This document shows positions 1-64,000 of a stretch of DNA of 64,000 nt, in pieces. Position 1 is the first letter of the stretch, and each line of letters opens with the position of its first letter. A program made the translations under genes and the position numbers. The DNA comes from Liolophura sinensis (lineage: Eukaryota > Mollusca > Polyplacophora > Chitonida > Chitonidae). The notes under the pieces are model-generated. The model saw nothing but the letters and a program-made list of their open reading frames with translations, was not told the origin of the DNA and did no database searches. Location: positions 68,422,984 to 68,486,983 of the forward strand of contig NC_088300.1 in assembly GCF_032854445.1 (NCBI RefSeq). Direction: 5' to 3'.

Positions 1-507
1 AAGGTTCTTGAACTGTCCTCACTGCCTTGGGGCTACACCTTTACAACATCAACGGAATCTTAGTCGCCTCACTATAGGCATTTCATTGGAAGCTTCCACT
101 ATTACAACTTTGTGCTTCCAGTACTACAACTACATCAATCCAGTAACATGGTAGGGTTAACTGGGTGATAACAATGAGTCTCCGAGCACATATCTTCTTG
201 TTGTAAATCGATGTTTTGTAATCATGTAACCATGACATGTCTGACTTGCATACTTAAGACGGGCACGCTGTTTGGTAGGCTACATGTATCAACAGCTCCT
301 CGGTTTTGCACATCCCTGGTCAAAATGTACTACAATTATTTCAACTGACCTCAAACTGTCCCCCAAAGATGCCAGAGTCAACTCCGAAAAGATGAAGCTC
401 TTGATGACCTCTGGTATTGCGAGACTGTGATGCCTAAAGCTGGTCGACAACTCTTCTATATAAGGCCGTTTTAAGTGCTCTTCCTTAATGATCACTTCAG
501 TAGCCTT

Positions 508-672
508 ACGTGGGAAGGTCTGCCAGCAACCTGCGGATGGTCCTCGGTTTCCCCCGGATTCTTCTCGGTTGCCTCACACCATAATGCTGGTCGCCGTCGA
601 ACAAGTGGAATATTCTTGAGTACTGCGTAAAACACTATAAAAATAAATACATAAATAAATAAATAAATAAAG
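508..672 (+). repeat. SINE-A fragment (5'-truncated, plus)
   Basis: Carries the body and tail of the major SINE: GGGAAGGTCTGCCAGCAACC, then CCATAATGCTGGTCGCCGTC, TATTCTTGAGTACTGCG and an (AAAT)n tail. The tRNA-like head is missing. Confidence 0.85.
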
Positions 673-1045
673 TAAATCTTCTGTCAGGATGGTATACATA
701 ATGAGCTCGCTCTGAGATTGGAAATTTGTGCGTCAGTCACAGATGGGAAAGCTCGTCATTAATTTGCCACAGGACAATGGTTTATTCCAAGTACACATGT
801 TTTCGCCAGTCATTAAAATGACCATGAGGAAATCGGACAGAGCTCGGTGGAAACCCACCACCATACTGACTTGAACATAAAGAACATCTTAAGTGAAACG
901 TAAGCTAAATACGATAGATGCGCCTCATACTTAGACAACCACCAACAGAGATCGGAAGAGTGAACTGTAGAAAGATAGATGTGGATTAACAACGAAGAAA
1001 ACCCCAAAATGAATTATATACGTACACTACAACAACTAGTCCCCG

Positions 1046-1109
1046 TGTTATAAGTGAAATATTCTTGAGTACACTGTAAGTGCTAATGAAATAAATAAAT
1101 AAATAAACT
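1046..1109 (+). repeat. SINE-A 3' tail fragment
   Basis: Contains ATAAGTGAAATATTCTTGAG followed by an (AAAT)n tail; only about 65 bp remain. Confidence 0.7.
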
Positions 1110-2302
1110 TATAGTTATTCTTCCGCCCGAGAAAAAATCTGGGAAAAAACATCTGAGTAAGGGTCAAGTGCAAGGATTTTAAAGATGCTAAATCGTTATT
1201 TGTTGCCTGGAATTATTTTTAAATTGTCCATTCCGATGAACTCTACATGACGTCAATGGTCACATTCTGTTCTAGCAGGCCTACTGTAAATAGAATCCGA
1301 GGAAACATTTTACTTTGTCTAAAAATGAATATGTATAATGGTCGTTCATCTAGTATTTGACCTCATATTGTTGTTTCCGTTGTCTTTAAGACCAGCTGAC
1401 GATCAGCAGCCACACTCACTCGCCGAGACTCAGGGTCACTTGAATTCGATGTGTGCTGTGCATGTATTTTTTATTAAATAAAAAAACACGTATGAAGATA
1501 ACAGCCACAACAAGCACTTCACCAGCTAAACTAAAAGTAACATGTATACTTATATAATGTTGTTAGGGGCTGTTTTCAGAGCTAGTAACAAAGCTCTCAG
1601 CTGACGATGAATCCATGGCGGGAGATACTACTCCATTCCTTTGCGATGTGTGAAAGCGATGGTCTTCTCAGTCTATATATGTCTTGTAGATTATATAATA
1701 CAGCAATATATAATGTCTTCAAAATATGGGAAATAATCTTAGTTTTCGTCTATGATGCGTTCAGCTTAGCTGTTACGAGCGCTTTTTTTTTTTACAAAAA
1801 CCGCAGGACCGACCGCTCCGTCCGTAATGGCAAAATTACGTTTCCCTGAAGACCAGAATGATACTTGAATTGTCAAATTCCATTCAAAATTTATACATAT
1901 ATATGTTTGGAGTCATCCACCATCTATATCGTTAACGATGTTAGGAAGATGCAGTTTTTACATCATAGGTGTCTTAAATTTTTTAACCCTCTTCACATGT
2001 ATAAAAACGGAAGTCTTGTTATAATGTATGCATTAAAAGTCGCCGGCGTATAACAGACATAGTTTTTGAGTGGGACGTAAAACAGCAATCAAATAAATAA
2101 TTATGCAGTAAAAGTAGCAACTGCATGTTGAGCAAATACATTGTAATGCTGAAACATTGCTTTTCTATGTCCTTCCTGTAGAAAGTAGAAAATTTGAAGG
2201 TTTATATATTGCTCAGCATAAATACTCAAGCTTCTGAGACTAACGATAGTGAACGAATCTGTGTAGGTTTATTACGCTATCCAACATAAATAGGACCGCT
2301 TC

Positions 2303-2530
2303 GATGTCCAAGTGCTTAGAGCGTCCGCCTTGAAGTTTGAGACCCCTAGATCAAACTCCTGTCAGATCATACCAAAAACTGTAAAAATGATACTTGCTGC
2401 TGCCTCGCTTGGTGCTCAGCACTCAGAGGCTAGAGCAAGGAAACATGATTGGTTGGTCGGTGTCAGTATAATATGACTGGGTGGAGAGTTATTTTTGGTG
2501 TTTTCGGCATGATACTTCAGTATACAAAGA
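2303..2530 (+). repeat. SINE-B copy (second tRNA-derived SINE)
   Basis: A tRNA-like head (GCTTAGAGCGTCCGCCTTGA and a degenerate B-box) is followed by GTCAGATCATACCAA, a CTGCCTCGCTTGGTGCTCAG core and GTGTCAGTATAATATGACTG. The same order recurs at 49938-50215 and, inverted, at 24676-24975. It is truncated at the 3' end. Confidence 0.75.
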
Positions 2531-2665
2531 TAAAATAAAAGATAAAACAGGTAAAAGGCAACAACTGTACAAAATAACCCTCTACATGCCTAAATATACT
2601 TATTGTGTCTTGCCTGACACAATATGTGTTTAAAAATGTATTTTTCACAATAATTAACTCTTATT

Positions 2666-2737
2666 AACCGTCATGCTGGCCGCCGTCATATAAGTAAAAT
2701 ATTTTTGTGTTCGGCGTAAAACACCAATCAAATAAGC
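2666..2737 (+). repeat. SINE-A 3' tail fragment
   Basis: Contains CATGCTGGCCGCCGTCATAT and GGCGTAAAACACCAATCAAA, the 3' end of the major SINE. A still weaker copy lies at about 2040-2102. Confidence 0.75.
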
Positions 2738-4096
2738 CATGGCTTTCCATCCACCGTCAGACACTACAATTCACGATTTTGAGTTACTTGGGTAGCTTAT
2801 AAACTATATGGAAGTTTTGCACCATGACCATGTAATTCAGCCTTCATGCAAAAATTACTGGAACTGGATCTATCTAATTTCTATTTAACCACCCAAATCA
2901 TTTTTAATCCCAATGGGTTTCATTTTTTCAACAGTGTATACTGGTAGCATACAAAGACAAATACCGTGGAAATCATTATTATGTCCCTCGGCCATTAAGG
3001 CACACTTGTCGAGGTACTATAGTACGCCTAAATAAGGTAATGGAGGCACAAGCACTTATGGCTAATTGTTCCAATGGGGTAAAATCTCGAATTCTACGGT
3101 GGACTGTTGGATTGTTGTGATCAGTGGTGTCACGTCAGGTTTTTATATACCATGCACTCACCACGTAAACTTCTGCATTCTATAATACATATACATATGG
3201 AGATATAAATGCCTTCGTGGAATTCTAAATCTATGAACCTTACCCGAACAGACCTTCTTAGATTTAAATGCAGCTTACTCGGACGAACAAAACTATGAAA
3301 AATACCATAACAGTTTTCTATCTGATATGTACTTATTTTAAAATTTTCTTTAATTTTAAGTCACGATTAAACGTTAGTCGCTCTGTGTTTTTTCACAGTA
3401 CACAGTAATTCCAATAATGACCGTTATGTTGGCATGGATGACAATAATCTTTTAGAGGTCTTTTTAACACTAAACGATAAAAATCACTAACCCAAGATCA
3501 CTACATTATGGGTCAATATTTACGACAACATAGGTTAAGACAAGTTAGTACATTAAATCGGTAAAACTTTGCTACAGAACCAGTTAAAAAACATTATCAG
3601 TACAAAATGACTTCAGTATCGGCCGTCTGTAAAACACTGTTTGTTTTTGTAACATTATCGGTCAAACATTATGGATTGGTTATTACATTACAAGTATTAA
3701 CTACATTATCGGTCGCAACACCCGCCCGTTTTTGTCTGGATAATTGTAGCCCCCAGCTGAGGAGAAACCGTCAATATTATGTACTTCGGAGACCCCTTAA
3801 ATGCGGCCTTTTTTTTACCAATTAATACTACTAGGAAGGCACACAGCAAAGCTTCGCCGCATTGAAAACTCATTGGTGTGTTTTTAGTTAAAGTAATCAT
3901 AAACAAGGCAAGAAAAAACAAACTTTAGGCGTAAAAAATACCACATAACCTACAGTATATTGAGAGATACCGCATAACCTATATTAAGAGATGACTGCAA
4001 CGATGGCAAACCGGACATGTGTACAAGTAGTGAATACTACGTCACACAGTTAACAAGCTAAAGGTGTGGCGTCTTTTGACTCAGAAAAATCAAGGG

Positions 4097-4103
4097 TATA
4101 TAG
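4097..4103 (+). promoter_or_regulatory. TATA-like box upstream of RGM gene 1
   Basis: TATATAG lies about 95 nt before the ATG at 4196. An initiator-like TCAGGACTG follows about 25 nt downstream at 4125-4133. This is a position-based inference without transcript support. Confidence 0.4.
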
Positions 4104-4195
4104 CGTAAGGATTGTTCAGGACTGAGTCAGATTACAACAGCATTGACGGAGCAAAAGTAACTGACACAAGCTGTACAAAGGGCCATTACAAGAGA

Positions 4196-4250
4196 ATGCA
4201 TATAATGGGCTTTATATTTGGGATTATACTGACGTGCTTACTGGCAAATG
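4196..4250 (+). CDS. RGM: RGM gene 1 exon 1 (signal peptide)
   Basis: Encodes a hydrophobic leader (MGFIFGIILTCLLANG core) and ends AAT G before a consensus GTGAGT donor. The phase-1 end joins exactly to exon 2, giving ...ANGLDD. The 10.8-kb distance to exon 2 makes this the least certain exon. Confidence 0.65.
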
Positions 4251-7200
4251 GTGAGTGTTTTCTCCATTTATTTTTATCTTCAAAGAAATTGATTTATTAA
4301 GGTTTTATTATATTATATTAAAACGCGCGAACGATTTCAAGTATGGCAGTGTCAGAAACAGGCTTTATAGTAAAGTCAACAGCAGTTCAGGTAACTGGTG
4401 TCACCCTCCTTCAGATCATGTTGAACTTCGCTCAATACACAGCTTCAAATTGGTTTTTTAAATATGATCGAACTATGGACTTTAACATTATGAACTAGAA
4501 ACAGTGTTCTAATTTTATTTTCCTAGCAAGAAAATGAACTTTAAACATATATCCATGCGTAGACTCTGCGCTGTTTAGGGACAGTGACTAAAGACAATTT
4601 TGGCAGCAAGTCTGACTGATTTCACGAACAGCTGAATATAGGCGACTAGCTAAAGGAAACAAACTATAGTTGTGTTCACTCCATGCAACACCCAGAATAC
4701 AACGCATGGATATCTACAAGTATTTATGCAAAAATGGCGGACTGAGAGATGCATGCATCTGTGTGTGAAGTAAACAGGCTCCTATACTGCATGCACGTGA
4801 TCGGGAAAGACTCATCCGGAAACTCTCCCGGGTTCGTATCAAAGCCAAGCTGGCTCTACACATCCTATTTAGAACATCGGGATAGGCCGGTTGCTCTGAT
4901 GTAATTAAGTGCAGTTTTCCTCCGTCGTTGTGCTGGTGAAAGAAGCTTTGCTCTGCCGAACCGCTAGACTCTGAGTCACACATAATTTTCTGTAATCAGC
5001 AGGCCGTGCAGTGCCTTACCCCAGGCAGTGTTGCAAAATGTTACGAGAACGAGTTCACGCTGTTCAGATGCACACGGTCATACATCTCATTAACGTCAGT
5101 TTGGAAGGCTTTCAATGTGTTAATTTTTCATTCTTCCTAGTTGACACAATGTTTAAACATTTTGTCTTTCCCTTTTCCTTTTTTCAGGTCTAAACCACAA
5201 CAATTTAGGGTCATGCTACCATACTCCTCACTAAACACCACTCTGTACCCTCGGTCTACATTATTGATTAGAGGTAGCAAATTTTGGATAAAAAATGTTT
5301 AACAGCCGCCAAGGTCATGTAAAGCCAATGTAGCGAGCGGCCCATACGCTGCGAGAAGTGTGTGATTCATTTCAATATAAGTATATATGCACAGCGCATC
5401 TTTCACTCTTCGATTCGCTGCTATGGAACCATATATATGTAAGTGCAATTTTCAGATACACTTCTTCCTCTTTGTATAGTACAACCAACCAGCGAGGGCG
5501 CCGTATGCGTTATTGGCGAATTGTTGCTTATCATCGTAGTTAAAATGCCTTTAGGTTTGTTTTATGTCGCATGCACTTGATACAGCGTAGGTTTGGTTTA
5601 TTTGATTTTTAAGTTTAAACAGATAAATAGGTCTACATTTAGTGTCCCTTGTGACTATAACCTTATGAACCATGTGTGGCTAGAGGTTTGGCGGTAGTTA
5701 AGGACTAGGTATAAAATCATACAGTGGCCCTGTGCATGTCAACATCTGCAAAATAAAAGATAATGGCTTATAACTAAGCCGTTATATATTTTCCGATAGA
5801 AGGGGCAGAATGGATCAGCGGTATGGTGGGGTGGGGGATGGGGGATGTGAGAAGTGTTTAGGAAGCGGCATCAAGCTTTTAATGATGTTATTCGTATAAA
5901 AAAATTTCAAAAATGTTTTATCAAGCTAACTTTTGAGAACATTTCTTTTGGATTAGGAGTCCGAAGTCAAAACCTAATCTTGAATGGCGAAAGAAGTTTT
6001 ACAACGAGCTGCGGGAACAGCTCATTATTGATCAACGCCTGGCGCTATGGAGGGGTGTGTCAAGAACTCCTTGAGGTCTGGTATGAAGACTCAGTCAGAC
6101 CGTCCTTCAGCTTTACGAACCAAAGACGACCTTTGGAGTACCAGGATCTTGCCACACGTTATTTTTGGGGCAAAATTTGCAAGTAAGTGACGAATTTGCA
6201 GCACAATGAACGTCAATAATTCTTGAAGATATTTGTTGTGAAATTAGAATGAAAGTAATAATAAGCGGAAAGAACATTAAAGTATATCAGAAACTACATT
6301 AGTTATGTTTTAAAACCTTGTTTTGTTTATTTATTTATTGATTGGTGTTTTACGCCGCACTCAAGAATAGGTCACTCATACGACGGCGGCCAGCATTATG
6401 GTGGGTGGAAACCGGGCAGAACCCGGGAGAAACCCATGACCATCCGCAGAATGCTAGCAGATCCCCCACGAACTTGTTTTGTAGTGAGTGATATTGTGTC
6501 ACATGCTTCAATAATACGGTGGTCCATATGGACCATGTTGACAATGGTGGATCCCAGTTTAGTTGGCATATAGTTTCCAGTGGGTTTTCAATCAAAGATT
6601 ACTTCCTGTCTGTTTGATTGTATTTTGATAACTGATTATATCCAAATAATAAATATAAACTAAGTATATAAATATTAAGAAGTGATACACACCACGCAAA
6701 ACATGTTCGAAACTGCATATTATCTTGAGTTTTCAATGGTTGTTTTGGAAGATTTATTTGTAAAGATGTTAGCTGTGTACGTTGTGTTACTGATCACTGT
6801 TTGTGAAGATGTTAGCTGTGTACGTTGTGTTATTGATAACTGGTTGTTTGTTAGTTGTGTACGTTGCAGGGGCGAAGGAAGCAATTTCAATATGGGGCAG
6901 GGGGAGGTGGGGGTAGTGTGGAGGAGTTCCAACAAAAAAGGCGAGGGTCCAGGGGCCGCCAAGGCCTCGGAAGCTCTGAAGGAGCGTTATCGCCTTAGAG
7001 ACGATTTGCCTTGTCTTAGATATGCTAATTGAAGTGTTATTGACGTCTAGCTCAGTTATTGAGGCTTTTACGTGGAGAACCACGGGTCAACAAAGGACAT
7101 TGTAACAATTTATCCAGAATTCAACATTAAATTTATGCAGGCTGGAGAAAGGTTGGTGTAGATTGACTAATACAAGCATTTAACTCGTATGGAGTAGAAT

Positions 7201-10200
7201 CGGTGGAAAGAAACATCCATGTTTTTGCTGGGCCTTGGTGGTAACCTTGCCGGCCTTTTAGCGCTGGCTTGCTTTTGATTGAAATCAATGTCACATACAC
7301 TTTTTGATCAAGCCTTTGGCTCAGAAAAAAGGCGTGCGTCTGATTTAGGGGAATTGTCAGTAACGCGCCAAAGTCGGTGGTTTGCTTATCTTTTCTTCAC
7401 TGATAAATCTTGCAACCCGTCCTAAGTGAAATGATTTTGGAATGACGATAAACCATAATGAAATAAATAACTCAACACCGATGAGTGCATATATTGTATA
7501 AATATATTAATTATTCTGCTTTTTGGGCTAAAAAGAACTGCAACGTCATCGCATTGATACACAGTCACTAAATTAGAAAATAAGATTGTGTTTGGAGACA
7601 AATTAGTCCACTTTTTTTCTCAAAATACACCGTAGATGATTTGCGCTTCCATGGGAGAATTGTATATATTAATATATGCTACTTCTATGTGTGTACTGAA
7701 AGTTAAAAGCAAGCAACCCTACATGAACCTATGTAATTTAGGCACATTATCAGTTTGGAAAAACAGGTATATATAACTTCGTGACACAATATCATGTGAC
7801 CTGGAAAAGCAAAATCTTTGAGAAATAATCAAAATTAAAACCTTACGACAATTGCATCTATGGTTGTATGGATGCAGAAAATATAAAAACGACACTGCAG
7901 AAAAATTGTTATTTTAAAAAGATCATTATTTCAGTACATGTGGCATGGACATTTGTACTACAAAAAAAAAAAACGCCTACATGAGTAACTCTCATGAAAA
8001 AGGAAAACAATAAAATGAACTATATGTCAAACTCCATGAAAAATGTCCAGGTGGTTGGATTTATTTTAAAGTTGCACTCCACGAAGTTTGTCAGGCGGCT
8101 CCATTTCAATCGACTGACGAGTCCCATTTGAGGGAGTTAACTCATAAACATACATAAATATGTAGGCCCAAGGAAGGAAAAAACATGTAGGCCCTATATT
8201 AATAGTAATGTGCACTGGGAAAGTTTACCATGTTTAGTTTACCGAGAAAATATATTTGCAATAGTGTGATGTTTTATTCGGCGAAGGGGCCTGTTTGTGT
8301 TACGAGTATATATAATTTCCGGAACGTGAAAAGTTGGGGGGGGGGGCAAAATATATGCTGCCTCCCCTCCACTTTTAAAAGCCCCCCCGCTTCCTACGCC
8401 CCTGCGTTGTGTTATTGATCACTGGTTGTTTCTAAAGAGGTTAGTTGTGTACGTTGTGTTATTGATCACTTAGTTTGTGAAGATCTTAGTTGTGTACGTT
8501 GTGTTATTGATAACTGATTGTTTGTGAAGATGTTAGCTGTGTACGTTGTGTTATTGATCACTGGTTGTTTGTGAAGATGCTAGTTGTGTACGTTGTGTTG
8601 TTGATCACTGTTTGTTTATGAAGAGGTAAGGCCTGTTGTGCTGAGGCTGGTTTGTTTGTCTGTGAAAATGTTAGGCGTGCTGTGGTATATGTCAGGGGTT
8701 GTCTTCGATTAGACCAGTCGTGTTGTGGTATATGTCAGGGGTTGTCTTCGATTAGACCAGTCGTGTTGTGGTATATGTCAGGGGCTGTCTTCGATTAGGC
8801 CTGTCGTGTTGTGGTATTGGTCAGGAGTTGTCTTCGATTAGGCCAGTCGTGTTGTGGTATTGGTCAGGGGTTGTCTTCAATTAGGTATTGGTCAGGGACT
8901 CTCTTCGATTAGGCCAGTCGTGTTGTGGTATTGGTCAGGGGTTTTCTGCGATTAGGCCTGTCGTGTTGTGGTAGTGGTCAGGGGCTGTCTTCGATTAGGC
9001 CAATCGTGTTAAGGTATTGGTGAGTGGTTGTCTTCGATTAGACCAGTCGTGTTGTGGTATTGCTCAGGGGCTGTCTTCGATTAGGCAAGTCGTGTTGTGA
9101 TATTGTTGACGGTTTGTCATCGATTAGACTAGCAGAGTTGTGGTACTGCTGAGGGGTTGTCTTCGATTAGACCAGTCGTGTTGTGGTATTGGTATTGATC
9201 TTCAGTCGTGTTGTGGTGTCAGTAATTCTGTTCGATTAGGGTAGTCGTGTTGTGGTATTGGTAAGGAGTTGTCTTTGATTAGACTAGTCGTGTTTTGGTA
9301 TTTTTGAGGGGTTGTCTTCTATTAGAGTAGTAGTGTTGTGGTATTGGCTGTTTTCTATTAGGGTAGTCGTGTTGTGGTATTGATGAGGGGGCTGTCTTCT
9401 ATTAGGGTAGTCATGTTGTGGTATTGGTAAGGGGCTGTCTTCTATTAAGATAGTCGTGTTGTGGTATAGGTAAGGGACTGTCTTCTATTAGGGTAGTCGT
9501 GTTGTGGTATTGATGAGGGGCTATCTTCTATTAGGGTAGTCGTGTTGTGGTATTGGTGAAGGCTATCTTCTGTTAGGGTAGTCGTGTTATGGTATTGATG
9601 AGGGGGCTGTCTTCTGTTAGGGTAGTCGTGTTGTGGTAGTGGTGAGGGGCTGTCTTCTATTAGAGTAGTCGTGTTGTGGTATTGATGATGGGGCTGTCTT
9701 CTATTAGGGTTGTCGTGTTGTGGTATTGGTGAGGGGCTATCGTCTATTAGGGTGGTCGTGTTGTGATATTGGTAAGAGGCTGTCTGCTATTAGGTCAGTC
9801 GTGTTGTGGTATTGGCGAGGGGCTGTCTTCTATTAGGGTAGTCGTGTTGTGGTATTGGTGAGAGGCTGTCTTCTATTAAAGTAGTCGTGTTGTGGTATTG
9901 GTAAGAGTCTGTCTTCTATTATGGTAGTCGTGTTGTGGTATTGGTGAGGGTCTATCTTCTATTAAAGTAGTCGTGATGTGGTTTTGGTAAGAGGCTGTCT
10001 TCCATTAGGGTAGTCGTGTTGTGGTATTGATGAGGGGGCTATCTTCTATTAGGGTAGTCGTGTTGTGGTATTGGTGAAGGGCTATCTTCTGTTAGGGTAG
10101 TCGTGTTGTGGTATTGGTAAGAGGCTGTCTTCCATTAGGGTAGTCGTGTTGTTGTATTGGTAAGAGGCTGTCTTCCATTAGGGTAGTCGTGTTGTGGTAT

Positions 10201-13200
10201 TGGTAAGAGGCTGTCTTCCATTAGGGTAGTCGTGTTGTGGTATTGGTAAGAGGCTGTCTTCTATTAGGGTAATCGTGTTGTGGTATTGATGAGGGGGCTG
10301 TCTTCTATTAGGGTAGTCGTGTTGTGGTATTGGTGAGGGGCTGTCTTCTGTTAGGTCAGTCGTGTTGTGGTATTGGTAAGGCTGTCTTCTATTAGGGTAG
10401 TCATGTTGCTATTGGCTACTGGTTGTTTATGAAAAGTTCAGTTCGTTGTGTTTAAGGCCATTTTTTCTCTGTGAGTGTTATGTTATGGCTTATCACAGTT
10501 GCTTTTCTAAACCTGCCCTAACAGAATTCACGCTGATGTTGATTTCCGCCAGCATATTGCTGGCCACCGTCCTGTAAGTGGAATACTCTTGAGTACGATG
10601 TAAAACATCAGTCAAATAAGTAGATGAACGATTGCTGTTTACACATTCAAATACGTTAGTGTTGTTTTTGTTAAGGTGGGGGCACACCGTAGGAGAATGT
10701 TACGACAGCCTCCTTCCCCAGTGTGAGGCCGGTATTGGGACTGAGCTTCTCAACAACCCCAGTTTCATCCCTCTAAAGAGATCACGCTGTTTTACTGAGG
10801 GGAGACCGCGTTGGTCATCGTTACAGGCTTTCTACCGCAGAACGTGCCAAGGCACAACAGTTAAACCCGACATTCAACAAAGTGAGTAGTCCTTCAGATT
10901 TTCATAAAGCGACATTTACAAGGATTTGGGAATGAAGCTTCAGTATGTATAACTGGCTTAAAACTTGGGGGAAATGGTAGTCTTTCAATACTGATTTATA
11001 GGCTTTCACGATATATTATACAGTTCAAACGACATTCTTTGTTTTGGAAGTGTGTATTAGGGTAGTTGAGAGGGCGTGGCAGGGGCCGCGGAACCGGGGG
11101 GGCTGGGGGGGCTGAAGCCCCCCCACTTTTTCCTAACCAAATGTTTTTTAAAAATGTCCACAAACATTCCAAGTTCAATGAAATTAAAATTTAGTTGCGG
11201 CATTATTATTGATCTGATATTTTACGGGGCCAGGGCCACATAGTCAGTACTGTACCGTAACGTTTAACATGACTCCATTTTCCATGGAGGCTTTGCGTCG
11301 CGATCTGATAAACAGTGGGATTGCAGAGGTACCGGATTTCGATACCGGTACGTTAAGACAACAACACCAATCACTCTTTATCTCTCTTTTGAGCTTTAGT
11401 TTTCACGGAAGTAAACTATAAAGTTGGCATCATAACATGCAGGCCTCGCTCTTTTAACAGACAGCGTAACACTGATGTTGCCATTTATCTAGTTTGAACT
11501 GTTTTTGTGCAAATAAGCATTTTACCGGATGTATAGATGGCACTGCAGGTCAAACCCCAAAAATACCTAGTGAAGTGTTCTGAGCCAAGGTGAACTTCAG
11601 AGGCGTTCCGGCAGCTATATGGTTGTATTACCCATACATGCAGCTTTGACGTAGTCTATGTCAGGTCTATAGATAGACTGAGTGTATCAGTGTCGCTTTC
11701 AAAAACGCACCAACATTTAAATATGTCACAAAACGCAGGAGCAAAAAAAAGCGAAGCTTACAGCCTGATATAGCTTCTTTTTTCGCCTCAAAATCACAGC
11801 GTGTTGACGAAATTCCGACACTCGCTGATGATGAGAGCCAGCCATGTACCTCACACGGGCAAACTGCGGAGAAGACCGAGTCCACTACGGCCGGTGAGCT
11901 TTCAGAAACAACACCTGCCACCCAAAAATCTGGTCCTAATGCCGATAGTCCCCATTCGTTGGATGGTATGGCTATGCGTGAGCCAGTCTCTACTTCGCCT
12001 AACCAGCCGTCAAATTTTAATTTCCCAAACAGGATGTTCGGGAAACAGCAGCGATCTTTTCAACCTCAGTGGTTCAAAGCCTTTTCTTGGCTGCATTATC
12101 TGGAATATAATGACACTGTATTATGTCACACTTGTGTCACTGCTGACGAGCAGCGCAAACTTGGTAACGCCAAATATGCTGAGAAGGCATTTCTCATAAA
12201 TGGATTTTCCAACTGGAAAAAAGCCCTTGAAAAATTCCGTGATCATCAGAAATCCCAGTGCCACAAACTGGCTGTTCAGAGCGTTGAGTTACCACAACAA
12301 TGTGGAGATATCGGAGAGCGGTTGGATACTGCACTAGCAGCTGAAAAAAAGTGGAACCGCTCCATTTTAGTGAAGATTTTAGAGAACCTTAGGCTGATGG
12401 GGAGACAGGGGCTTTCACTGCAAGGCAGCACAGACGAAGACTCCAATTTTATACAGATTTTGAAACTCAGGGCAATCGATGACCCATCTATTTTGAAATG
12501 GTTAGAAAAAAAACTGGCAAATATACCTCCCATGATATCCAAAATGAGTTACTCAAAATCATGGCCAACATCATAGTGAAAGATATTGCAACATCGATAA
12601 AGTCTGCTGGATTTTTCGCTATTCTCTCAGATGAATGCACAGATATATCAAACAAGGAGCAATTAACAGTCTGTCTGAGGTGGATTGACAAAGCCTTAGA
12701 GCCACATGAAGACTTTGTCGGGTTTTACCACATCCCTAACATAAACGCAGACACTATTGTCGGCGCTATTAAAGACACCTTAACAAGACTGGATCTGTCT
12801 CTCAATAACTGCAGGGGGCAGTGCTACGATGCTGGGGGACCTATGGCCGGGTGGAAAAATGGTGTGGCTGCTCAAATCAAGGCTCAATCAGTGAATGCAC
12901 ATTTCACTCACTGTCATGGGCACGCACTTAGTTTGGCCGTAAAGGATACAACTAGTGGCTGCAAGCTGCTACGCGATGCCATGGACACAACCAGAGAAAT
13001 CTGTAAACTAATAAAGCTTTCTCCTAAACGCCAGGAAAAACTGGAACAACTCAAGGCCGAGATGCAACTGGACACACCTGGGCTCAAAGTTTTGTGTCCA
13101 ACTAGATGGACAATCCGAGCTGAAAGTTACAAACGCATCCTAGAAAACTATGATGCGCTTCAGTTAGAATGGGATGAATGTTTGGAGGGCAAACTAGATT

Positions 13201-16200
13201 CTGAAATGCGAGCCAGAATAATAGGCGTGAAGGCTCAAATGGAGAGTTTTGATTATTTTTTTGCATTGAACTTGGGACAGAGGATATACAGTCATACTGA
13301 CAATTTGTCCAAAACATTGCAGCAGGGCAAACTCTCGGCAGTAGATGGTCAGCGTAACGCAGAGCTTGTCGCTAGTGTTCTACAGAATATGAGAACTGAT
13401 GACAATTTCAGTGCATTCTACGCTGTTGTCAACAGCAAAGCTACTGAGCACGAAATAGCTAAACCATCGCTACCAAGAAACCGGTCGGCCCCACGTAGAT
13501 TTGAAGTTGGTGAAGGGGAAGCAACGTTTCCCAGAACATGCGAAGATCGATACCGCAGGATATATTTTGAAGCGATTGACCTCTCTGTTAATGCTATCAA
13601 AAGCCGCTTTGAGCAGCCAGGGTTCAAGGCCTATGCAGAGATGGAGAGTTTGCTCATGAATTGCCTAAACGGAGAGGACTATGCGGCAGAGTTGGCTTTC
13701 GTTGAGAGTGAGTATAGTGGCGATATTGACCTCTTCCAATTTGAGTCCCAGCTGACACTGTTCAAGGCAATGTTGCCAAATGAGACTTACGCCTGTTTTC
13801 GAGATATCTACTCAGCTTATATTCAACTCAGCCTGGGGAATAAATGTTTGGTTTCAGAAGTTGAAGTTTTGATGAGACTCATTTTGGTCAATCCAGCCAC
13901 CGATGCTGTGGGTGAAAGATCCTTTTCTACAGCTGGCTTAAAGAGCTGGCTTAGATCGTCAATGAACCAGTGTCGATTCAACAATTTGGCAATTCTGACT
14001 GTCCACAAGGAGCGCACTGATGCCATAGATTTAGTATCCGTAGCTAATCAGTTCAGCTCCTTAAATGAGAATCGAGTAGCCACTTTTGGAACCTTCAAAA
14101 AGGGAGACTTTGACAGAGCTCATTAGGCCTAGATCTGCTGCGTAACCCAGATGAGAATGGCGACTTTGAATTGTGACTCTAGTTTTAGGCTGTTATGGTG
14201 CTTGTTTTGGAGGAAACTCACAATATCAGCATGCTTGTCACTTAAGCTGTTCTCAGCACTTGCATATTTACCATTGAAATTCTTCAATCTCTAATTAGCG
14301 AATATACAGAACTGCCGTTTAAAAAGTTACCGTATATACCGATTAGTCATTACAACCTTGTTGTGATGGTTGCTTGGTCGAATTAGGGTTTCCGTGTATT
14401 CAGCAATCTATTTCTGTCCTATATGATGGCGGGGAGACATTAGCCACTTTGTTGTTACCACCACAGGAGTTGTTACCACAGAGATATAGTCTCAGCGGTA
14501 TATTCAAGTTACTGCCAACGTTAATGTTTGTAATAGTCGTTTTAATCAATCTTAATGAAAGATTAAGATCCGAAATTTTGTAGTTCCTTAATTGTTTTCA
14601 AAATCCAACAACACCATTGGTGTTTCAAGTTATTGCAATTAAGTCACTTTTCTCGCTCATTCATCCTTCTCTTTTTAGCGCCGTAAATCGCCGAAATCGC
14701 GTCTCCGGCCATCTAGGGTTTCAGAGCTTCCGGGGCCTAGGCGGCCCCTGGACCCTCGCCTGTAGGGCAGGGATAATCGTGCCGGGCCTGCAGTTAGCCC
14801 CCCCACTTCTCAAATCGCTCCGCGGGCCCTGCGTGGTGATGGTGGGTTATTGAATATTGTTCCTTTAAGTAAGTTGCAAGAGCAGCAAGGCCAAAACAAC
14901 TGTAAACATTGTATTTATAAGAAGCTTTAGATAGTTTCCTAACCAATTGCTAGCCAAGTGACTGTGGCAATGTATTTTCAACCAATGTCTTTACATGTGA
15001 TGAGTAAGGCTTAAAAGGGAAGATACGATGTTTCACAGGTCTGGACGACGTCAGCTTTGATAATACCACAATGTGTCTCAACAGTACACATCAAATAGAG
15101 TTGTTCCGATGCATGGATATACTGAATGACGAAATTCAATTCCACTCCGAACGACAGTACCAGGCGTCCGATGTTTTCCGGAAGTCCATCAACAGGTAAA
15201 ACATTCATGAAAAAGATCAATATGGACATCAACCATCTTCATAAATTTTTGTCGATCTGCTAGACATTATGGTCATTTGTTTATTTGATTGAAGTAAACG
15301 TTCAAGTTTTCTCCGTTGTTAAAAGATTGACATTTATCCTTCACGCTAGTAAGTAGTAAATATGCCAAATGATTGTGCTTCATCCACTCTTGAATGATTA
15401 GTCATAAAACTGATATGTAAAAACATAACTAAATAACGGGCATGCAAACATACAGTGAAAAATTATGAACAAATTACAGAATAACAGACACTGTAATCCA
15501 TATTTACATATTTATTTATTTTATCGGTGTTTTACGCCGTACTCAAGAATATTTCACTTATACGACCGTGGTCAGTATTATGGTGGGAGGAAACCGGACA
15601 GAGCTCGCGGCAAACCCACGATCATCCGCATCTGCCAGACTTAAAATAACAGGTATACCAACGGAGTCTCTAAGTCATAAAAATAACAGGTATACCAACG
15701 AAAACTCTAAGTCATTACTATGTAAATACTAGGGATACAAACAGACATTTTATTTAAGCAATTAATTAATAACAGAGTCACAAATAGAGGCTGATTCATA
15801 ACTAAATAGCAGATACTAACGGACACTAAGCCATTACTTAATATTAGTATTACAAACAGGCACCACAAGCTATTACTAAATAATAGTATTACAAACGTGT
15901 ATCCCAAACCATTACTAAAAAGAAGGTTTGCAAGAAAACGCCGTATTAAGCATATTAATAAAAACAGCCATTACTAAACAGCTGTATTACCAACACACAT
16001 GGTAAGCCACTACTAAATGACAGGATTACAAACAGACACTGTGAGCCATTACGAAATACTACAATAACTGCAACAAAACAGATCCGTGAGCTATAACTTA
16101 ATAACAAGATACAACCTACGCCATAGGCCACAACTAACTTGCAGTAAACAGACAGACATCGTGAGCTAAATAGCTGCATTAAGGATAGACACTGTTACCA

Positions 16201-19200
16201 CATTACTTATACACAGTGTATTAGTCATTAAAAACAACATGTATACAAACAGAACTCATGAGCCTTTAGTAAATAACAGGTACACATACACGACCACCCT
16301 ACCCGAACCCCACCACCCCACCTCCACACGCACACACTTATTACCGGATAGCAGGTATACAAACATCGTGCACCGTTGTAGGCCATTTGTAAACTACACT
16401 GTGGGTCATTACTACACTACGCTGTATGCCATTTGTAAATTACACTGAAAGTTATTACTACATCACGCTGTAGGCCATTTGTAAACAACACTGTAGGTCA
16501 TTACTACCCTGTGCTGTAGGCAATTTGTAAATTACACGGTAGGTCATAACTACACTACTTTGTAGGCCATTTGTAAACCACACTGTCGGTCATTACTACA
16601 CTACGATGCAGGGCATTTGTAAACTACACTGTAGGTCATTACTACACTACGCTGTGGGCGATTTATAAACTACACTGTAGGTCATTACTACACTACGCTG
16701 TGGGCGATTTATAAACTACACTGTAGGTCATTACTACAACACGCTGCAGGCCATTTGTAAACTACACTGTAGGTCATTACTACACTACGCTGTATGCCAC
16801 TTGTAAATTACAATGAAATTCATTACTACAACACACTGTAGGTCATTTGTAAACAACACTGTAGGTCATTACTACACTGCGCTGTGGGCAATTTGTAAAT
16901 CACACTGTAGGTCGTTACTAAAACACGCTGTGGGCCATTTGTAAACTACATTGTAGGTCTTTACTACACTGCGCTGTAGGCCATTTGTGAACTACACTCT
17001 AGGTCATTACTACACTACGCTGTGGGCGATTTATAAACAACACTGTAGGTCATTACTACACTACGCTGTAGGCCATTACTACATTACCATGTAGGCCATT
17101 TGTAAACTACACTGACGGTCATTACTACATTACGCTGTAGGCCATTTGTAAACTACACTGTGGGTGATTACTACACTACACTGTAGGCCATTCGTAAACT
17201 ACACTGCAGGTCATTACTACACTACGCTGTAGGCAATTCGTAAGCTACACTGCAGGTCATTACTACACTACGCCGTAGGCAAGTTATAAACTACACTGCA
17301 GGTCATCACTACACTGCGCTGTAGGCGATTTACAAACTACACTGTAGGTCATAACTACACTACGCTGTAGGCCATTTGTAAACTACACTGCAGGTCATTA
17401 TTACACTACCCTGTAGGCCATTTGTAAACTAAACTGTAGGTCATTACTACACTGCGCTGTAGGCCATTTATAAACTACACTATTGGTCATTACTACAACA
17501 CCCTGTAGGCCATTTGTAAACTACACTGTAGGTCATTACTACACTACGCTGTATGCCATTTGTAAACAACACTGTAGGATATTACTACCCTGCGCTGTAG
17601 GCAATTTGTAAATTACACTGTAGGTCGTTACTAAAACACGCTGTGGGCCATTTGTAAACTACACTGTAGGTCATTACTACACTACGCTGAAGGCCATTTG
17701 TGAACTACACTGTATGTCATTACTACACTACGCTGTAAGCCATTTGTAAACTACACTGTATGTCATAACTACACTACGCTGTAGGCCATTTGTAAACCAC
17801 ACTGTATGTCATTACTACACTACGCTGTAGGCCATTTGTAAACTACACTGCAGGTCATTGCTACACTTCGCTGTAAGCCATTTGTAAACTACACTGCAGG
17901 TCATTACTACACTACGCTGTATGCCATTTGCAAATTACACTGAAAGTCATTACTACAACACACTGTAGGCCATTTGTAAACAACACCGTAGGTCATTACT
18001 ACACTGCGCTGTAGGCAATTTGTAAACTACACTGTAGGTCATTACTAAATATAAGCGTCAAGTCTGACATTCCTATACCATTCGTAGTCCGTAAAACACG
18101 CTGTAGGCCATTTATAAACTATATTGTAGGTCATTACTACACTACGCTGTAGCCCATTTATAAGCTACACTGTAGGTCATTACTACCCTGTGCTGTAGGC
18201 CATTTGTAAACTACACTGTAGGTCATTATTACAACACGCTGTAAGCCATTTGTAAACTACACTGCAGGTCATTATTACACTACGCTGTATGCCATTTGTA
18301 AATTACACTGAAAGTCATTACTACAACACGCTGTAAGCCATTTGTAAACTACACTGTAGGTCATTACTACACTGCGCTGTAGGCCATTTGTAAATTACAC
18401 TGTAGGTCATTACTAAAACACACTGTAGACCATTTGTAAACTACACTGTAGGTCATTACTACCCTGTGCTGTAGGCCATTTGTAAACTACACTGTAGGTC
18501 ATTACTACAACACGCTGTAAGCCATTTGTAAACTACACTGCAGGTCATTATTACACTACGCTGTATGCCATTTGTAAATTACACTGAAAGTCATTACTAC
18601 AACACGCTGTAAGCCATTTGTAAACTACACTGTAGGTCATTACTACACTGCGCTGTAGGCAATTTGTAAATTACACCGTAGGTCATTACTAAAACACGCT
18701 GTAGGCCATTTGTAAACCACACTGCAGGTCATTACTACACTACGCTGTAGGCCATTTGTGAACTACACTGTAGGTCATTACTATACTACGCTGTAGGCCA
18801 TTTTCAAACTATACTGTAAGTTATTACTACACTACGCTGTAAGCCATTTTTAAACTACACTCTAGGCAATTATTAATTGACATTGCAGGCCTTTGTTAAA
18901 CTACACTGTACGCCCTTACAAAACAACATTGTAGGCCATTTTTAAACTATACTGTACGCCATTACTAAACAACATTGTAGGCCATTTGTAAACTACACTG
19001 TATGTCATTACTAAACAACATTGTAGGCCATTTGTAAACTACACTTTAGGCCATTCTTAAACAATGTTGTTGGCCATGTTTAAAGTACACTGTAGGCCAT
19101 TACTAAACAGCTCTGTAGGCAATTTTTTAATTACGCCGTAGGTCACTACTAAACAACAGGATTACAAACGGACATGCAGGAAAAACAGTGTGTGATATTT

Positions 19201-22200
19201 ACTTTGTCGGAGTTCTTAAATACATCATAGTTCGTATTCAGCACAGTGTCTAGGAAATTTCATGCTATGTAATAATTAATGGAACCATTTTGTGGCAGGG
19301 GTATTGTGACAAACTGCAGAGTCGCGATGTTTTGATTTTGTTACTTACCTACATGTGCGTGTAATCCCAGCAGACAATTAACAAATACATAGAGCAAGCA
19401 AAGCCACCAAACACTTACGTCACCGTTCAATTTCTGCAGGTTTGCTACTGCTGCCGTCAACTGCATGTTCAGCTCTATAAACCGCTCCCCATGTAACCAA
19501 GCAACGAAGAACGTGATGTATCTCGTTGCTAAGCTACAACTGCCCAGTTTTATCGACGAAACAGAATTGGAATTGGATGAAACAACCACAGCCGTACGTA
19601 CACAACTAAGTCACTGATTTAACGGAATTCGGATAGATCTGGAAGCGCTAGATATATTAACTAGATCTGATATCTGTCATTTCTACACAGAGGTCAAACC
19701 TTAAAACCGATCAGATTTGTCGTTTTAACTGAAAATACGTTTTGAGCAAGAATTCAACTGGACCAGGGATTGACGAGCTGAAATCTGGTATTTCTTCTGG
19801 GCCCGGCTGTTCAAAAGTATTTTAAGACTTAATACCAAATATATCTGTAAGCCAAGGCTTCAATTTGTACTTAGCTAATAATAATTGCGCAATAGTATAT
19901 TAAATATTAATTAAATCTACTCCTGTTATACTTTGACTTTGGGCACCAGTAATGGCAACTGATTTGGCTAAAATTTTCAATATAAAATAATACTTAATTC
20001 CAGTATTAGCTAATACACTTTCGAAACACTGGGTGCAGGCTCTCATATCACGAAGCTGTCTTACTCTGAAGACAGACGCAGCCTTAACTTTAATATAAAT
20101 TACAGCGCTAAATTTACGATTTACCAGATTGCAATATGTCGAAGTTCGACAGTTAAATAATCTAAATTCCTGGAATTACAATATGTGGCATGTATGTAAC
20201 GCCTATGATTTACACGGAATTGATTATAAGATGTACTGTTAGTAAAGTACAACGTTTTGACTTTCTTACGACTTAGTTGCGCACTCCCTGTTATATATTT
20301 GCTTCCAGGACTTTTCTTCTATTATCCGCTGTACAGTCGGGGTCTACGGAGATCCCCATTTAAAACTGTGCGAGTTCGATGGTTTAGTCACGTGTTCTGC
20401 ACAGGGACAGCAAACCTACATCAAGAACGATTGGTTCACCGTGACAGGAAATAACGTCAGAGTTGGAGTCCGGTCCAACAACCCACCTATTACATCTATG
20501 AGATCGGTAAGTTCAAGGTCACGGGCGATTAATTGATTGGCATGTCCAGGTGTACATCTAGTCGGGTAATCTAAGGATATTCGACTCAAAATGAACGGCT
20601 CTGCGTTAATTTTTTCTATGCGTTCCGTGAACAACAAGAGAAAAGTTTCACGTTCAAACTCCCTGATTACTAAAGGTAAAAAAGCAGTCATTTTTTATTA
20701 AATTTAGTAAAACATGGGCGTCTGGAAAAAGTTTCACAAAAATTTATTTAGAGCAGCCTAATGGTGGATAAATCTGAGGAGCTGAAAGCTTATAAAGTTG
20801 AGAAGTTCCTGAGGTAAAAAGTTATCATTTGTACCCCTGGAACAGTGTAAGACAGGTAATGGGTATAAATAAATGAAAACAAAAAGTGTATAACATTTAT
20901 GAGTCACATAATATTTATTTATTTATTTGATTGGTGTTTTACGCCGCACTGAAGAATATTTCACTTATATGATTGCGGCCAGCATTATGGTGTGGGAAAC
21001 CCACGAGCATCCGCAGGTTGCCGCAGACTTTCCCACTTACGGCCGGAGAGGAAGCCAGCATGAGCTGGGCTTGAGCTCACAGCGACCGCTTTAGTGAAAG
21101 GCTCCTGGGTCATTACGCTGCGCTAGCGTGCTAACCAACTGAGCCACGGAGGCCCCATAATACAGCACGACGTTCTTATTTTTGGCGATAAAAAGGCTCG
21201 AACACGAAACTGACCGATTCAGCTTTTTGTAACAGCTTATGTTTTTAATTTTCAGTTGTTTACCCTATATCCGTGGCACGTTTGTAAAGCGGACATGTTT
21301 GCATTCATAAGGGAACTGTTACCCATATACATAGCACCAACCAAATACTGATGCTACATGAACTGCGTTCATAAGCTGCGCTCTTTACGCAAAATCTAAC
21401 CCAAAATCTACGATCACCTAAATTGGTTTAGATTGTCCTAGAATTATAGTCAAGTTCAGTGTTGTCACTTTGAGGCACTGCCTGTTCTTGTTATATGACA
21501 AGTTTTAAGTCTCCTTGCCAATTTGCACAGTGGACGTAATGTAATGGGGGAACATTTAGCGCTTTGTAGATTTCAACCTGAAGTTTGCTGCCTTGACGGC
21601 AAGTTTAAATTATTAATATTAGATAACAGATTGTATTAATAAGCATAGGGAGAAACTATGCTACAAGACTTGAAATAACTTTAATGCTGGTAGGTGACAA
21701 GGCTGACAAAATTTCCAACTTTCTACATCTTTTGATCAGAAAAAATGTGAAAAAAAGGTGGCTGTGTGGAAGTATTACTGGGTGCAAGACTTTGTCCTCT
21801 TGTGTATTTTATTTCCAGGTTTGTGCTGAACGTAACAAATCAACCTAGTTTGTTGATTTATTTATTTGACTCGTGTTTTACGCCGTACTCAAGAATATTT
21901 CGCTTATACGACACCGGCCACCATAATGGGAAGAAAAACTGACAGAGCCTGGGTGAAAACCACGATCACTCACAGGTTGCTGGAAGGCCTTCGCACATAT
22001 AAGCCGAAGAAGAAGCCAGCATGGGCTGGACGTGAACTCACAGCATTTAGTTCGTGGACCTTAAAGATATGTATTACTTCTTTCAATGGCATTTAAGGTA
22101 TCAGTATTCATTTAAAAATAACGTATGATAAATGTCGCTTTTGGGGTCTACTTGCAAAATTTGGTAATTTTCCAGGTCGAAATCACTTTCCACTCTCTGG

Positions 22201-25200
22201 ACTCTGGTGAGACTGTGGCCACGTACTCTGGATCCAATGCCAACTTACCGACGGTGTTTGACAACACAAACATGACATCTCTGGGTGAAGGTAAAGACAA
22301 CTTTCACTGACTTGAAAGATTCACGTTAATATACATGTAGCACATTCCATTATGTTTCTTGTTTCACAGTGTAGAAGATTTTCTCACTTTAACATCCCTT
22401 TATGAGCCATATCAGAGTCGGTTAGAGTCTCATTTTAAGACCTTTTTATGAAAGATATTAGCGAAGGTCAGAGTCCCATTTTAACATCTCCTTGTGAGCC
22501 ATATCCGAGAAGGTCAGAGTCTCATTTTAACAGCTCATTGTAACCCATATCAGGGAAAGCCAATGTCTCATTTTAACATCTCCTAATGAGCCATATTAGA
22601 GAAGGTCGCTCTCATTTTAACATCTCACATTAGAGGAGGTCAGAATCCCCTTTCAATACCACCATAATAGAGGTCAATATATCATTTTAACACATCCTTA
22701 TGAGCCATATCAGAGATGGTCTGAATCTCATTTTAACATCTCCTCATGGGCCACGTCGGAGGAGGTCAGAATCTCATTCTAACACATCCTTATGAGCCAT
22801 ATAAGAGAAGATCAGAGTCTAATTTTAACATCTCTTTATCAGCCATATCAGAGGAGGTCAGAATCCCATTTTAACATCTCCTTGTGCGCCATGCCAGAGG
22901 AGATCAGAGCCTGATTTTAACATCTCCTAATGAACCATATCAGAGGTCAGAATCTCTTCGTCCTAAAAAGCCGGAGACTTATATGATGTCGTGTTCTTGA
23001 AGGTCAAGAACCTGACCTTTTAGGGTAACGGTGATCTTCCAATCGAATTTCTCAAATCAAGTTTTGAAAGATATATTAGAACGAAGAGGATTCATAAGTA
23101 ATTTTTGAATGTTGTTGTTTAGGGAATGACAAAGTGACGTTGAGCCTGAACAATTACCGTCAGGTAATGTTTGTCCAAGAATCCACCGGTATGGTCCTCA
23201 ACCTACGACAGTGGTCTGGTAATTATTTCTTCACGTTGAGGGTGGCCCAGAATGTCATCAAAAAGTCCCACGGTTTACTGGTTACTGGTTGTCCAGAGTC
23301 GGAGACAATAAGCAGATGTAAGTATTAACAACCGTTTCATATGTCTGGTCACATGACATTTTTTTTAAGTTATCGTGTGCTTCCTAGGAAGCATCAAGCA
23401 GCCTGACTACAATATAACATTTACTATTTGCCTCACGTCGCAGCTATTGTGAATTTGTGCTTTTCTCCAAATGTTCCAGTGGATTCATTCATTTTTGTTT
23501 CGTAAATGTTACAAGCTTCTCTGTTCCGGCGCCCGATGCTAACGAGGCGGAAGCGAGCCACAGAGGATGAGTGCGAGAATGCGTGTAACGCTACAGTGAC
23601 TGACCCCTACTTCCGGCAGACCTGCAAGTTTGACTGCTATGCCATGGACGACATTGACGTAAGTTTAGCACTACCCATATCACGTGTCACCCGCTAACAG
23701 CGTGACAATGTAACTCAGGTAGAGAGCTATGTGCTCAGTTATTCATTGTGTACGTCACAAATATGTCGGCATACTGGTAATGCTTTTTATCCAAAGTAAT
23801 AATGCCTAAATGCGCTTTCCGAACAAGACGGCAGAGCCCCTGGGAAACCCACGACCATCCGTGGGCTTCTGGCAGACCTTCCCGCGTACGGCCAGATAGG
23901 AAGCCAGCATGAACTGGACTTGAACTCACACCGACTGCATTGGTGGGAGGCTTCATTGCGCCCAGTTGGCGTGCTAACTCCCTCGGCCACAGAGGCCCCT
24001 TTATTGCAAAAAGAAGTTTAAATCCGTTGCCGATGAAAATATTATGTTTTACTTTTTGGTACCAAAAAAGGAAAAAACAAAAAACAAAAAAACTGATGGA
24101 ATAACTTTACGTCGCATACATGTTGAGGCACCACCTTGCGTGTCATCACACCGATAGAAACAGATAAATAAAATTAATTACACCTAATTAAATAGGCCAG
24201 GCATGATTGCATGACTGTGCCTAAAAATATCACTATCCGGGTGTAAAAATGTTCCTGAATATGGTAAATAATGCGTCTGGACTACTGTGTCCACTCGTCT
24301 AAATTACTGAGGCTAGTACTGCCAGTTCAATGGCTGTGTCTAATACTGCAGTGGGCTTCGTCCAATACCCTCGGCGACAAATAAAGCCACTGACTGTGTT
24401 CAGCATTAATGACTCAACGTGTCCTTTCCTGCATGTGGGTAGAGATAAAATGTTAATTAGTTTTATTCGTATATATCGATATATTATCTAATTGTTGTTT
24501 AACGTCGTGCTCAGTAATTATTCACTTAATTGGTAGCGGTCAGGTTTATGTGTTAAAGAAAGCCCGAGGGAAAATCAAGAGCGCTTGTAAACATACTGGC
24601 TTAAAGCTGACCGAGAGTTCGATTCAAACCTCCCCTAGCATAGCTTATTGACTAAGGAATGAATAAATGAATGCTTGTAATTTTACGTCGTACTTAGCAA
24701 TTTTTCAGTCATCTGGCGACGAAGAGTCATTAGGAGTCCATGCCGGGCAAAGTGCTGCCACAACTTAAGCATCATGCCGAAGACACCAGACATAACACCC
24801 AACGCGGTCACATTATACTGACACCAGAGCCATTCAGTCATGTTGCCTTGTCTTAACCTCTTGGTGTTGAGCGTCGAGCGAGGAGGCAATAAGTACCATT
24901 TTGAAACCCTTTTGGTATGACCCGACCCGGTTTGATCCCAATCCCGACTGCTCTGGCCATTAGATCGCTGAAGCTGTCAAATAGTCACCAAGCTAGAAGA
25001 GTTATTAGTCTCAAGATTTCTCAGCAGGCTGTAGGGAGTGATTTTGATTATATGTCATTTCTCTTTTTAAACTACTTATTGGAATGTATATTTCCCCTCT
25101 CGTTCCCAGGCTGGCACAAACATGACTGCGTCCGCTGAAGAGGACATCAGGATAGTACTTGAGATGGATGAGGAGATCATCGCTAAGGCCATCACTCCCA

Positions 25201-25346
25201 AACCCACAACGCCAGCGAAAACAACACCAGCGCCAAAAACCACGACAGCCAAGGACTCGGCACCACATAGCCACGTGTCTTACAGTGTTCTTTTGACGGC
25301 CATTTTGGGATTCGTTGCCCTTAAAGTTTTTGGAGTAACAAAGTAA
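4196..25346 (+). CDS. RGM: repulsive guidance molecule (RGM/hemojuvelin family), 8 exons
   Basis: RGMs are GPI-anchored BMP co-receptors and neogenin ligands that self-cleave at an Asp-Pro bond in a partial von Willebrand D domain. Exons: 4196-4250, 15039-15195, 19440-19593, 20309-20506, 22176-22290, 23123-23317, 23516-23658, 25110-25346. All junction phases agree, and the sum is 1254 nt = 417 aa, the usual family length. Visible features: signal peptide 1-18; Cys-containing helical N domain to about 120; GDPH at 136-139; GCP near 282-284; RRKR at 302-305; a C-terminal Cys cluster (CENAC, QTCKFDC); Thr/Pro stalk; hydrophobic C-terminus ending ALKVFGVTK, as expected of a GPI signal. Several N-glycosylation sequons are present. 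The ATG at 4205 is an alternative start. Introns 1 and 2 are swollen by repeats. Family assignment is from motif order and memory, not alignment. Confidence 0.85.
5957..6182 (+). pseudogene. possible frameshifted exon-like segment in RGM intron 1
   Basis: Flanked by a plausible acceptor (TTTCTTTTGGATTAG) and a consensus donor (GTAAGT at 6183). Two frames joined by a +1 shift near 6055 read like protein: SPKSKPNLEWRKKFYNELRE..., then MEGCVKNSLRSGMKTQSD to the donor. A third frame is open throughout. No family is recognised. It may be a decayed exon or retrocopy, or chance. Confidence 0.25.
6326..6470 (-). repeat. SINE-A copy (minus)
   Basis: TTGATTGGTGTTTTACGCCG, CGACGGCGGCCAGCATTATG and ACCATCCGCAGAATGCTAGC are the 3' tail and body of the major SINE in reverse. 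The tRNA-like head is absent. Confidence 0.85.
6770..6866 (+). repeat. 47-bp minisatellite, left part
   Basis: About two copies of a unit containing TTAGCTGTGTACGTTGTGTT and ATTGATAACTGGTTGTTTGT. The array is cut by the hAT-related element at 6867-8404 and resumes at 8405. Confidence 0.8.
6867..8404. mobile_element. non-autonomous hAT-related element, 1.5 kb
   Basis: Terminal inverted repeats CAGGGGCGAAGGAAGC and (reverse complement) CAGGGGCGTAGGAAGC are flanked by a perfect 5-bp direct repeat, CGTTG (6862-6866 and 8405-8409). About 75 bp inside the left end is a stretch (GAGGGTCCAGGGGCCGCC, GGAAGCTCTGAA) shared with the subterminal right end of the hAT element at 11080-14831, so the two are related. 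No transposase frame is present; the interior is AT-rich. Confidence 0.75.
8405..8632 (+). repeat. 47-bp minisatellite, right part
   Basis: About five copies of the unit seen at 6770-6866 (GTGTACGTTGTGTTATTGAT then CACTGGTTGTTTGTGAAGAT), restarting directly after the hAT-related insertion. Confidence 0.8.
8676..10404 (+). repeat. 43-bp tandem array (about 40 copies)
   Basis: The unit reads GTATTGGTAAGAGGCTGTCT then TCCATTAGGGTAGTCGTGTTGTG with single-base variants. Left copies carry TCGATTAGACCAG and right copies TCTATTAGGGTAG, so the array shows directional divergence. It lies inside RGM intron 1. Confidence 0.9.
10549..10622 (+). repeat. SINE-A 3' fragment
   Basis: Contains ATTGCTGGCCACCGTCCTGT and CTTGAGTACGATGTAAAACA, a diverged tail of the major SINE. 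Confidence 0.7.
11080..14831 (+). mobile_element. hAT-type DNA transposon with broken transposase
   Basis: Left end CAGGGGCCGCGGAACC (11080-11095) and reverse-complemented right end CAGGGCCCGCGGAGCG form imperfect terminal inverted repeats. Flanks carry CGTGG on both sides (11075-11079, 14832-14836), a 5-bp direct repeat as at the sister element 6867-8404; canonical hATs make 8 bp. The interior encodes a hAT transposase on the plus strand. It lies in RGM intron 1 in the host gene's orientation. Confidence 0.75.
11723..14126 (+). pseudogene. hAT transposase (TTF-type zinc finger, DUF4371-like), two frameshifts
   Basis: The frame starts MSQNAG at 11723, shifts at an A8 run (11743-11750) into SLQPDIASFFASKSQ, runs through a TTF-type zinc-finger region (QWFKAFSWLHY, VLCHTC, SQCHKLA), and shifts again at a second A8 run (about 12507-12515) into a 542-codon frame. 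Catalytic positions appear kept: Asp in AILSDECTD, Asp in QCYDAGGP, Glu in AVGERSFSTAGLKSWLRSSM, the last within the C-terminal dimerisation region. Such proteins are often labelled ZMYM1-like or P52rIPK-like. Both breaks fall in A8 homopolymers, so sequencing error cannot be told from real decay; apart from them the gene looks young. Confidence 0.85.
15039..15195 (+). CDS. RGM: RGM gene 1 exon 2 (N-domain helices)
   Basis: Acceptor TTTCACAG, donor CAG/GTAAAA, phase 1 to 2, 157 nt. Encodes GLDDVSFDN... with two sequons (NTT, NST) and two cysteines. The minus-strand paralogue has an exon of exactly the same length and phase starting VLDDTSFD, which supports the call. Confidence 0.85.
15509..15641 (-). 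repeat. SINE-A copy (minus, head missing)
   Basis: TATCGGTGTTTTACGCCGTA, CTTATACGACCGTGGTCAGT and CCCACGATCATCCGCATCTG in the reverse orientation of the major SINE. Confidence 0.85.
15640..16345. repeat. degenerate tandem repeat flanking the 46-bp satellite
   Basis: Diverged units of roughly 45-55 bp with CCATTACTAAATAACAG and TATTACAAACAGACAC motifs. CCATTACTA links it to the satellite at 16352-19140, so it may be an eroded edge of the same array. Confidence 0.6.
16352..19140. repeat. 46-bp satellite built of two 23-bp halves (about 60 copies)
   Basis: Half A reads GGTCATTACTACACTACGCTGTA and half B GGCCATTTGTAAACTACACTGTA (each 23 bp, given only to define the unit). They alternate through RGM intron 2 and share GGYCATT and ACTACRCTGTA, so the unit is a diverged dimer of an older 23-mer. 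Near 18044-18095 the register is broken by about 40 bp of unrelated sequence. The last 300 bp are more diverged. Confidence 0.92.
19440..19593 (+). CDS. RGM: RGM gene 1 exon 3
   Basis: Acceptor TTTCTGCAG, donor GCC/GTACGT, 154 nt, phase 2 to 0. Contains NC...SPCNQATKN and SFIDETELELDETTTA. The motifs SPCNQAT and FIDET recur in the paralogue at 35.6 kb. A minus-strand open frame overlaps it and is a shadow. Confidence 0.85.
20309..20506 (+). CDS. RGM: RGM gene 1 exon 4 (vWD core with GDPH)
   Basis: Acceptor GCTTCCAG, donor TCG/GTAAGT, 198 nt, in phase 0. Encodes RCTVGVYGDPHLKL...FDG...TC and YIKNDWFTVTG. GDPH at 20348-20359 is the RGM autocatalytic cleavage site and the vWD hallmark. Confidence 0.9.
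20913..21156 (-). repeat. SINE-A near-full-length copy (minus)
   Basis: Reads from (AAAT)n tail through TTGGTGTTTTACGCCGCACT and CTTACGGCCGGAGAGGAAGC to the tRNA-like head CTAACCAACTGAGCCACGGA. In reverse complement the head has the A-box-like TGGCTCAGTTGGTTAGCACG and a B-box-like GTGAGCTCAAGCCC. Lies in RGM intron 4. Confidence 0.9.
21853..22044 (-). repeat. SINE-A copy (minus, diverged)
   Basis: GACTCGTGTTTTACGCCGTA, CTTATACGACACCGGCCACC and GCCAGCATGGGCTGGACGTG identify a partial copy in RGM intron 4. Confidence 0.85.
22176..22290 (+). CDS. RGM: RGM gene 1 exon 5
   Basis: Acceptor TTTTCCAG, donor AAG/GTAAAG, 115 nt, phase 0 to 1. Encodes VEITFHSLDSG...PTVFDNTNMTSLGEG. Alternating hydrophobic residues suit the vWD beta-sandwich. 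Confidence 0.88.
22375..22955 (+). repeat. 46-bp tandem repeat in RGM intron 5 (about 12 copies)
   Basis: The unit is TCATTTTAACATCTCCTTAT then GAGCCATATCAGAGAAGGTCAGAGTC with many substitutions and short units. It fills most of the 832-bp intron 5 and is unrelated in sequence to the 46-bp satellite in intron 2. Confidence 0.85.
23123..23317 (+). CDS. RGM: RGM gene 1 exon 6
   Basis: Acceptor TTGTTTAG, donor AT/GTAAGT, 195 nt, phase 1 to 1. Encodes QESTGMVLNLRQWSGNYFFT and HGLLVTGCP. In layout this resembles the RGM segment 'VRQVGRYLT...C..GCP'. Confidence 0.9.
23516..23658 (+). CDS. RGM: RGM gene 1 exon 7 (convertase site, Cys cluster)
   Basis: 143 nt, phase 1 to 0, donor GAC/GTAAGT. The acceptor is a less typical ACAAG; the stronger-looking CAG at 23478-23480 opens into a stop. 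Encodes RRKR (23545-23556) followed by CENACNATV and FRQTCKFDC. The paralogue exon has the same length. Confidence 0.85.
23829..23999 (-). repeat. SINE-A copy (minus, 5' half with tRNA head)
   Basis: CGTACGGCCAGATAGGAAGC and CTAACTCCCTCGGCCACAGA are the reversed body and tRNA-like head; the 3' tail is missing. Lies in RGM intron 7. Confidence 0.85.
24492..24600 (-). repeat. old SINE-A tail (minus)
   Basis: TTGTTTAACGTCGTGCTCAG and TTCACTTAATTGGTAGCGGT resemble the reversed tail with heavy decay. Confidence 0.45.
24676..24975 (-). repeat. SINE-B near-full-length copy (minus)
   Basis: Reversed order of the 2303 and 49938 copies: tail TTTTACGTCGTACTTAGCAA, then CATTATACTGACACCAGAGC, GTGTTGAGCGTCGAGCGAGG, TTTGGTATGACCCGACCCGG and the tRNA-like head at the right. 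It gives the fullest view of the family, about 300 bp, including a tail related to that of SINE-A. Confidence 0.75.
25110..25346 (+). CDS. RGM: RGM gene 1 exon 8 (stalk and GPI signal)
   Basis: Acceptor CGTTCCCAG, phase 0, 79 codons with TAA. Encodes AGTNMTASAEEDIRIVLEMD, a Thr/Pro/Lys-rich stalk and a terminal hydrophobic run (SVLLTAILGFVALKVF) typical of a GPI attachment signal. Confidence 0.88.
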   Translation, partial: AGTNMTASAEEDIRIVLEMDEEIIAKAITPKPTTPAKTTPAPKTTTAKDSAPHSHVSYSVLLTAILGFVALKVFGVTK

Positions 25347-25500
25347 TCCCCTATTCCTCATATTGCCACACAGAGGTACCTCGTTGATTTTGGCAGCGTT
25401 AAGTTGTTAAAGTGAATATAAATTCAACCCTTAAGTCTGAAATGATTCACAAAAGACTTTTCGAAAAATGTTTAAAGAATTCTACATTGCTGGTCAACAG

Positions 25501-25506
25501 AATAAA
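25501..25506 (+). terminator. candidate poly(A) signal of RGM gene 1
   Basis: AATAAA lies 155 nt after the TAA stop; it is the first canonical hexamer downstream. Confidence 0.45.
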
Positions 25507-26989
25507 TAGCATACTGGATCGTAACTACCTACCACTCATTTCGTTAAGCCATTCTGCCATGTTAGCTATCTGGTGTGACGTCACATAGGAGCTCTCCTGT
25601 ACCATCGATATTTAATGAGGTTTTGCGGTTCTGAAAATACCTATACGTGATGAGGCAAGAAAATTTGACGGAAGGACATTCAAATAAAAACACGGTTTGG
25701 CAGTATGTCCTAGCGCAATTAATAGTCCTTTTCGTCCTACTGGAGTCAGCATTATCATATCACCAGTGGTGAATTTCATCTCCTCGGTTTTCAAACGTTA
25801 TTGAATTTGGAAAAAAAAGAATTTGCGTCGATACCTGCGGGCTACTTCTTTTTTTCCCTATGTATATACAGTGGCAGACTTTATGTTTACTTTAACGATC
25901 TCAATTAAAGATATTTGCATTTGTTAATGATACCATCCATTATGAGACCTGTGCTTATATCTGCAAAACTTTTCTGTGTGAACTGTCGTCAGTATAATCC
26001 TGTTCCCGCTAGGCTGGCTGAGACTGGCTGTGATTGGAACGAAAGGGGAGATCACTCTCGTGGAACAAAGTTTCCACTGGAGACAACTTCTGCTATCTCC
26101 TCCTATGGCGTGCATGCTTGTCAAATTAGTGCAAATTGTGTGCTGAGGACAAATGGCAATGCAGTCATAATGTTCAACGCTATGAAGTTAAATAAATGAA
26201 CTGAACTATAACTGTCCACCTTCTCTAGGTGTCTCTTGTGTACATAAAAGTAACAGATCCTTTCAGATTCACTGATTTATCCAACCGAAATGACGCCTTA
26301 TGGCTGATAGCGAACGGTTGTTATATTAGTTTTCATTTATTTTGTATATTCTGTCATTTCTTAATTGCTCAACGAAACAGTTCAGATATTTATGTCGGTG
26401 CAATTCTTTATAAATCTTATAACGTTTTTAAAATCTTTAATATGTTTCAAGCTTTAGAATGAAACACATGGTATATCTGAATTTAACATTTTAGCCCGTT
26501 TACTTTCGTAATTTTGTATATTTTAAAAGTTTAATATCGTCATTTCGCTCACATGAATATGTAAGTGCAATTTCCTTGATATTCTTTGATCTAAATGTTG
26601 GTTAAAGTTTCATGCAATAAAACTACTGATATCGTAACTTCTTTTCAAATATTGTTTTTCAAATATTTTTATCAGATGGACGTGTTGCAAGCAGGGCATT
26701 CCACGTTGTATTAAAGAAATGTATAGTTGATAACAGTATGGAACATGTCTTTCCAGAGAGTAGTGTGATCTGATGGGATTTATTTAGGCCTTGTCCAGCG
26801 AAGTCGCAGATTGGAAACTACCTCACGTCAGTCTCGACTGAGGGTTTATCGTCACGCCGTTTGTCGTGCGCTTGATGGAGTGGTATGGTAGTACACTCAT
26901 TACAATGTGAATTATCACGCCGATTAAGGCAGCCTACTGAAAATTGGCTGAACTGGCACTGATATCTATGGGAATGCGCGTATGCCTGC

Positions 26990-27068
26990 GGGTGTGTGTG
27001 TGTGTGCGTGCGTGCATGCGTGTGTGAGTGTGTGTGTGTGTGTGTGTGCGTGCGTATGTAGGTATGTA
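26990..27068. repeat. (TG)n / (TGCG)n microsatellite
   Basis: Low-complexity run of GTGTGTGTG with GCGTGC interruptions, ending in GTATGTATGTATG. Confidence 0.9.
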
Positions 27069-27079
27069 TGTATGCATGT

Positions 27080-27150
27080 TTGGAGCTTTACGTCGTAATT
27101 AACAATTTTTCAGTCAAATAACGACGAGAAGTCATTCGGTGTGTATATAT
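27080..27150 (-). repeat. SINE-B 3' tail fragment (minus)
   Basis: TTTACGTCGTAATTAACAAT then TTTTTCAGTCAAATAACGAC and GAAGTCATTC match the tail of the 24676-24975 copy. Confidence 0.6.
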
Positions 27151-27464
27151 ATTGTGTTTTCTTGTGGCATGGCGAATATATTGTAAGAAGGTTAATATAG
27201 GCTACAGCTGAAAAGGTGTCTGATTGGAGCTCGAAGCTCGATATCAAATATTTTTCTAGAACAGAACAACATGCAATCATGGCGATGCAAAACAATACAA
27301 AAGCAGTGCAGATAAATGTTGCAAACGGAAGACTGGGCAGTTTATGTGAGTAAGCGGATATTTCGAAATTCGGTAGAGAACTGTGGTATGAATATGTGAT
27401 TGCTCCGTTATGTGAAGGACCGGGTTATAGTGAGATATTGATACGATTGAAAGAAGAGCAGACG

Positions 27465-27584
27465 TCACTGTGAAGAGACAGACCGCCGTGAAGGTAGGTG
27501 ATGACCCTTGATACGCCCCTGGCGGAGTAGTGTGTCATACATCAATATCTCGTCAGACAAAGCTCCCACGCTGTTCTTGGCCAG
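27465..27584 (-). CDS. RGM gene 2 exon 8 (short, no GPI tail)
   Basis: Acceptor GCCCCTTTCCAG, phase 0. Encodes LAKNSVGALSDEILMYDTLL, comparable with GTNMTASAEEDIRIVLEMD in gene 1, then diverges and stops at TGA after 39 codons. The Thr/Pro stalk and hydrophobic tail are missing from this frame. Confidence 0.6.
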   Translation of the reverse strand: MAKNSVGALSDEILMYDTLLRQGRIKGHHLPSRRSVSSQ

Positions 27585-27817
27585 CTGGAAAGGGGCAAAA
27601 ATTTAAGAAAAATTAATGTTTATCGCAAGGATTATTGTATTTTTCTTTTAGCCAGTCTCCAATATACTTGCTACCAAATTGGCTTTCGTTAGTTACGCGT
27701 AACACCTCAAGATCTACTCAACGATGTTGTACGTCTGTATTATGGCAAGGAAAATGCAGTTAGAATAAGGATGGGGTAGATAACTGACAGGTTGACAAAC
27801 AGTTTAAATCAGAGTAC

Positions 27818-27960
27818 AAAACCCAGCTCCACATCCTCTTTGGCAAGGCAGTCAAGGATGCAGGCGGTAACGAAAGCTGGATTGGAGAGAGTGGTGTTAC
27901 AGGCTGTGGAACATTCCAAGTGACTGACAGCTCTCTTCACTCGAACAGGCATAAACTGGT
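27818..27960 (-). CDS. RGM gene 2 exon 7 (RVKR site)
   Basis: Acceptor GTGTCTCAG, 143 nt as in gene 1, phase 1 to 0, weak donor TTT/GTACTC. Encodes RVKR (27943-27932) and ECSTACNTTLSN, CILDCLAKED. Cys spacing matches gene 1. Confidence 0.82.
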
Positions 27961-28315
27961 CTGAGACACAGCAGTCAAATAGCATATGTATATAAGACCG
28001 GGTGCGTACAGGTTCTACAACTGCTGATTTCCCCTCAGTACATTCTGAGAGTTATGTAAGACGACAGGTCGATGACGTTCTCTAATTTTAGAAGAGGGTC
28101 GTTATATTAAGGCGTTTTGAAAGTTTACCATAATGTCACTAAGAACTATTCATCTATTTTTGAAGATATCGTCAGGATGAAACAGTTACAAAATGTATAA
28201 ACTAATTCTGAGGAATATTGAAACTTTGTTATAATGGATTACGGTTTAATACTTCTGAACAAGATAATGAACCAAAAACAAAATGGAAAAACACAAATCT
28301 GGTTGAGAAACGTAC

Positions 28316-28498
28316 CCAACGTGATAACCTTGTCATTTGGGCAACCATCGGGAAACAGGCCTGTGGACGTCAGAATGAGGCTCTCGGCCACTCGGGCCGT
28401 GAAGTAGTAGTTACCTCCCCACAGCCGCAGGACAATTACGATGCCGGTGGAGGACTGGACAAAACGCATTCTGTTGTAGGGGTCGTCGTGTAGCTGAA
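28316..28498 (-). CDS. RGM gene 2 exon 6
   Basis: Donor TTGG/GTACGT, 183 nt, phase 1 to 1 if the second AG of CAGAG is the acceptor. Encodes MRFVQSSTGIVIVLRLWGGN, YYFTARVAES and DGCPNDKV, the clearest match between the two genes. Confidence 0.85.
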
Positions 28499-28741
28499 CT
28501 CTGACAGCATATACGGCACACATCAGACATTAACCCAAGTTATACATCAACGGAAATAACTAGTTTGTAGATGAAGAAAGATGACAAAGGAAGGGGCTCT
28601 ATAGACACGAGTGTCAGTTATGTATTCATAGGGTGATGCAAGCCACGAGGACGCAGAGATAGAGCCCTTACCTTATGTGTTTAATCAATTTTGCAGTTTT
28701 ATATATTTCCCTTTTTCAAAACACATGTACGAAATACATAC

Positions 28742-28853
28742 CTGAACCTGCCACATTCATGTTGTTGTTAAATACAGCTGGGGGATTTCCACCCGACACG
28801 TCACAGACGCCCACCAACGTGCTACCGTCGAAGGAGTTAAAACTGTTCTTTAC
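28742..28853 (-). CDS. RGM gene 2 exon 5
   Basis: Acceptor TTTCCCTGAG, donor CAG/GTATGT, 112 nt, phase 0 to 1. Encodes KNSFNSFDGSTLVG and PPAVFNNNMNVAGSG, parallel to PTVFDNTNMTSLGEG in gene 1. Confidence 0.82.
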
Positions 28854-29678
28854 CTCAGGGAAACAGTTGAGGAGAATGTTTGATGATATCCTGTGTCTCT
28901 TCCACCCAAGCATTTTGTCTAAGAAATATTGTAATGGAGAAGCATGCCCAACGTAAATGTAAAGCTCTTTCTAATTGGATGAACTGCATTGTCTCACCAG
29001 TGTGGAAAGATTTGGATCTAAGGTGTTTATGAACACTGGTTCATTTCTGCCAATGTGATTATATTTTGTGGGCAAACTGCTAAAGTCTTACTCATTCACT
29101 GGTAGAGAACATTTGTGAATTCAGCATGGATCGGAGTCACGTGAAATAAAGATTATCATAAAAATCACTTTTCCATTTGACAACAAACATAAAACTCAGG
29201 GAAGCAATGTGGAAATAATGAAAGAAACAATTACAAAAAACAAGCAGTCAAAAAGTAATATACTGTATGAACACTTTCACGTTAAAATTTTGATTGAAAC
29301 CATTTTTCCAAAAAAGAGCAAGACGAGAAGAGCCAAAAAATCCTTCAAATTGGTCATTGACATAATAATTGTATAAATGCTAGTCTTTTATTTTGGGAGA
29401 AGTTTCTCTGGCTTTCTTTTCTGTTGTCATATGCCAAAATAATAATGAAATATTCCGTCTGAAACAATTTTGCTTTTTTAAATTCATTTATATTATATTT
29501 CTCTTTTGAGTATGTTGAATGTTAATATTTTATCTCTGTATAATTCCTACAAAGTGGTTATCTTAACACTTCCATAATATGGAATACAGCATGGCGATAA
29601 AGCTAGAGCAGCAACGACAATGTGACAGTTGGCAAATGGTCACACCTAACAGGTGAAATCGTATAATTGCTCAAAATG

Positions 29679-32600
29679 TCAACTCACACGTCCTCTGACG
29701 ACCGGTTTCAGTGAAGGCGGCACTTGTCTCAAGTCCCTCAACAACACATCTTCCAGGCTGAACGAGAACCCTCGTCCAAGGAGACGCCAAATTGTCCGTT
29801 CCAACATCTGCCACATGCTGGACGCAACCGGGCAATGCCACACAAGGTGTTCTACGGTCTCGTCCTGAGACGAGCACAAAGGACAGTCGGCAGATGCAGA
29901 CAGTCCTGCTCGGACTAACTTATGCCCGACCCACCACTGTCTGTGCCACAGCAGCCAAACAGCCGCCTTAGCTCGGTCGTCTACCCCAGACTTCCAGAGC
30001 GATAAAAATAAGTTCCTCCAGGACGATGGCACCGAACCCAACTGTTGCCACTTCTGGACTCCGGCGGAGTCGTTTTTGTCCACTAGAAGGATCCGATACC
30101 ATCTCCTGGAGGAAAGCTGAGAAAGGTCCTGTTGATTAACTTGATACCTTGTCCGGCTGGGATTCGTGACAGTATCCGGCAGATTGAACCATGCCTTCGG
30201 TATTGCCCTTCGCACAGCTGCTAGGTGACGCCAATTGACCGACTCCAGGACCAGCCACACTCTGGTGCCTCCATCCACAATATCCGACAATCGCCGGATA
30301 CTGGGTGTGGCCGTCTTACCAGGCATCAAGGGTCTTCCACTCTCTCCCAAAATTAGGGGATTTCCATACAAAGGCTGATCCAGAGCTTCCTGCCACGAAG
30401 CCGGATCAGCCTCAGTCCGTTTCAGCTTAAAGAAGGTTTTCAGATGGTCGAAGTACCACCGAGGAAGAAAACTGAAACGCGTTGGAGCTTTAAGCAACCC
30501 CACAGCGTGGGGTTCACTTTTCGACGCCACAAGCCTCCGGCCTACCTGAGCCCACCGAGACGAACTCAACATAAGCCGCTCCAAAAAAGCCAGTTTTAAG
30601 GACTGAACCTTCTTGGGGATATCTACGAGGCCTAGACCTCCACTTGCCTTGGGGAGGGTACAAACTTTGGAAGAGACCAGAGGCTTTTTACTCTTCCACA
30701 AAAATTCCCGACACATCCCAACTAATGTGTGCTCCTTATCCGCCGGCAAGTCAAAAACTGAGGCAACACAATTTCGACATTGCCAGCAAGTTTAATACAA
30801 GGACTCGCCCAACAATGCTTAGGCCTCTCTTGCTCCACCCCTTGAGGGTTCTGTCGACCTTCTGGATGCGGTCATTCCAGTTAACAGAAGCCGAGTTTCT
30901 GCACCTAGTTTTACCACCAAGAGTTTGACGTGATCCTGTGACCATTCAATACCCAAAGCAGTATCAGCACGACCCTTCCAAGCACCCAAGAATAACCCTT
31001 TTGACTTGGATCTGTTGACTTTGCAGCCAGACGCTTTCTGGTACTTGTTCAAGATCGTCTCGGCAATGTGGAAGTTTTCATCATCTCCCACGAAGAGAGA
31101 TGCGTCGTCGGCATACTGGGAGATTTTGATCTGTTCTTGGACATCAGGGACTCTCACTCCCTTCATGTCAGAAGACCTCACAACCACCCCAAGAACCTCT
31201 GCGGCCAGAACGTAAAGCAGAGGAGACAGAGTACAGCCCTGGTGAACTCCACGCTCGAGGAGAACAGGGTCACCAATAAAACCATTCACCATTACACGAC
31301 TTACAGGGGACTTGTAAAGAAGCCGGATCCAATAGGAAGCTATTGGTGAGGATTGACCTCCCTGGCACAGAACAGGTCTGATCACTGTGAACAAGAAGGC
31401 CCATCACGGATCCAAGTCTGCGGGTTAGCGCCTTTGTGATGATCTTATAATCGGCACACAAGAGTGAAATCGGCCTCCAATTCCGCAGGTCCTCTTTTGG
31501 CCCCCGCTTGTGAACGAACCTGACAAGAGCCTGCTGCATTGAATCGGTCAACTCACCCTGCTCAAAAGCCTCGTTGGCAACGTCCAGCAGGATAGGGCCT
31601 AGCACATCCCAGAAAGCCAAATACAGTTCCACAGGAAGACCATCGATACCGGGGGACTTGTTCAGCGTCATGGATTTTGCTGCAGAATGCAGCTCATCCA
31701 AAATGAATGGCTGTTCACAGATCGCGGCCTCCTGAGGAGGCAAGATCTGGGAGATCTGGGAGATCAACTCCTCCATGCAATTTCTCTCAACTCCCTCTGA
31801 GGTGAAGAGCCTCTGGTAGAAATCGCATGTGGCCTGCAATAAATCCTTGGTGGACCGGACTGAACGGCCATCAGGAGTTGCTACTTCGCGGATAAGTTTT
31901 TCAGTAGCACGCGACTTCTTCAAAGAACAGAAATAGCGAGTGGGGTTCTCGCCTTCCAACTGCCACTTGACTCTGGCACGAACCGCGGCTGCTTTATAAG
32001 CCTGTTGCTCACCAGCCCGCACTTTACGTTTTAGACCTTCCAACAGGTCAACTAGATGGGTCTCCCCATCACTAACTCTTTTAGAGGCCTTGTTGTAATC
32101 CTTCAGAAGTTTACGTTGAGCCCGTTTACGGCGACGTGCCCTAGCCACCCGCTTAAGCCCAGATTTACCCTCCTCCCAGAATTCAGCCGCGGACCTAAAA
32201 GAATCCCTCTCTGACATCCAAGCGGCAAAATAATCTTGCATGTTCTTGTGAAACTCTTCGTCATTCAAAAGGCTGACGTTGAGCTTCCAGAACCCCGACC
32301 TTTCTCTACCCAATCCCCTGAATCAAATTTGGCTGTGACCATAGTATGATCAGACATGGCAGTGGGTTCATGACCTGCATGAACCAGATGTCCAAGGGGA
32401 TCCTTGCTACAATACACTCTATCCAGACGCGAAGAGTGCGCACCAGTTGGCGAGGTCCAAGTGTATTCATGGGCATCAGGATGAAGGAACCTAAAAGTAT
32501 CCGACAGAGAATATGTTTTTATCAAAGTTGCCAAGGGAGCAGTAGACGAATCAGAAGCTACCGCGGCCGTGCTTCGCCTATCTATTAGGGGATCTACGAA

Positions 32601-33104
32601 GCAATTGAAATCGCCGGCCAGGAAGACATTGGTGTTTGAATCACCCAGAACACTTTCTAGACTTTGGAAAAACCGACGACGGTCAGGAACATATGTTGGT
32701 GCATGTACGGCGACAAACGTAAAATCAAAGCCTGAATACTCCGCCTCAACCTTGACCCAACGACCACCGGGATCAGTGACAGATGGCACTATGGTCCCCG
32801 AGGCGAGGAAAGAAGCAAGAAACACAATAGCCGTGCCGGCTCTATGATTCGAGCCGGAAGAGGAAAATACTTTCCCTTTCACAGCTGTTTCAAACCGGGT
32901 TACGTCATTGACGTCAGTAAAGTCCGTCTCTTGTAGAAAAGCAACATCTGCTTTTAATGACCTGAAGGTATGGCCAAGGGAAAATTGCTTCCAGTCCGAA
33001 AGCAAACCCTGACAATTTAGTGAGACAACATTCAGAGCCACTATAGATCTATTTAAGTTTTGTTTTTCTCGACTTTTTGTACAGGGCAGCCTTGCGTGCA
33101 GCAA
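29679..33104 (-). pseudogene. LINE ORF2 (endonuclease-RT), frameshifted and deleted
   Basis: Pieces in order: endonuclease 33104-about 32300 (VVSLNCQGL, FLQETDF, FLAGDFNCF, SRLDRVY, MSDHTMV); RT fingers and palm about 32313-31350 (KSPGIDGLPVELY, NWRPISLLCADYKIITKAL); frame change near 31345; then LYKSPVSRVMVNGF, GVHQGCTLSPLLY and QYADDASLF (YADD at 31115-31104); frame changes near 30900 and 30750; C-terminal part with CPLCSSQDETVEHLVWHC to 29679. The block holding the first catalytic Asp (motif A) is missing between VPGRSILTN and LYKSPVS. Confidence 0.85.
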
Positions 33105-34545
33105 AGTCCTCCTGGGACAGGTAAATTACTTTCCTCTGCTTCCTGACTTTCTCAATTTTTGAGTTGCGGCGCATGGTCCGATAATGGACTCCTAAAGAAG
33201 TGGAGACAGGGACTAAAACCTCGCCTTGATCGTTAGCGTATGTCGGCATTGACTCGTCTAGGTCTTCTCCCGGAAGGGAATCATCCATTTCCGACGTCGT
33301 GTCGTCCATGGGGATAACCGATCCAGAGGCTTCAATGCCGCTAACTTGGTCTTTTGGGGTGCTCCATAAGGACTCATTTACATCTTGTTTTGCAATTGGC
33401 TGGGAACAGGTAAATGGCTGACTCCACAAGTCTTGTGAAGAGTCTTGCTCGGCAGACTGACCGGTCGAGCTGTACGGAACCAACGGTTCAGTGAAACCCA
33501 ACGATACTTCCTCCTGTTTGACCTGGCTAGAAGCTGATGAAATACCATCATCTGCATTTTTGTCCACATCATTTTCCTCCTCTTTACCCCCTTCATTCCT
33601 ACCACCCTCCTGCCCGTCCTTACCATTATCCATAGCATCTTTATCCTTCCCGTCCTCTGCCTCATTCACCTCATTTTTATCATCATTACCCACTACATCA
33701 TTGCTACTCTCCTGTCCACCATCCGTATCCCCATTAACCATTTCACAATCATCCTCAGCCTCATTACTATCATCCGTGTTATCATCACTGTCATCCATTC
33801 CGTCATTATCTTCGTGCTCATGATCATCATTATTCAAATCCTCGTCGTCCTTATTACCATCGTCCTTATCATTACCATTATCATCCATCGCAACTGCTAT
33901 GTCATCTTCATCTCCACTACTTATCCCATTGTCGCTACTCTCAGTGTCCAGATTTTGAGGACAATTCTTTTGGAAATGACCTTCTTGCTTGCAAATCAAA
34001 CATTTGTTTTTCAGTGGGCAATCATTTTTGAGGTGGTCTGTCGCATGGCACAGGTGACAAGCTCGCACCTGCCCTCTGTACCAGACTGGTGACCGAAAAG
34101 ATGCTCCCACCCATATGGCTTCAGGAATGGTGGACGAAATGTTGCTCATCCATACTCTCCTAACCCCATTTTGCAAGGTTCTGTCGAACAGGTAGCATTC
34201 TCGTTCGACAGAGTGCACCGTTCCAAACTGTTTGAGAGCAGCTCCTATCCGTTCATCCGGAATCTCATAGGGGCTCTTCACCTTAACCAAAGTTCTGGAT
34301 TGCTCAACTTCATAAACCGCACAGTTTACTCCATTAAGCACCAGATCTTCATTAAGTAGTTTTTGCTTGACCTCCTCATTGGCGACAGTGACATTCCACA
34401 GATCCCCAGTAACGTGGACCAAACCCCTCAACACTTTGGATCCGTTGCCGATGCGTTCCTGCAACCCATGATACACGTCAATCGCTTTTACATTGCCTTT
34501 AATTCGCAATTTAAGGCTAAGAGGCCTTTTAATGCGGAAAGCCAT
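33049..34545 (-). CDS. LINE ORF1 protein (CCHC zinc knuckles, acidic tail)
   Basis: Intact 498-codon frame from the ATG in the context CCAGAATGGC. It has a basic RNA-binding-like N-terminal half, then CHLCHATDHLKNDC and CLICKQEGHFQKNC (both C-x2-C-x4-H-x4-C) around residues 190-230, then a long Asp/Asn/Glu-rich stretch and a Ser/Gln-rich C-terminus. It overlaps the start of ORF2 by about 56 nt. It binds the element's RNA in related families. Confidence 0.85.
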   Translation of the reverse strand: MAFRIKRPLSLKLRIKGNVKAIDVYHGLQERIGNGSKVLRGLVHVTGDLWNVTVANEEVKQKLLNEDLVLNGVNCAVYEVEQSRTLVKVKSPYEIPDERIGAALKQFGTVHSVERECYLFDRTLQNGVRRVWMSNISSTIPEAIWVGASFRSPVWYRGQVRACHLCHATDHLKNDCPLKNKCLICKQEGHFQKNCPQNLDTESSDNGISSGDEDDIAVAMDDNGNDKDDGNKDDEDLNNDDHEHEDNDGMDDSDDNTDDSNEAEDDCEMVNGDTDGGQESSNDVVGNDDKNEVNEAEDGKDKDAMDNGKDGQEGGRNEGGKEEENDVDKNADDGISSASSQVKQEEVSLGFTEPLVPYSSTGQSAEQDSSQDLWSQPFTCSQPIAKQDVNESLWSTPKDQVSGIEASGSVIPMDDTTSEMDDSLPGEDLDESMPTYANDQGEVLVPVSTSLGVHYRTMRRNSKIEKVRKQRKVIYLSQEDFAARKAALYKKSRKTKLK

Positions 34546-34905
34546 TCTGGTGGTAAAAAAAAAAACCTCGCCCAAAGGAGCTACCCGGCTGACACGTCCA
34601 ACTGTGTGGACGGCCAGTCAGGTACTCCACTGCGTTCTCAACCCTTTGACTGATCAACTGTCAAGTGACAGTGGCGAATGAACTTCGTGCAAGAGTGCAC
34701 GAATTTGCTGCCTGTTAGTGACACAAGCCTTTGTGTGCCCTGCTAGCCCGGGATGAATGGAGCTCGACCAGGCAAGCTGACCTTGTTCACTGTCCTATGC
34801 TGTAACCTGTATAGGCCTCCAACACAGGCCACGACAACCGGTGCCCGAGCCAAGCCGCGCGGGCTGGCCCACCGGCCACGCTGGCCAAACACCAAACGTG
34901 ATCAC

Positions 34906-35041
34906 TCTGCCAATTTCCTCGTTAACTCCTGTGATTGTAAAGTGCTTGTTCTGTATATAAGTCTGTTCTCCTGGCGCCGAGCAGGAGACTAGATTATCAG
35001 ACCAAGAAGTCCTCAGATGAGGGTCTCCGAATACACCCACA
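34906..35041 (-). CDS. RGM gene 2 exon 4 (GDPH) remnant
   Basis: Encodes VGVFGDPHLRTSW, VSCSAPGEQTYIQNKHFTITG; GDPH at 35028-35017. The homologous extension upstream (FSSSQRC, matching FSSIIRC in gene 1) is preceded by TGA and lacks an acceptor, so a CTGCAG acceptor inside the ancestral exon is the only good one. The 3' end is uncertain because LINE sequence begins here. Confidence 0.75.
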
Positions 35042-35267
35042 CTGCAGCGTTGGGATGACGAAAAAGATCACTTTACCTTGTGATGTACGTGACTAGGGCA
35101 AAAGCAAGTGAACCACTTGACACCAGCTACCGGTACCAGGTACCAGGCTCTCCTCTACGACATAAATTTTACAGGGATGTATTGAGATGCATGCGCAATC
35201 TTCTTGTCAGTGGTCAACGGACTGAAGCGAGCTAATTCAACTAACTAAATGTGCTTATAATTATTTA

Positions 35268-35440
35268 CTTATGCGATTGCAAGGTGATTTACGCCGTTCT
35301 CAAGAATATTTCACTAATACGACGATGGCTGTCATTATTGTGGAAGGAAATTAGACAGAGCCCGGGAGAATCCACGACCAACCGCGGGCTGCTGACAGAC
35401 GGACAGAAGGGCCAGCGTAAGCTGGGCTTCAAAATGAGAA
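35268..35440 (-). repeat. SINE-A copy (minus, diverged)
   Basis: GATTTACGCCGTTCTCAAGA, ATATTTCACTAATACGACGA and CCACGACCAACCGCGGGCTG. Lies between exons 3 and 4 of RGM gene 2. Confidence 0.8.
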
Positions 35441-35531
35441 TAATTATAACAGGAAGCCTCACATATGAATGTGAAATATCAAACAGGCTTAATACGGGGA
35501 GGGCAGGGAGGGGAGAGGGGGTGGATGTTAC

Positions 35532-35677
35532 CTGAGTAGTTTTCCTGTCCACGGACAACTGGGTCTCATCGATGAAGCCCGACATTTACAGGTTAATGGT
35601 GTGGTAGAAGACATTACGGGTGGCTTGGTTACAAGGTGATTGGTTCACCACGCTGTAGATGCACCTTAAAATATCAC
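35532..35677 (-). pseudogene. RGM gene 2 exon 3 with in-frame TAA
   Basis: From TGC onward it has exactly 44 codons, as in gene 1, with SPCNQATRN and GFIDETQLSVDRKTTQ, but codon 26 is TAA (35588-35586). The strong polypyrimidine acceptor GTCTTGCAG puts the exon out of phase with exon 2; a weak TTTTAAG acceptor at 35665 would restore phase. Confidence 0.8.
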
Positions 35678-36044
35678 CTGCAAGACTGATGTTAGAAGGA
35701 AAAAAAACTCTACATATGAAAAGACCTACGTATGAAAAACATTGTATCTTAAAACCTAAATGCAAGAGGTTGAATCCCGTGTTTACCCCACCATCTTAAT
35801 CTCCACCCTGCCCAACCCCAGGAGTATTATAATGAAGTTTCAAACCACAGCTGATTTTTTTTTGTTTTCCAAACTTAAGTAATTCAGCTGGTAATTTCAC
35901 ATAGGTGATGTGAATAAATATTGCTAGTACCGGTATCATAGACTCACGAAAGCCTTTGGTCGCGCTTTATGTGTTCGAGTCTGGAAAATGTCATCAAATC
36001 TATCATTATATACCACGTTAATTTTATTTAACTTTATAATTTAC

Positions 36045-36201
36045 CCGCTCAGAGCTGAAATTTGTTCCATTTGAGACACGTCAAAGTTGTTAGAATTGGC
36101 TGCAAAGTCCTCGCTCAAGGAGCGCAAACATCGGTACATGTTACGGCGTAGTACTCCATTCAGACTCTGGAAACTCGGATCGAACGATGTGTCATCCAAC
36201 A
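36045..36201 (-). CDS. RGM gene 2 exon 2
   Basis: Acceptor TAATTACCAG, donor GG/GTAAAT, 157 nt, phase 1 to 2, as in gene 1. Encodes VLDDTSFDPSFQSLNG... and RCLRSLSEDF. The single Cys aligns with FRCMD in gene 1. Confidence 0.8.
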
Positions 36202-36699
36202 CTGGTAATTATAAAAACATAAGCAAGCAATAACCAGAGTTTTCAACTGCTAAACAAGTGAACCATTTGTTGTGCCACTTGAAAATGTCTTTGTTTAAAG
36301 TGCATGCACTGTGCACAGTGGTGAGAAATTCAAAATTGGAACGGAACGTGGGTCAAATTGATAACATGTCATGGAACCTGAAAACGTGTCGTTAGTCAGA
36401 GAAAGCCTCGTTATAACAGTGCGTCAAACCGTATACTTGTTGTGAGATACAAAGCAGAATCGGTCCCACTCCAAGCAGCCCCCAGAAGCCAAAGTGACTA
36501 TAGCTGTGACTGACAGCAGTTAACGCCTTCGTAAGGCCACTTCTCTTTTCAGTTTGCTTTACTTCTCGTTTGCTCTTTATATGACAAGGCTGCTGCTTAA
36601 AGCTGCAGACATGCGCTGACTCAAGTCTATATTCGTGTTAGCCTACTCCAGTCACACTGGAATATCTTTCAGAATCTGTAGTATTACAAACTATGTTTC

Positions 36700-36893
36700 T
36701 TTATTTATTTATTTGAATGGTGTTTTACGATTTACTCAAGGATATTTCACTTATTTCACGGCCAGCATTAGTCGGTGGGAAACCAGGTGGGCAGAAAACC
36801 AGGAAGAGAGTGGGGGAAACCCACAATCATCCACAGGTTGTTGCAAGACCTGCCTACGTGCAGACCCGCAGGGGAAGCTGGGCCTGATTCCAA
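36700..36893 (-). repeat. SINE-A copy (minus)
   Basis: TTGAATGGTGTTTTACGATT, CTTATTTCACGGCCAGCATT and CCCACAATCATCCACAGGTT; the head is degraded. Confidence 0.8.
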
Positions 36894-36949
36894 CGGAAAT
36901 AGTTAAGTTCTACTATACCGGGGACCAATATATACAAAATGTGCAAATA

Positions 36950-37400
36950 AACGGGGAATTTACACTACAAATGCCTGGGACCACTACATGCATATACAAG
37001 TACAATCCCATAACGATAAACAGGACTTTACACTATATATACCTGTAACTACTACGTGCATATACAAGTACGAAACCATAGCGATAAAGAGGAATTTACA
37101 CTATATATCACTGGGACTACTACGTGCATATACAAGTACAATCCCATAACGATAAACAGGAATTTACACTATATATACCTGGGACTACTACGTGCATATA
37201 TAAGTACAAACCCATAGCGATGGAGAGGAATTTATACTATATATACCTGGGACCACTACATACATATACAAGTACAAACCCTAACGATACAGGGGAAATT
37301 ATACTATATACACCTGGGACTACTACATGCATACATGTATACAAATACAAGGCACCAGCCATAAAGGGGATCTACACATTATACCTGTTGCACATAAACC
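36950..37400. repeat. 68-bp tandem repeat (about 6-7 copies)
   Basis: The unit begins CTGGGACTACTACGTGCATA, continues TACAAGTACAAACCCATAAC and ends AATTTACACTATATATAC. It is partly open in one frame by chance and codes for nothing recognisable. Confidence 0.85.
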
Positions 37401-38236
37401 CTAAAAAACAGTAAACTTTTTTACAAATTCATCACGCAGAAAACTTACATATGGAAGCCCAGGTGATATAACCGGCTAGAAAACGCCATATTGATTATTC
37501 TTCTCCGCTCATTTAAATGCAAAAACTAATACTGCAAACGACTGAGGTTTGACTTGCTCCTTGCTGCAAGTACGTCTGTAAAAGTCCAGTACTTTGGGTA
37601 AGCGCGGATTAAAGATATAGGGAAAAGTCGTTTCCACAAAAATGACATAAATCACATAGGTTAATGAGTATGCTCGCGGATTCCTAAGTAGCCCTTCCCC
37701 AATGTCAGCGCCACAGCTGGGTAGTGCCGTCGCCTTACACGTCGCCAAACCTGTGGCCCACCTGAAATATTATAATCGTGGTCGTGCAAACAGCTATTAA
37801 CTCTTTAGACAATAAGATCTTCTACCAATTCAAAGCTTAAACAAATGTCTAGTACTTGTTATATTTCTTTACAATTTTTTTTCGTCATTCGTACCAGATG
37901 CCTTACAGTTTAGACCATATTTTCAGAAAACTTGTTATGTTCATTAATATATCACTAGACAATATTTTAATAGTTTACACCATTCGTAGATCAGAACTGT
38001 CCTTTTACGGCTCTGGGCCCCGATGATGGAACCTATTGTCCAGTCATCTTTAGAACTGTACTTCGAAAAAGTGTTTGAATAAAATATTAAATCCCATATC
38101 ATTATTTTGGTGATTTAAATTCACTTTAATTTAATTTCAGCCAACATATTTATTTATTTGATTGTTTAACGCATAATGCGTGAATTTTTATGACTGTGGA
38201 TAGAAGAAGTCGGAGTGCCCTGTGTAAACCACCTAC

Positions 38237-38804
38237 CTTTGTTAAGCTACTGTCAAACTTTCCTACGTGTGAAGCACTGGTATATACACACAAGACATTG
38301 GTGGTCAGTGCATTAAGGAGTAATAATATTGGTGACACATTCAAAGAATAAAGTACATTACGCAAACGGCTCTTCTCTTGATGGTAACACTGTTTAAAGT
38401 GGTCTTTGCCTTTAAGCCTATACATTCTTACACATAACAAAGATAATAGTCATACGTGGGGAGGTCTCGCAGTAACCTGCGGGTGGTCGTGGGTTTCTTT
38501 CGGGCTCTGTCCGGTTCCCCCCCCCCCCAAAAAATGGCTGCTGTCGTGATCAAAAATCAGCTAAATTCAAACACGATTCCCGTTTACACATACAGATACG
38601 TTACATAATACTCACTGACAAATTCTATCCCAGGAAACTGTGTTGTCTTCGAACCTCCATGGCCTGTCTTCGGAAATGTAGTTTTGTTTTGAGTTCGGGA
38701 ACGTGGTCTTTTACCAGGATGCTCTGCTGCTGTCACACATACAGCAACTTACCGTGGTGTCTGTCCCAGATACTGTACCACATTCATGGGAAACAACTGA
38801 GCTC
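38237..38804 (-). other. possible three-exon fragment, unknown protein
   Basis: Three short minus-strand candidate exons (38804-38753, 38663-38616, 38276-38237) have fair acceptors, donors GTAAGT, GTGAGT and GTAGGT, and compatible phases. They encode AQLFPMNVVQYLGQTPR, then PWRFEDNTVSWDRIC and ASHVGKFDSSLTK. No family is recognised, and a stop follows soon after the next acceptor. Chance is a real possibility. Confidence 0.2.
38453..38553 (+). repeat. SINE-A body fragment (plus)
   Basis: GAGGTCTCGCAGTAACCTGC, GGTGGTCGTGGGTTTCTTTC and a C-rich run match the middle of the major SINE. Confidence 0.7.
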
Positions 38805-38925
38805 CTGGAATAAGGTGAAAGGATATACATGTAGTAATCAGTCGTGACGATTTCGCGAACTATTGGTTATAATTGCAAGAACCTAGGATAGTAACAACAG
38901 TAACGATTGCGCGTCGTGCTGTTAA

Positions 38926-39408
38926 TAATGGCATTAAACTTTGGGTGCACAAAAGAGGACAGTCACAAACAATAATAATAATTGGTACCGTTTACGCGAA
39001 AAACTGTTAATAATGGCATTATGCTTTGGTGCACAAAAGAGAACAGTGACAAACAGTAGCGATGACTGCTACCGTTTACGCGTACGGCTGTTAATAATGG
39101 CATTGAGCTTTGGTGCACAAAAGAGGACCGTGACAAACAGTAACGATGACTGCTACCGTTTACGCGTACGGCTGTTAATAATGGCATTAAGCTTTGGTGC
39201 ACAAAAGAGGACCATGACAAACAGTAACGATGACTGCTACCGTTTACGCGTACGGCTGTTAATAATGGCATTAAGCTTTGGTGCACAAAAGAGGACCGTG
39301 ACAAACAGTAACGATGACTGCTACCGTTTACGCGTACGGCTGTTAATAATGGCATTAAGATTTGGTGCACAAAAGAGGACCGTGACAAACAGTAACGATG
39401 ACTGCCTA
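38926..39408. repeat. 84-bp tandem repeat (5.7 copies), open on both strands
   Basis: The unit contains TTGGTGCACAAAAGAGGACC, AACAGTAACGATGACTGCTA and CGTTTACGCGTACGGCTGTT. As 84 is divisible by three, both strands stay open for over 140 codons. The plus frame repeats GAQKRTVTNSNDDCYRLR; the minus repeats SFVHQSLMPLLTAVRVNG. No signal peptide, promoter or splice context supports coding. Confidence 0.9.
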
Positions 39409-39754
39409 GTGTAGCCTGGTCTAGGCCTAAGGTGGCCTAGTGTAGAGGAATAACATACTTCACAAATACCTTCAACTGGAAGAACTTTCAGTCTTTAATG
39501 TTTTTATCCGTTTGCTTTAATGGAACATTCCTAACCGGAGTGCCACCCAGTCTTCATCATACAGACAACTGAAAACTGTGCGAAAAAAACTTTCATTTAT
39601 GTTTTCAGTTTTTGTTTTTTAAGAGTGTTGAAAGGCATGTTGGACTTAATGAGCCATATTGACGGTATCCAGGAACCTTGACGTCACATCATTTCAATGA
39701 TGTTCACCACAAGGAAGGAGTTTTTTGGAATCTTTCGTCAGTAATGTTTTTCTC

Positions 39755-39905
39755 ATGGGTTAAAAAGTGTTATTCTAACATTCAGTGTCATGATTAAAAT
39801 TGGAAAAACTTCCTGAGACGTCAGAGTTCCTAAACTTTGAGAGTATGGTCCATAAAGCCTGCCTTAGAATTCAAATGTTTGAACGCCTTTAACTCTCTTC
39901 AAAAC
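39755..39905 (+). repeat. dispersed repeat, copy 1
   Basis: CATGGGTTAAAAAGTGTTAT, AGAGTTCCTAAACTTTGAGA and GTATGGTCCATAAAGCCTGC recur in the same order at 56085-56265. Family unknown; no tRNA-like head or inverted ends are seen. Confidence 0.7.
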
Positions 39906-40025
39906 AAATCTAAAAAAAATTATGTATAGTTTTATGTGGTCTATTAAGTGATGCTTACTTCGATTTTTAGATGTCTTTCCTTTAAGCTTAACCGACCACA
40001 CTAAAAAGAATACTTTTTAAAAATT

Positions 40026-40088
40026 TCAGAATATTCTTGAGTACGGAGTAAAACACCAAATAAATAAATAAATAAATAAATAAATAAA
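40026..40088 (+). repeat. SINE-A 3' tail
   Basis: AGAATATTCTTGAGTACGGA and GTAAAACACCAAATAAATAA with a long (AAAT)n run. Confidence 0.8.
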
Positions 40089-40191
40089 AATTTCAGCAGA
40101 AAGTATGTTGTCTGTTTGACGCTAGAATATATTCTGTTACTATAATATAATACTGTCTTAGCTTCAACATATTACCATGTTAGCCGTTGTC

Positions 40192-40402
40192 AGTCACATG
40201 TGACATCCGGGCCATTGCAAGTAAAATGTGATATCCAGGCCATTCCCCGTAACATGTGATATCCGGGGAATTCCCAGTAACATGTGATATACGGACCATC
40301 ACCAGTAATATGTGATATCCGGGTCATTGCCAATAACATGTAATATCCGGGTCATTGCCAGTAGCATATGATATCCAAACAAAAGGTATTAACATGAGAT
40401 AT
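40192..40402. repeat. 28-bp tandem repeat (about 7 copies)
   Basis: The unit is CCGGGTCATTGCCAGTAACA then TGTGATAT, with the ATGTGATATCC core well kept. Confidence 0.85.
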
Positions 40403-40446
40403 CCGGACTTTTTTCACAGTTATACATGTTGCTTTCTATGTCGTTA

Positions 40447-40685
40447 CACTAAAAAAAAATAGTTTGTTAAATTTAACACAAAGTCTGTTATCTGAGTGTT
40501 ATTGCAGCAGATTGTTCTGTTAAATATAACACACATATTCTATTACTTCAACATAACCCTTCTATTAGACTAGCAGGACAATAGGTTGAATATGACAAAA
40601 TATTATGTTATAATAACAGAATGTTTTCTAGCATCACTCAGACAAGAGAATTTCTGTTAAATTCAACTGATTAATTTTTTGAGTG
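40447..40685. mobile_element. 239-bp MITE with TA target duplication
   Basis: Ends CACTAAAAAAAAATAGTTTG and (reverse complement) CACTCAAAAAATTAATCAGT extend into a shared GTTRAATTTAACA, giving about 31 bp of imperfect inverted repeat. TA flanks both sides (40445-40446, 40686-40687), as for Tc1/mariner. The interior is rich in TCTGTTA and TAACAGA motifs. A related, shorter copy lies at 49606-49776. Confidence 0.75.
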
Positions 40686-40898
40686 TACCAAAATAATGCC
40701 GGTTGCACAGACCGATGTTTATGTAGCACTTAATTAAAGGACTAGGCACTCCAAGTTTATTGTCAGCGATCATTTAGAAGCACGCATTGTACATGCATGC
40801 AGTCGTGTACATATGTGTCAGTCTTTATTTTATTACTTTTCTATTTGAATGACATTTTATGGATTTGTAGATATATCAATAATCTGACTGTCATCAGG

Positions 40899-40977
40899 TT
40901 TATTTATTTGATTGGTGTTTTACGTCGCACTCAAGGATGTTTCACTTATACGACGGCGGTCAGCATTAGGGTGGGCC
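40899..40977 (-). repeat. SINE-A 3' fragment (minus)
   Basis: TGATTGGTGTTTTACGTCGC and CTTATACGACGGCGGTCAGC in reverse orientation. Confidence 0.85.
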
Positions 40978-42592
40978 ATAGACTTTATATCAGTGGAATA
41001 AACACAGGGCAAAAAGAAACCGCCGCACCTCTGGAGGTAACTGGATAAATCCCCTGACTTAAAGCCGTGACGCACCTATGACACGCAAGTGTATTTTGCC
41101 GTTACGTTTTACAAGCCCCTGCAATTTTCCCACACATTCCAACTGTATATTTTTATACTGCTCTTCAGCCCTATAGCCATTGCATGAAGTAAATTTTTTT
41201 CAGCCAGGTTGAACTTGATTGTCACTCGTGTGTAAATTGATTTTCGCTCAGGCTGAAATTGATTTTCAGCCAGATTAATCTTCATTTTCACTTTGTGTGA
41301 ATTAATTCCCACTATAATGTCTGAAATTACAATCTCCAACCGCTTGGAATGTTATTTTATGTTATTTTCCTATTGCGTAAGTAAGGGCTACCGGTGATAG
41401 ACTCTCTATAGACTTGCGCGACATTTCAAAAATGGCGGACATCACGCCTGTAGCCACTAGTTACCTCTCAACGTTTCAGAGAAGAGATTATCTTTGTATC
41501 TCTAGACAAGGCATATTACGTGATTAGTATTAAAATCCTGCACCGGGAGGCGGGAACCAAAAGGGTGAGTGATAGAGGGAGGCAGGGGTCGAATAATTTT
41601 TCAGGTGTCAACGAAAGATTTACACGTAGCTGGCCCTTAGCCCTTTGTTGGGGTATCAATTTTTGACTGACGACAATATCTATCTATTACATGTATAGAC
41701 TCAATGACGTTTATCGTCAAGCCTTGGCAGATTCTTTACAGAACTGTGATTAGATAGTTCAAGGAAACCCCAACTAGCTCTCATAGCTTAAGCCACTACG
41801 CACTTTGCAAAATGCACTAACTAAACAATAACTTCTTGTTTATTCTTTATCTTAAGAATAACGAAAACAAAACTTGATCATGTAATCTTCCCAAACTTAA
41901 AGAGCCGTTCTACGAATAGCTAACCGAACTCCCTCGTTTACGGTTGTAGGTCGGGCCAGTTAAGTATTCGGTTTCAAAAGAGCGCCCCTCCACCTGAAAC
42001 ATGCGAACTCAGATATATGGTACCTCCATGGTTAGATGGACGTTAAATGAGCACAGCACACCACACGTCCTGGGTCCTGGGCCATTGTTACTAAACACCG
42101 AACTTGCTTGCGATAGTCAGGCGAGGGAAACAGTAGGCACAGGTCGAAGTATACATATACATACCTTCACAAAAATTGCTTGTTGACCCAATGGCTATCT
42201 TCAAAAGATTATTATTTTTGTCTTATTTCGAGGCGATATATACTTAATAAAAAGTGTCCTCACTTATTTTGGCACCAAGACAGACCAAGAGGAGTTTTTG
42301 GCAATAATATGTAACATTGACTCAGACATAAAATGTCATTCATTCCGATTAACTCAAGCAGAACATCATGCCCAGGTTACCTCTGCTAGATTGAAAAGGA
42401 GAACCCCTTCCAAAGTTCCGCTCTCCAGCTTCTACATAAGTTACCCATGGGAGGATCAAACACGTATTGTTTCTTTGCAATTGAATACGAAAATAAAATC
42501 TCAGTACTTTATTAGAGAATTAGGGACAAGGAGAGAAATTATAAAAATTGAATGAACTTTTAACAAATTGCGGCGAGAATCTCTACGGTAGG

Positions 42593-42611
42593 ACGTTGTT
42601 GTTGTTGTTGA
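42593..42611. repeat. (GTT)n microsatellite
   Basis: Short run of GTTGTTGTTGTTGTTG. Confidence 0.8.
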
Positions 42612-44230
42612 TATATTTGTGCTTTCCTTGTTTTTTATCATTGGCTGCATTTGTAAAATGTGAACCAATAAGGCCGTTCCAGGTCCGTAATGACAATATC
42701 AATTCCCAAATCGACACAAAACACAAACCACCAAAGAACTAAGAAAGTACGAAATTAGGCCGGAATCATGCCGGAGAGTCTGTGTAAGCAGCGACGAATG
42801 CAATGGTTTCCTATTTCTGTCTCCTACTGTGAAAGTAGGAAAATAAAAAAAAATTGAGTTATTCAACGATTGACACGTGGAAAAAGCCAAGCAGAGCATG
42901 GAGAAAGCCACTACCCCACGCCAAGTATGCTTCTAACCTCGTTCACGCAACACGTTAGGCTTCCTCCGCCAGTGAGACTAACCATCCTCGACGACAGAAC
43001 TAAACAATTTCCTGAATATAGCTTTAATTACTGATCAAATAAATACATATCTAACAGGTAAGCATTACTAAGTGAAACTGTCCCCTGCATAAGTTTGACA
43101 ATTGTGGGTGTCAATTAGTCGCCAAGACTGATCTTTCTGTTTTCACCCAGTTTTTTTCACCCATATATAAAACAAAATGGAACGGGATCAGTTTATAATC
43201 CATGACAAGTAATTAATTAAGCGAAACACTCTTAAGTCTTGGATCATATAGTTGGCGAAAGTAGTCCAATGCCTATTGGACGTAAAACTGGTATTATATC
43301 AACTTTTGTAAGCCCGTGCACTAAACGCCCCAAAAGTGTAACTGTAGATGGGAAATCGTCGTTCTAATCTTTCCCACGCTGATCACCAAGACGATTATCA
43401 GTCCCACGGGAAGGACACGTGACTTCCATGGAATGTGGTTATATAAGACGTTATATAACAAGACGTTATGTAACTAGTGCAGCCAAGTGAAACAGGACGG
43501 CCAACAAAAAATATATCCATTATTAACCATAGATTTAACACATCAGTGTCGGTTCTGCAACCTAAAAAAAATAAAATTAAGCTTCATGTCGGACATTTTA
43601 TTGATACATTTGATCTAAATGACAGATAGTTTTTAAACCATTTATCTGGACAGTTGAGAATACCATAATGAGAAAGTTTAATAAGGAGGATATCATGGTT
43701 TACAATGTGAAATGCCTTTGACAGGTGCAAGAATGTTACAGTACTGTATTGTTTATTCTCTTTCGCATTTACTAGTTTTTTGTAAAGACTATAGGCAGTG
43801 TGAATGGTAGAATGATTGGCCCTGAAACCAAACTGATTTGCATTAATTATAGATTCCTCTTCTAGATATTCGAGCAACATTATTGATACAGTTTTCTCAA
43901 GGATTTTGCTGAAACAAGGCAGGACAGAAATAGGTCTATGATTTTCAATGTGAGGTGTAGAGGTGTAGATATTACATCTGGCACTAACTTCACGAGAGAT
44001 GTACGTATTCCATCTAACCCAGATGAGGAATTACATTTCAGCTGACCGATCACAGAATGAATAAAATTTGAAGAGACATGCCAAGAATTGAACTCTGATC
44101 CAGTTCATTTGCGGAGTCCATGTTGCTCACTAGTTTGTCTGCTATTGTCCTGAAGTACTCATTAAAGTTCATAGCAATCACGGTCTCATCACAAATGTTT
44201 TTTTTTATTTCGACACAGTAGTTCATTAAT

Positions 44231-44500
44231 TTATTTATTTATTTTATTTGATTGGTGTTTTACGCTGTACTCAATAATCTTTCACTTATACGACGGCGGC
44301 CAGCATTATGGTGGGAGGAAACCGGGCACAGCCCGGGGGAAACCTACGACCACCCGCAGGTTGCTGTCAAATCTTCCCACTTACGGCCGGAGAGAAAGCC
44401 AGCATGAGCTGGACTTGAACTCCCAGCGACCGCATTGGTGAGAGGCTTCTGGGTTATTACGCTGCGCTAGCGCGCTGACCAACAGAGCTACGGAGGCCCC
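44231..44500 (-). repeat. SINE-A full-length copy inside a LINE, with 12-bp TSD
   Basis: Complete reversed copy from (AAAT)n tail to tRNA-like head (GACCAACAGAGCTACGGAGG). Target duplication TAGTTCATTAAT occurs at 44219-44230 and 44502-44513 without mismatch, so the insertion is young and later than the LINE. Confidence 0.93.
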
Positions 44501-45252
44501 TTAGTTCATTAATAATTTGCCAGTTCTTTTTTATGTCTTGATTTACTTTGTTGAACTGACGTTCGACATATTGTTTCCTTGTAAGACGGAGCAGACTGTT
44601 AACTTTATTACGATAAATTTTAAATTGCTGACGACTATCACTTGTCCTATGTTTAAGTTGTTGTCTGTATAGCCTGTTTTTCTCGTGGATTAATACTAGC
44701 AAGGCACGAGAAATCCAAGGTTTAATTATGTTATTTTTTTTTTTGGAAGTCATGGTTGTTACTGGAAAACATCCGTCGTATATTGAAGTAAATTGATCCG
44801 AAAAGTTAGAGAGTGCCGAATTTGTATCTTGATTAGCAGAGTTTGTGGCTCTGCTAATTTGCTAGTAAAAGCGTTCCTGTTTTGTATTGGTAGCATACAT
44901 ATTGCTGTGCTGACATCAATTTATGCTGGTCAGCTTTATTTATATATAAAACTGGACAGTGATCTGTAATATCCGTTAGTAAAATTCCTGATAGAAGATT
45001 TGAATCATGAATATTAGAAAAAAAATTGTCAGTTAAAGTGGCAGATCGAGACTGGACCCTTTTTGGTTTAGATATCTGAGGGAAGAAATAACAGGATTTT
45101 GTTACTTACAGAAAGGATTTATTTGGGTGATGCATATCAGCTTTAAAAAAGGTCTATATTATAGTCACCCATGATAATACATTTTTCCTTTCTTTTCCGC
45201 ATATTTTGTTAACAGACAATAAATGTTCATTAAAAATATTGACATCTGTACC

Positions 45253-45270
45253 GGGGGGGGGGGGGGGGGT
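45253..45270. repeat. poly(G) run
   Basis: About 18 consecutive G within the decayed LINE; a likely error-prone homopolymer. Confidence 0.9.
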
Positions 45271-46378
45271 GCTATATATATTTCCAACCAGATAACTAAT
45301 TCCACATATGACACCCTGAATAAATAGACATTCAAAATACCATTTCCATCGATACCGCTCAAGTCTTCTTTGAGATATCAAGTACTTATCTTGTGATTCA
45401 CATATAAAACAAGGCCGTGACATAAAAATGGACTTATAACCAGGCAGTTTAAAAAGTGATGAAATCCTATCAGAGACCCAGCTTTCAGAGAACTCAAAGG
45501 ACGGTGAAGGGAAAATTTAGATTATGAATAAAGCTGACTATTTCGCCAAATGCTTGTTAACGCTTCTTGCTTTCATATGTAGGCAAGAAATGTAGCTGGT
45601 ATCAAGGATTTGTAGAACAGATTCAGATATAAAGGATGAAGGCGAGTAGTAATTACAATTAGTATTTTGTACTTTCTGCCAATGGGCCAATTCATAATCA
45701 TTTTCGTCAGTACTGGTGTGGGTGGCAGGTGTATCACTTACGTCCAGTGAATCAAAACACATGTTATCCAGAACGTTAAGATCAAAAGTGTCAGCTGACA
45801 GGGTTTGTTTGTCTTGATAAGTATTATTCACACATTCATGCAAATAGAAAGCTAAATGTGAGGCTAGCCCCAGGAATGGATCGCTTATGTCATCATCTAT
45901 CATTACAAGTCCAAGTGATATTTCCGTTAACTGTGTATACATTCGTGGATAGAATAGTACACCAAAAACATATGCAAATGAGGCAATGTAGATATCAAAA
46001 TAAGTACACAAGCTTGATATCAGGTAAATCGGCAGGGATATTACATGCATGGGAATTATGTAGTGTTTGAGGCAGCGGAAGCCAGTTGGTTATATAACAC
46101 AGTTTGAGAACATCCAGAGTAGACAATAAATAACAATTTAGTGCATAGTTCGGTGCTTAAGGTTGGGGCAAAACAGTTACATGATTGTAACAAGAATGTA
46201 ATATGGGAAGTGAGCCCCGTGCGTAAGGTGCATAAAAACAAGAAAATACATTTAACACAATTAAGGCTGGGTTTACAAAGCATGATATAAACTGACGGCC
46301 CAAAACGACTCCGTGAGTTAAATTTTCAGCCTTTTCAGCAAATTAATACCAAATTATTGTAGGAAAACATTGAACGAA

Positions 46379-46417
46379 GCATATTCCCATGTCCGAAAAG
46401 CGCACATGGGAATATGC
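46379..46417. repeat. perfect 14-bp hairpin with 11-nt loop
   Basis: GCATATTCCCATGT (46379-46392) and ACATGGGAATATGC (46404-46417) are exact reverse complements. It directly abuts the Tc1-like fragment. Confidence 0.85.
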
Positions 46418-46585
46418 GCCATTAGCGATATTATGGGTCGTCGACACCTTGCCAACCAACAAGAACTGGCGTTCGCTCTCCAAGATGAATGGCAACGAAT
46501 CCCACATCATCTCATCGGACGACTGACTTTTTCTGTGCGTCGGAGAGTTTTTGCATGCATTCAAGCAAGGGGTGGCCACCCATGA
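46418..46585 (+). pseudogene. Tc1-like transposase C-terminal fragment
   Basis: Encodes ISDIMGRRHLANQQ, ALQDEWQRIPHHLIGRL and RRRVFACIQARGGHP, which matches the usual Tc1 ending (W..IPQ..I..L..SM.RR...CI.ARGGHT). The upstream catalytic domain is not present here. Confidence 0.75.
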
Positions 46586-47595
46586 CATTGACTGGTTTTG
46601 ACATGATTTTAAAAATAACCAACTTTTTGCATACTTTTCCCATTGTTAACCAAGATGAAATGGCTATTTTCCTACCCCTGCTCAGTTTGTTCACTTGTAA
46701 AATGATTTGAGGGCAATATTGTCCGTTCTTACTCAAGACATCCAATATTTAAAGTCATTGGTCTTTTCAATATATTAAACTTCAGTCATCTTGTTTTTTG
46801 CTTTGGCAAAATAAATTGATTTGTAAAGTTTCTTTTGGCCGTCAGTTTATACACAGACCGCCAGCGCTTCCCGGTTAGGCATGAGTTAAATATTTGGCAC
46901 ACGTAATAGTACACATTTTGTGTATTCTCCACTGAGTTTCTGCATAGAATAGTGTCACATATGGATGAATTGAAATGTACATAGGGCATTGTTGTCCGTG
47001 AACGTAGTTTTATATGCAGCGGGGTGGGAGGGGTTCAAAGATCATGTAAGAGAAATACTTTTGCGGGTTGCACTGAAAAAATCACACATCACACTGTTTC
47101 ACTTCCCTATCATTCACATATCACTTGCTGTTCACAAATCGAGCTTTTTTACCCCTCATGGTAGCGTTTATTCATGTAGGCCTTAAAGAAAGTCTTGCTT
47201 TTTTGTCTTCCGTAATAAGATCTTCCATGACAAACGCTCGGTCATTTAATAGGACTTAACGGCCGGTGATTAGTATTTGCCGACGTTCAGGTTTGTGCAC
47301 AAAACCTTGTGGAGGTATGCGGTCCTGTCTATGAGGGCCAACTCTGTGTGCATTCTGAATAAAAGGCTTAGGGCAGATTCAACTATTCCGTGATAATGTT
47401 CTGTACAATGTCATTTACATTTTCACCGTCTGTTTCCGCGATGCCCCCGAATCGAAGATTGTGCAATTTACTGTAGCGTTCTTGATATAAAATCCTTTCG
47501 TGCAGTAGGCTGTTGTTTTGTTCCAGAAACATTCATTAAGATTTGTATTCTCCAGACTTTCTACAACTTTCTGGTTTAATTTTGACATTACTTAT

Positions 47596-47730
<135 letters not shown>

Positions 47731-48045
47731 CTTTGCAAAATATAAACAAGAAAATTAGCTTTGTTTGGTTTAAATAATTTTTCCGTAACCTTGTTTAAAC
47801 ATTGAGAATAGGTGCCACCAGTGATAGGAATCGAAATCGTCTTGTCCTGTGCAGACTTGACTGTAAAGCAGCACAGGTTACTTCTGGGCCATATGTCACA
47901 ATATATATCTGTTTCGACCCTTAGATAAAAGATGTTGAAAGGGATACAGTTATTATGAATTATTTTTTGGCTGGAGGCGGGGGTGTCTGAAAACATGATT
48001 TGGAAGGGTTCACACCACTCGAACTTGATAATTGCTATCCCACCA

Positions 48046-48115
48046 AAATGCTGGTCGCCGTCGTATAAGTGAAATATTCTCGAGAACGACTCCAATGAAA
48101 TAAATAAATGAAATA
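48046..48115 (+). repeat. SINE-A 3' tail (plus)
   Basis: AAATGCTGGTCGCCGTCGTA and TAAGTGAAATATTCTCGAGA followed by an AAAT-rich end. Confidence 0.75.
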
Positions 48116-48717
48116 ATTAAACCGGCGAAATTTGTTATAGACCTAACTTTCGTCTTTTGACAGTGTACTAATTGTACTTTAGACTCAAGTAAGATTGTCC
48201 TGCCTTCTCACAGGAAAAAAATTACTCCTCACATCCGCGTCACCTTGCCTGAGACGATTTCCTAGAATTGGAAGGCGTCCTTCAAATCTCTTTTGTGACA
48301 GTAAAGCAAAAAGACATTTTAGCTCAGTATTGTTCATTTGTCTATAAGTGAACGTGTGATGAATGTGAAAATGTTTGAAAAAAAAAGATCAGCTTCGTGC
48401 TATAAAACTGTAACTCAAGAATCGTTTCCGAGTCATTACCTTAAGAAAATGTATAGAAGAAGGAAATTTTGGTGAGAATGTCTGACCTTTGTGCACAGAT
48501 CATATATCCTTCTTTGTTACCTTAAACATTACGAGGGGAGTAGTTTCATGCCATCAATTGTAACTGAATGATCGTTTTCTGAGAAGGCAAGGAAGCGTTC
48601 GCAAGTCTCGTGATGCTTAATGTACCGTGGTTTAATTTTTGAGACCCCGTTTTGGCGACTTTTCGTCTGTGTCTTCAGAGCAGAACATAACTGTCTATCC
48701 AGTGTGTTAAGATTTTA

Positions 48718-49013
48718 TTTATTTTTTTTTGATTGGGGTTTTACACCGTACTCAAGAATACGGCGTGTTAAGACTGGCGCTTCATATAGTCAGTGGCTCA
48801 CTGCCACAAGGTGCCTCCGTGGCTCATTTGGTTAGCGCGCTAGCGCATCGTGATGACCCAGGAGCCTCTCACCAATACGTGGGAAGGTCTTGCAGCAACC
48901 TGCAGATGGTCGTGGGTTTCAGCAGTGCTCTGTCCGGTTTCCTTTCATCATAATGCTGACCACCGCCGTATAAGTGAAATATTCTTGAGTACGGCGTAAA
49001 ACACCAATCAAAA
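48718..49013. repeat. SINE-A inverted pair
   Basis: A minus-strand 3' tail (TTGATTGGGGTTTTACACCG, 48718-48770) is followed by a plus-strand near-complete copy (48810-49013) with head GGTGCCTCCGTGGCTCATTT, GTTAGCGCGCTAGCGCATCG and tail GTACGGCGTAAAACACCAAT. The plus copy lacks the central 'CTGGCTTCC' stretch. Confidence 0.85.
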
Positions 49014-49605
49014 ACGGTTTGGGCCTTTGTACATATATAGCTCTAAGCAGTATAATATGGGCCACGCCTTATAAAGATTATTAATTGTAGACTTCCAATG
49101 AAGTTTGTTGTTTGATTAAGCAGTAAACTTAATAACAACCTTGAGGATGGATACTTTCCCCCTAAAACAACATTAAACATTGATTGGTATAGTGCCACTT
49201 TTCATTTGCTTCCTACGGCAATAACTGTTATATTGAAGCTAAAGCTGAGGCAGAGGGCTGTGTAGCCCCAAAAGGCAAGTTGAACATCTGATAAATGTGT
49301 TTGATACTGTGTGGGTTCTTACTGAAACATATTCTCCTTTTTCTTATGGCCATGAACCCCAATATTCCCCATGTCCTGTGTTCTGTGGTCCCGAAATGAG
49401 AGCTAACCCCGCAAGAAATCTTACGGTTAGGTAGAATTTTAGCAGAACTTATATTATTGTTCTTTACATACTTTTTTAAAATTTTTTTGGGTGGTTTGTA
49501 GTAAACGTTATGTTGGAAACTAATCTTGTAGTTACCTATCCGGAAATCAGTTTAGCTTGACTAGTATACCAATGTCTGTCTTGCCTACATCGTATCGATC
49601 TACAT

Positions 49606-49776
49606 AATTATGTGTCAACATAATATTCTGTTAGTCTAACATGATTTTTATGTTGAATTAAAAGAACGGGTGTGTTATATGTAACAGAATAATCTGTTGC
49701 GATAGCAGGAATACATTCTAGCATCAGTCAGACAACAGACTTCCTGTTAAAATGAAAAGGTTAATTTTTTTGAGTG
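49606..49776. mobile_element. related MITE copy, diverged
   Basis: Shares AACAGAATAATCTGTTGC, CATTCTAGCATCAGTCAGAC and the end TTAATTTTTTTGAGTG with the MITE at 40447-40685; the left end is degraded. Confidence 0.6.
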
Positions 49777-49937
49777 AAAATTCTTGTATTAACTGATGTC
49801 CTTATGTATAAATATTCTTGAGTATGTCTGACCATAGTTTAGCGTGGATATCTGCTCATATCTCATATAAATAAATGAATATTTCTCTACACTACAATAT
49901 GGTCTAGGATTACCGCTTACACAACATTTTATTTACC

Positions 49938-50215
49938 CCATCGGTGGTCTAATGCTTAGGAGCTTTCGCCTCGAAATCAGGATATCAGGGAACAAATCCT
50001 GGTCAGGTCATACCAAACACTTTGCAGATGATACTATCTACTGCCTCACTGGGTGTTCAGCACTGAGAGAATAGAGCAAGGAACATGACTGGTTGGCCGG
50101 TGTCAGTATAATATAGCTGGGTGAGGTATCTTGTTTGGTATCTTCGGCATGATGTTGCGACAGCACTTTGGTGGCATAGACCTCGCCCTGCTCTGGGAAG
50201 ACACAGTATCCTCGT
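49938..50215 (+). repeat. SINE-B copy (plus)
   Basis: CTTAGGAGCTTTCGCCTCGA, CTGGTCAGGTCATACCAAAC, GCCGGTGTCAGTATAATATA and CTTCGGCATGATGTTGCGAC, in the same order as the 2303 copy. Confidence 0.75.
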
Positions 50216-50897
50216 CATACATGGAAAGTTTAAACGTTAAACCCCTAGTACACATGCAACATACATAATCACATTTTATTCCCTACACTGTTATGAGCTG
50301 GACCTAACTCACAGGGGATGCACTCTGAGACAACTCATTGTGCAGTAATATGTCCGAATCTTTGTTTAATAACTGTTTCCTTGATAAATATTAGCCAAGC
50401 ATATGTGAAGTCTGCGAATTGGCCTTGCGATTATTGACCTGGAGAGTCGGTAATGATTGACGGCTCGTATACCAATGTCTGTTTCGGCGCATAAATTTAG
50501 ACTTTTTAACATCCACTAAATTCAATGTGGATGATGCAAACATTTTACTTTCGAACAAGTATAAAATATAGGTCCACCTTATTTTGCCATAATAAAGGAA
50601 AATATTCATCTGCCACATAGGAACATATGGTTAACAGGAGGCATTTATTTTTCTTTTAGATTAGATTAGGTATATGTATTTTGTGTGCGTATTAAGGTAT
50701 TGCATTGTATGCGACATTTGTGAAGTTCCCAGGTGTTAATCCTGAACAAAGGGATTTGTCATTTGAAACCATAATGGTTTTGGCATACACAACCCTGAAG
50801 AACTAGTATACTCTTGTAACATTGTTACAAAGTTTAGATAAATGGGGTATTCTTCTGTGCCACGCGGTGTGCCAAGCGGTGTACATACGTGCATGCG

Positions 50898-50944
50898 ATT
50901 TGATTGGTTGAGACAACAGGAAAAGATAAGGGGACTGTATAAAT
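50898..50944 (+). promoter_or_regulatory. core promoter of duplicated lipid-transfer first exon
   Basis: TTTGATTGG (inverted CCAAT; ATTGG at 50903-50907), AGATAAG (GATA-like, 50924-50930) and TATAAAT (50938-50944). The same elements in the same order and near-equal spacing lie at 55797-55843. TATA to ATG is 61 bp. Confidence 0.6.
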
Positions 50945-50998
50945 GGGAGTGATGTTACCCCTTATAGGCCAAAGGGACTGGCCGTGAAGACAAAGATG

Positions 50999-51070
50999 AT
51001 GTGGCGGTGGTGGAACCTGGTTATCAGCGGCTTATTATTTTCCCAAACCTCTGCGCAGTTGTCATGTTAC
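50999..51070 (+). pseudogene. duplicate signal-peptide exon of the lipid transfer protein
   Basis: 24 codons, MWRWWNLVISGLLFSQTSAQ then LSCY, with donor GTATGT. The exon at 55897 is also 24 codons, reads MWQWWDLLICGLLFSYSSAQ, and has donor GTATGC. An extra ATG lies one codon upstream. Homologues of exons 2-6 were not found before 55.8 kb, so it is an orphan or alternative first exon. If functional it could splice into exon 2 at 56616 (both phase 0). Confidence 0.7.
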
Positions 51071-52107
51071 GTATGTATATAGATTTAGTAACCATGTAAC
51101 CGTAGTTTTCTAACCATGTCATTTTAAAGTCAAAACAGATTTTTCATGAGAGTAAAGCAACTATTTCAGAGAAATGTGTTACAGGGACGACTTTGCATAT
51201 ACGTTGTTGGGACCAAACATAGAATGGCTATGACGATAAATTCATTCGCTCAAATTGCCGGACTAACTGATTCACTGAAGCCTAAAACCGTATTAAGCCT
51301 AATACTAGTGTAGATTATTTTATGTCTTATTTTCACTACATTTTATCATTGCAATACTGATTACACAGCTAGCCAGCAATATCCCGTATATACTATAGTT
51401 TTATCGGACGGTGAGACGCTTTTCTTAGAAGTAAACATGAAAGAAAAAAAGGACAATTTTTACAGTGGTCGTAGAAGGATATTCACAACGAGAAGACAGT
51501 AGTGGAGAGCGGGGTCCAATATAACGAGCACAAGACAGTTCACTTGCCTTTTACTGAAGCGAGCTTTACATTTGATCACAGATACTTTTTACTTCTCAAT
51601 ATCTATCCATCCCCAAATATGTAATAGTCAAATACGTTCCATAAAATCTCTGCCATGACTTCTGATCTAATGTTTTGATATTTCTGATCTAATGTTTTGT
51701 TCTTATCTTGTATCTTACATTAATATCTTGGAAAATTGCTTCTATTATTGATTGCTCCAGCATTTTTGTGTTAGGTCCTAAAGAAATAGGAAACGTATAT
51801 AGGAGGTTTCACATGGTAAACCTGAGTTAGTTCAAAGCAGGAGACTTAGTTTAATACGGTACCGGTATCATTTCAAATAAGACATGCTATGAATTACGCT
51901 TATCATGAAACAAGCAACACAATTAAGGTCATTCACAGATGACATCGGGAGATGCGGTGATGTATCTTCAAAATTTTTGAAAACATTATTGACATTTATG
52001 CGCATTCAGATATCCCTAACCATTGAAACAGTCACGAATAGCCCATTGTTTCAGTTTCAATCGTTTTGTTTTCAAGGTTGTCGGTAGGTGAGTGAGGGAT
52101 TGCTTGG

Positions 52108-52240
52108 GGTTTAAAGTCGTACTCAACAATTTCCCAGTCATATGACTACGAAAGAATCCATGAAGTGCCTGTAATGTGCTTCCTGGTTGCAGGGCGGATT
52201 TCCAGCGCTCTTTCACACAGTGCTGCTTCACTGAGACGCC
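52108..52240 (-). repeat. SINE-B 3' tail fragment (minus)
   Basis: TTAAAGTCGTACTCAACAAT then TTCCCAGTCATATGACTACG resembles the tail of the copy at 24676-24975. Confidence 0.55.
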
Positions 52241-52957
52241 TTACCGAATGATTGGCGTATACCGAAGCATAAATTATATAACATGCCCGTAGCCAGCTGC
52301 ACAGATGACGAAAAAGAACTTAGTTCAGGTCGCGACAAGGTTAAGTCATCCAACCGCCGCTGATTTACATTTGTGTATATCCTTCCCACAAATCAAAATG
52401 TCGGTCATTTGCGTGAAACATTCTTGAGTACCGGTATGGTATAAAGCAAACATCGTATGAATTGCTGTTATCTCAGTTGTCAGCGAGACACCTTACAATG
52501 ACAAGTTGCGCTGAAGATACTTGTCACTTTATTGTAAAGCCTCCCAGGTTATGCTCCGATTCTTCTGAGCAGGGTGGTTTACTCACGGATATCACGTTTA
52601 TACACCGTTTGTTAGGTTTACGGTAGGATAAAATTGGCAAAGCACATGAGATACCACCACCCCGGGTGGCTGACTCCCGTCGTCCCAGACGTACAAGCTG
52701 AGTCAAACAATCAAGCAATCGATCAATCCCTCGATGTAAGATGTAGACATTTTGATCAAATGAATGGGTTAGAAGTATTCTGGGCATGCAATAGCAAACA
52801 TTTTATTAAAAAAATATAAACATTTTTGGTTAGAGAGAAAGAAGAAGAATGATGTACATGTCTTTGCTGGAGAAGTAGAATTATATACGACCAAATATGC
52901 AGAATTGTTTACTCTGCTTTACTTAAAGACAGGTGGAGAAAATGCTTCCCTTACTTT

Positions 52958-53262
52958 ATTTTATTTATTTATTTGATTGGGGTTCAAGTCCAGGTCATGC
53001 TGGCTTCCTCTCCGGCCGTACCTGGGAAGGTCTTTTAAAAAACACCACTCAAATAAATAAATATTTGATTGATGTTTTACGCCGCACTCGAGAATATTTC
53101 ACATATATGATGGCGGCCAGCATTATGGTGGGTGGAAACCGGGCACAGGCACAGGGGAGAGGAAGCCAGTATGAGCTGGACCTGAACTCATAGCAATGGT
53201 GAGAGGCTCCTGGGTCAATACGCTGCCCTAGCGCGCTAACCAACTCAGTCACGGGGCCCACC
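52958..53262 (-). repeat. SINE-A cluster (rearranged fragment plus minus copy)
   Basis: 52958-53050 joins the reversed tail (TTTATTTGATTGGGGTT) to plus-strand body (CAAGTCCAGGTCATGCTGGC, TCCTCTCCGGCCGTACCTGG) and a plus tail. 53051-53262 is a minus copy from ATTGATGTTTTACGCCGCAC to CTAACCAACTCAGTCACGGG. Confidence 0.8.
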
Positions 53263-55799
53263 CGCTTGGCTTATTGGATGATTCAACTCTCCATGACAGA
53301 CTTCTCGGTGTACGTGTCTTTTTACTACCCCAAGTCCACCGGAATCTTATTTTCCATTGCTGCGAAAACGAAAGAGTTACTTACATTTAAATTTAAGCAT
53401 TTGAATGAACAGTTAGAATAAAACTCTGAGGTAAACTGACAGGAGGCCGGATTGTCATTGTCGTCGCCAATGAATAAATTCATTTATTATAAAAGTTAAA
53501 TGGTGACGTACATGTAAATCTCCAGGAAGTGCATGGAGCACTCACCAAGACGATAACAATTGATTTGTTTTGATTGGAGAAACCATGTAGCTTGGGGAAC
53601 CCCCTTCCCAGTCCGGGTGGTGGGAGGAAAAGAAAAAAAAACTGCTGCATGTTGTAGACATGTTAAGTGTTCCAAGTATTTCTGTTTATGTTCAGTGCCA
53701 AACTTCTGAATATTTTATGTGTCAAGAAGTTTGTCAGTTACCTGGTTACTCACCGGTAAGTTCGAATGTTAACGCTGTGTTAACCGCGGTTGTATGTCAG
53801 GAGGTTTGTCGGCTGTTGGTGGTGGTTCCTTCAAAATACTGAAAAATTATTTGGACAAAATGAACAAGTATTACTTGTAAACCACAAATAAATTAATTTT
53901 CTATAAGATGATTGATCCTTAGGGACATGTGAGACACTCAGCTCCCCATGGAAAAAAATGTTCACAAACGTTGAAACCACGCACATCGAGACGTTTAGTT
54001 CTGACTGAATAGGCCACTTGAAGTTGTATAGTACGACATACAGCCTAGCAGCTAGTTGCGCGAACGTTGGTATAGGTTAAGTGAACTGTCATTTGTAGAA
54101 TACTAATAGTGCGGGACGAAAAAAACTATTTCCTGCCAAACGTACGTCAGAAAACCGTTCTACTGACACTGAGCCGTTTTAGAGATCTGATAGATGAAGG
54201 GGTTGTCACTAAGTCCTGTTGGAGATGAGCATGAGATTTGTGTACAAACCCAGCTTGCCAGTGTTGAAGCTGAAACTTTCTGTGGTGTCATTTTGTCTAT
54301 TTTGCAAAGTTCGTGGTTTTCAGCAATACACCTAGTATATGTCGATCGATGTCGATATGAAAGATTGTGGAGAAAACTGAAAGACAGGTGGTGGGTGGAA
54401 CTTTACAAAATTCATTTTAATCTGGAGTAATTTTGATATTGTATATTTTACGCACATCGTCAGTGTGTAAGGGCATTATAGGAACGTACTGACAAAGAAC
54501 TGACGTTTCCAGCTGCCAATTAAATTTACATGTATAAGGGGCAGTAATATTTTAAAATGTTTTACACAAATTTAATTCGACTGAGGATCATAACGTTTTC
54601 TTGATAAGTCTAAATCTTTCAATTATACCACATAAATCTGGACATGATTTATATACAGCCGATCAACTATAATATATAATTTAGATGATTATATAGTAAC
54701 CAGTTAAAAACCTTTTAATTGCGTCAAATTTTTAATTGTTTGATTTGGAGTGCGGTGTCACAAATCCTCGTGGGATTTTTGTTCATACAGGTGTCTTACA
54801 TCATTAGACCTGGAACTTACAAGGCTAAAGTAAATTCGCCATACCTGCCACATCCAGCTGAATGGTTCGTGTCGTCTTATACTCTAGCCCTTTATCCAGG
54901 GAATCACCCTTGTTAAAAGATATGCGTCCATGTTTAATATGTATGATGTCAAAAATTTGACTAGCCAATAGACAAAACGACCCTTTTACGGAGCTCCATA
55001 ATTGATGTCCAAAAAAATTTAATATAAATAATTGTGCACATATTTTTCTGTGGTATTTCTGATTATTACGACAGTCTTGTCTTCTACATAGAGGAGATAT
55101 AATGATTAAATCAGTTTTTTGTTTGCTAATCTGTATTCTTCAAGCGCATGTATTTATCACATTGGGGATACATTGGGATTTACGTTGTCTGTCATTCCTT
55201 TATTCTGTTACTCCGTCTCGTACACGATATTCCGAGGGTAATTCGAAAACGCATTGCTAGGTCTCTTTCAAAGTTTGAACAGTGGGATGGCTGAGATTGG
55301 GTCTTAGTGATGTGCGTAAAACAATATGGCCACCTCTGCAATCCTTGTTTTCCAGTTTGTGAACAATGTCTGGACAATAACTCGAGAATACAGTGTCGTT
55401 TACTGTTGAACAGTGGCAATACGTCAGTGAGAGAACTACGTGGTTAAGTTTTCAGACTTGTACCTTGAGCAGTATGGCCGTGGACGAAATCTTTGTTTTC
55501 CTGTTGTTGCCCGGACGTTACGTTTTCCTCTGAAATGTTTGCTGAACGTTCCAGAAACCTGCTCTATTCATAGTGGCATCTTTTGTGTCACTCGTTACAA
55601 CCTTGTCTGATGGAAACACATTGACTGACACACAATCTATAAGGCTATCCATACACGGCTTCTTCTTTGTTATCAAACACTTTCCCTTCACAGAGACCAT
55701 TCACTTCCACATTCTTTTTGTGACCTTGTCCTCGTCATGCTGAATACGTGTTGGTCTCTTTTGTGAAAATGGTTTACGTGAGTGTTTTGTTTTGTTTTG

Positions 55800-55843
55800 A
55801 TTGGCTGATACTTATACAGGAAGATAAAATGTAACTGTATAAG
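55800..55843 (+). promoter_or_regulatory. core promoter of the lipid transfer protein gene
   Basis: Inverted CCAAT (ATTGG 55800-55804), GATA-like AGATAA (55822-55827) and TATAAG (55838-55843). TATA to ATG is 59 bp. The arrangement is shared with the duplicate at 50898-50944. Confidence 0.6.
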
Positions 55844-55896
55844 TAGGAGTGAAATTACCCCGAAGATCCAAAATCCTGACCGTTGGGGCAAAGACA

Positions 55897-55968
55897 ATGT
55901 GGCAGTGGTGGGACCTGCTGATCTGTGGCCTGCTATTTTCCTACAGCTCTGCGCAGTTGATATGTCAC
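55897..55968 (+). CDS. lipid transfer protein exon 1 (signal peptide)
   Basis: MWQWWDLLICGLLFSYSSAQ then LICH, donor GTATGC, phase 0. A typical leader with predicted cleavage after SSA. Confidence 0.85.
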
Positions 55969-58900
55969 GTATGCATATAGATCGATGCCATGACCATGTA
56001 TCTCTTAATCATGTTATCTTAAGATAAACGACGCTAAAATATGAACTAAGTTTCACCATTTACACAACTGAAACTCGTTTACTCATGGGTAAAAAGAGTT
56101 ATTACAACATTCAATGTCTCATGGGTAAAAAGAGTTATTACAACATTCAGTGTCGTGATTAGAGTTGGAAAGACTTCCTGTGAGTTCAGAGTTCCTAAAC
56201 TCTGATAGTATGGTCCATAAAACCCGCCTTAAAATTTAGATGTGTGTCCTTCTTTAATTCACATCACAAAAACCTAAACAAATATTAAATCGAGGTCTGT
56301 TCCTTTATCAGAGACAAAAGATAACTTTTATAGTACTAATACGTATTTTGATCCATATCTGTATTTTTGCATTGGTCACAGACCGGCAATGAATTCCGTT
56401 TAGACGTCACCAGGGGCCAGTTTCATGTAGCACACTTAGCTAAGTAAGCCCTTGACTACCTTGACAACGTATGTTGTAGAAATATAAAACTAAGAGCTAC
56501 TTAACACTAAGTACACCTGATGAACTATCTTAAGTTTGATCATAGACCAATTCCGTTTAGACGTAAAAGTCTGTCTTTTTGAGTTCGAAATTAACTCAGG
56601 CATTTTCCTTTAAAGGGAGGACATACCAGCACATATGAGTATAAGAATGAGTTGAAGTTGTGGGGTGAAGTCCAGCAGAAATTTGAAGTGTCCTGCTCGG
56701 TAGAGCTCGACTGTAATGGAGGTAAGTAAGCCTTATACGCTTTAGTAAAATGAAGGGCTTTTCTATAAACAAGGGATATTACAATATCACGGAAGCATTT
56801 GTACACGAGTATATTGAATTTTTTCAGTTTTGTGTTACTCGTGCTTTCAGAATCAGCCCTATCAACAGAGGCACAGCTGGCATACGACTTCACTGCTCAT
56901 TTCAGTGATCTAAAAGTGAAAGAGACGAACATCCGGTGAGTCATCCAAGGATATGCCAATATTCAATCTGAAAGGTGACAAGGAGTTTTTAAGAACTCGG
57001 AGAAGACACCCCGACTCAAAATAACCACATTGCTTCAGGAGATCTGTCATGCTCATGGACTGCGATTTCAATGAGTTTGTTCCACCCGGTTTCCTTCGTC
57101 GATTGAAACTACCATCTTCATATTAATGCAATGAAATATTTTTAAACATTGTAAAAACATCAATCAAACGAAAGAATTTTTGTTAAAGGTCTGTTTAAAA
57201 AGGAACGTAATTATTACAATAACGCCAACTTCCTTTTACACTCACAGAGATGAAATGGCTTACACACTTATTTTTTATTTTGCAAACAGACCTGAGGATG
57301 CCCTCAAGCTTTGTAAGTCTTCGCAGGTATGTACAGACAACTCAATTGTTTCTATGGCGATTCTTCACACCACAGCACATAAAATCATACAATAATTCCG
57401 ATTTGTTTCTCTTGTGCTATACACATCATCAATAATCCTCATTCGTTGATGTATTTGTTCATACGAACACACTGTACAGCGTGTTTCGCAGTAGCTTACA
57501 GCGATTTTAAAAATAGCTATTTCTCACAGGACTCGAGATGTGCGCTTGACAATCCTCCAGACGAGGATAGTGAGGAGGACTCTGGGTCAAGTGGTGGTTC
57601 ACGTATCGTCCCTGACGACGGACTGTTCAACTTACCTATTGTCTTCACACAGACAGCCTCTGGCAAAATCCTCCGTATGCGGTTTATGGAGAAAGACCTG
57701 GGTGAGTTTGCATTCGGTGTCTTTTATTGTTTCATTAATGCTAGTGCTTTTTTCTTTTTTTTGCTTAGTATATATTTGATTCACAATAATTTACTTATTT
57801 TTAAGGAGATAACACGTTGCCTTTTCGACAGAGAAAATTAATTTCAAACAATTTTAATCATAGCTAGGCTAGTTCGTTTTACTTTAATATTTTAAAAATT
57901 TGTGATAATGCTACCCTAAAACCAAAATTGTTATTGTTTTCTTATATCAAGATTTTCCATCTCGGATGGCTATATGATTCACAACAAAGACGTTTTATTT
58001 CGTTTAAAATTGTAAAATTAAAATTAGTATGATCCTGACTCTCCATAAATGCTCTTTTTAAAAAATTTCGTTTTATTTTTTTTGAATTCAGAAAATGTGG
58101 ATATTGTAAACATCAAGCGAGGCATTATTTCTGCTTTACAAACCCAAATAAACACAAACACTGAGGAAGAAGTGGATTCAACAGGCAAGCATAAAATCCG
58201 GTATAGGTAAGTAGATCGGGACCAAGATGTTCACAGTGGCATAGGCATTGTGTGACAGATCCAAAGCTGATGTTTATATCAGCATATATCTGGCCTAGAC
58301 AAAGTGTGACACATCGCAGGTTAAGGTTTATACCAGTATATATCTGGCATAGACATAGTGTGACAGTTCGAAGGTTGTTATTTATTCCAGCATATACAGA
58401 CATAGGTTGACAGATCATAGTTTGATGTTTGTACCAGCATACATCAGAGATAGTGTGACAGATCGCAGGTTGATGTTTATACCAGTATATATCTGGCATA
58501 GACAAAGTGTGACAGATCGAAAGTTGTTATTTATTCCAGCATATACAGACATAGTTTGACAGATCGCAGTTTGATGTTTATATCAGCATATATCTGGCCT
58601 AGACAAAGTGTGACACATCGCAGGTTGATGTTTATACCAGTATATATCTGGCATAGGCATAGTGTGGCAGATCGAAAGTTGTTGTTTATTCCAGCATATA
58701 CAGACATAGTTTGACAGATCGCAGTTTGATGTTTGTACCAGCATACATCAGAGATAGTGTGACAGGTCGCAGGCTAATGTTTATACCATCATATATCTGG
58801 CAGAGACAAAGTGTGACACATCGCAAGTTGTTTTTTTCTGGCAGCATATACAGGCATATTTTGACAGATCACAGGTTGATGTTTATACCAGCATACATCA

Positions 58901-61900
58901 GACATAGTGTGACTGATCGCAGGTTGATGTTTATACCAGCATATAACAAACTTAATGTGATATATTGCAGCTTGATGTTTAGACCGGCCACATCCCTATC
59001 GCTTGTGCAGGTATAGTGTGACATATCGCAGCTCAATGTTTACGCGGAACATCACTGATACAGACTGACTGTGACATGTCAGAGGTTATTGCGAAAGTTC
59101 CATATTTATTGCGACATTCTTGGTGTTTATTATGATATGTAACGGGTACAGACACAGTGTGACATATTGCAGGTAGATACTTAGAGCTACACGTCACAGA
59201 TGACGGTGTCTCCGGTGCTGGACCTGTGTCACACACAACAGATAAATCCTACTGTCGCACATCTCAGCACATTCTAAACAACATTAACGGCATTAGTACA
59301 TGTATAGGTTGTTAATTAACATGCCTCGTGCCTAAAAGAACGTTTAAAGAAGTTGTCATGTGTATTACAGCGCCTCGGGATCTGGTAATGAAACAGTGAT
59401 TATCAAGGAATATGATAACAAAGATGACGTAGATGCTCCATTTAGTGGAAAACCAGGTAACGTCCATGTTAAAGGTCGAACAACGGTCAGCCATGGCGAC
59501 ATTACGTCCAGCGAGGGACAGGCATCCAGTCAACCGGAAATAGGGGTAGGTCATTTAAAGTTTGGGTAAGATCAGGGTTCTTTATGAGCGACCTCATGTC
59601 TCTACCCAGGTTTTGAATGTAAGCATATACATGTGACTGATTTAATTACGCGAAAGTATTAATGTCTGAAAACGCAAATCGCTTTATGACTATTGTAGTT
59701 CATGAAGGGCTATAAGCTTTGAAGAATGTTATCCAGTTTTATTACATGGGAGACGATAAATGCAGACTACTATTCATAAACTGTGCCATTTTGCTCTTTA
59801 ACTTGCGAAATATGCTACAGTGTGTGGACGTTTTTTTATTTTATTTTCATATTCAAAAGCTGATTAAATGAAAAGTAATTAAATTTATATACTTACAGGA
59901 AGAGGAAGATGAAGATGAGATCCCACCAGATGTCGCCAGTGCCATTGACGCTGGAGATGTGTTGAAAAGTGAATCCAAGTATAAACTGAGCCTTAAACTG
60001 AAGCGCAAACGGTCGGCTCAACGAGCGAAGAGGAAAGCAAGTTTTAAGCCGACGGAATTTATTGACACCCCCATCACCATAGAGACGTCACGACACGACC
60101 AAGGTAATGTGGATAGCCCAGAATCAGTTTCGCAAGGAGGAAATACATGTTCCCTTAAGCAATGTACCACTGCGCCTTTCTTTAATGTTGTCCACAAATT
60201 CATGAAAAAAAATCAAATAACAACTCTATCAATAAAACAACATTTGTTTTACGTAACTTGAATATGGAAATTCGTGTCCTACGTTTCGCCTTAAATTGAC
60301 ATTGTGACAATTAAATTTCGCTGATGATTGGATGAAAATAAGAATTTTAATACTGGCATGTTTATAATATTGTTTATGTCAACGTCTGTGTGTGCATTGG
60401 CAATGTTACATGAGTTGTATATATGACAATAACGTTATCCATGGCATGTGTGTGTAGAACCTTAATTATGGACGATTTGCAACATTATCATATCCAAGAA
60501 AATTCCCGAAAAAAACATTCATTCCATGATTTTTGCTTCAGAAGACGAACTCCTAAATCGACTTGAGCTGTTATACAGTCGATTAGAAACAACACCCGTT
60601 GACAGGATTTTGGCTAAATTTCTTCAGTCTAAAGATGAAGGCGATCGTAAGTCATTACATGATTGATAGATATTTTGGGGAAATTTTGTACAAATCTTTT
60701 CTTCGACGTAATCAAATTGTCAATCTTTGTGCGATAACATAATACAAGTTGTAAGTCTTATAACTTAATTCACTGATAAAAAAGGACGCAACTTTGAGTT
60801 TGGACAATTGTTAAAATAATACATAAAAAAGGATTTAATAGAATTACTTTCGACAAGCTGTTTTTATTTCTTTCACCTTTGGGCTGCTAATACTGTCAAT
60901 GTATCCATTTTTTTACGTAGTTGACCTTTTAAAGGAAATTGTCCTTCTTGAGACAAACATTGGGAACGAAAAGGTTAAGACGAAACTGAGGCGCTACAAC
61001 AAAACCCCACTTATGGACATTTTAGTCCCACGTTCTTACGGTGTGAGTATTTTTAAGTTGTTAACCTGCTTAGCGAAGTCCTGATCATTACCGAATATGT
61101 CATGAACTTTCTGTTTGCTCCTTTGCTTCTATTTAGATACAGTAAAAATTTCAGTATGTAACTAAAAAAGCCAACCCACTGTACTTTGGCAGAACAATAT
61201 AACTCTCTAAGCTTCCCCATCATATTTTCAGATGCTGGCTCAGTGTCACGTGACATGGGACATCTGTCAACCAATGTTGTCTCTGTACGCACAAGGAGGA
61301 GGTGCCCTTGCTGAAGAGGTTTGTTAAACTGTCTGAATCCGAATGAGCAATGGTTGCGGCTTTTACGACCATAACATGATTGTTAAAATAGATTTAGTTA
61401 AAAAGAAGGCAGCGATATATTTTTTCACTTTGTTTTATTCATAATACTTACACTTAATAATATTATAGTGGCCATATCAAAGTTCTTCGAGTGCAGACTG
61501 GTACACTGCATGTGCATATTGTCTATAAATCTTCAAAATAATGATGCTATCTACATAAAAGATAAAACAGGCAACAAGCAGTTTTTACACCAGTTATTCA
61601 TGTTGTAGGTGTTTCAATACCTGTTATCTGCTGACAGTCAACTTACCCATGAGCAGTTGTCCAATGTTATTGACACGGTGTCCACTATGACAAATCCTTC
61701 GGACGACTTTATCAAACTTCTGATTGATTTGTACGAGGCAGACTCCGCAGACTTAGAGAAAGCTCGTTCCTTGCTGCTGGTTATGGGGATGTTGGCAGGA
61801 CAAGACTCGGTATCAGACTCTGTCAAGTCGATCCTCAGAGGAATTTTACTGACACAGCTAGATGACATTAAAGAAGGAAACTGTCCAGAAGACACCGACC

Positions 61901-63528
61901 ATATCGACGCTCTGGAAGCTGCCGGAAATATGGAGGACGAGAAGCTACTCTCAAGAGTCTTGGAGATTGGTTCAGTCTGCAAAACGAGCGGAAGTCTGAG
62001 GATAGCCGTGACGCATGCGGCAAGGCGTTTCGTCAATAAACAGGAAACCGTTGGTTTCTTAATTCAGGTTCTGGAATCAGCCAATTGTGAAGTGGTAGAA
62101 GAAGCTATACATCTGCTGATAGATATCATGGCAAATCAAAAATCCGAGGACAATCTCTCCCAGTGGCCTCTCGTCGGAGTGAACGCCTTTGACAGGTCTT
62201 AGGCTCATTTCCTGACACAAACGGACAATCTGGGGTGTGTTTTGGACACAGCTATACGATACTTCAAAAAGAAATTGCAAACAGATGTTGACCAAATCTT
62301 AGTACAACTTCGTATGAGTAACATGCATTCTTCTCCACCTGAGACAAATCACACCGGTAGAATACAAAAGCGAAGTCTTGAACATGCCACATGTTCTGTT
62401 TGGAGCGACTATAGTGGAAGATACAGTGATATACAGTCCGCAAGCACTTTCCAATCCGACTTGAGAACGTACAATAGACGTCGCCACTGTCTCGCTCACT
62501 TCCGTGTGGGAGGATCAAAGGCCAACGCTGATCTCTATGGCGGATTCTTCGTTGGCTGTGACACCAGATCCTCGAGGGCCAAGTTGTTTGCCAGAGTGGT
62601 AGCTAAAGGCAAGGTCTTTTCGAAAACTTTTAGAATCGGTACAATTTACGTGTACTTCCTGAACAGCAACTCTAGAATTTCTGCAAGAGTGTATGTAAAT
62701 GTAGGAGGGAAAACACTCGTATCTTCACAATTTTATGTGCAGCCAAAAACTGTAACTCGCCGGCTGTGGAATCCCAGACCTCTTACTATACGCCTGCTTA
62801 GAATTCCACTTCTCATCACGTCAATAAATATTTATTTGAAGATCAGCCCCAGCCTCTATTTGGATCAAAGTTTCACTTCATGCCAAGGGTCAGCCACGTG
62901 CCTTCAGCTTTCCCCGAGGGTTAGAGCACGAGCGGCAGCTGGGGCCTCCATCAGTCTGGTAATACATGCCTCTTATCATATTTCTATGGCTATATAACTG
63001 ATTTTATTAGACACAAATATATAGTAGAGTAAAAACTGCCATTTGGCAAGTTGGTAGACTCTTTAATCCCCAATTCATATTTGCAATTCCGCTGTATTCT
63101 AAAAGAAACATTCAAACGTTTCCAGTGAGAAACAAATAAACCGAATCTGTAACACATTATGTATAATAGAGCTACATATTGTCACTAAATACACCCATGT
63201 CTTGATCTGCATATATGTAACCATTTCAGATATATATTTCCCGTGCTGTTCTCAGTAAAAATAAATCGCATACTATTCAAAAGACCAATCAAAAGACTTA
63301 CCTGACATGTGTGTGCAATATATTCTGTGATATTCATTCTGACAGGTCGTGATTCGAGGTGGTGCTGATATTGGGTTTAACTTTAACTACTATCTGAAGG
63401 CGGAATTGCGGGTGTTTTCCAGCTGCAGTTTGCCCTGTGTCTCACTGTCACATGGTCACGATCGAAACAGCGTTAGCATCGAATTCTGGTACGAGCTTCG
63501 TAGCAAGTTTCGTATCAAACTTTGGCCG
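55897..63528 (+). CDS. large lipid transfer protein (vitellogenin/apolipophorin/MTP superfamily), 3' end outside window
   Basis: Secreted lipid carrier or transfer protein by family. Thirteen exons: 55897-55968, 56616-56721, 56851-56935, 57290-57326, 57530-57701, 58092-58206, 59371-59545, 59899-60103, 60542-60646, 60921-61042, 61232-61318, 61609-62958, 63346-63528. Exons 1-11 total exactly 427 codons with consistent phases. Signal peptide 1-20; N-terminal beta-barrel with TYEYKNELKLWGEVQ and the hallmark NIKRGI (164-169); an acidic then very basic linker with KRKR (289-292) and RAKR (296-299); then a helical domain (about 320-620, e.g. VFQYLLSADSQLTHEQLS). TAG at 62200-62202 (codon 625) interrupts it, yet the frame stays open for 252 further codons in exon 12 and joins exon 13 (GGADIGFNFNYYLKAELRV). 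The C-terminal part is beta-rich and I do not recognise it. No vWD domain is seen here. Polymorphic null, error, readthrough and pseudogene remain open. Confidence 0.82.
56085..56265 (+). repeat. dispersed repeat, copy 2, with internal 38-bp duplication
   Basis: CTCATGGGTAAAAAGAGTTA occurs twice in tandem, then AGAGTTCCTAAACTCTGATA and GTATGGTCCATAAAACCCGC, as at 39755-39905. Lies in intron 1 of the lipid transfer protein gene. Confidence 0.7.
56616..56721 (+). CDS. lipid transfer protein exon 2
   Basis: Acceptor TTCCTTTAAAG, donor GGAG/GTAAGT, 106 nt. Encodes GGHTSTYEYKNELKLWGEVQ and SCSVELDCNG; the first beta strands of the N-sheet. Confidence 0.85.
56851..56935 (+). CDS. lipid transfer protein exon 3
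   Basis: Acceptor GTGCTTTCAG, donor CCG/GTGAGT, 85 nt, phase 1 to 2. Encodes SALSTEAQLAYDFTAHFSDL. Confidence 0.85.
57290..57326 (+). CDS. lipid transfer protein exon 4 (37-nt microexon)
   Basis: Acceptor TTTGCAAACAG, phase 2 to 0, encodes PEDALKLCKSSQ. An internal GTAAGT at 57313 is a stronger-looking donor but would create a stop in exon 5; the GTATGT at 57327 keeps the frame. Confidence 0.75.
57530..57701 (+). CDS. lipid transfer protein exon 5
   Basis: Acceptor TTTCTCACAG, donor CTGG/GTGAGT, 172 nt. Encodes DSRCALDNPPDEDSEEDSG, then LPIVFTQTASGKILRMRFM, a hairpin typical of the family's N-sheet. Confidence 0.87.
58092..58206 (+). CDS. lipid transfer protein exon 6 (NIKRGI motif)
   Basis: Acceptor TTGAATTCAG, donor TAG/GTAAGT, 115 nt. 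Encodes ENVDIVNIKRGIISALQTQI, the most diagnostic motif of vitellogenin-type N-terminal domains. Confidence 0.92.
58230..59060. repeat. tandem repeat with alternating 54- and 48-bp units in intron 6
   Basis: Long units read TGTGACAGATCGCAGGTTGA, TGTTTATACCAGCATATATC, TGGCATAGACAAAG; short units read TGTGACAGATCGAAAGTTGT, TATTTATTCCAGCATATACA, GACATAGT. They partly alternate, a higher-order structure of about 102 bp. The array fills most of the 1.16-kb intron. Confidence 0.85.
59371..59545 (+). CDS. lipid transfer protein exon 7
   Basis: Acceptor TGTATTACAG, donor GGG/GTAGGT, 175 nt, phase 2 to 0. Encodes GNETVIIKEYDNKDDVDAPF and a Ser/Gly-rich stretch. Confidence 0.85.
59899..60103 (+). CDS. 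lipid transfer protein exon 8 (acidic/basic linker)
   Basis: Acceptor ATACTTACAG, donor CAAG/GTAATG, 205 nt. Starts EEEDEDEIPPDV, then KYKLSLKLKRKRSAQRAKRK. The paired basic motifs KRKR and RAKR fit proprotein convertase cleavage. Confidence 0.87.
60542..60646 (+). CDS. lipid transfer protein exon 9
   Basis: Acceptor TTTGCTTCAG, donor ATC/GTAAGT, 105 nt. Encodes LNRLELLYSRLETTPVDRIL, an amphipathic helix entering the helical domain. Confidence 0.87.
60921..61042 (+). CDS. lipid transfer protein exon 10
   Basis: Acceptor TTTTACGTAG, 122 nt. The donor GGT/GTGAGT at 61043 keeps frame with exon 11; GTGTGA two bases earlier does not. Encodes LKEIVLLETNIGNEKVKTKL. Confidence 0.85.
61232..61318 (+). 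CDS. lipid transfer protein exon 11
   Basis: Acceptor CATATTTTCAG, donor GAG/GTTTGT, 29 codons in phase 0: MLAQCHVTWDICQP, YAQGGGALAEE. Two Cys may pair. Confidence 0.83.
61609..62958 (+). CDS. lipid transfer protein exon 12 (helical domain, in-frame TAG, beta region)
   Basis: Acceptor TGTTGTAG, donor CTG/GTAATA, 1350 nt. Up to VNAFDRS it is a helical-repeat region. TAG at 62200-62202 follows. The same frame then reads AHFLTQTDNLGCVLDTAIRY, a Ser/His linker with QKRS, and beta-rich CLAHFRVGGSKANADLYGGF. The stop falls close to the helical/beta boundary. Confidence 0.8.
63346..63528 (+). CDS. lipid transfer protein exon 13 (partial gene)
   Basis: Acceptor CATTCTGACAG, donor CCG/GTATGT, 61 codons in phase 0: GADIGFNFNYYLKAELRVFS, CSLPC and EFWYELRSKFRIKLWP. 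Further exons lie beyond the window. Confidence 0.83.
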
Positions 63529-64000
63529 GTATGTATATCATTGATATTCTGTAACGGTAATGATTCGTTTGAAAAACTTGACTCATAAGGAAAAGATACG
63601 TTCGTTTGGTAAGACCACATGTGGATTAGGTTTTGTCAGAATTGCAGTGTCATTATGTTTGAAAATAATAAGATCCTCCAGGAAATGATTTGCCTTCCCC
63701 AGTATGATACACCCGTGTAGTATTCTCGGTCTCATACATGTCATATATAGGAGAGTTAGTCACCAGGGTTTCCTCCAACCATAAAATTGACCGCCATCGT
63801 GAAAATTGTATTAGCATACAACGTTGATCATAAATCAAATACATGTATAGTTCAAGTACTTGTATTTTCTCTTTTTGCTCATTAAGAAAGATTTGTTTGC
63901 GATTTTTGTCAGCCAACGTTATTGTTTTATGGCAAACCATGTGTATGTGAGGATGATCCCCATTCGGTTCACCTCAAATTGATGACTCGTTATTGTAGTT
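63529..64000. other. intron sequence to right edge
   Basis: Starts with the GTATGT donor of exon 13. A worn SINE-A trace (CCTCCAACCATAAAATTGAC, CGCCATCGTGAAAA) lies near 63765-63845. No further exon is seen. Confidence 0.5.

Follow-up and report, generated by a model that had tools for sequence, protein, structure and literature searches.

The human RGMs cannot bind BMP without their N domain, while for NEO1 the C domain is sufficient (PMC7354924). RGMc carries a convertase site, and the cut at this site gives a soluble, C-terminally truncated form; RGMa and RGMb lack the site (PMC2323002). Outside the vertebrates, DRAG-1 of C. elegans is an invertebrate RGM ortholog according to the abstract of PMC8595726. 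A literature search for RGM duplicates in molluscs gave no paper on the subject among the matches listed.

Here, we describe a group of RGM-related genes in the genome of the chiton Liolophura sinensis. The starting point is the window, i.e. the whole stretch of 64,000 nucleotides that was analysed (C6:68422984-68486983), and the genome searched comprises 609 Mb in 632 contigs. The window holds half of a cluster of four copies: copies I and II are located upstream of it, while copy III (plus strand) and copy IV (minus strand) are found inside. Our main reading, to which we give a probability of roughly 0.7, is that the cluster is derived from RGM, that its intact copies encode putative GPI-anchored, self-cleaving and convertase-released proteins whose action on BMP is doubtful, and that copy IV is dead.

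Copy III extends from position 4196 to 25349. Its eight exons, S to G, have GT-AG borders and agree in phase, and once joined they can be read without interruption for 417 codons. The exons are the following, with positions counted from the first letter of the window:

4196..4250, plus strand: exon S of copy III, with the start codon, the predicted signal peptide MHIMGFIFGIILTCLLAN and a phase-1 donor, gtgagt
15039..15195, plus strand: exon A of copy III, 157 nt, open, with GT-AG borders
19440..19593, plus strand: exon B of copy III, 154 nt, with SPCNQAT
20309..20506, plus strand: exon C of copy III, 198 nt, with the GDPHL self-cleavage motif; the vWD/RGM_C domain begins here
22176..22290, plus strand: exon D of copy III, 115 nt; the intron between C and D equals the canonical RGM intron in column and phase
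23123..23317, plus strand: exon E of copy III, 195 nt, with STG...GCP
23516..23658, plus strand: exon F of copy III, 143 nt, with the convertase-type site RRKR and a twin CX3C (ECENAC...TCKFDC)
25110..25349, plus strand: exon G of copy III, stop included (coding to 25346), with a Thr/Pro stalk and a hydrophobic C-terminal tail of the GPI-signal type, as judged by hydropathy only

Exon S makes a good first exon (MHIMGFIFGIILTCLLAN directly followed by GT). When 15 kb were scanned for a hydrophobic start combined with a phase-1 donor, two start codons were obtained, and both belong to exon S. Further, the exon has a counterpart in copy II, MHIMRFIFGITLTLLLAH, and the DNA of copies II and III is 76.5% similar over 213 columns that start upstream of the ATG. 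The spliced protein of copy III contains an RGM_C domain with an E-value of 5.3e-20 (72 bits, where the cut-off is 27). By the same cut-off RGM_C is also found in copy II (1.2e-18, 67.5 bits) and in copy I (1.4e-20, 73.9 bits).

When the genome was searched with the protein of copy III, 22 matches were obtained. They comprise the exons in the window, exons A-G of copy II, a part of copy I and, on contig C2, one broken exon. All exons of copy II are present and its frame is open; the copy ends just upstream of the window (C6:68407147 to 68421452). The frame of copy I is open over exons B to G, stop included (C6:68393532-68398111). Exons S and A of this copy could not be located: a profile of exon A built from copies II, III and IV reached at best an E-value of 0.037, and no candidate was accepted. 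The flanking DNA (30 kb on the left side of the cluster stretch and 20 kb on the right side of the window) gave no further copies at E 0.05, and the positive control, copy I, was recovered with the exons of copies III and IV.

In a tree of six sequences, with RGMB as the only vertebrate RGM, the copies are related as ((II,III),IV),I. The ultrafast bootstrap values range from 86 to 100, and a long branch leads to the canonical RGM of this genome and RGMB. Copies II and III, the closest pair in the cluster, lie head to tail, and copy IV branched off earlier. Over 404 codons, dS between II and III is 0.32 and dN is 0.13. The resulting dN/dS of 0.41 (bootstrap 0.31-0.57) indicates that these two copies appear to be kept as proteins by purifying selection. 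Their divergence is uneven, with a dS of 0.10 in exon E versus 0.66 in exon A (Fisher P 0.0015, calculated from rounded counts and for a contrast picked post hoc), and gene conversion may be the cause.

The initial annotation took the window genes for a duplicated BMP co-receptor. A profile search of the whole genome with RGM_C (PF06534) scored 8 candidates and reported 2 matches, both on contig C8. They represent two exons of one canonical RGM, in which both domains are recognised (RGM_C 7.5e-85, RGM_N 6.9e-13). In an alignment of 362 columns, its protein has 40.6% identity to human RGMB. By its sequence, the ordinary RGM of the genome is a gene separate from the cluster.

The two kinds of genes nevertheless have several features in common. 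One intron of the vWD domain, of phase 0, occupies the same column of the alignment in the cluster genes as in the canonical RGM. In the canonical gene, the acceptor that precedes the mature protein is compatible with phase 1, as is the one of copy III exon A. Compared with the canonical RGM, the cluster genes have additional introns. All four cluster copies also retain, as a motif, the self-cleavage sequence GDPH where the vWD domain begins. Hydrophobic cores are seen at the N-terminus of copies II and III, where they would correspond to a signal peptide, and at the C-terminus of copies I, II and III, in both cases from hydropathy only and not from a dedicated predictor. On the other hand, the C domains of the cluster copies are only 21-23% identical to the canonical RGM (21-25% when RGMB is included), and the GAWPLI stretch of the canonical RGM is lost.

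None of the four copies (copy I taken without exon A) has a Pfam match to RGM_N (PF06535), the model that serves to recognise the canonical RGM, our control, at 6.9e-13. When the cluster N domain is aligned to RGM_N with hhalign, the match is weak (probability 0.8%, E 0.07) and falls on the N-x-x-Y-H region. At least four of the six RGM_N cysteine columns are absent in the cluster as aligned. Compared with the N domain of human RGMB, the N domain of copy IV obtains a score of 46, which is reached by 1 of 500 shuffles, while the one of copy III does no better than shuffles (176/500). Compared with the canonical N domain neither of them beats shuffles (408/500 for III and 64/500 for IV). A search of the PDB with these two N domains returned nothing credible, the best E-value being 0.54. 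The pattern N-[hydrophobic]-x-Y-H is kept in copies II and IV in the alignment, and in RGMB it appears to sit near the start of the third helix.

Since the N domain of copy IV resembles RGMB at a level that only one of 500 shuffles attains, and since N-x-x-Y-H is kept, the cluster N domain may be a derived RGM_N. However, because the domain is not recognisable and, as aligned, four or more of its six cysteine columns are lost, it is doubtful that the cluster proteins act as BMP co-receptors. With a canonical two-domain RGM already present on C8, an N domain that is not found by Pfam and hardly by hhalign, and C domains with such low identity to the canonical RGM, we find it unlikely that the window genes are ordinary duplicated RGM co-receptors that have diverged in sequence only, even if the RGM_C match, the conserved GDPH, the common intron and the faint N domain signals in copies II and IV would all agree with such a proposal. 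This part of the initial annotation was thus not upheld.

The assignment to the RGM family, in contrast, is supported by the RGM_C match of copy III. With Pfam at E-values up to 1, RGM_C alone is matched by copies I, II and III and the general VWD model is not. In the PDB, the one match of copy III at E-values up to 10 is RGMB (6z3m, 1.9e-5). Further, the match extends past the vWD domain into the C-terminal region, and the cluster genes have the vWD intron in common with the canonical RGM. It is therefore most improbable that the proteins belong to another vWD family that merely resembles RGM, a proposal that could draw on the C-domain identity of 21-25%, the unrecognised N domain and the missing GAWPLI.

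Derivation of the cluster from RGM is thus our preferred reading, and the cluster proteins have two further features that set them apart from the canonical gene. Between the vWD domain and the C-terminal part, a convertase-type motif is present in all copies (RMKR in I, RRKR in II and III, RVKR in IV); RxKR is absent from the canonical RGM and from the stretch of RGMB used. After RxKR follows a twin CX3C, again in four of four copies. At this place the canonical RGM has single cysteines, and the twin CX3C is not in the stretch of RGMB used.

Based on these motifs, and on RGM and RGMc/hemojuvelin, the intact copies would make a secreted, GPI-anchored protein. This protein would cleave itself between GD and PH within the vWD domain, and a furin-type convertase would then cut at RxKR. 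The second cut would free the vWD part from a membrane-tethered stub containing the twin CX3C. The remaining activity is more likely to be binding of a putative Neogenin-like receptor, through the RGM_C domain, than binding of BMP.

On the minus strand, the exons of copy III can be read again from 36201 down to about 27468. In this copy, copy IV, exon C is split by a LINE:

36045..36201, minus strand: exon A of the copy IV relic, 157 nt
35532..35685, minus strand: exon B of the relic, 154 nt, with one in-frame TAA (CAA in copy III)
34906..35067, minus strand: 5' part of exon C of the relic, with GDPHL; no usable in-frame acceptor is seen, and it terminates in the target-site copy ATTGGCAGA
29055..34905, minus strand: LINE in exon C of copy IV, 5851 nt, its frames split over several reading frames
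28998..29054, minus strand: 3' part of exon C of the relic, with the second target-site copy (29054-29046), in frame, and a phase-0 donor, gtgaga
28742..28853, minus strand: exon D of the relic, 112 nt
28316..28505, minus strand: exon E of the relic; a nearby AG (exon from 28500) gives 185 nt versus 195, out of frame
27827..27960, minus strand: exon F of the relic, 134 nt, with RVKR and the twin CX3C; the donor is lost (ctgggt versus gtaagt in copy III)
27468..27584, minus strand: exon G of the relic; the phase-0 frame ends after 39 codons, and the hydrophobic tail is in another frame

The LINE contains an ORF1-like frame with CCHC knuckles (identified by eye), an endonuclease (1e-16) and a partial match to reverse transcriptase that, at 1e-5, is below the curated cut-off. 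It is flanked by a 9-nt target duplication, ATTGGCAGA, at 34914-34906 and 29054-29046. When a single ATTGGCAGA is retained, exon C of copy IV consists of 70 in-frame codons that end at a phase-0 GT. Between the two stretches compared (201 x 905 nt), ATTGGCAGA is the sole shared word of at least 9 nt. A 9-nt match somewhere in a comparison of this size is not unlikely by chance; however, chance would be a poor account of this one, because it coincides with the point at which homology breaks off, and what follows of the exon is in frame.

The LINE is not the only lesion. For exon C no usable acceptor was seen: a TGA is in frame directly 5' of the exon, and the phase is not matched by the next AG. 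Together with exons E and F this makes three exons with faulty splice sites. Copy IV has kept its introns and has several disabling changes, as is characteristic of an unprocessed pseudogene. The 5' part of exon C alone scores 25.3 bits against RGM_C, just under the cut-off of 27, and no other piece of copy IV has a match in the Pfam search.

Judged by the state of its exons, copy IV is a multiply broken relic. An error in a base would explain one of the lesions but not all those that independently affect exons B, C (acceptor and LINE), E, F and G, and this makes it very hard to see copy IV as a working gene whose lesions are assembly errors or unusual splicing, despite the fact that most of its exon frames are open and similar to copy III, that the frame is kept across the empty site of the LINE and that its unique changes are not in excess.

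The sequence differences between copies III and IV tell something about when copy IV was lost. In the six exon pairs compared, 129 of 297 aligned residues are identical. Nucleotides differ at 48% of the aligned coding sites, with 131, 110 and 187 differences at the first, second and third codon position, and pS is 0.80, i.e. saturated, while pN is 0.39. Only one stop is seen in copy IV versus 11.5 expected if an equal number of differences hit copy III randomly, and in 2000 such trials there were never fewer than two. The few stops and the distribution of the differences over codon positions indicate that copy IV was probably constrained during a large part of its existence, after its split from the line of II and III, and would have died later. 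In a relative-rate test with copy I as the reference, copy IV is not shown to be faster than copy III (24 versus 20 unique changes in 246 columns, P 0.65). A faster evolution of copy IV is thus unsupported, and its late death rests on the low number of stops and not on rate.

The initial annotation also described the window as a convergent pair of genes with the same exon order, one intact and one degenerate. This description agrees with our results. With the copy III protein, tblastn finds the minus-strand exons in the window (C 6e-15, E 5e-13, B 8e-11, F 3e-6, A 0.025), in the order in which they occur on the plus strand (15039-25346 on plus, 36201 to about 27468 on minus), and only the plus-strand copy is open, over its eight exons. 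The E-values rule out that the similarity between III and IV is due to chance. The distance of about 2.1 kb between the 3' ends is correct as well: the stop on the plus strand ends at 25349 and the phase-0 frame on the minus strand stops near 27468.

Two other statements of the initial annotation hold in part. Equal exon lengths are seen for exon A (157 nt in both) and exon B (154 nt in both) but not for the exon with RxKR (143 versus 134 nt), so that the equality claimed for "exons 2 and 7" is at most half right. An inverted local duplication fits with the convergent order but not with a cluster of four copies in which II and III are head to tail and IV split off earlier. We reject a recent inverted duplication on two grounds: III and IV have reached saturation at synonymous sites, and RGM exons are not paired by any of the inverted repeats listed below.

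A search of the first 40 kb for ungapped inverted repeats of at least 30 nt found 27, and among the 25 listed none pairs RGM exons. Most of these 25 are copies of one SINE-like repeat. The 3' ends face each other on opposite strands at about 2.1 kb, yet with copies too different for good pairing and no pairing of RGM exons among the 25 inverted repeats listed, we discard the idea that the convergent arrangement is functional, for instance through antisense control of copy III by copy IV transcripts.

A more far-reaching version of our main reading is possible, and we put it forward tentatively, as something we would not bet on. The cluster might represent a lineage-specific secreted ligand, derived from RGM, that has left BMP signalling. 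It would have kept the self-cleaving vWD domain, abandoned the BMP-binding domain, and added a convertase site and an extra cysteine staple. Such a ligand would expand and die locally while the ancestral RGM stays single-copy. If this is true, the convertase release known from vertebrate hemojuvelin arose a second time.

For the genome as a whole, the result is one ordinary RGM and, as well, a divergent cluster. The cluster is overlooked by an exon-wise Pfam search, as can be seen from the genome search with PF06534, where the canonical gene only was reported. If expressed, the cluster would serve as a natural experiment on the need for the N domain in the various RGM activities; it would perhaps also add another example of convertase release to the RGM family.

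Among the known systems, RGMc/hemojuvelin is similar to the cluster copies in having a convertase site towards the C-terminus, which in the cluster is seen as a motif only. There is no evidence for a common origin of the two sites, as the canonical RGM of this genome lacks RxKR, and a role in iron regulation is not implied. The matches to the PDB chains named hemojuvelin alone (6z3l_B and 4ui1_C) are confined to the N domain. The cluster copies with their RxKR differ from vertebrate RGMa and RGMb, which are without a convertase site (PMC2323002). The N domain of RGMB has three helices and three disulfides and binds BMP/GDF ligands (PMC7354924), whereas no RGM_N is recognised in the cluster.

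The canonical RGM on C8 differs from the cluster by its RGM_N, the canonical cysteines, GAWPLIN, two large coding exons (any first exon left aside) and the lack of RxKR. It is like the cluster in the RGM_C/vWD domain, GDPH, the hydrophobic C-terminal tail, the phase-0 vWD intron and the acceptor that fits phase 1. With vertebrate RGMA and RGMB, the cluster has the RGM_C domain in common.

Between copies II and III of the RGM-derived cluster, the first a complete open gene upstream of the window and the second the intact plus-strand gene inside it, synonymous divergence is uneven when calculated per exon: it is lowest in exon E (0.10) and highest in exon A (0.66). Gene conversion between the two copies may be the source of this unevenness.

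The cluster family has also left a trace on another contig, C2 (in L027, the stretch C2:26540000-26549999):

C2:26545738-26545589, minus strand: cluster-family exon B in broken form, with one in-frame stop
C2 about 26542202-26543001, minus strand: 75-nt tandem repeat, 11.4 copies

The tandem repeat lies 2.6 kb beyond the broken exon, and its unit resembles the 3' end of exon E. Perhaps the two are a relic, part of which was converted to a minisatellite.

In the window, copy III and its surroundings hold mobile elements and repeats:

11677-14126, plus strand: hAT-like transposase frames in intron 1 of copy III (DUF4371, 1.2e-13)
22360-22960: between exons D and E of copy III, a degenerate repeat with units like 'gaggtcagaatctcattttaacatctcc', seen by eye
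38938-39436: tandem array of GAQKRTVTNSNDDCYRLRVRLLIMALSF units, both strands of which are open
43584-45105, minus strand: pieces of a further reverse-transcriptase element (ENHRPISVLPCFSKILEKTVS), seen by eye
532-661, 2667-2735, 6338-6461, 15501-15630, 20912-20994, 21849-21929 and 36709-36762, among others: SINE-like repeat

In the hAT-like frames the Pfam match to the hAT dimerisation domain is below the cut-off. The strands are strongly asymmetric at 8000-12000 (GC skew 0.28, AT skew -0.22), and repeated peptide-like frames are found within this stretch, near 9445-10408; a minisatellite may lie here, inside the first intron of copy III. The SINE-like repeat occurs at many sites and in both orientations within 1-40000, and it is the source of most of the 25 inverted repeats shown, out of 27 found in the first 40 kb.

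Towards the right of the window a different set of frames has a counterpart in inverted order:

57383-62997, plus strand: frames resembling one multi-exon gene
C6 ~68495200-68500700, minus strand (L031/L032, on the contig of the window): the inverted-order counterpart

Two frames of the candidate gene gave no Pfam match above the cut-off, and one gave no credible match in a PDB search. The counterpart frames lie 8 to 14 kb past the window end and, judged by eye, are highly similar to those inside it; the two sets form a second local inverted pair in the region.
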